From positions 1 to 33,279 of the forward strand of contig JAUHXR010000065.1 in NCBI GenBank assembly GCA_030426845.1: 33,279 bases of DNA. Direction: 5' to 3'. A program made the translations under genes and the position numbers. The stretch's first letter is position 1. Each line of letters opens with the position of its first letter. The notes under the pieces are model-generated. The model saw only the letters and a list, made by a program, of their open reading frames with translations, searched no databases and had not been told where the DNA came from. The DNA is from Polyangia bacterium. Its GTDB lineage: Bacteria > Myxococcota_A > Polyangia > Polyangiales > Sandaracinaceae. This document shows, piece after piece, positions 1 through 33,279 of the stretch.

Positions 1-604
1 CCCACACCGCGTCCTCGTCGCGCAGCTCGTCGTTGCCCATCCGCTCCTTGAGCTGAGCGAGGATCTTCTCGGAGGTCTTCACCCCGATGTCGGCGGTCAG
101 CAGGACCTCCTGCATCTCGTCGAGCAGCTCCGGATCGATCTCCCGCTTCTTGCCGAAGAGGCGCGCGAGCCGGGCGATGAACCCGCCCCGGGTCGAGGCG
201 AGCCCCTTGCGGAGCGCCTTGACGTCGTCGGCGCTCGCGCCCCGCTTGGCGGCTGGCGCCGCGGGCGCTTCCTCGGCTTCGTCTTCGCCTTCGTCTTCGT
301 CTTCGTCTTCGTCCGGCTCGAACGCGGCGGGCTCTTCTTCCTCTTCCTCGGGCTCGTCCGCGGGCGCCTCTTCCTCTTCCTCGGGCTCCGCCGCTGGCGC
401 CTCGGGCTCCGGCACGGGCTTCGCGGCCTTGGGCTTGGCCGCCTTGGCCGCCTTGGCCGCTTTGGGCTTGGCCTCACGGGCCGGCTCGCGCCGCTCGGAC
501 GGTTCGGTGCGCGCCGGGAGCTCGGGCTCCTTCTTGCGCAGGAAGAACCAGGCGATCAGGGCGACCACTACGACCGCCGCGACGACGCCGATTATCGTCT
601 CCAT
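1..604 (-). CDS. ftsY: FtsY, signal recognition particle receptor GTPase (N-terminal part; cut by window edge)
   Basis: FtsY docks SRP-ribosome complexes at the inner membrane for co-translational insertion. About 201 residues are visible; the GTPase (NG) domain lies beyond the left edge. Residues about 4-22 (IIGVVAAVVVVALIAWFFL) form an N-terminal membrane anchor, which some but not all FtsY proteins have. A long low-complexity linker follows: AAK repeats, then Glu/Asp runs broken by Ala-Pro, matching the acidic A domain of FtsY. From about residue 130 the helical N domain starts, with a characteristic LRKGLASTRGGF stretch and then IDPELLDEMQEVLLTADIG. The ATG at 602-604 has AAGGAG about 9 bases upstream, and a good promoter lies at 656-685. 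Recognition rests on the N-domain motif because the GTP-binding motifs are not in the window. Confidence 0.93.
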   Translation of the reverse strand, partial: METIIGVVAAVVVVALIAWFFLRKKEPELPARTEPSERREPAREAKPKAAKAAKAAKPKAAKPVPEPEAPAAEPEEEEEAPADEPEEEEEEPAAFEPDEDEDEDEGEDEAEEAPAAPAAKRGASADDVKALRKGLASTRGGFIARLARLFGKKREIDPELLDEMQEVLLTADIGVKTSEKILAQLKERMGNDELRDEDAVW

Positions 605-655
605 CAGGGGCTCCTTACCCGTCTCAGGCCCATCCTCCGGGGCCGAGGGCGGCCC

Positions 656-685
656 ACTATAGGAAGCGGCCGCGACGCGAGTCAA
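656..685 (-). promoter_or_regulatory. sigma-70-like promoter of ftsY
   Basis: Read on the minus strand: -35 TTGACT (680-685), 18-bp spacer, -10 TATAGT (656-661). Each hexamer matches consensus at 5 of 6 positions. The predicted start site lies about 45 nt before the ftsY ATG. It sits between the stop of the next minus-strand gene (701) and ftsY, so ftsY need not depend on readthrough. Confidence 0.6.
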
Positions 686-700
686 CGCGCCGCTCGGCTC

Positions 701-2383
701 TCAGGACCCCGGATCGATCCGGTCGGCGAGCGCCCGCGCGCGCCGCTCGATCGCGCTCGCCTCCTCGCGGGTCGGCGGCGCCTCGCCGTAGGCCGCGCGC
801 TCGACGTCGCGGGTCACGTGCGTGACCTCGCCGCGCACCTCGCTGGCTGCGCGGGTGGCGAGCTCGCGGGCCGTCCAGAAGGCCCACCATCGCCGGGTCG
901 GCGCGAGCGCTTCGGCGAGCGGCCGGTAGCCACCGAGCACCACCTGGCGCAGGCTGCGCAGGCCGACACGCGCGTCGCTCCATTCGCCACGGTGGGGCAC
1001 GCGCACCCGCGCGGTGGCCGACTCGTAGCCAGGGGCGGTGGCGGTGAGGGTCCACTCGCCCTCGGCGAGCCCGTCCAGGCGGAAGGCCCCGGCCGCGTCC
1101 ACCGTCGCCTCGCGCGGCTCGCCCGGGCCGCTCAAGGACACGCGCGCGACCCCGATCGGTCGGGCCTCGTCGGCGTCGAACACGCGCCCTCCGACGTCGC
1201 GGCTGGTCGCGGTGCGCGCGGTGGCCGCGGCGGCCGCGATCCCCGGCGGCGCGGGCAGCTCGTCCGCGCCGGACGCCGGCGCCGGCGTCGAGGGGCGGCC
1301 GCGACGCGAGGCGAGGGCGACCCCAACGAGGCAGATCAGGATCGAGCCGACCAGCCAGGGCCAAGGGGCGCCGCCCCCCAGCTCGACGTGGAGGGCGACC
1401 GGCGGGCTGCTCGCCGCCGGCCGCCAGGGCGCGTCGCTCTGAAAGCGCGCGGTGAGGCTCGGCGCCTCGACCACGGAGTCGATCGTCAGGTCACGGGCGA
1501 AGCGGCCGTCGTCGTCCGTCAGGAGCGTCACGAGGTGGGTCTCGTCGAGGAAGATCCCGACGGCCTTGCGGGCGAGCGGTCGCTCCGAGGTCGACAGGCG
1601 CCCGGCGATCTGGACGGTCTGCCCGCTCGCGATCGTCGACGGGGTGGCGGTCAGCGTCAGGTGGGTCGGCCGCAGCCTCACCACCAGGACCTCGGTTTGG
1701 GCCGCCGCGCGCAGCTCGTCCCCCGGCGTCCGCACCACGAGCCGCCCGGCCGCGGGCGGCCCGAGCGCGTCGCTCGGCACGACGAAGACCACCGCGCCGT
1801 CCTCGTCGGTCGTCCCCTCGGCCAGCACCTCGCGCAGCTCGTTGCCGAGCGTGATCGCGAGCCCCGCGCCGCCGAGCCGCGACTCGGCGTGGACCCGGAA
1901 GGCGTGGGTCGACCGGCTCAGATCGATCCGATCCAGCCGGCCCACACCCTCGAGCGCCATCCCGAGCCGCACGTGCGCGCGGGCCAGATCGAGGCGCTGC
2001 TCGACGCGCACCCCGCGGTAGCTCTCGTCGCCCGGGTAGTCCGCCTCCACTCGGTACTCCGACTGGGCGAGCTCGAAGGCCGCGCTCACCTCGCCGCGCC
2101 CGTCCGTCCGGCCCTCGGCCCGGCCGACGGCCAGCCGGTCGTCGATCGGGTAGACGCGCATCGTCACGGCGCGGTCGGGGAGGGGGTCGCCCCGATCGTC
2201 GCGGAGGGTGCCGACGAGGCGCGCGCCGGTCGGGAGCCGCTCGACCTGGAGCTCGATCCGCGTCTCGGCCCGCACGTGGACGATCGGCTGTGCGCGCGCA
2301 GGGCACGCGGCCCCCAGCAGCCCGGCTCCCAGCAGCCCCGCGATCCCGATTGTCGCGACCCCGCGGGCCGCACGGTCCGTCAC
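701..2383 (-). CDS. Secreted, membrane-anchored Ig-like protein with carboxypeptidase-regulatory-like domain
   Basis: 560 residues from a GTG start. The open frame continues upstream to 2788, but only this GTG places a signal peptide at the N-terminus: residues 10-27 are hydrophobic, followed by PARA-Q. A GAGG-containing stretch lies some 16-20 bases upstream, so the start is likely rather than certain. Residues about 40-335 look like three or four beta-sandwich (Ig/Big-like) modules. They carry phrases such as LVGTLRDDRGDPLPDRAV and TDEDGAVVFVV, typical of domains that compare a default with a supplied value. A membrane helix spans residues 341-359 and is followed by ASRRGR. Residues about 396-475 are a carboxypeptidase regulatory-like fold (GGRVFDADEARPIGVARV; AGAFRLDGLAEGEWTLTATAPGY in the same module). 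The last 80 residues are Arg/Glu-rich and helical. No enzyme motif is seen. By the positive-inside rule the regulatory-like domain would be cytoplasmic, which is unusual. Function unknown; envelope protein. Confidence 0.75.
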   Translation of the reverse strand: MTDRAARGVATIGIAGLLGAGLLGAACPARAQPIVHVRAETRIELQVERLPTGARLVGTLRDDRGDPLPDRAVTMRVYPIDDRLAVGRAEGRTDGRGEVSAAFELAQSEYRVEADYPGDESYRGVRVEQRLDLARAHVRLGMALEGVGRLDRIDLSRSTHAFRVHAESRLGGAGLAITLGNELREVLAEGTTDEDGAVVFVVPSDALGPPAAGRLVVRTPGDELRAAAQTEVLVVRLRPTHLTLTATPSTIASGQTVQIAGRLSTSERPLARKAVGIFLDETHLVTLLTDDDGRFARDLTIDSVVEAPSLTARFQSDAPWRPAASSPPVALHVELGGGAPWPWLVGSILICLVGVALASRRGRPSTPAPASGADELPAPPGIAAAAATARTATSRDVGGRVFDADEARPIGVARVSLSGPGEPREATVDAAGAFRLDGLAEGEWTLTATAPGYESATARVRVPHRGEWSDARVGLRSLRQVVLGGYRPLAEALAPTRRWWAFWTARELATRAASEVRGEVTHVTRDVERAAYGEAPPTREEASAIERRARALADRIDPGS

Positions 2384-2467
2384 TCTGAGCCCGGCGCGCA
2401 CCTCAGGACCGTGCCGCTCGTGCCGTACGCTATCAAGCAAGACGTGACCGGCTCTGGCGCATGTCGA

Positions 2468-2497
2468 TTGAATCGCGAGCCCGCCTCGATCGATAAT
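2468..2497 (+). promoter_or_regulatory. candidate promoter for the HEAT-repeat gene
   Basis: -35 TTGAAT (2468-2473), 18-bp spacer, -10 GATAAT (2492-2497; 5 of 6 to consensus). The predicted transcript would have a leader of about 60 nt before the GTG at 2563. It lies between two divergent genes (2383 minus, 2563 plus). Confidence 0.45.
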
Positions 2498-2562
2498 CCG
2501 AGGGGCGTGAAGGATTCCGTCCGGGGAGCGTCCCTGATCCTCGGGGGAGAAGAGGTCGGAGA

Positions 2563-3522
2563 GTGAGCACCACCCCCGGCGATCGGCGAATGGCGCCGGT
2601 ACGGCGAAGCGGAACGGCGAGGCTCGGGCGCCTGCTGTCGCTGAGCGCGCTCGCCGCGCTGCTCGCGGTGGGCGTGACCGCCTACGCCGACGCGCGCACC
2701 GACTACTTGATCCGCGCGCTGCGCACCTCGCAGATGTTCCGCGTGCGCACCCAGGCCGCGATCTCGCTCGGTGGGGCCGAGACGTCACCGGAGGTCGTCG
2801 AGGCGTTGACCGGCGCGCTCGGCGACGATCACCCCGCGGTGCGCGCCGCGGCCGCGGCCGCGCTCGAGCGTCACGGCGATCCCGACGCGCTCCCAGCGCT
2901 CCGCGAGGCGGCGCGCGATCGCGAGGCGGTGGTCCGGAGCGCGGCGACCCGAGCGGTGCGCGCGCTCGAGCGGGTCGCGCGGACGCGCCCTCGCTCCACC
3001 CCGACCGACCCGCGGCCGAGCCGGCCCTCGGGTGGACAGGCCCAGTACTACGTGGCCGTCGGGACGCCCGGCACGAAGGTTCGTGGGATCGATCGCGAGG
3101 CGCTGCGGTCCGCGCGCGCCGCCATCGAGCGGAGCGCGCAGGAGATCGGCGGCGTCCGGATCGCGCCCGACGGCGAGCGTCCGGGCGCAGCCCAGCGGGT
3201 GATCAGCGAGGACGGCCTCGTCGGCTTCTTCATCGACAGCTCGATCGTGGCGGTCGAGGAGCGGCCGGGCGGCGCGCTGCGGGCTCAGGTCTCGGTGATC
3301 CTGCAGTCGTACCCCGACCGGAACATCCGCAGCATGCTCAGCGGGGCCGCCACGGTGACCGGCGGCTCGGGAGCGACCCTGCGCCAGCAGGCCATCGAGG
3401 GGGCGTTCCGCGGCGCGCTGCGGAGCCTGCCCCAGGCGATGGCCGCGGGCGCGGCCGCGGCGGGCGCTGGGCCCGGCGGCGGAGGGTCGTCCAGACGGTC
3501 CCGGCGCGGGAGGCGACGATGA
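2563..3522 (+). CDS. Secreted or membrane-anchored HEAT-repeat protein
   Basis: 319 residues from a GTG preceded by a purine-rich stretch (gaggtcggaga). An in-frame ATG at 2590 is an alternative start. A hydrophobic segment at about residues 22-42 ending VTAYA-DA acts as signal peptide or anchor. Residues about 45-145 hold two to three HEAT-like repeats, for example PEVVEALTGALGDDHPAVR and DALPALREAARDREAVVR, each followed by Ala-rich helices. HEAT repeats are protein-binding scaffolds. Residues about 165-300 form a separate alpha/beta module (QYYVAVGTPGTKVRG; VGFFIDSSIVAVEE; RAQVSVILQSYPDRNI) that I do not recognise. The protein ends in a Gly-rich then Arg-rich tail (SSRRSRRGRRR). It is followed by a four-base ATGA overlap with a small ORF. 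Function unknown. Confidence 0.8.
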   Translation: MSTTPGDRRMAPVRRSGTARLGRLLSLSALAALLAVGVTAYADARTDYLIRALRTSQMFRVRTQAAISLGGAETSPEVVEALTGALGDDHPAVRAAAAAALERHGDPDALPALREAARDREAVVRSAATRAVRALERVARTRPRSTPTDPRPSRPSGGQAQYYVAVGTPGTKVRGIDREALRSARAAIERSAQEIGGVRIAPDGERPGAAQRVISEDGLVGFFIDSSIVAVEERPGGALRAQVSVILQSYPDRNIRSMLSGAATVTGGSGATLRQQAIEGAFRGALRSLPQAMAAGAAAAGAGPGGGGSSRRSRRGRRR

Positions 3523-3638
3523 CTCCGGCGGTGAAGCGGTCGCGAGCCGCCGCGGGCCGCGAAGTGGACACATGCGCCCCGCGGTCGCTATTTTTTCGAA
3601 TCACGGAGATCGTGGTGATGAGGACGGAATCCCGATGA
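3519..3638 (+). CDS. possible 39-residue ORF bridging the HEAT and HAMP genes
   Basis: ATG at 3519 overlaps the stop of the HEAT gene as ATGA. The ORF's own TGA (3636-3638) overlaps the ATG of the HAMP gene, again as ATGA. A strong Shine-Dalgarno GGGAGG (3508-3513) sits five bases before the ATG. The product would begin MTPAVKRSRAAAGREV and end EIVVMRTESR; no domain is seen. Against it, the promoter candidate for the HAMP gene lies inside it and no homolog can be checked here. It could be a real small protein or a translational-coupling leader for the HAMP gene. Confidence 0.3.
   Translation: MTPAVKRSRAAAGREVDTCAPRSLFFRITEIVVMRTESR
3565..3594 (+). promoter_or_regulatory. candidate promoter for the HAMP gene
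   Basis: -35 TGGACA (3565-3570; 5 of 6), 18-bp spacer, -10 TATTTT (3589-3594; 4 of 6), in a rare AT-rich patch of the window. The predicted start is about 34 nt before the ATG at 3635. Confidence 0.5.
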
Positions 3639-4303
3639 CCGCTGAGGCACAGCCGTTGCCCAAGCCCCAGAGCCCGCCCAAGCGGAGGCTCCGGAACTTC
3701 CTCCTCGATTCGCGGTTCCAGCTCAAGTACACGGGCGCGGTCGTCATCGTGACCGTGATCACGTCCGTCATCATCACGGGGATCGTTGGCGGCTGGGCCG
3801 GCCAGAAGGCCTACGAGTTCTCGCGCGGCCAGTCCGAGATGCTGACCATGCAGCAGGGCGGGGCGATGGACGTCTCGGACGAGCTGCAGGAGTTCCTCGA
3901 GGAGGAGGCCCGGCAGCGCGACGAGGAGGTCAAAGACCAGATCGTCAGCACCATCGTGCAGATGGTCATCAGCGTGACCCTGGTGCTGACCTTGATCCTC
4001 GGCATCACCGGCATCGTGATCACCCACCGGATCGTGGGCCCGGCCTACAAGCTCAAGCTCCTGCTGAGCGACGTCGCGAGCGGCAAGTTGAACATCAAGG
4101 GCGGCCTGCGCAAAGGCGACGAGCTGCAGGACGTGGGCGACGCGTTCAAGTCGATGGTGGCGGCCCTGCGCGATCGCCGCGAGGAGGAGCTCGCCCAGGT
4201 CGAGGAGATCCTCCAGGCCGCGCGGGACAGCGAGGTCGACGAGGACGTGGTTGCCAAGATCGCCGAGCTCCGCGAGCGCCTGCGCGCGACGCTGGACACC
4301 TGA
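3635..4303 (+). CDS. Two-helix membrane receptor with HAMP domain and no output domain
   Basis: 222 residues. The Pro/Lys-rich N-terminus is cytoplasmic. TM1 spans about residues 33-53, then a short acidic periplasmic segment (54-107) and TM2 at about 108-130. Residues 131-182 read as HAMP: HRIVGPAYKLKLLLSDVASG, then the DELQDVGDAFKSM signature. A 40-residue charged coiled coil ends the protein. There is no histidine kinase, methyl-accepting, GGDEF or other output module, and the periplasmic part is too short for a Cache or PAS sensor. HAMP domains relay helix movement across the membrane, so this protein probably acts through a partner. The ATG at 3635 is chosen because it precedes the first conserved residues and follows an AGGA stretch; the frame stays open to 3572. 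Partner and signal unknown. Confidence 0.8.
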   Translation: MTAEAQPLPKPQSPPKRRLRNFLLDSRFQLKYTGAVVIVTVITSVIITGIVGGWAGQKAYEFSRGQSEMLTMQQGGAMDVSDELQEFLEEEARQRDEEVKDQIVSTIVQMVISVTLVLTLILGITGIVITHRIVGPAYKLKLLLSDVASGKLNIKGGLRKGDELQDVGDAFKSMVAALRDRREEELAQVEEILQAARDSEVDEDVVAKIAELRERLRATLDT

Positions 4304-4340
4304 GCGCCGGACAGTCGAGCGTCGGACAGTCGAGCGCCGG
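4302..4340. repeat. 15-bp tandem repeat, about 2.6 copies
   Basis: Units GAGCGCCGGACAGTC (4302-4316), GAGCGTCGGACAGTC (4317-4331) and a partial third copy GAGCGCCGG (4332-4340). It begins inside the HAMP gene stop codon and fills the space before the convergent YraN gene. No clear terminator hairpin is seen here. Confidence 0.85.
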
Positions 4341-4370
4341 GGCTGAGCGCTGGCGAGCTGAGCCGTCGCC

Positions 4371-4739
4371 TCAGAACGCGTTGTCGAGGTAGTCCACCGC
4401 CGGCTCCTCGCCGTCGAAGGTCACCGACACCGCGTCGAAGCGCGCCGCCGCGCCGCGCAGGCCGTGTGCGCGCATCCAGGTCGCGGCCGCGGCCCGCAGC
4501 CGCGCCACCTTGGTCGGGGAGATCGTCTCGAGGGGCGAGACCAGACGCGCGTGCCGGCGGGCCCGCACCTCGACGAAGCAGTAGAGCCGGCCCCGGCGCG
4601 CGATCAGATCGATCTCCGCCCGGCCGACGCGCGCGTTCTGCGCCACGATCGCGAAGCCCTGACGACGGAGTCGCTCGGCGACGATCGCCTCGGCCCGGGC
4701 TCCCAAGGCGGCCGCGGCCGCGCGCTCCGTGCGTGACAT
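4371..4739 (-). CDS. YraN/UPF0102 family nuclease-fold protein
   Basis: 122 residues, the usual length for the family. Members have a restriction-endonuclease-like PD-(D/E)XK fold; the cellular role is not established, and Holliday-junction or DNA-recombination roles have been suggested. The conserved core is visible: Glu17 in the first helix (GARAEAIVAERL), Q34-N35 followed by VGRAEIDLIA with Glu42 and Asp44, then FVEVRAR with Glu57 and Arg59. Arg59 occupies the position of the catalytic Lys in classical PD-(D/E)XK enzymes, a substitution I believe also occurs in this family. The ATG at 4737-4739 gives the expected family N-terminus. It is convergent with the HAMP gene and downstream of the minus-strand lipoprotein gene, with a hairpin between them, so co-transcription is doubtful. 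Confidence 0.9.
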   Translation of the reverse strand: MSRTERAAAAALGARAEAIVAERLRRQGFAIVAQNARVGRAEIDLIARRGRLYCFVEVRARRHARLVSPLETISPTKVARLRAAAATWMRAHGLRGAAARFDAVSVTFDGEEPAVDYLDNAF

Positions 4740-4792
4740 GCGACCCCCATCGGGCTGGGGGGGCGGCGGTTTCGTGGCCCACGACGCGAAAC

Positions 4793-4818
4793 GGCCCACC
4801 TCCGAGGGGAGGCGGGCC
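4793..4818 (-). terminator. hairpin downstream of the lipoprotein gene
   Basis: Inverted repeat with 11-base arms (4793-4803 and 4808-4818), one internal mismatch and a 4-base loop. On the minus strand it is followed by GTTTCG, a weak U-tract. It lies 28 bases past the stop of the lipoprotein gene and upstream of the YraN gene. Confidence 0.5.
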
Positions 4819-4846
4819 GCCGCGATCGACCTCGGAGAGGCCAGCG

Positions 4847-5341
4847 CTACTCCTGCGGGCAGGCCTCGAAGATCGTCGGGTCGAGGTTCCGCTCGTCCTC
4901 GGGCTTGCGGCAGGGCACGCAGTACCCGCCGCGCACGCCCTCGCCGCCGGCGGTGACGAAGCCACGCTCGCCGCCCTCGAGGCAGCGGAAGCCGTCGCCG
5001 CAGTCGCAGAGCGGGATGTTGGTGTCGCCGGTGTCGGAGCTGCAGCGGCAGCTGCAGAACACCTGGTTGTTCACGGTCTGGCGATCGATGCAGCCCGCGG
5101 GGCCGCCCGTCGCGTCGCAGACCACCTCGGGGTTGCCGCTGAGCTGATAGACCATGCAGACGCGGGTGCGGCACTGCACCGAGCTCGTCTCCAGGTACAC
5201 CTCCTGCGGGTCGAAGCCGCCCGCCGGGATCGACTCGGGGACGCACGGATCGCCGACCGGCGAGCCCGTGCAGGCCGAGGCGGCGCAAACCACCGCGAAC
5301 AGGGCGGAAGCGGAGAACAGGAGCCTGACCGACCGATGCAT
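4847..5341 (-). CDS. Cysteine-rich lipoprotein of unknown function
   Basis: 164 residues. A type II signal peptide ends in AASAC with the lipid-attachment Cys at residue 24. The mature part carries 14 further cysteines, some in close pairs such as CSCRC and CDC, and is rich in Gly, Asp and Thr. This pattern suggests a small disulfide-stabilised, surface- or periplasm-exposed protein; such proteins are common in myxobacterial genomes. No enzyme or binding motif is recognised. The upstream region contains a pair of 14-base direct repeats within its leader (5356-5384). I see no clear promoter hexamers. Confident as a gene; function unknown. Confidence 0.8.
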   Translation of the reverse strand: MHRSVRLLFSASALFAVVCAASACTGSPVGDPCVPESIPAGGFDPQEVYLETSSVQCRTRVCMVYQLSGNPEVVCDATGGPAGCIDRQTVNNQVFCSCRCSSDTGDTNIPLCDCGDGFRCLEGGERGFVTAGGEGVRGGYCVPCRKPEDERNLDPTIFEACPQE

Positions 5342-5355
5342 ACCGAGCTACTCCA

Positions 5356-5384
5356 GATCTTGGGACCCCGGATCTTGAGACCCA
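5356..5384. repeat. 14-bp direct repeats with nested inverted repeat
   Basis: Copies GATCTTGGGACCCC (5356-5369) and GATCTTGAGACCCA (5371-5384), set 15 bp apart, differ at two positions. CTTGGG (5359-5364) and CCCAAG (5381-5386) also form an inverted repeat. The element is 15-45 bases upstream of the lipoprotein ATG, so it could be an operator or an RNA hairpin. Confidence 0.55.
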
Positions 5385-5516
5385 AGGTCGCCCCTAGGCG
5401 AGGGTTCCCTCTCGATCGTGACTTGCATTCGCGAGAGCGCGGCCTTTGGGGCCACCAGCGAACCGGCGGAACGCTACGTCGTTGCGGCGAAGGGTGTCAA
5501 GACCCCGCGTAACCCC

Positions 5517-5546
5517 TTGACAATTATCGCGAGTACTCAATACGAT
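5517..5546 (+). promoter_or_regulatory. sigma-70-like promoter of the first Glt-like unit
   Basis: -35 TTGACA (5517-5522; perfect consensus), 18-bp spacer, -10 TACGAT (5541-5546; 4 of 6). The predicted leader to the ATG at 5661 is about 110 nt. It is one of the best promoter matches in the window and probably drives the TPR gene and, by readthrough, gltD-gltE. Confidence 0.65.
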
Positions 5547-5660
5547 GGCGCCCTTCGAGGTTGTATGGCCTCGATATTACAGGTGATTTTCGGCTTCATG
5601 CCACACCTTTTTCGACAGTCTTTCGAGCCTGTTAGTCATTCGAGCATTGGGGACGAGCCC

Positions 5661-7334
5661 ATGAGGCAACACCTTCGGGTTGCGACGGTCATCGGTCTTT
5701 CGAGCGCGATGGTGGCGATGGCGCTGGGCGCGTGGAGCGCCACGACGGCCCACGCCCAGGACATGGTGTTCAACGTGGAGGAGACGGGGCAGCCGCCCGC
5801 GCCCCCCGCCGAGGGACCCCCGTCCGAGGCTCTCGCCAACGCCCTCCGGCTCTACCAGCAAGAGCGCTACATGGAGGCGTCGGTCCAGTTCCAGCGCGTG
5901 GTCGAGGGTGAGACCCAGGACGCGCCGGCGAACGTGCAGAAGGCGCAGTTCTTCCTCGGGAAGGCGCTCTACCACCTGCGCTTCTACCAGTCGGCGCTCG
6001 CGATCTTCGACGAGATCACCCAGCAGGGGCAGGGCCACAACTACTTCGGCCAGACCCTGCAGTGGCTGGCCCAGCTCGCCACCCAGCTCCCCGAGCCGGC
6101 GGGCATCATCGAGAAGGTCGGCCGCTACGGCACCGACCAGCTCGAGCAGTTCAACACCGCGGAGAGCAGCGGCCTCTACAACCAGCTCATCTACCTCATG
6201 GGTCGGTTCAAGTACTCGCAGGGCGAGTTCGAGGAGGCTATCCGGCTCTTCCAGCAGGTGGATCGCCAGAGCGACTACTACGTCTACGCGCGCTTCTTCG
6301 AGGGCATCGCCCACGTCCGGACCCGCCGCGCGCAGCCGGCCATCCAGGCGTTCCGCGCGATCGTGGACGCGATCGAGGAGGGCGTGACCGGCGTCGAGGA
6401 CACCAGCCGCATGCGCGATCTCGCGTGGCTCTCGCTCGCGCGCGTCTACTACACCGCGGCCAACCGCACGAACGCGGAGACCGGCGAGCGCACGATCGAC
6501 GGCACGCTCCTCGGCAACGCGGTCATCGCCTGGAACGAGATCGGCACCGGCTCGGAGTACTGGCTCGACGCCCTCTTCGAGGAGTCGTGGGCCTTCTTCC
6601 TCGCCGACGAGTACTCGCGCGCGATGGGCAACATCCACACGCTCTTCTCGCCCTACTTCGACGACGCCTACTACCCGGAGGCGCTCGTCCTCAAGGCGGT
6701 GATCTTCTTCTCGGCGTGTCAGGTCGACAACGCCGAGGCGATGATCTTCCAGTTCCATGAGCGGTACGACCCCGTCCAGGCCGAGCTGCAGTCCACCCTC
6801 GGCCAGTTCGAGGACAACCAGCAGTTCTTCGACTTCCTCCAGCGCGTCCGCGCCGGGGAGGCGAACCTCTCGCCCCGGATCCGCGGCGTCGTGAGCTCCG
6901 CGCTCTCCGACCGCACGCTCCTGCGTCACGTCGAGTACGTCCGGCTCCTCGAGGCCGAGGAGGCCCGCCTCAACCAGGCCCCGAGCGAGTTCAAGGACAG
7001 CAGCCTCGGCAGCCGGATCCTCCAGGACATCTTCGTGGCGAAGTCCTTCGCGATCGACCAGACGGGCGACCTCGCCCGCGGCCGGTACAACCGCCTGATC
7101 GACGATCTCAACGAGCTCATGAACCAGGTGGACACCGTCGAGCTCGAGATCGCGACCTTCCAGCGTGGCCAGCTCTCGCAGGAGATGCAGGAGCAGCAGA
7201 CGCAGGTGGCGCGCTCCGGCGGCCTCAACGTCGAGGTCGACGAGGAGCACCAGATGTGGCCCTTCGACGGCGAGTACTGGCGTGACGAGCTCGGGTTCTA
7301 CCGGCAGCAGGTCACGTCGCAGTGCGGTCGTTAG
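5661..7334 (+). CDS. Periplasmic TPR-like protein, possibly GltC-like
   Basis: 557 residues. The ATG at 5661 gives a signal peptide with cleavage after AHA (residue 32) and has GGGGA about 10 bases upstream; the frame stays open further upstream without coding character. The mature protein begins with a Pro-rich segment, then TPR-like helical hairpins: ALANALRLYQQERYMEASVQF, KAQFFLGKALYHLRFYQSAL and FEEAIRLFQQVDRQSDYYVY are typical. The second half (about residues 290-557) is helical with no recognised motif. The pattern (signal peptide, early TPRs, a YFGQTLQWL-type segment, then long helical tail) recalls GltC, a soluble periplasmic protein of the Myxococcus gliding complex. That match is from memory and uncertain, since in Myxococcus gltC lies in a different cluster. 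It heads the Glt-like cluster here. Confidence 0.8.
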   Translation: MRQHLRVATVIGLSSAMVAMALGAWSATTAHAQDMVFNVEETGQPPAPPAEGPPSEALANALRLYQQERYMEASVQFQRVVEGETQDAPANVQKAQFFLGKALYHLRFYQSALAIFDEITQQGQGHNYFGQTLQWLAQLATQLPEPAGIIEKVGRYGTDQLEQFNTAESSGLYNQLIYLMGRFKYSQGEFEEAIRLFQQVDRQSDYYVYARFFEGIAHVRTRRAQPAIQAFRAIVDAIEEGVTGVEDTSRMRDLAWLSLARVYYTAANRTNAETGERTIDGTLLGNAVIAWNEIGTGSEYWLDALFEESWAFFLADEYSRAMGNIHTLFSPYFDDAYYPEALVLKAVIFFSACQVDNAEAMIFQFHERYDPVQAELQSTLGQFEDNQQFFDFLQRVRAGEANLSPRIRGVVSSALSDRTLLRHVEYVRLLEAEEARLNQAPSEFKDSSLGSRILQDIFVAKSFAIDQTGDLARGRYNRLIDDLNELMNQVDTVELEIATFQRGQLSQEMQEQQTQVARSGGLNVEVDEEHQMWPFDGEYWRDELGFYRQQVTSQCGR

Positions 7335-7380
7335 CGAGCATTGGCTCGCGGGCGGTCGGGACGCTCGACCGCCCCTCTTT
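7334..7380 (+). terminator. double hairpin after the first TPR gene
   Basis: Two adjacent stem-loops directly after the stop codon. The first has a 6-bp stem and ATTG loop (7334-7349). The second is a perfect 9-bp stem, GGGCGGTCG with CGACCGCCC, loop of 7 (7350-7374), followed by CTCTTT. It resembles an intrinsic terminator. No good promoter is visible before gltD, so it may be partial and lower expression of the downstream genes. Confidence 0.6.
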
Positions 7381-7458
7381 GCTTGAGATTTGCTGAGTGA
7401 CTCAACGGCGCGCGTCCACGACCTCGGAGCCGCGCGCCAGCGAAAAAAGGTGAGCAGC

Positions 7459-10400
7459 ATGCGTCGCAAACTGGCCCTCCTCGTGGTGTGCTCGGCCCTC
7501 TTGGCCGCCGGCCTCCCGTTCGCGGTGGGAGCGCAGGACGACTCGGGATCGAGCGGATCCTCGGGCGCCTCCGGCGCACCCACGGGGATCCCTCCGGCGC
7601 CCCGGGGCGTCTGTATCCGCCCGGCGGCGAACTCGAACGTCGAGGACTGTCCGGCGAACGCCCCGCCGCCCAGCAAGCGCGGGGGCGCGCGGCCGGGCAC
7701 CGGGGACACGGACGTCGCCTCCCACTTCCGCGAGACCAAGCGCCAGGCGGAGGAGAGCCGCGGTGGGCCGACCGGTCCGAGCATCGAGCTCGACGCCGCG
7801 ACGCGCCGCAACCGCGACCGGATCGAGGTCCGCGCGCAGCGGCTGCTCCAGCGTGAGGTCCAGGTGCTCGAGCGCCTGGTCAGCCGCACGCGCGCCGGCG
7901 ACCCGCGCGGCGCCGACTACCTGCTGCGTCTCGCGGAGACGTACTTCGAGATGCAGCAGTTCTACAACACGCAGGCGCGCAACCTCGACCAGCCGATCTT
8001 CGAGGCGCGCGAGGCGAAGAACGGCGAGAAGGTCCGCCAGCTTCGTCAGCGTCAGCAGAGCGCGGAGCAGCAGCTCCAGCGCTTCCGGCAGGAGGCGATC
8101 CGCACCTACGCGCGGCTCGTCCGCGACTTCCCGAACTACCGCAACATGGACCAGGTCCTCTTCTCGCTGGCCTTCGGCCTCGAGGAGATGCGGCAGTTCC
8201 AGCGCGCGCGGCAGGTCTATCACCGGCTGATCAAGGGCTTCCCCCAGAGCCGCTTCATCCCGCACGCCTACCTCTCGTTCGCCGAGTACTACTTCGGCGA
8301 AGGGGACATGCGGGCCGCGCAGCAGTTCTACAACAAGGTCACGGAGATCCCACCCGAGCGAAACCCGGTCTACGGGTACGCGCTCTACAAACAGGCGTGG
8401 GCGCTCTACAACCTCGAAGACTTCCGCGGAGCGCTAACCCAGTTCGTGCGGGTGATCGAATTCGCCCAGCAGAACCCGGACGCGCGCGACTCCGCCAACC
8501 TCTCTCGACAGGCGAGGCGCGAGCTCGTCTTACCTTACTCTCGCGTCGGGACACCGAGACGCGCGCTGGAGTTCTTCCGTCGCTACGCGGCTGACGAAGA
8601 CCAAGCCCTCGAGATGCTCGAGAGCTTAGCTGAGCTCTATTACGACACAGGCAACTGGCCAGAGACGATCGAGGTCTACCACCGGTTAATGGCGGAACGG
8701 ACCCAGGGTCCACGGCTCTGTTACTGGCAGAGCCGCGTCACCAACGCGGTGATATCCAGCCGGCCGAAGGACGACCAGGTCACCGAGGTCCGGCGGCTGG
8801 TGGACGTCTACGAGAACTTCACCGAGGGCAGCCACCCTCGGGAGTCGGTCACCGAGTGCAAGCAGGCCACCGCGGCGATCCTCGTGTCGCTCGCGACCGC
8901 CTGGCACCGCGAGGCGATCGGCACCGACGACCAGCCGGGCACCAACGACCGCAACACCATGCGTGCGTCGGCGGCGCTCTACCGCGTCGTGCTTGACCGG
9001 TTCCCCGACATGGAGGAGATGCAGTTCCCCAACATCGACCGGCGGGACTGGCCGACGCGCTACCGCGTCTCCTACTTCTACGCGGAGCTCCTCTGGCGGA
9101 TGGAGGACTGGGCCCAATGCGGCCCGGCCTTCGACTCGGTGGTCGAGCAGAACCCGCAAGGCGAGTTCACACAGGACGCCGCCTACGCGGCGGTGCTCTG
9201 CTACAACAACCTCTACCAGCAGCAGTACTCCTCCCGAGAACGTACGACCCGCGAGAGCGGGGCCGAGGGAGGCGAGGACTGCTCACGGTTGAGAGGCCGG
9301 CGACGGCAGGCGTGTGAGCGCGCGGCCGAGGAGGCCGAGCAGGCCAACCAGTACGTCCCGCGCGAGCTGACCGCGACCGAGAGCGGCATGCTCAACGCGT
9401 TCCAGCGCTTCGTGTGCTTCGTCCAGGACAGCGACGAGCTGCCCACGATCAAGTACCGGCGCGCCCGCATCTTCTACGAGTCGAACCGCTACGAGGAGGC
9501 GGCGCTGCTCTTCCGCGACATCGCGCTGAACCACCGGGACAGCGAGCTGGCGGAGTACGCGGCCAACCTCTACCTCGACTCGCTGAACATCCTGGGCACG
9601 CAGTGGCAGCGCACGCAGTGCATCAACGACATCCGCGACAACATCGAGCCGCTGTCCGGCGCCTACTGCGCCAACAGCTCGGCCCGCGATGAGCACCCTG
9701 ACCTCTGTCAGGTCCTCGATCAGCTCCGCTGCGACACCCTCCGGCTCCAGGCCGAGGCGGCGCAGCGCGAGGAGCGGTTCCGCGACGCGGCGGGGATCTA
9801 CGTGAGCATCGCGCGCGAGCACCGCGAGTGCGGTCGCCTCGACGAGGTGCTCTACAACGCGGCCCTCAACTACGAGGCCGCCCGCCTGCTCGGCCGCGCC
9901 ATCCGGACGCGAACCGTCCTCATCAGCAACTTCCCGCAGAGCGAGCTGGCGCGGCGCGCGATCTTCCTGGTCGGCGCGAACTACCACGCCCTCGCGATCT
10001 ACAACCAGGCGGCCGAGTGGTACGAGCGCTTCGCGCGCGAGTACCCGGGCGAGGACGGCAGCAGCTGCACCGACGAGCAGCGGGAGGCCGGCACCTGCGC
10101 CATCGCCCACGAGGCGTTACAGAACGCCGTGTTCTTCCGGCTCGGTCTGGGCCAGGAGGACGAGGCGATCGCCAACGCAAACCTGTACGAGCGGAACTAC
10201 CGGCGGCGTATGCCGCAGGAGACCTCGCAGGTTCAGTTCTCCCTCGGCTCGATCTACGAGCGCCAGGAGGACTGGAACCGTCTCTTCAACCACTACCGCA
10301 ACTGGCTCCGCTCCTACGGGCGCAGCGCCCTGCCGCACGAGGTCATCATGGCCAACGTGCAGATGGGCGTCGCCAAGTGGCGGCTCGATCAGCGCGGCGA

Positions 10401-11148
10401 GGCGCGGCGCTACTTCGAGGCCGCGACGCGGGAGTGGCAGCGCAACGCCGGTGAGCGCATCGCGGGGCTCGACGACGTGAGCGACGCCGACCGGCAGCTC
10501 TACCTCGTGCGCGCGAAGGACGCGACGAGCGAGGCGCTGTTCTACCTGGCGGAGTACCTCTACGCCGACTTCCGGGCGATCCGCTTCCCGCGGTTCCACG
10601 GCGGTCGAAACCTCGAGCGGGTCCAGCGCTGGGCGGAGAACGACTTCGCCGGGTGGCTGACCCAGAAGCGTGAGGCTCTCGTGGCGGCCGAGGCGGCCTA
10701 CAACCTCATCGCGGAGCTCGAGATCCCGGAGTGGGAGATCGCTGGCGCCGCGCGGGTCGGGGAGATGTACCGGAGCTTCATGGATCAGATCCGTGAGGCG
10801 CCCATCCCCGAGGAGATCGAGAACGACGACGAGCTGTACGGGATCTACGTCGACGCCCTCGAGGCGGCGGCGCGACCCCTGCAGGCGCAGGCGATGGACA
10901 AGTTCGAGTTCTGCCTGACCACCGCGACGCGCGTCCGCTGGTTCAACGAGTACTCGACGCAGTGCGAGACCGAGCTGAACCAGCTCGATCGCGCCCGCTA
11001 CCCGATGGCGGCCGAGCTGCGCGGGGAGGCGAGCTACATCCAGCGCCAGATCGCGCGCCCGGGTGCGGTGACCCTCGACGCGAACCAGGAGGACGACGTC
11101 GGCGGGGCTGGCGAGAACGAAGTGCCGGTCGAGGGAGGTTCCGAATGA
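7459..11148 (+). CDS. gltD: GltD-like (AgmU-like) large periplasmic TPR protein
   Basis: 1229 residues, close to the roughly 1.2 kb-residue AgmU/GltD of Myxococcus as I recall it. A signal peptide (residues 1-25, ending AVGA-Q) indicates the periplasm. A low-complexity Ser/Gly/Pro segment follows, then helical hairpin repeats almost to the C-terminus. Several are of the tol-pal-associated TPR type, for example LVRDFPNYRNMDQVLFSLAF, KGFPQSRFIPHAYLSFAEYY and ISNFPQSELARRAIFLVGAN. The C-terminal 25 residues are acidic and Gly-rich. The ATG at 7459 is preceded by AAGGTGA; the frame is open from 7402 but lacks a signal sequence there. The stop overlaps the gltE start (ATGA), implying translational coupling. 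Codons at about 8340-8760 are unlike the rest, with TTA at 8530, 8626 and 8686 and CTA at 8434. In Myxococcus GltD is part of the periplasmic linkage of the gliding machine. Assignment is by size, order and architecture. Confidence 0.8.
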   Translation: MRRKLALLVVCSALLAAGLPFAVGAQDDSGSSGSSGASGAPTGIPPAPRGVCIRPAANSNVEDCPANAPPPSKRGGARPGTGDTDVASHFRETKRQAEESRGGPTGPSIELDAATRRNRDRIEVRAQRLLQREVQVLERLVSRTRAGDPRGADYLLRLAETYFEMQQFYNTQARNLDQPIFEAREAKNGEKVRQLRQRQQSAEQQLQRFRQEAIRTYARLVRDFPNYRNMDQVLFSLAFGLEEMRQFQRARQVYHRLIKGFPQSRFIPHAYLSFAEYYFGEGDMRAAQQFYNKVTEIPPERNPVYGYALYKQAWALYNLEDFRGALTQFVRVIEFAQQNPDARDSANLSRQARRELVLPYSRVGTPRRALEFFRRYAADEDQALEMLESLAELYYDTGNWPETIEVYHRLMAERTQGPRLCYWQSRVTNAVISSRPKDDQVTEVRRLVDVYENFTEGSHPRESVTECKQATAAILVSLATAWHREAIGTDDQPGTNDRNTMRASAALYRVVLDRFPDMEEMQFPNIDRRDWPTRYRVSYFYAELLWRMEDWAQCGPAFDSVVEQNPQGEFTQDAAYAAVLCYNNLYQQQYSSRERTTRESGAEGGEDCSRLRGRRRQACERAAEEAEQANQYVPRELTATESGMLNAFQRFVCFVQDSDELPTIKYRRARIFYESNRYEEAALLFRDIALNHRDSELAEYAANLYLDSLNILGTQWQRTQCINDIRDNIEPLSGAYCANSSARDEHPDLCQVLDQLRCDTLRLQAEAAQREERFRDAAGIYVSIAREHRECGRLDEVLYNAALNYEAARLLGRAIRTRTVLISNFPQSELARRAIFLVGANYHALAIYNQAAEWYERFAREYPGEDGSSCTDEQREAGTCAIAHEALQNAVFFRLGLGQEDEAIANANLYERNYRRRMPQETSQVQFSLGSIYERQEDWNRLFNHYRNWLRSYGRSALPHEVIMANVQMGVAKWRLDQRGEARRYFEAATREWQRNAGERIAGLDDVSDADRQLYLVRAKDATSEALFYLAEYLYADFRAIRFPRFHGGRNLERVQRWAENDFAGWLTQKREALVAAEAAYNLIAELEIPEWEIAGAARVGEMYRSFMDQIREAPIPEEIENDDELYGIYVDALEAAARPLQAQAMDKFEFCLTTATRVRWFNEYSTQCETELNQLDRARYPMAAELRGEASYIQRQIARPGAVTLDANQEDDVGGAGENEVPVEGGSE

Positions 11149-12533
11149 GCTCCGTCATCCGTACGCGCTGGATCCAGCGGCTGGGGCTGCTCGCCACGTT
11201 CGCGCTCGCCGCGGGCTGGGCGGGCTGCGGCGGCGGCTCGGGCGACGACAACGTGGCCACGGGGGAGGGCGGCAACGTCATCCGCACCGCCGGCGGCGCG
11301 GCCGTCTCCGAGGAGGCGCACAATCACTGGACCGAGGCGATCGCCATGTTCCGCACCAACGACGGCGCGGAGGGCACCTGGAACCCGCAGACCTGCCAGG
11401 CCACGCTCGGCAAGTTCGAGCAGGCCAACAGCGCGCAGGGCGGTAACTTCACCGAGGCCATCTACATGATGGGCGTGGTGTCGGGCCGCTGCGGCGACGA
11501 CGAGACCGCGCTGGGTCACTACCGGCGCGCGCTCGAGACGAACGAGAACTACTGTGGCGCCCGGGTCGGTGTCGGCATCGCCGACATGCGGGCCGGCCGC
11601 ACGGGCCCCGCGCGCCAGCACTTCGAGCGCGCGATCCGCGACGACAACCAGTGCACGTCCGCGTACGTGAACCTGGCGATCATCCAGCGGAGCAACGAGG
11701 GCGAGGTCCGCGAGGCGCTGAACAACCTGCGCCGCGCGCTCGCGATCGAGTCGGACTACCTCCCGGCCTTCAACCAGATGGCGCTGCTCTACCTCGGGCA
11801 GGCGGAGGACAACCAGCAGATGCTCGACCTCGCGGAGGTCGTCTGCCGGCAGGCCCAGATCATCAACGGGAACTACGCGCCGATCTACAACACCTGGGGG
11901 CTCATCAACGTCCGCCAGGGCAACATCATCGCGGCCCTCGCGAAGTTCGAGCGAGCGTTCAACCTCGACGCGGACTTCTTCGAGGCCTACATGAACTTCG
12001 GCCAGCTCACGATCAGCTTCCGTGGCTACCAGGACGCGGCGCGGGCCTTCACGCGGGCGCGCGAGCTGCAGCCGCAGAGCTACGACGCGGTCATCGGCCT
12101 CGGGGCGGCCCAGCGCGGCCTCAACCAGCTCGACGAGGCCGAGGCCACCTACCGGGCGGCGATGGAGATCGACGGCCAGCGGCCGGAGGCCTACTTCAAC
12201 CTCGGGCTGCTGTACCAGGACTTCAAGGGCGGCAACGTCCCCGACCTGCGCCAGGCCCAGCAGTTCTACGAGCAGTTCACGCAGCGGGCGGGGAACACCC
12301 CGCGCTACTCGGAGACGGTCGAGAACGTGACCCGTCAGTGCCGTCGGCGGCAGCAGCGCAGCGGCCGCCGTCGCGAGGGTCAGAGCGAGTGGGTCGGCGA
12401 CTGCCGCCCCGGTCGCGTCCAGCAGATCGTCGAGTCGATCCGCGTTCAGGAGGAGCTGCAGGAGATGCAGCGCCAGATGCAGCAGCAGCAGGGGGCGACC
12501 CCGCCGGCCGAGGGTGGCGGCGAGGGCGGCTGA
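11145..12533 (+). CDS. gltE: GltE-like (AglT-like) TPR lipoprotein
   Basis: 462 residues. A type II signal peptide ends GWAGC, lipid-modified Cys28. About eight consecutive canonical TPRs occupy residues 55-410; clear units include ALGHYRRALETNENY, ARQHFERAIRDDNQC, ALAKFERAFNLDADF, AARAFTRARELQPQS and AEATYRAAMEIDGQR. The tail is Arg- then Gln-rich (EMQRQMQQQQG) and ends in Gly/Glu. TPRs are protein-protein interaction modules. In Myxococcus, GltE (AglT) is a TPR lipoprotein of the adventurous gliding complex, encoded next to gltD. The ATG overlaps the gltD stop and has GAGGGAGG about 8 bases upstream. A hairpin follows the stop. The family call rests on lipobox, TPRs and gene order. Confidence 0.82.
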   Translation: MSSVIRTRWIQRLGLLATFALAAGWAGCGGGSGDDNVATGEGGNVIRTAGGAAVSEEAHNHWTEAIAMFRTNDGAEGTWNPQTCQATLGKFEQANSAQGGNFTEAIYMMGVVSGRCGDDETALGHYRRALETNENYCGARVGVGIADMRAGRTGPARQHFERAIRDDNQCTSAYVNLAIIQRSNEGEVREALNNLRRALAIESDYLPAFNQMALLYLGQAEDNQQMLDLAEVVCRQAQIINGNYAPIYNTWGLINVRQGNIIAALAKFERAFNLDADFFEAYMNFGQLTISFRGYQDAARAFTRARELQPQSYDAVIGLGAAQRGLNQLDEAEATYRAAMEIDGQRPEAYFNLGLLYQDFKGGNVPDLRQAQQFYEQFTQRAGNTPRYSETVENVTRQCRRRQQRSGRRREGQSEWVGDCRPGRVQQIVESIRVQEELQEMQRQMQQQQGATPPAEGGGEGG

Positions 12534-12564
12534 GCCCTCCACTCCACCGGAACGGCCCCCGGGA

Positions 12565-12590
12565 GGCCGCTCGCCAGCCGGCGGGCGGCC
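12565..12590 (+). terminator. hairpin ending the gltD-gltE unit
   Basis: An 11-bp stem (12565-12575 with 12580-12590, one G-T wobble) with loop AGCC, followed by TTCGT. It lies 32 bases after the gltE stop. The stem is strong but the U-tract is weak. Confidence 0.5.
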
Positions 12591-12743
12591 TTCGTCACGC
12601 CGGGGGTCGAATCGGCGGTCCGCGTTCGCTGAGGAGGGGCGCTCGCCCGTTCAGTGAAACGTGCACTTTGTCGGAACTTGTCCGGACCCTCGCTGTCGGA
12701 CCGGGCGACGGGAAAGACAGGGGCCCTCGGTGGCAGTCGGGCG

Positions 12744-12773
12744 TTGACCAAGGTGGGTCGCCGCGAGTAGGCT
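12744..12773 (+). promoter_or_regulatory. candidate promoter of the gltF-gltG unit
   Basis: -35 TTGACC (12744-12749; 5 of 6), 18-bp spacer, -10 TAGGCT (12768-12773; 3 of 6 but keeping T1, A2 and T6). The predicted leader is about 70 nt before the ATG at 12852. Confidence 0.4.
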
Positions 12774-12851
12774 TCGCACCGCCATCGGTCTCGTTTCGGT
12801 AGTGATCGAGGGCAGTTCAGGTCGAACACGATTGGATCGGGAGAGCCCGTC

Positions 12852-13109
12852 ATGAAGAAGCTGTTCACTGCATTCGGATTCGCGATGGTCGCAGGCGTCT
12901 CGCTCGCCATGCTCGCCCCCACGGGAGTGGAGGCGCAGGACGGCGGTGGAGAGACCACCTACGACTTCGAGGACGACCTGGTCACGGGTGACCTGGTCCG
13001 CCCCGACGGCGAGATGCTCAACGTCCGCCGGCGTGGCCGTCGAGCGTCGCTCATCCGGGTGCGCGAGCACTTCATCCCCGAGATGTTGAAGTCCGTAGAG
13101 AACCTGTAA
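12852..13109 (+). CDS. Small secreted protein in the GltF position
   Basis: 85 residues. A signal peptide or anchor (residues 1-28, ending GVEA-QD) leaves about 57 mature residues: an acidic start (YDFEDDL), then VTGDLVRPDGEMLNVRRRGR and a basic helix-like end, SLIRVREHFIPEMLKSVENL. The short conserved-looking core recalls small proteins found next to FHA/TonB-C proteins in other myxobacteria. Its place directly before gltG matches the inner-membrane component GltF in Myxococcus, but I cannot confirm homology, so no symbol is given. The ATG is preceded by GGGAGAG. It is probably co-transcribed with gltG, 78 bases downstream. Confidence 0.75.
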   Translation: MKKLFTAFGFAMVAGVSLAMLAPTGVEAQDGGGETTYDFEDDLVTGDLVRPDGEMLNVRRRGRRASLIRVREHFIPEMLKSVENL

Positions 13110-13177
13110 AGAGCGCAGTCTTCTTTTGGAGATCGCAATCGTCTTTGCGGGCGTCATCGTCGCGAGAGCGGCGAGAT

Positions 13178-13182
13178 GGAGG
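13178..13182 (+). promoter_or_regulatory. gltG: ribosome binding site deciding the gltG start
   Basis: GGAGG at 13178-13182 lies five bases before the GTG at 13188. The in-frame ATG at 13176 overlaps this site and has only a weak purine stretch before it. GTG is therefore the better start. Confidence 0.65.
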
Positions 13183-13187
13183 CTAGG

Positions 13188-15164
13188 GTGAGCGACGGCA
13201 AGGTTCCGATCAGTTTTAAGGTCTACAAGGGTGACGAGCTCACTCGCACCGAGACCTTGACCCAGGACATCATCAAGGTCGGCAAGCTGCCTTCGAGCCA
13301 CCTGCGGATCGAGGACGACAACGTCTCTCGAATGCACGCGGTGATCGAGGTGACGTCCCCCGAGGAGATCTTCATCATCGATCTCGGGTCGGCGGCGGGC
13401 ACGATCGTCAACGGCAAGAAGGTCAACAAGACCCAGCTGAAGACGGGGGACGAGATCGTCCTCGGCGACACCCGCGTGGTGGTCGAGATCGGGGCCGCCG
13501 AGGCGGCGGTCTCCGACGACGAGCCGGCCACCGTGGTGAGCGCGGCGCCCGAGGCGGCGATGCCTTCGGAGCCGGCGCCCGCGTCGGCCCCGCCGAACCC
13601 CTTCGCGGCTCCCGCGAAGCCGGCCGGCGCGCCGCTGCACAACCCCTTCGCGGCCCCGGCGGCTCCGGCGGCGAGCGCAGCCCCCGCGGCGGGCGCGAGC
13701 GGCTACGGCATCCTCGCGAGCGGCCCGCCGGTGAACCCGGCCGAGGTCGAGAGCCACCAGTCCGCGGCCGAGGTCGTCGTGATGTGGGGCGACATGAGCG
13801 TGCTCCACGTCGAGCACCTCTCGCCGCCGCGTCCCTTCTACATCGGTGAGGGCAAGGACTCCGACTACCTCGTCGAGAGCTCGGTGCTCGGCGCCAGCCG
13901 GATGCCCGTCGTGACCCAGGCGGGAGGCGGCGTCGCCGTGGTCGTGCCGGACGGCGCGGACGGCTTCGTCCAGGTCGGCGACCAGCAGATGTCGTTCGCG
14001 GATCTCAAGGCCGGCGGCAAGCTGCAGCCCTGCTCCGAGATGGCGGGCGCGATGCAGTACCCGCTCCCCGAGGGCGCGACCGCGACCGTCAACTACAAGG
14101 GCTTCACCTTCCGCACCAAGGCGACCCCGATGGGGAAGCGGGTCGGCGGCGGCATGGAGATCGAGTGGAAGCGCTACATCTGGACGGCGGTCTCGCTCGG
14201 CGTCCACGCGGCGTTCCTGCTGATGTTCTACTTCCTGCCTCCGCGGCCGGCGTCGCTGTCCCTCGACCTCCTCTCGGCGGACTCCCGCCTGGTCGAGTAC
14301 CTGATGGAGCCCCCGGAGACGGCCGAGGAGGAGACTCCGGAGTGGCTCCAGGAAGACCAGATGGACGACAACGAGGGCGGCACCGGCAAGCGCCATCGCG
14401 ACGAGGAAGGCGCGATGGGCGAGGAGTCCTCGGAGAAGACGAACAACCGCTACGGCATCGAGGGTCCGGCCGACAACACCGACCCGCAGATGGCCCGCGA
14501 GCAGGCTCGTGAGCAGGCGGCGAACGTCGGCGCGATCGGCGTCCTCCGTGCGATGACCGGCTCGTGGAACTCGCCCACCTCGCCTTACGGCGCGGACGTG
14601 GCCCTGGGCAACGACCCGATGAGCGCGATCGGCGCGCTCATGGGTGACCAGATCGGCAGCAACTTCGGCTTCGGCGGCCTGGGCCTTCGCGGCACCGGTC
14701 GCGGTGGCGGCGGCACCGGCGAGGGCACGATCGGCCTCGGCAACCTCGGCACGATCGGCCACGGCGGCGGCGGCGGCACCGGCTCGGGCTACGGCCGCGG
14801 GGCGGGCGGCCTGCGCGGTCGCTCGGCTCGGGTCCCGCGGATCCGCACCGGCAACGCGGACGTCCGCGGCTCGCTCTCCCGCGAGGTCATCCGGCGCGTC
14901 ATCCGGCGCCACATCAATGAGGTCCGGTTCTGCTACGAGCAGGAGCTCAACCAGCGCCCCGACCTCGAGGGTCGCGTCTTGGTCAGCTTCATCATCTCGC
15001 CGACCGGCGCGGTCCAGTCCGCCACGGTGGGCAACTCGACCATCAGCAACGCGCGGGTCGAGGGCTGCATCGTCCAGGCGGTTCGCCGCTGGACCTTCCC
15101 GGCACCCGACGGTGGCGGCGTGGTCGGCGTCAACTACCCGTTCGTCCTGTCCAGCCAGGGCTGA
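13188..15164 (+). CDS. gltG: GltG-like inner-membrane protein: FHA domain, TM helix, TonB-like AgmX/PglI C-terminus
   Basis: 658 residues. The N-terminal FHA domain (about 25-101) has the phosphothreonine-binding residues: Gly32, S47-R48-x-H50 (NVSRMHAVIEV), then DLGSAAGT and N75-G76. An Ala/Pro linker follows. A second segment from residue 217 (FYIGEGKDSDYLVES) looks like the start of another FHA fold without the SRxH motif. A single TM helix spans about 330-351 (TAVSLGVHAAFLLMFYFLP). The periplasmic part is acidic, then Gly-rich (480-550), ending in a TonB-like domain at about 562-655 (VLVSFIISPTGAVQ) with cysteines 582 and 627 that could pair. In Myxococcus GltG has this same order and is thought to span the cell envelope and contact outer-membrane partners. 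It is preceded by the small secreted gene and followed by a strong terminator. An alternative start is ATG 13176. Confidence 0.85.
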   Translation: MSDGKVPISFKVYKGDELTRTETLTQDIIKVGKLPSSHLRIEDDNVSRMHAVIEVTSPEEIFIIDLGSAAGTIVNGKKVNKTQLKTGDEIVLGDTRVVVEIGAAEAAVSDDEPATVVSAAPEAAMPSEPAPASAPPNPFAAPAKPAGAPLHNPFAAPAAPAASAAPAAGASGYGILASGPPVNPAEVESHQSAAEVVVMWGDMSVLHVEHLSPPRPFYIGEGKDSDYLVESSVLGASRMPVVTQAGGGVAVVVPDGADGFVQVGDQQMSFADLKAGGKLQPCSEMAGAMQYPLPEGATATVNYKGFTFRTKATPMGKRVGGGMEIEWKRYIWTAVSLGVHAAFLLMFYFLPPRPASLSLDLLSADSRLVEYLMEPPETAEEETPEWLQEDQMDDNEGGTGKRHRDEEGAMGEESSEKTNNRYGIEGPADNTDPQMAREQAREQAANVGAIGVLRAMTGSWNSPTSPYGADVALGNDPMSAIGALMGDQIGSNFGFGGLGLRGTGRGGGGTGEGTIGLGNLGTIGHGGGGGTGSGYGRGAGGLRGRSARVPRIRTGNADVRGSLSREVIRRVIRRHINEVRFCYEQELNQRPDLEGRVLVSFIISPTGAVQSATVGNSTISNARVEGCIVQAVRRWTFPAPDGGGVVGVNYPFVLSSQG

Positions 15165-15206
15165 CACGCATCCCAAGCGCGGCCGGGGCGACCCAGCCGC
15201 CGCGCC

Positions 15207-15237
15207 AAAGAGGCCGGGCCACTCGCCCGGCCTCTTT
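15207..15237 (+). terminator. gltG: strong intrinsic terminator after gltG
   Basis: A perfect 13-bp inverted repeat, AAAGAGGCCGGGC and GCCCGGCCTCTTT, with loop CACTC. The T-run forms the end of the stem, and the A-run on the other side would let it work in both directions. It lies 42 bases after the gltG stop. Confidence 0.85.
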
Positions 15238-15442
15238 GCGTTGGGGGACCGGGGGCGCGGCTCGCGGGGGGCTCGGGCCGGCCCGATCGGTGGGCTCGTC
15301 GCGGGCAAGAGGCGCCGATCGGCTCCGCCGCGCGGGGGCGGTGGCGGTCGCGAGATCGCGTCTCCGAGGCGCCGTGGACGCGCGCGCGCGGCGCGGACCC
15401 CGCCGAGATTGAATAACGCCGCCTAAACGCACGGGAAAACGC

Positions 15443-15472
15443 TTGAGTCCCGCGGCCCGTGTTGCGTAGTAT
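15443..15472 (+). promoter_or_regulatory. promoter of the TPR lipoprotein-gltI unit
   Basis: -35 TTGAGT (15443-15448; 4 of 6), 18-bp spacer, -10 TAGTAT (15467-15472; 4 of 6). The predicted leader is about 40 nt before the ATG at 15519. No other promoter is evident before gltI. Confidence 0.5.
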
Positions 15473-15518
15473 CGCAGCGGTTTTCGGGGCGCCGTGGGCG
15501 CCCAAGAGGAGACACTCG

Positions 15519-16388
15519 ATGAACCGCCTTCAGGCCCTGTCCGTCGGCCTCTTCACCTTCGTATTCATGATCGGGGGGAACTGCTCGCGCACGCGCGTCG
15601 AGTCGATCAACCGGATGAACGAGGGCGTGGTCCTCGCGGCCCAGAAGCAGTACGTGCAGGCCGCCGAGAAGCTCGAGAGCGCGACCGCGGTCGATCCGAC
15701 GAACGACCAGGCGTACTGGAACCTCGCGATCGTGCACATGGAGATGCACAAGTTCGAGCGCGCGCGCGAGGACCTGCAGCGCGCGATCGACGTCAACGGC
15801 GACGTCGCGGGCTACCACGAGAAGCTCGGCACCGTGCTCATGGAGCTCGAGAACTGGGAGGGCGCGCAGCGCGCGTTCGCCCGCGCGATCGAGCTCGACG
15901 AGGGCCTGTTCAAGGCGCACTACAAGCTCGCTCAGGTCCACGAGCGCCTCGACAACCCGCAGGAAGCGTTGCGCGAGTACACGCTCGCGGTCCAGACCGG
16001 CCCGCGCTTCATCGAGGGCTACCGGAGCCTCGGCCGGCTGTACGCGGACCTCGACTACCTCGACGAGGCGGTCCAGGTCCTCCAGAGCGGCCTCCAGGTC
16101 GTGATCGAGGGCACCGAGGACGAGGCGCATCTGCACCATCTGCTCGGCACGGTGTTCCAGCAGCAGGGCGACTACGACGCGGCGGTGCGCGAGTTCCGCG
16201 CCGCGCTCGGGCTGATGCCGAGCCTCCGCGAGGCGCTCTTCGCGCTCGGCTGGACCTACTCGCTGCAGGACAACCGCGAGGAGGCGCGGCGCTACCTCAA
16301 GCGCTACGTCGACACGGCGGGCGGGGACGCGCCGTCGCACTACATCAAGGCGGCGCGCGATCGGCTCAACGACCTCGGGGGTCCGTAG
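15519..16388 (+). CDS. TPR-repeat (probable) lipoprotein of the Glt-like cluster
   Basis: 289 residues. A hydrophobic N-terminus (residues 6-20) is followed by GGNC, Cys22. Asn at position -1 is unusual for a lipobox, so lipidation is probable rather than certain. Seven canonical TPRs fill residues 30-275: for example AYWNLAIVHMEMHKFERA, AQRAFARAIELDEGL, AHYKLAQVHERLDNPQEAL, ALREYTLAVQTGPRF and AVREFRAALGLMPSL. The ATG at 15519 has AAGAGGAG about 9 bases upstream. It lies between gltG and the giant TPR gene, so it may be an additional scaffold of the same machine. I cannot assign it to a named Glt component; it may belong to this lineage's version of the cluster. Confidence 0.82.
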   Translation: MNRLQALSVGLFTFVFMIGGNCSRTRVESINRMNEGVVLAAQKQYVQAAEKLESATAVDPTNDQAYWNLAIVHMEMHKFERAREDLQRAIDVNGDVAGYHEKLGTVLMELENWEGAQRAFARAIELDEGLFKAHYKLAQVHERLDNPQEALREYTLAVQTGPRFIEGYRSLGRLYADLDYLDEAVQVLQSGLQVVIEGTEDEAHLHHLLGTVFQQQGDYDAAVREFRAALGLMPSLREALFALGWTYSLQDNREEARRYLKRYVDTAGGDAPSHYIKAARDRLNDLGGP

Positions 16389-16490
16389 CGATGCGCGAGC
16401 ACCCGAGGCTCGACGACGCGTGAAGATCGCTTTCGAGCGTGGGTCGCTGCCTGGCAGCCATCCGCGCTCTTGTTTTTTGGCTCTCTGCTG

Positions 16491-16520
16491 CCCCGACCGC
16501 TCCAGCCCCGATCGCTCTAG
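16491..16520. repeat. degenerate 15-bp tandem repeat upstream of gltI
   Basis: Two 15-bp units, CCCCGACCGCTCCAG (16491-16505) and CCCCGATCGCTCTAG (16506-16520), with a further CCCGGAGCG fragment after them. They lie 40-70 bases upstream of the gltI GTG. The rest of the 172-bp gap has a T-run (16470-16478) but no clear promoter. Confidence 0.6.
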
Positions 16521-16560
16521 CCCGGAGCGCGCGAGCGCAGAGAGACCGTAGGAGGTTCCT

Positions 16561-19500
16561 GTGTCCGAGACCGAGAACGAGGCCCCCGCGGAGCTCAGTG
16601 ACGACGATCGCGCCAAGCTCGCCGAGCTGGACGAAGCGATCGAGAAGTACACCGGCCAGAAGCGCTGGACGGACGTCATCAAGGCGATGGTCGAGAAGGG
16701 CGACATCCACGTCGACCCGGCGCAGAAGGTCGAGCTCTACGCCGAGGCCGGCCGGATGTACCTCGACAAGTCGTCGAACCAGGCCGAGGCGATCAAGTGC
16801 TTCGAGAAGGTCCTGGAGCACGACAGCCACAACCTCGAGGCGATCGAGCAGCTCAAGGAGATGTACGAGAAGCGCCGCGACTGGGAGTCCCTCGTGGGCA
16901 TCCGGCAGCGCGCCGCCGAGCGCATGGACGAGGCGGACCGGCTCTTCGAGTACATCGAGATCGCGAACCTCGCGACGCAGCGCCTGCGCAAGCCGGACAT
17001 CTGCATCGCCCTCTGGGAGAAGGTCCTCGAGGAGGATCCGGAGAGCCACGAGGCGCTCGAGTCGCTGTCGCAGCTCTACGAGCGCGCGCGCGAGTGGGAG
17101 CCGCTGGCCCGCGTGCTCGACAAGCGCGTCAGCCAGATCGACGACGAGAACGAGCTCAAGCAGTCGCTGCAGAAGCTCGGCATGATCTACGCCGACAAGA
17201 TCGGCGACGACGAGGGCGCGGTCAGCGCGTTCCGCCGCCTCCTGATGCTCGACCCGGACGACCGGCGCGCGCAGGAGCAGCTCAAGCGCCGCTACGTCGC
17301 GCTGCGCGCGTGGGACGACCTCGAGGACTTCTACGCCGCCACCGAGAAGTGGGACGAGCTCATCCGCACCTTCGAGCGTGAGGCCGAAGGCAAGGACACG
17401 ACCGACGAGGAGCGCGCGCAGCTGCTCTTCCGCGCGGCGCGGCTCTGGCTCGAGAAGAACGACAAGCCCGATCGCGCGGCGCGCGCCTACGAGAAGGTCC
17501 TCTCGAAGGACGAGAACAACCTCGAGGCGGCCCTCGCGCTGAGCCCGATCTACGAGGAAGCGGGCGACGCCAAGAAGCTCGTGCGCGTGTACGAGATCCG
17601 GCTGCACCACGCGGAGGAGCCAGCCGAGCGCGTCCACCTCCTGCGCGAGTCGGGCCTCCTCTACGAGGAGAAGCTGCGCAAGCCGAAGTCCGCGTTCCGC
17701 TGCTTCGTCGAGGCGTTCAAGGCCGATCCCACCCAGGAGATCATCCAGGACGACGTGGCGCGGCTCGCCGAGGCGACGAACGGCTGGGACAAGGCGATCC
17801 AGGCCTACGCCGACGCGATCGAGGGCTCGACCGACATCGACGTCCAGGTGGAGCTGCGCCTGCAGCTTGGCCGCCTGCTGACCCAGGTCGAGAAGGTCGA
17901 CGAGGCGATCGAGCAGTACCGCGCGGTCTACGACGCGCGCTCCGACAGCATGGAGGCCATCGGCGCGCTCGAGCAGCTCTACCGTCAGACGGAGCGGTAC
18001 CGAGAGCTGCTCGAGGTCTACGAGCGCCGGATGGAGCTCGAGGGTGACCCCGAGGTGCGCCGTCAGCTCGCCTACGGGCGCGCGGGCTTGTTCCAGAACG
18101 AGCTCGGCGACGCGGACCGCGCCATCGACGCCTACCAGGCGATCCTCGACGAGTGGGGCGACGACGAGTCGGACGCCTACGCCGCGCTCGACGGCCTCTA
18201 CTTCACCGAGGAGCGCTGGGCCGAGATGGCGCAGACGCTCGAGCGCCGCATCGACCTCGGGCCCGAGAGCACCGAGGAGCTGGCCGCGCTGAAGTTCCGG
18301 CTCGCGAACGTGCTCTCGGAGCACCTGGACGAGAAGGACCGCTCGCTCGGCCTCTACCGCGAGGTCCTCACGCTCCTCCCCGAGCACGACGGCGCGCGCG
18401 AGCGCCTCGAGTCGTTCCTCGAGGTCGAGATCGACGAGGACGGCAACGTGGTGGGCGCCGAGCTCGCCGCCCAGGCGGCCACGATCCTCGAGCCGATCTA
18501 CGAGATGAACGGCCAGTGGGAGGCGCTGGTCAAGGCGCTCGAGGTCCTCGCGGACGCGTCGAGCCACGACCCGGAGCGCCGCCTCGAGATCCTCACCAAG
18601 GTGGGCGAGGTCTGCGGCACGCAGATCGGCGACCAGGCCCGCGCCTTCGACGCCTACGCGCGCGCTCTGCGGGTGATGCCGGAGAGCGTCGAGACCCTGC
18701 AGCGCCTCGAGCTGCTCGCGGTGGAGCAGAACCGCTTCGACGACCTCTACGCCCTCGTGGAGGAGCTCGCCGCGGCGACGACCGACCCCGACCTGAGCCG
18801 CGCGCTCTGGCTGAAGTCGGCGATGATCCACGACAACCAGCGCAACGACGTCGACAAGGCGGTTCACGCCTACAACCAGATCCTCGAGTCCGATCCCGGC
18901 GATCACGAGGTCCTCGACTGGCTCGACGCGCTCTACCGGCGCACCGAGCGCTGGCGCGACCTGCTCGGGGTGGTCCGGCGCAAGGCCGAGCTCGCGAGCG
19001 ACCCCGAGCGTCAAGAGGAGCTCCTCGCGCAGAACGCGATGGTCTACGAGGAGATGCTCGAGGAGCCGGAGAGCGCGATCGGCGTCTACAACGACATCCT
19101 CGAGCTCGACCCGACCAGCCAGCGCGCGCTCGTCGCGCTCGACCGCCTCTACGAGCGGCTCGAGCGCTGGACGGACCTCGCCGACAACATCGGCCGCCAG
19201 CTGAGCATCGCCGACGACCCGGAGGCGCAGACCTCGCTCATGCTGCGCCTCGCGGTCCTGCGCGAGACGCGGATGGACGCGATCGAGGCCGCGATCGAGA
19301 TCTACCGCGAGGTCCTCGACCGCGATCCCACCGTGCCGGCCGCGCTCGAGGCCCTCGAGCGGCTGATCCAGCGCGAGGACCAGCAGCTCGCGATCGCGGG
19401 CGTGCTCGAGCCGATCTACCGGGACTCGAGCCAGTACGAGAAGCTCATCCAGGTCCACGAGATCCAGGCCGCTCACGCGGAGAGCCCGGACATGCAGGTG

Positions 19501-22500
19501 GAGCTGCTCCACCAGATCGCGGAGCTCTACGAGGTCGCGCTCGAGGACTACGGAAACGCGTTCTACTCGTACGCGCGGGCTCTGGCGGCCGACCCGGCGG
19601 ACCTCAACACCCAGGAGCAGCTCGAGCGCATCGCGCGCGCGACGGGCGCCTTCGAGCAGCTGGCGCAGGTCTACGAGGAGCGCGTCCAGGGGCTCGAGGA
19701 TCCGGCGCTCGCCGCGCAGCTCCACGTCAAGGCGGCGACCATCCGCGAGGACCAGCTCGCCGACTACGACACCTCGATCGCGCACTACCAGCGCGTGCTC
19801 GCGATCGATCCCGACCACATCGAGTCGGCGACCGCCCTCGAGCGCCTCTTCCAGATGGCGGAGCGCTACGAGGAGCTCGCGCAGATCCTCCTCAAGAAGG
19901 CGCAGATCCTCGACATCCCCGACGATCAGAAGTCGCACCTCTACCGCGCGGCCGCGATCTACGAGGACCTCCTCGAGCGGCCGAACGACGCGATCGGCGT
20001 CTACCAGAAGGTGCTCGACGTCGACTCGGAGGATCTGCCCGCGCTCGACAAGCTGATCGAGCTGCACCTCCGCCTCGAGAAGTGGCCGGAGCTGCTCGGG
20101 TTCTACGAGCGCAAGGCCGACATCGTCTTCGACCCCGACGAGAAGAAGGCGCTCTACCTCGAGGTCGGCGCGGTCTACGAGCGCGAGGTCGGCGATGTCG
20201 ACAAGGCGATCGACACCTACCAGCGCATCCTCGAGATCGATCCCGACGACCTCACCGCCATCCAGCGCCTCGACGCCCTCTACCAGGCGAGCGGAAACTG
20301 GGAGGAGCTCCGCAACATCCTCGAGCGCGAGGCGGAGCTCGCCGGCGACCCGAACGAGGTCATCTCCTACCGTTACCGCATCGCCGACCTCTGGGATCAC
20401 CGGCTCGGTGACCCGGCCCGCGCGGTCGAGGGCTACCGCGACATCCTCGCGGTGATCCCCGATCACCAGCCGACCCTCGAGGCGCTCGAGCGGATGATCG
20501 CCGAGGGCAAGGAGCCCAACGAGGCGGCGCTCGTCCTCGACCCGATCTACCGCCAGTACGGCGAGTTCGAGCGGCTCGTCGCGGTCCTCGAGGTGCAGGT
20601 CGCGCACGAGGAGGATCCGGCGCGCAAGGTGGACCTGCTCCACCAGATCGCCGAGCTCCAGGAGGTTCAGCTCGAGCGCTCACAGGCCGCGTTCGAGGCC
20701 TTCGCGCGCGCGCTCCCGCACGACTTCGCGGCGGGCGGGGCCAACGAGCACACCCTCGGGAGCCTCGAGCGGCTCGCGGACGAGCTCGGCGCGTGGCCGC
20801 AGCTCACCGGGCTCTACGACACGGAGATCCAGAAGCTCCGCGAGAGCGCGCCGGACCAGCTGATCGACATGGCGCTGCGGGTCGCGCAGCACTACTTCAT
20901 CCAGGTCGGCGACGTCGACTCGTCGATCGCGCGCTACCGCCTCGTGCTCGAGGCGGACGAGGCGCACCCGCAGGCCATCGAGGCCCTCGATCAGCTGTAC
21001 GAGCAGACGGAGCGCTGGCCCGACCTCGCGGAGATCCTCGCCAAGGAGGCGCAGCTCGCGGCGACCCCCGAGGACGTGCTGAGCTTCCAGTTCCGCCTCG
21101 GCCAGGTCTACCAGCACCACCTCGGTCGGGTGGACGACGCGATCGGCCAGTACCGCGAGATCCTCGCGGCCGAGCCCGATCACAGCCAGTCGCTCGGCGC
21201 GCTCGAGATGCTGTTCGCCGAGGGCGTGCAGCCGCTGATGATCGGCGAGATCCTCGAGCCGCTCTACCGGATGAGCGAGTCCTGGGACCGGCTGGTCGGC
21301 GTGCAGACCGTCCAGCTCCAGTACCAGACCGATCCCGACGAGCGCGTGCAGCGGATGCACGCGATCGCGGAGATCGCCGAGGACCGCGCGGGCGATCACC
21401 AGACCGCCTTCGAGTGGATGCAGCGCGCGCTCCTCGAGCAGCCGCGGCACGATCACACGGTGGGAGAGGTCGAGCGCCTCGCGGCGATGCTCGACGGCTG
21501 GGGCCAGCTCGCCAACACCTACGCGGACGTCCTCGCCGGCGCCGAGGACGCCGAGACGATCGTCCCGACCGGCAAGGCCCAGGCGCGGGTCTACGAGCAC
21601 GAGCTCGGCGACGTGCAGCGCGCGGTCGAGTCGTACCTCTTCGTCCTCAAGGCGCAGCCCGCGGACGCGGAGGCGCTCGAGAACCTCGATCGCATCTACT
21701 CCGAGCACGGCGCGCACGAGGCGCTCGCCGAGACCCTCAAGCGGCGCGTCGCGATCGCCGAGGACGACATGGAGCGCGTGGAGCTGAGCTTCCGGCTCGG
21801 TCAGGTGCTCGAGAACGAGCTCGCGCGGATCGACGAGGCGGTCGAGGTCTACAACGGCCTGCTCGCCAACCTCGACTCCGAGCACGAGGGCTCGATCAAG
21901 TCGCTCCAGAACATCTACACCGAGAAACAGGACTGGACGTCTCTGTTCGCCATCTTCCAGCGGGAGATGGACGTGGTGATGGGCGACACCGCGCGCTCCG
22001 ACGTCACCGCCAAGATGGCCTACGTCTCCTCGTCCTACCTCGGCGAGGCGGACAAGGCGATCGAGCTGTGGAAGGAGGTCCTCGACCTCCGCGGCGAGGA
22101 TCCGGAGGCGCTCAACGCCCTCGGGAACATCTACGCCAGCCTCGAGCGCTGGGGCGAGCTCGTCGAGATCCTCGATCGTGAGGTCACGGTCGCCGAGAGC
22201 GACGAGACGCGCTGCGCGATCTTCGCGGACATGGCGCGCATCTTCTACACGCGCCTCCACAAGGAGCAGGACGCCATCGACTCGTGGGATCGCGTGCTCG
22301 ACATCGATCCGACGAACCCGACGGCGCTGTTCGGCATCGCCGAGATCCACCGCAACGCGGAGCGCTGGCACGAGCTCGCCGACACCCTCCAGCGGGTGAT
22401 CGAAGTGGGCGCGGCGACGCTCGACGACCGCACGCTCGAGACGGTCTACATGCAGCTCGGCACGCTCTACGAGTTCACGCTCGAGCAGCCGATGGACGCG

Positions 22501-25500
22501 GTCGACGCCTACCAGCGCGGGCTCGAGGTCAACCCGTACAACTACGCCGCGATGGACGCGCTCGAGCGCGTGCACCGCCAGAGCGGCGAGTGGGTCGACG
22601 CGATCGAGGTGATGGAGAAGCGGGCGGCTGCGATGCAGGAGCCCGAGCACAAGATCGCGGTCTACCTCGCGATCGCGGAGGCCTGGCAGGTCCACGCCGA
22701 GCAGCCCGACCGCGGCACGAGCGCCTACGAGCGGATCGTCGAGCTCGACCCTCTGCACCGCTTCGCGTTCGATCAGCTCGAGCAGCTCCACTCGGCGGCC
22801 GGCCGCTGGGAGGAGCTGGTCGAGATGTACCTCGCGCGGATGGACACCGTCGCGGAGGCGGAGGACTCGGACCCCGAGGAGGTCATCGATCTCCTCCTGC
22901 GCGTCGCTGGCGTCTACGAGGAGCACCTCGAGGACCTCGAGCAGGCGCAGGACGCGCTGATCATCGCGTGGGAGCAGGACTTCACCAACAAGAAGACCGG
23001 CAACGAGCTCGAGCGCGTGACCGCCGCCTACGCGCGGCTGCTGGGCAAGACCGACCCCTGGAACAAGCCCCTCAACCTCGCCAACGAGACCCTCTCGGGC
23101 CTCCAGGGGCACGAGGACGAGGAGAGCCGGGACATCAAGATCGCGCTCTGCCTGCGGTGCGCGAACTGGTACGCGATCCAGCTCAACCACCCCGAGTACG
23201 CGACGCCGTACTACGATCAGATCCTCGCCCTCGACCCGACCAACTACGGGGCGATGAACAGCCAGGCGAACCTGCACCGGCACCTCGGCCAGTGGCAGGA
23301 GCTCGCGCAGATGCTCGGGCGCATGAGCGAGATCGTCCAGGCGCCTCACGAGCGCGCGTCGGTCTTCGTCGACATGGGCGAGCTCTGCGAGACCCACCTC
23401 GGCATGCCCGAGCAGGCGCCCGGCTACTTCCAGCGCGCGCTCGACGCGGACAACCTCCACGTCGGCGCGATCACCAGCCTCGAGCGGGTCTACCAGGGCC
23501 AGCAGAACTGGAACGAGCTGCTCAAGGTCCTCCGGCTCAAGGTCGAGGGCATGAAGGCGTCCGACGATCACGGCCCGAGCGACGTCGCCGACGCGCGCCT
23601 CCAGGTCGGCGAGCTCCTCGAGCTGCACTTCAACCGGCAGGAGGAGGCGATCGAGGAGTTCCGCGCGATCGTCGACGCGGACCCGACCGAGATCCGCGCC
23701 CTCAAGGGCCTCGAGCGCCTCTACGCGGTGCGCGAGAGCTGGCAGCCCCTCTACGAGGTGCTCGAGCGCCAGTACCACCTCGTCTCCACCGAGAAGGAGA
23801 AGGTCTCCATCCTGATCCGCCTCGCGGCGATGCTCGAGGAGGAGTTCCTCAAGCCGGAGCTCGCGGCGGAGAAGCTCGAGGCGGTCCTCGAGATCGACCC
23901 GAACAACGAGAACGCGCTGCGCGGGCTCGAGCGCCTCTACCGCAACCTGCAGCAGTGGGAGCGGCTCATCGGGGCCTACGAGCGCCACGTCGCGGCCTCG
24001 CCGGATCGCGGCGTGAAGTCGGCCTGCTACGCGGCGATCGGCGAGGTCTACGCGGGCGAGCTCGGCGACGTGGACCGCGCGATCGACAGCTACCTTGCGC
24101 TCCTCGACATCGACGAGGACAACGTCGCGGCGCTCGACGCCCTCACGCGGCTCTACGAGAAGCGCGAGGACTACAGCCAGGCGCTCGAGTTCATGAACAA
24201 GCTCGCGCGTCTGCAGACCGACCCGGCGCAGGCGGTGGACATGCGCTTCCGCATGGGCCGCATCCTCGACGCTCAGCTCGCCGATCGGGACGGCGCGGTG
24301 GACTGCTACCGGCAGGCGCTCGACGCCGACCCGGGGCACCTCCCGTCGCTCGAGGCGATGCGGAAGATCCACCTCGACATGGGCGACTGGCTCGCGGCGG
24401 CGAAGACGCTGGAGCAGGAGACCCAGTACACCGACAACCCGCGGCGCACGAGCGAGCTCCTCGTCGAGCTCGGCCGGATCTACGACGAGCGCCTCGACGA
24501 GCACGACCGCGCGGTCCAGTGCTACGACGCGGCGCAGAAGCAGAACCCGGACAACGAGGACGCCGCGCTCCCGCTCGCCGAGGAGTACGTCAAGACCGAG
24601 CGCTGGGCGGAGGCCTTCCCCCTGCTCGACATGCTCGTGAAGCGCTCGGGCAAGCGCGAGCAGCACGAGCAGCACCACCTCGCGTTCATGCTCGGGGACG
24701 TCGCGCTGCGGCTACGCCAGAGCGGCGCGCTGGCAGACGACGCGCAGGCGGCGATCAAGGCGCTGACCAAGGCCTACCAGCTCGATCAGCAGCACCTCCC
24801 GACGCTCATGAAGCTCGCCGACGCCCACTACCAGGAGCAGGAGTGGGACAAGGCGTTCAAGTACTACCAGATGCTCCTCGTCCACCACCGCGACTCGCTG
24901 GGGCGTGACGAGACGACCGAGGTCTTCTTCAAGCTCGGCGTGGTGAAGCGCGAGCAGGGTGATCGCCGCAAGGCGCTCAACATGTTCGACAAGGCCCTCG
25001 AGGAGGACCCGCACCACCGACCGACGTTGGAGGCGATGGTCGGGGTCTACGAGAAGGCCAGCGACTGGGAGCAGGTCATCCACTACAAGAAGCAGGTCCT
25101 CGAGGTCGCCGACATCGAGGAGCGCTTCGCGATGCTGCAGGACATCGGCGACCTGTGGGACGAGAAGGCGAAGAACCCGCAGAAGGCGATCGAGGCCTAT
25201 GCGGAGGCTTCCGAGCTCGAGCCGGAGAACCACCGGCTGCTCCACAAGCTCCTGATGCTCTACCAGAAGACGCGTCAGTGGGACGAGGCCATCATGATCA
25301 TCCGTCGGGTCGCCGACCTCGACGCGCGTCCCCAGGCCAAGTCGAAGTACCTCTACACCATCGCCGTCATCTACCGCGACGAGCTCAAGGACGCGGACAA
25401 GGCGATGCAGATGTTCGACGAGTCGCTGGACCTCGACCACACGCAGCTGAAGGCCTTCGAGGCGATCAACAAGATCCTGAACCAGAAGAAGGACTGGAAG

Positions 25501-26751
25501 CAGCTCGAGCGGGCCTTCCGCAAGATGCTCCACCGCGTCGCGGGCAAGGAGGGCCAGGGCGACCTGGAGTACAACCTCTGGCACAACCTCGGCGTGATCT
25601 ACCGCGACCGGCTCAAGCAGTACGAGAACGCGGTCGCCGCCTTCACGACCGTCACGCAGCGCATCCGCCCGGACAGCGCGACCGATCACCAGATCCTCGC
25701 CGAGCTCCACACGATGATCGGCGGTGACAACGTCCAGAGCGCGATCGAGCAGCACCAGTGGCTCATCCGCCAGGACCCGTACCGCGTCGACAGCTACCAG
25801 CAGCTCTACAAGCTCTACTTCGACGCCCGCCAGTACGACAAGGCGTGGTGCCTCGCCGCGACGCTCACCTTCCTCAAGAAGGCGAACGCGGAGCAGCAGC
25901 AGTTCTTCGCCGACAACAAGCCGAGCGGTCCCATCCGGCCGACGGCGCGCCTCAACGACGAGCGCTGGCTCAAGGACGTGGCGCACCCGGAGCAGGACCT
26001 GCTCGCGAGCAAGATCTTCGAGCAGCTCTGGCCCGCGGTCCTGTCGCTCCGCATCCAGAGCGACAAGCAGGCGCAGCTCTCGGCCAAGCACGAGGTCAAC
26101 CTCGCCGAGAGCACGGTGACTTTCGCCCGGACCTTCGGGTTCTGCGCGAACGTCCTGGGTCTGCCGCCGCCGCGGCTCTTCCTGCGCACGGACGTGCCGG
26201 GCGGGCTCACGCACATGCCGGTCTGGCCGCTCGCGTCCCTCTCGGGCGCGACGCTGCTGAGCGGCTACAGCCCGGGTGACCTGATGTTCGTGGCCGCCCG
26301 CCACCTCGCGGACTACCGGCCCGAGCACTACATCCGCACGATGCTCAAGTCGAACACCGAGCTGAAGACGGTGCTCATGGCGGGGCTGCGCATCTCGGGC
26401 GTCGTGCCGCAGGCCGACGCGGCGACCGAGCAGGCGGCTCAGCAGATCGCGAGCAAGATCCAGCCGGCGCAGCGGGACGCGCTCCGCAGCCTCGCCAAGC
26501 GCTTCGTGGACGCGGGCGCGCGGACGGACATCAAGCGCTGGCTGCAGGCGGTCGAGCTCACCTCGTGCCGCGCGGGCCTGCTGGCGTGCAACGACCTCGA
26601 CACGGCGGCGCGGATGGTCACCCAGCTCGGCGCGGCCGGGCCGGTGGACCTCGCGCCGAAGGAGAAGGTCAAGGAGCTGGTCCTCTTCAGCGTGAGCGAG
26701 GAGTACTTCAAGCTGCGAGAGTTCCTGGGCATCAGGATCCCGCTCGCGTAG
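16561..26751 (+). CDS. gltI: GltI-like (AgmK-like) giant cytoplasmic TPR protein
   Basis: 3396 residues from a GTG with AGGAGG 7 bases upstream. No signal peptide or membrane helix, so cytoplasmic. Residues about 15-3080 are a continuous TPR solenoid. By eye there are around 40 supra-repeats of roughly 70-80 residues, each pairing a unit like AIDTYQRILEIDPDDLTA with one like LERWTDLADNIGRQL. Acidic residues and LE pairs dominate. The last 280 residues differ: at 3221-3256 the text VWPLASLSGATLL, GYSPGDLMFVAARHLADYR and PEHY resembles the region around the HExxH helix of M48-type peptidases, but without the metal-binding motif. In Myxococcus AgmK/GltI (about 3.8 kb residues as I recall) is the cytoplasmic TPR partner of the motor and GltJ/MglA. 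It follows the TPR lipoprotein by 172 bases. Long antisense ORFs on this gene are codon-bias shadows. Confidence 0.85.
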   Translation: MSETENEAPAELSDDDRAKLAELDEAIEKYTGQKRWTDVIKAMVEKGDIHVDPAQKVELYAEAGRMYLDKSSNQAEAIKCFEKVLEHDSHNLEAIEQLKEMYEKRRDWESLVGIRQRAAERMDEADRLFEYIEIANLATQRLRKPDICIALWEKVLEEDPESHEALESLSQLYERAREWEPLARVLDKRVSQIDDENELKQSLQKLGMIYADKIGDDEGAVSAFRRLLMLDPDDRRAQEQLKRRYVALRAWDDLEDFYAATEKWDELIRTFEREAEGKDTTDEERAQLLFRAARLWLEKNDKPDRAARAYEKVLSKDENNLEAALALSPIYEEAGDAKKLVRVYEIRLHHAEEPAERVHLLRESGLLYEEKLRKPKSAFRCFVEAFKADPTQEIIQDDVARLAEATNGWDKAIQAYADAIEGSTDIDVQVELRLQLGRLLTQVEKVDEAIEQYRAVYDARSDSMEAIGALEQLYRQTERYRELLEVYERRMELEGDPEVRRQLAYGRAGLFQNELGDADRAIDAYQAILDEWGDDESDAYAALDGLYFTEERWAEMAQTLERRIDLGPESTEELAALKFRLANVLSEHLDEKDRSLGLYREVLTLLPEHDGARERLESFLEVEIDEDGNVVGAELAAQAATILEPIYEMNGQWEALVKALEVLADASSHDPERRLEILTKVGEVCGTQIGDQARAFDAYARALRVMPESVETLQRLELLAVEQNRFDDLYALVEELAAATTDPDLSRALWLKSAMIHDNQRNDVDKAVHAYNQILESDPGDHEVLDWLDALYRRTERWRDLLGVVRRKAELASDPERQEELLAQNAMVYEEMLEEPESAIGVYNDILELDPTSQRALVALDRLYERLERWTDLADNIGRQLSIADDPEAQTSLMLRLAVLRETRMDAIEAAIEIYREVLDRDPTVPAALEALERLIQREDQQLAIAGVLEPIYRDSSQYEKLIQVHEIQAAHAESPDMQVELLHQIAELYEVALEDYGNAFYSYARALAADPADLNTQEQLERIARATGAFEQLAQVYEERVQGLEDPALAAQLHVKAATIREDQLADYDTSIAHYQRVLAIDPDHIESATALERLFQMAERYEELAQILLKKAQILDIPDDQKSHLYRAAAIYEDLLERPNDAIGVYQKVLDVDSEDLPALDKLIELHLRLEKWPELLGFYERKADIVFDPDEKKALYLEVGAVYEREVGDVDKAIDTYQRILEIDPDDLTAIQRLDALYQASGNWEELRNILEREAELAGDPNEVISYRYRIADLWDHRLGDPARAVEGYRDILAVIPDHQPTLEALERMIAEGKEPNEAALVLDPIYRQYGEFERLVAVLEVQVAHEEDPARKVDLLHQIAELQEVQLERSQAAFEAFARALPHDFAAGGANEHTLGSLERLADELGAWPQLTGLYDTEIQKLRESAPDQLIDMALRVAQHYFIQVGDVDSSIARYRLVLEADEAHPQAIEALDQLYEQTERWPDLAEILAKEAQLAATPEDVLSFQFRLGQVYQHHLGRVDDAIGQYREILAAEPDHSQSLGALEMLFAEGVQPLMIGEILEPLYRMSESWDRLVGVQTVQLQYQTDPDERVQRMHAIAEIAEDRAGDHQTAFEWMQRALLEQPRHDHTVGEVERLAAMLDGWGQLANTYADVLAGAEDAETIVPTGKAQARVYEHELGDVQRAVESYLFVLKAQPADAEALENLDRIYSEHGAHEALAETLKRRVAIAEDDMERVELSFRLGQVLENELARIDEAVEVYNGLLANLDSEHEGSIKSLQNIYTEKQDWTSLFAIFQREMDVVMGDTARSDVTAKMAYVSSSYLGEADKAIELWKEVLDLRGEDPEALNALGNIYASLERWGELVEILDREVTVAESDETRCAIFADMARIFYTRLHKEQDAIDSWDRVLDIDPTNPTALFGIAEIHRNAERWHELADTLQRVIEVGAATLDDRTLETVYMQLGTLYEFTLEQPMDAVDAYQRGLEVNPYNYAAMDALERVHRQSGEWVDAIEVMEKRAAAMQEPEHKIAVYLAIAEAWQVHAEQPDRGTSAYERIVELDPLHRFAFDQLEQLHSAAGRWEELVEMYLARMDTVAEAEDSDPEEVIDLLLRVAGVYEEHLEDLEQAQDALIIAWEQDFTNKKTGNELERVTAAYARLLGKTDPWNKPLNLANETLSGLQGHEDEESRDIKIALCLRCANWYAIQLNHPEYATPYYDQILALDPTNYGAMNSQANLHRHLGQWQELAQMLGRMSEIVQAPHERASVFVDMGELCETHLGMPEQAPGYFQRALDADNLHVGAITSLERVYQGQQNWNELLKVLRLKVEGMKASDDHGPSDVADARLQVGELLELHFNRQEEAIEEFRAIVDADPTEIRALKGLERLYAVRESWQPLYEVLERQYHLVSTEKEKVSILIRLAAMLEEEFLKPELAAEKLEAVLEIDPNNENALRGLERLYRNLQQWERLIGAYERHVAASPDRGVKSACYAAIGEVYAGELGDVDRAIDSYLALLDIDEDNVAALDALTRLYEKREDYSQALEFMNKLARLQTDPAQAVDMRFRMGRILDAQLADRDGAVDCYRQALDADPGHLPSLEAMRKIHLDMGDWLAAAKTLEQETQYTDNPRRTSELLVELGRIYDERLDEHDRAVQCYDAAQKQNPDNEDAALPLAEEYVKTERWAEAFPLLDMLVKRSGKREQHEQHHLAFMLGDVALRLRQSGALADDAQAAIKALTKAYQLDQQHLPTLMKLADAHYQEQEWDKAFKYYQMLLVHHRDSLGRDETTEVFFKLGVVKREQGDRRKALNMFDKALEEDPHHRPTLEAMVGVYEKASDWEQVIHYKKQVLEVADIEERFAMLQDIGDLWDEKAKNPQKAIEAYAEASELEPENHRLLHKLLMLYQKTRQWDEAIMIIRRVADLDARPQAKSKYLYTIAVIYRDELKDADKAMQMFDESLDLDHTQLKAFEAINKILNQKKDWKQLERAFRKMLHRVAGKEGQGDLEYNLWHNLGVIYRDRLKQYENAVAAFTTVTQRIRPDSATDHQILAELHTMIGGDNVQSAIEQHQWLIRQDPYRVDSYQQLYKLYFDARQYDKAWCLAATLTFLKKANAEQQQFFADNKPSGPIRPTARLNDERWLKDVAHPEQDLLASKIFEQLWPAVLSLRIQSDKQAQLSAKHEVNLAESTVTFARTFGFCANVLGLPPPRLFLRTDVPGGLTHMPVWPLASLSGATLLSGYSPGDLMFVAARHLADYRPEHYIRTMLKSNTELKTVLMAGLRISGVVPQADAATEQAAQQIASKIQPAQRDALRSLAKRFVDAGARTDIKRWLQAVELTSCRAGLLACNDLDTAARMVTQLGAAGPVDLAPKEKVKELVLFSVSEEYFKLREFLGIRIPLA

Positions 26752-26791
26752 GCAGCGCCCCGAGCCGCCCGGCCGCCAAAGCCTCTTGCCA

Positions 26792-27964
26792 TCAGAACCG
26801 CGCCGTCGCGAGGAGCGCCCATCCCAGGGCGCTCACCGCGGCGGCCGCGATCCATCCCGCGAACACGGCCCGCTGGCGGCGCGCCAGCCACCGCCGCCAC
26901 CCCAGCGGCGAGCCGACGAACACCGCGTCGGCCGCCATCGTCCCCGCTTCGCGATAGCTCGACCCGCGCGGGCCTTTGGCCGCGCCGACGAGCACCGCGC
27001 GCCCGCGCCCCTCGCCGATACGCGCGCCCACCGACCGGAGCGCGGCCGCGCCCTGCTCGTCGTCGAACCACGTCAGCCGGCCCTCCTGCAGCGCCAGCTC
27101 GCCCACGCGGATCGGCCCCTCGAGCCCGCGCAGCCGGCGCTCGAACGCGGCCATCGCGAGCAGCAGCGCGATCACCAGCGCGCCCGCGACCCCGAGCCCC
27201 GCGAGGCGCGGCGACCCGTAGCGCACCCGCCAGGCGAGGGCGCCGTCGAACGGCCCGAGGGCTCGGCCGAGCAGGGCGACCTCGTCGCCCGCCCGTACGC
27301 AGGTCAGGCGCTCCCGGCCGAGCGGCAGCCGCGCAGCGCTCACCCCACGGAGGGGATCGGCCGGTGACACCAGCGAGCGCCGCCCCGACGTGTCCTCCTC
27401 GACCGCGAGGCTGCGGCTCCGGAACGGCACGTCGACCCGGTGCGCGGTCGGGCCCAGCTCCTCGACGCGCCCCGAGCGGTCGAACTCGCGCACCGAGAGA
27501 TCACGCGCGAGCGACACCCGCCGCACCCCGTGATCGCCGCTCGTCCACACGCTCAGCCCGCGGTCGTGCGCGGCCACGTCGATCACCTCGCGCGCGTGCA
27601 CCGTGGCGCGGTGAGGCACCCGCCGCAGCGCGCCGCTCCGGTCGAGCTCCGCGCGCGCGACCACGATCCGGTCCATCGACGTGGCCCAGACCAGGTAGGT
27701 CCGGTCGCCGGCGCGCGCCGCGGTGACCTCCGCCTCGCCGCCGCCGCGCGCCCCGAGCGGGAGCCACCCCGCGGGCACGCCGGCGCGCCGCAGCGCCTCC
27801 CCCGTCACCGCCAGCCGCCCGGTGAACCCCGGCGCGTGGTGGCAGCGCTCGGGCACCCACCGGGCGTCGAGCGCGTACGGCGCGGGCGCCGCGATCCGAG
27901 CGAGGAGCCCCCAGCTCGCGACGAGCAGGATCAGGAGCCCGAGGTGCGCGTGGGAGCGCCGCAT
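26792..27964 (-). CDS. Unrecognised membrane protein with three predicted TM helices
   Basis: 390 residues, very Arg/Ala/Gly-rich. A hydrophobic N-terminus (8-26) serves as signal or anchor. Residues about 80-235 are beta-rich and repetitive in feel (YLVWATSMDRIVVARAELD; LSVWTSGDHGVRRVSL), suggesting propeller-like blades. TM helices are at about 254-274 and 366-386. The segment between them (GELALQEGRLTWFDDEQ; GRAVLVGAAKGP; AADAVFVGSPLGWRRW) could be a small cytoplasmic beta domain, with faint resemblance to the membrane-proximal part of bacterial GIDE/MULAN-like proteins; I would not rely on that. The ATG at 27964 begins MRRSHAHLG. Convergent with gltI (40-bp gap) and 105 bases downstream of the crotonase gene on the same strand, so it may be co-transcribed with that gene. 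This gene occupies the place where gltJ might have been expected. Confidence 0.7.
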   Translation of the reverse strand: MRRSHAHLGLLILLVASWGLLARIAAPAPYALDARWVPERCHHAPGFTGRLAVTGEALRRAGVPAGWLPLGARGGGEAEVTAARAGDRTYLVWATSMDRIVVARAELDRSGALRRVPHRATVHAREVIDVAAHDRGLSVWTSGDHGVRRVSLARDLSVREFDRSGRVEELGPTAHRVDVPFRSRSLAVEEDTSGRRSLVSPADPLRGVSAARLPLGRERLTCVRAGDEVALLGRALGPFDGALAWRVRYGSPRLAGLGVAGALVIALLLAMAAFERRLRGLEGPIRVGELALQEGRLTWFDDEQGAAALRSVGARIGEGRGRAVLVGAAKGPRGSSYREAGTMAADAVFVGSPLGWRRWLARRQRAVFAGWIAAAAVSALGWALLATARF

Positions 27965-27993
27965 GCGAGCCGGACGCCCGAGCCCGCGCGCCT

Positions 27994-28026
27994 TGTTCCG
28001 CGGTGTGTTCCGCGGTGTGTTCCGCC
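27994..28026. repeat. 12-bp tandem repeat, about 2.7 copies
   Basis: Unit TGTTCCGCGGTG at 27994-28005 and 28006-28017, then a partial TGTTCCGCC. It lies in the 105-bp spacer between the crotonase and membrane-protein genes. Confidence 0.85.
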
Positions 28027-28069
28027 GCGGGCCGGCGCGAGCGTGACGGGGACCTGGGCTGCTGCCGCG

Positions 28070-28810
28070 CTATTGCTCGCGGCGGCGGAGGTACGCGGTT
28101 AGGGCGGCGCGCTGGTCCGGGCCGCCCCAGAGGGTGGCGAAGACGTCGCGCTCGATCGCGGCGGCGTCCTCGCCGTCGCTCGCGTCGATCACCCGCCGCA
28201 GGCCCTCCACCGCGGCGCTGGGCATCGCCGCGATCGCCTCGCCGATCGCGACGCACCGGCCGACGGGGTCGTCGTCGACCTCCTCCACCAGGCCGACCCC
28301 GCGGGCCGCCTCGGCGCTCAGGACCTCCGACGTGAGGAGGAGCCGCGTCATCACCCCGCGGGGGACCAGCCGCCGGAGGCGTCGGCCGCCGCCCCAGCCG
28401 GTCGAGACGCCCATCGCGGCCTGCCGGAACGAGAGCTTCGCGCTCGGCGCGGCGACCCGGTAGTCGCAGGCGACGAGCACCTCGCAGCCGCCGCCGAAGG
28501 CGTGGCCGTTGACCGCCGCGAGGACCGGCGCGGGCCCCTCCGCGAACCGATCGAGGAGCGCCTCCATCCGCCGGCAGAGCGCGAGCGTGCGGTCGAACGG
28601 CTCGCGCGCGATGACGCGAAGGTCCCCGCCGCTGAGGAACGAGTCGCCCGCGCCGGTGAGCACGATCGCGCGCGCGCCCGACGCGAGCGCGGCGTCGTAG
28701 GCGGCGGCGAGGGCGTCGTGGGCGGGCTCGTCGATCGCGTTGCGGGTCTCGGGGCGGTTGACCGTGAGCACGGTGACCGGCCCGCGCGGTTCGGCGAGGA
28801 CGAGGCGCAT
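28070..28810 (-). CDS. Crotonase-family (enoyl-CoA hydratase/isomerase-like) enzyme, possibly ECHDC1-type acyl-CoA decarboxylase
   Basis: 246 residues, typical for a single crotonase domain. The oxyanion-hole loops are visible: GAGDSFLSGGDL (54-64) and NGHAFGGGCEV with Glu110 in the place of the first catalytic Glu of hydratases. The second catalytic Glu is absent: after F128 comes RQAAMGVSTGWGGGRRL. The spacing between that Phe and the MG pair, plus the WGG motif, is shorter than in hydratases. It matches what I recall of ECHDC1 (ethylmalonyl-CoA decarboxylase; MGIVPSWGG). It may therefore decarboxylate or otherwise process a branched acyl-CoA rather than hydrate an enoyl-CoA. The ATG at 28810 begins MRLVLAEPRGPVTVLTVNRP, the normal family start. 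Divergent from tsaE, 111 bases apart. Confidence 0.85.
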   Translation of the reverse strand: MRLVLAEPRGPVTVLTVNRPETRNAIDEPAHDALAAAYDAALASGARAIVLTGAGDSFLSGGDLRVIAREPFDRTLALCRRMEALLDRFAEGPAPVLAAVNGHAFGGGCEVLVACDYRVAAPSAKLSFRQAAMGVSTGWGGGRRLRRLVPRGVMTRLLLTSEVLSAEAARGVGLVEEVDDDPVGRCVAIGEAIAAMPSAAVEGLRRVIDASDGEDAAAIERDVFATLWGGPDQRAALTAYLRRREQ

Positions 28811-28846
28811 CGGGCCTGCTCTACCATCGCGCCCCCCCACGATCGA

Positions 28847-28882
28847 CCCGCGCCGCGACCCGCGTCGCGGCCCGCGCCGCGG
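28847..28882. repeat. 12-bp tandem repeat, three copies
   Basis: Units CCCGCGCCGCGA, CCCGCGTCGCGG and CCCGCGCCGCGG back to back in the spacer between the divergent crotonase and tsaE genes. A TATGAT hexamer (28907-28912) follows; it could be a -10 element giving a near-leaderless tsaE transcript, but no -35 is seen. Confidence 0.75.
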
Positions 28883-28921
28883 CCTGCCGAGCGCCCTCGG
28901 TGCGCCTATGATCGCGGGGCC

Positions 28922-29383
28922 ATGGAGCGCCTCCTCGAGTCCCGTCGCGCGACCCGCCGTCTCGGCGCCGCGCTGGCGCCGCTGCTCGCGCCCGGCGACG
29001 TGATCTGGCTCGAGGGCGAGCTCGGCGCGGGGAAGACCTTCTTCACCCGCGGCCTGCTGCGCGCGCTCGGCGTGCCCGAGGCGATCCCCGTCACGAGCCC
29101 CACCTTCGCGCTGATGCACGAGCACGAGGGGAGGGCGCCGATCCGGCACCTCGACCTGTATCGCCTCGGCGACGTCGAGGAGCTGGACGAGCTCGGGATC
29201 GGCGAGCTCTTCGAGGACGCGATCGTCGTGATCGAGTGGGGGGCGCGGTTCCGTGACGCCCTCGGCGCCCGGGGGCTCGAGATCGCGCTGGCCATCCCCG
29301 ACGACGGCGTCGGCCGCCGCGCCCGCCTCACCGCGCTCGACCCGCGCGGCGAGAGGATGCTCGCGGCGCTCGAAGGCGGCTGA
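28922..29383 (+). CDS. tsaE: TsaE, ATPase of tRNA N6-threonylcarbamoyladenosine synthesis
   Basis: 153 residues, the normal length. TsaE works with TsaB and TsaD to complete t6A37 on ANN-reading tRNAs; its ATP hydrolysis resets the complex. Family motifs are all visible: Walker A GELGAGKT (32-39), [14 protein letters not shown] (57-70), the HLDLYRL motif (76-82) and VVIEWGARF (102-110) for the acidic catalytic region. The ATG at 28922 starts [15 protein letters not shown], matching the family start, where the hydrophobic [11 protein letters not shown] strand follows soon after. No clear Shine-Dalgarno is seen, consistent with a short or missing leader. Neighbouring tsaB or tsaD are not in the window. 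Confidence 0.96.
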
Positions 29384-29395
29384 GAGACTGCGTCG

Positions 29396-29425
29396 GCGGC
29401 GAGGACCCGACGCGCCGCGCTTTTT
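29396..29425 (+). terminator. possible terminator between tsaE and carB
   Basis: A 6-bp GC stem (GCGGCG 29396-29401, CGCCGC 29413-29418) with an 11-base loop, followed by GC and TTTTT (29421-29425). An alternative stem CGTCGG/CCGACG overlaps it. The T-run is the only clear one near here, supporting a terminator for tsaE. Confidence 0.45.
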
Positions 29426-29475
29426 GGGACCCCGCTTGCGCCTGGGGGGCTGCCGCGGTAGCACCCTCCACCGAC

Positions 29476-32805
<3,330 letters not shown>

Positions 32806-32806
32806 G

Positions 32807-33279
32807 ATGGACCGCCGCCTCGCCCGCTCCCGGATCGTCAGCTCGCTCGCCGGCCTCGGCGCGGTGATCCTGCTCGCGCTCGCCTCGCGCGGCGGCGCGC
32901 AGTCGGACAACGAGTGGGTTCACTACCGGCGCCTCTCCCTCGAGACGCCGTGGGGCGAGCAGCGCGTGCTCATGACGTTCCCGCGGCGCGGCGACCGGCT
33001 CGAGCACCCGCCCGACGAGCGCTACCCCGTGGTCATCGCGCTCCACGGCCGGGGCGAAGCGCTGCAGGGCGCCGAGCGCGGCTACATGGGCTGGGCGAAC
33101 CGCTACGGCCTCGCCGAGGCCTTCGCGACGCTCTCGCGCGGGCGCGTGTTCCTCACCGACTACCGCCGCTTCGCGCGGCCCGCGCACCTGGCTTACCTGA
33201 ACCAGTCGCTCCGTCGGCAGCCCTTCCAGGGCCTGATCGTGGTCACCCCCTACACGCCGGACATCGGCCGCGAGCCGGT
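32807..33279 (+). CDS. Secreted alpha/beta-hydrolase-like protein (N-terminal part; cut by window edge)
   Basis: 157 residues are visible, open to the right edge. ATG at 32807 follows the carB stop by one base, so the two are probably co-transcribed and translationally coupled. A signal peptide (Arg-rich start, hydrophobic 12-28, cleavage near GGA-QS at 31) suggests export. RYPVVIALHGRGEALQG at residues about 72-88 has the HGxGE oxyanion-strand motif of alpha/beta-hydrolase esterases. LSLETPWGEQRVLMTFPRRG resembles the beta strands that precede it in PHB-depolymerase or esterase-type proteins. The catalytic Ser, Asp and His would lie beyond the edge. The enzyme class is likely; the substrate is unknown. 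Confidence 0.7.
   Translation, partial: MDRRLARSRIVSSLAGLGAVILLALASRGGAQSDNEWVHYRRLSLETPWGEQRVLMTFPRRGDRLEHPPDERYPVVIALHGRGEALQGAERGYMGWANRYGLAEAFATLSRGRVFLTDYRRFARPAHLAYLNQSLRRQPFQGLIVVTPYTPDIGREP

Follow-up and report, generated by a model that had tools for sequence, protein, structure and literature searches.

Seven consecutive genes in a contig of a Sandaracinaceae-type myxobacterial MAG probably encode the envelope part of an Agl-Glt gliding machine (probability about 0.75). The window analyzed here, 33,279 nucleotides long, makes up contig C115 in full; the genome (9.4 Mb in 538 contigs) is 95% complete, and among named genomes its closest relatives are Sandaracinaceae MAGs. The assignment is based on the identities of the genes at the family level, on their order, linkage, and conservation, and on the presence of other parts of the machine elsewhere in the same genome. 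An earlier note on this DNA had described a Glt cluster that lacked both its motor and its outer-membrane partners. This apparent puzzle is removed, because most of the absences of Glt parts arise where contigs end or where genes are dispersed. The most likely reading is a normal gliding apparatus whose genes are scattered, as opposed to a relic without a motor.

The glt gene block and its conservation

Gene calling on the window yielded seven plus-strand genes in a row (Table 1) in the order gltC-gltD-gltE-gltF(cglF)-gltG-(TPR lipoprotein)-gltI. Their coordinates and NCBIfam matches agree with the seven consecutive Glt-type genes of the earlier note. That note had given the order as D-E-(F)-G-I; the first gene was overlooked as GltC and cglF was left unnamed. 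As the first gene encodes GltC, the order is C-D-E-F-G-(TPR)-I.

Table 1. Features of the window and of the adjoining contig C14, given in window positions
Feature	Position	Strand	Basis
Two gltA/gltB-type outer-membrane barrel genes on C14, following ftsY	about -765 to -2120 and -2117 to -3052		TIGR04565 OMP_myx_plus
ftsY, part (3' part on C14)	2..685	-	TIGR00064
Secreted protein with carboxypeptidase-regulatory-like domain	701..2788	-	PF13620, 1e-18
HEAT-repeat protein and HAMP-like membrane protein	2563..4303	+	PF13646, 3.4e-17; weak HAMP, 0.0019
gltC homolog, periplasmic TPR protein	5661..7334	+	NF033756 gliding_GltC, 2.9e-84, 284 bits
gltD (agmU) homolog, large periplasmic TPR protein	7459..11148	+	TPR repeats, signal peptide, place
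gltE (aglT) homolog, TPR lipoprotein	11145..12533	+	NF033758 gliding_GltE, 1.9e-28
gltF (cglF) homolog, small secreted protein, 85 aa	12852..13109	+	NF033764 gliding_CglF, 1.0e-17
gltG (pglI) homolog	13176..15164	+	NF033760 gliding_GltG, 7.7e-132, full length
Unnamed TPR lipoprotein	15519..16388	+	TPR; place directly before gltI
gltI (agmK) homolog, giant cytoplasmic TPR protein, 3396 aa	16561..26751	+	TPR throughout
Membrane gene after gltI, unrelated	26792-27964	-	no family match

The comparison with the Glt families that the earlier note had proposed supports these identities: in an NCBIfam search, GltC, GltE, CglF, and GltG of the window all have Glt models as their best matches. The NCBIfam equivalog cut-offs are reached by no window protein, and GltC falls under the value of 450 set for its model. 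GltC matches at 1e-30 or better occur in 217 of 285 Myxococcota genomes, and a single genome (G011) exceeds the cut-off, which therefore describes the neighborhood of Myxococcus and not the family.

The gltC product carries a signal peptide from the ATG at 5661 and is more than 60% identical to the products of genes at the same place in relatives. No NCBIfam GltD model matched the second gene, which has the size, TPR content, and place beside gltE of gltD as well as a signal peptide at its start codon. It is homologous (25% identity, 4e-78) to the gene that directly follows gltC in G011, the genome with the only GltC found above the cut-off. The gltE gene starts at an ATG with an SD sequence, and the gliding_GltE model is the best of all models for it. 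The product of the fourth gene has gliding_CglF as its sole match; CglF is presumably GltF, an equation with which the size and place of MXAN_4868, as given in PMC3169522, agree.

GltG consists of an FHA domain (1.3e-16), one transmembrane segment (the single hydrophobic segment at 335-353), and a periplasmic TonB-C/AgmX-PglI tail (NF033768, 5.5e-33). A PDB search with GltG retrieved FHA proteins only and thus adds nothing to its identity. GltI has a distinct C-terminal domain, and neither a signal peptide nor a transmembrane or hydrophobic segment was found in it; no NCBIfam GltI model matched. Its C-terminus is 69-82% identical within the same family and about 40-60% identical in most of the order, and it is matched in 142 of 285 Myxococcota genomes, a count that includes paralogs.

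According to the NCBIfam scores and to a gene order that is repeated in about 40 loci, the existence of the block is far beyond chance. As a whole, or as far as the respective contig extends, the block recurs in 18 loci of named MAGs and in G011. It is also present in eight of nine other genomes whose sequence upstream of gltI was read, the ninth (G163) having the TPR lipoprotein and gltI alone, and in most of another 20 loci from several families. Since some named and numbered genomes represent the same organism, about 40 independent loci are a fair count. The synteny across Myxococcota that the earlier note had asked about is thus present, and the recurrence of the same block in so many related loci of the phylum indicates an ancestral block under selection. 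The low-GC loci G011, L066, and L083 were either left out or read from ORFs and HMM matches in place of GC-bias gene calling.

The flank before gltC, consisting of the HEAT protein, the HAMP-like protein, and a minus-strand gene, is conserved throughout the order, and the HEAT/HAMP-like pair is kept in relatives as the flank of the cluster. The secreted-protein gene at 701..2788 lies upstream of ftsY-gltA/B and is conserved along with them (kept in G187, G158, and G124). Genes downstream of gltI vary by family. The most complete Glt cluster among the loci of this analysis is found on contig C25 of G011 (L168/L169), where a VWA lipoprotein (CglB/CglD-like), an outer-membrane barrel, gltC-D-E-F-G, the TPR lipoprotein, gltI, and gltJ (GltJ N-terminus, 2.9e-37) form one row. 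In five genomes (G156, G137, G039, G215, and G217), GltI-like proteins had no convincing Glt neighbors in the stretch read, which for G156 covers 1.7 kb only; these proteins are probably paralogs. The scan of genome contigs yielded one Myxococcaceae locus (L085), with a lone gltF-gltG pair.

Wherever the stretch from gltG to gltI was read, the gene of the TPR lipoprotein lies within it; the gene immediately precedes gltI in all complete Glt clusters of this analysis, and it adjoins gltI without gltC-G alongside in G163, G254, and G232. The lipobox of the protein is degenerate in the window copy (GGNC); copies from relatives, for example G116 and G060, have a canonical one. In M. xanthus, this place is taken by gltH and the disputed agmV (MXAN_4864/4865), the latter having been called probable non-genes (PMC3169522); AgmV was later detected in outer-membrane vesicles (PMC4158809). 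The lipoprotein holds the place of agmV. Tentatively, and at somewhat less than even odds, it may be a nearly universal, unrecognized part of the gliding machine as well as the dedicated partner of GltI. This conserved, GltI-paired protein, which has so far been left out of the machine, is the one fresh lead.

Parts of the machine outside the block

Within the window, no gltJ, aglRQS, or outer-membrane barrel gene was found. The window is overlapped by contig C14 at its left end and by contig C64 at its right end, each by exactly 127 bp. Two barrel genes are located on C14 at 0.8-3.1 kb past the left edge, the first of them starting within 1 kb of the window edge. Their products reach 77 and 49 bits against TIGR04565, a myxobacterial outer-membrane barrel family with a cut-off of 60. 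Divergent barrel genes also lie about 7-9 kb upstream of gltC in G187 (on one 10.33-Mb contig), G158, and G111. As the barrel genes are encoded on the adjoining contig and likewise in relatives, partners of the GltA/GltB type are linked to the block and the window merely ends before them, which contradicts the earlier statement that no outer-membrane partners are nearby.

On the right side, C64 carries a gene resembling greA as well as one for an MglA-like GTPase, and this linkage is also found in G187 and G158. The GTPase (L226, C64 2973-3962), located 2.8-3.8 kb past the right edge, has a C-terminal extension and differs from the true MglA, which is encoded on C252. There, MglB and MglA are encoded by adjacent genes, with 220 and 355 bits to the respective M. 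xanthus proteins.

The gene following gltI is indeed an unrelated membrane gene on the minus strand, and gltJ is missing behind gltI, as had been noted before. Nothing of GltJ architecture follows gltI in 20 genomes checked (one of which, G249, probably has a paralog); the exception is G011, where a GltJ N-terminus comes after gltI. The layout of GltJ, with zinc ribbon, GYF domain, and TonB-C-like tail, is present in two unlinked candidates on contigs C75 and C320. The zinc-ribbon (7zok) and GYF (7z3c) structures of AgmX (GltJ) are the only PDB matches of the C75 protein and the two best of the C320 protein, and genes like that on C75 are widespread in the order. A search of the genome with the VWA lipoprotein of G011 as probe gave a weak CglB-like VWA match only (C339, 1.8e-7), and no convincing CglB was found.

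An unlinked, TolQR-like motor had been predicted, and contig C70 encodes two divergent TolQ-TolR-TolR cassettes that are unlinked to the block of the window and are also found in G187 and G111. In a tree of TolQ, ExbB, and MotA proteins (n=46), the TolQs of C70 group with the two Glt-linked TolQs of G011 (C78 and C212; support 96/97), and this clade stands apart from the remaining proteins. Therefore, C70 is the best candidate for the motor, an assignment made from the TolQ tree, which holds no M. xanthus AglRQS reference, together with cassette order. The transmembrane aspartate is retained in the sequences of the C70 cassettes. A PDB search with the C70 TolQ matched TolQ/ExbB only and thus adds nothing to the identity. 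Altogether, the genome-wide search recovered mglA, gltA/B-type genes, and a TolQ-TolR-TolR motor, and for gltJ it yielded the two GltJ-like candidates.

The system resembles the Agl-Glt machine of M. xanthus in having homologs of GltC, D, E, F, G, and I with the same domains, an unlinked TolQ-TolR-TolR motor, MglA/MglB, and outer-membrane barrels of the GltA/B type. In M. xanthus, gltC lies in the separate cluster G2, and clusters G1, G2, and M1 are apart from each other (PMC3169522), so a motor that is unlinked from the glt genes is normal. The genes are thus dispersed as in M. xanthus but split otherwise. Here, gltC is part of the gltD-I operon and gltA/B are divergent and close by, whereas gltJ, which does not follow gltI, and the motor are encoded elsewhere. 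Further differences are the TPR lipoprotein in the place of gltH, the position of two motor cassettes side by side, and the extra MglA-like GTPase beyond the right edge. The case shows how this machine is distributed over separate loci in a different branch of the Myxococcota. In Anaeromyxobacter, homologs of G1 and G2 are grouped on the chromosome (PMC3169522); the likeness to the window, in which G1 and G2 gene homologs also occur together, is by description only.

Proposed mechanism and alternative explanations

By analogy with M. xanthus, from which the working mechanism is inferred, the block would serve as the cytoplasm-to-periplasm transducer of the Agl-Glt machine. The TolQ-TolR-TolR proton channel encoded by the C70 cassettes would use the proton motive force, and its AglR-type subunit would hold GltG in the inner membrane, with the FHA domain in the cytoplasm and the TonB-C tail in the periplasm. 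A contact between AglR and GltG has been reported for M. xanthus (PMC3169522). GltD, GltE, GltF, and GltC would then pass the force across the periplasm to the GltA/GltB barrels; in M. xanthus, GltC assembles with GltA and GltB into a subcomplex at the outer membrane (PMC4488436). GltI, the giant TPR protein, may act as a cytoplasmic scaffold. Polarity and assembly would be set by MglA/MglB together with a GltJ-like protein of the zinc-ribbon/GYF type, both of them unlinked; in M. xanthus, AglR and GltJ are acted on by MglA (PMC12288465). Sandaracinus amylolyticus, a relative in the same family, is reported to glide (PMC5010890).

The main rival explanation is that the cluster is a Glt paralog with another role in surface transport, such as an Nfs-like wrapping of spore-coat polymer, and that gliding depends on other genes or is absent. 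It has this rank because the genome contains Glt paralogs and because M. xanthus uses the paralog Nfs for its spore coats. Agl-Glt and Nfs machines are modular, and Nfs shares homologs of GltA-H, encoded in one region (PMC3858216). S. amylolyticus also forms spores (PMC5010890), and the genome has further Glt-like loci, namely a core cluster on C323, a GltD-like gene on C360, and a GltG-like gene on C462, among which function may therefore be divided. Nfs, however, is devoid of GltI, J, and K (PMC3858216), whereas the cluster of the window has GltI, and an identity with Nfs was set aside for this reason. The best matches of GltC, GltE, CglF, and GltG to Glt models and the strong conservation of the block through the order also argue against this explanation, which is considered unlikely.

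The earlier note had favored an ancestral or repurposed trans-envelope complex, motor-less and only loosely tied to gliding. The lack of motor and gltJ genes in the window would fit such a complex, and related core complexes are known from non-gliding bacteria (PMC3169522). These core complexes, which occur in gamma- and some deltaproteobacteria and are encoded by the group B genes gltC, D, E, and G plus aglRQS (PMC3169522), share GltC, D, E, and G with the window, but they have a linked motor and neither gltF nor gltI, whereas the window has gltF and gltI and its motor is unlinked. Group A genes (gltF, gltI, gltA, gltB, etc.) are found only in Myxococcales and Bdellovibrionales (PMC3169522) and thus are missing from the core complexes of other bacteria; the gltF, gltI, and gltA/gltB-type genes described here belong to this group. 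The parts in question are carried by contigs C70 (Agl-type motor cassettes), C252 (MglA/MglB), C14 (GltA/B-type barrels), and C75/C320 (GltJ-like proteins) of the same genome, and a relative is described as gliding. The motor-less or relic reading was dropped on these grounds and appears very unlikely.

That a general TolQR or the divergent C323 protein resembling TolQ is the true motor in place of the C70 cassettes is highly improbable. The TolQ-like gene of C323 is located between gltF- and gltG-like genes, but its product has no TolQ family match and sits on a very long branch, and the gene has no TolR neighbors; in the C70 cassettes, the transmembrane aspartate is kept.

Other Glt-like and motor loci of the genome

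The C323 locus (L036, 373-11553) is a second, divergent Glt-like core cluster. It encodes a 271-aa protein, GltC-, GltD-, GltE-, and GltF-like proteins, the very divergent TolQ-like protein, and a GltG-like protein, the gene for the TolQ-like protein being placed between the gltF- and gltG-like genes. A related locus of G011 (C78) has TolQ-TolR-TolR, whereas the C323 locus has no TolR. C323 is closer to the core complex than the block of the window.

Two further paralogs are orphans, each remote from other glt genes. The GltG-like protein of C462 (L032, 10162-11748) has no FHA domain and is 57% identical to GltG of the window, and the GltD-like protein of C360 (L034, 2415-5960) is 44% identical to its GltD. 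A 127-bp overlap joins contigs C447 and C453 (L033 3-3053, minus strand, joined to L031 3-2000, plus strand), which together apparently encode a single long lipoprotein; a GltG-like TonB-C tail lies in the middle of this protein, followed by TPR-like repeats.

Contig C70 (L062, 2992-11544) also contains a fifth TolR-like gene at 2992-3486 on the minus strand, and a conserved 357-aa membrane protein is encoded after one of its TolQ-TolR-TolR cassettes. Another envelope motor cassette is present on C114 (L059, 6363-11855), where a TolQ gene is accompanied by two genes for TolR and by genes for a TonB-like protein and a secreted protein of 1021 aa; its TolQ falls outside the Glt-linked clade.
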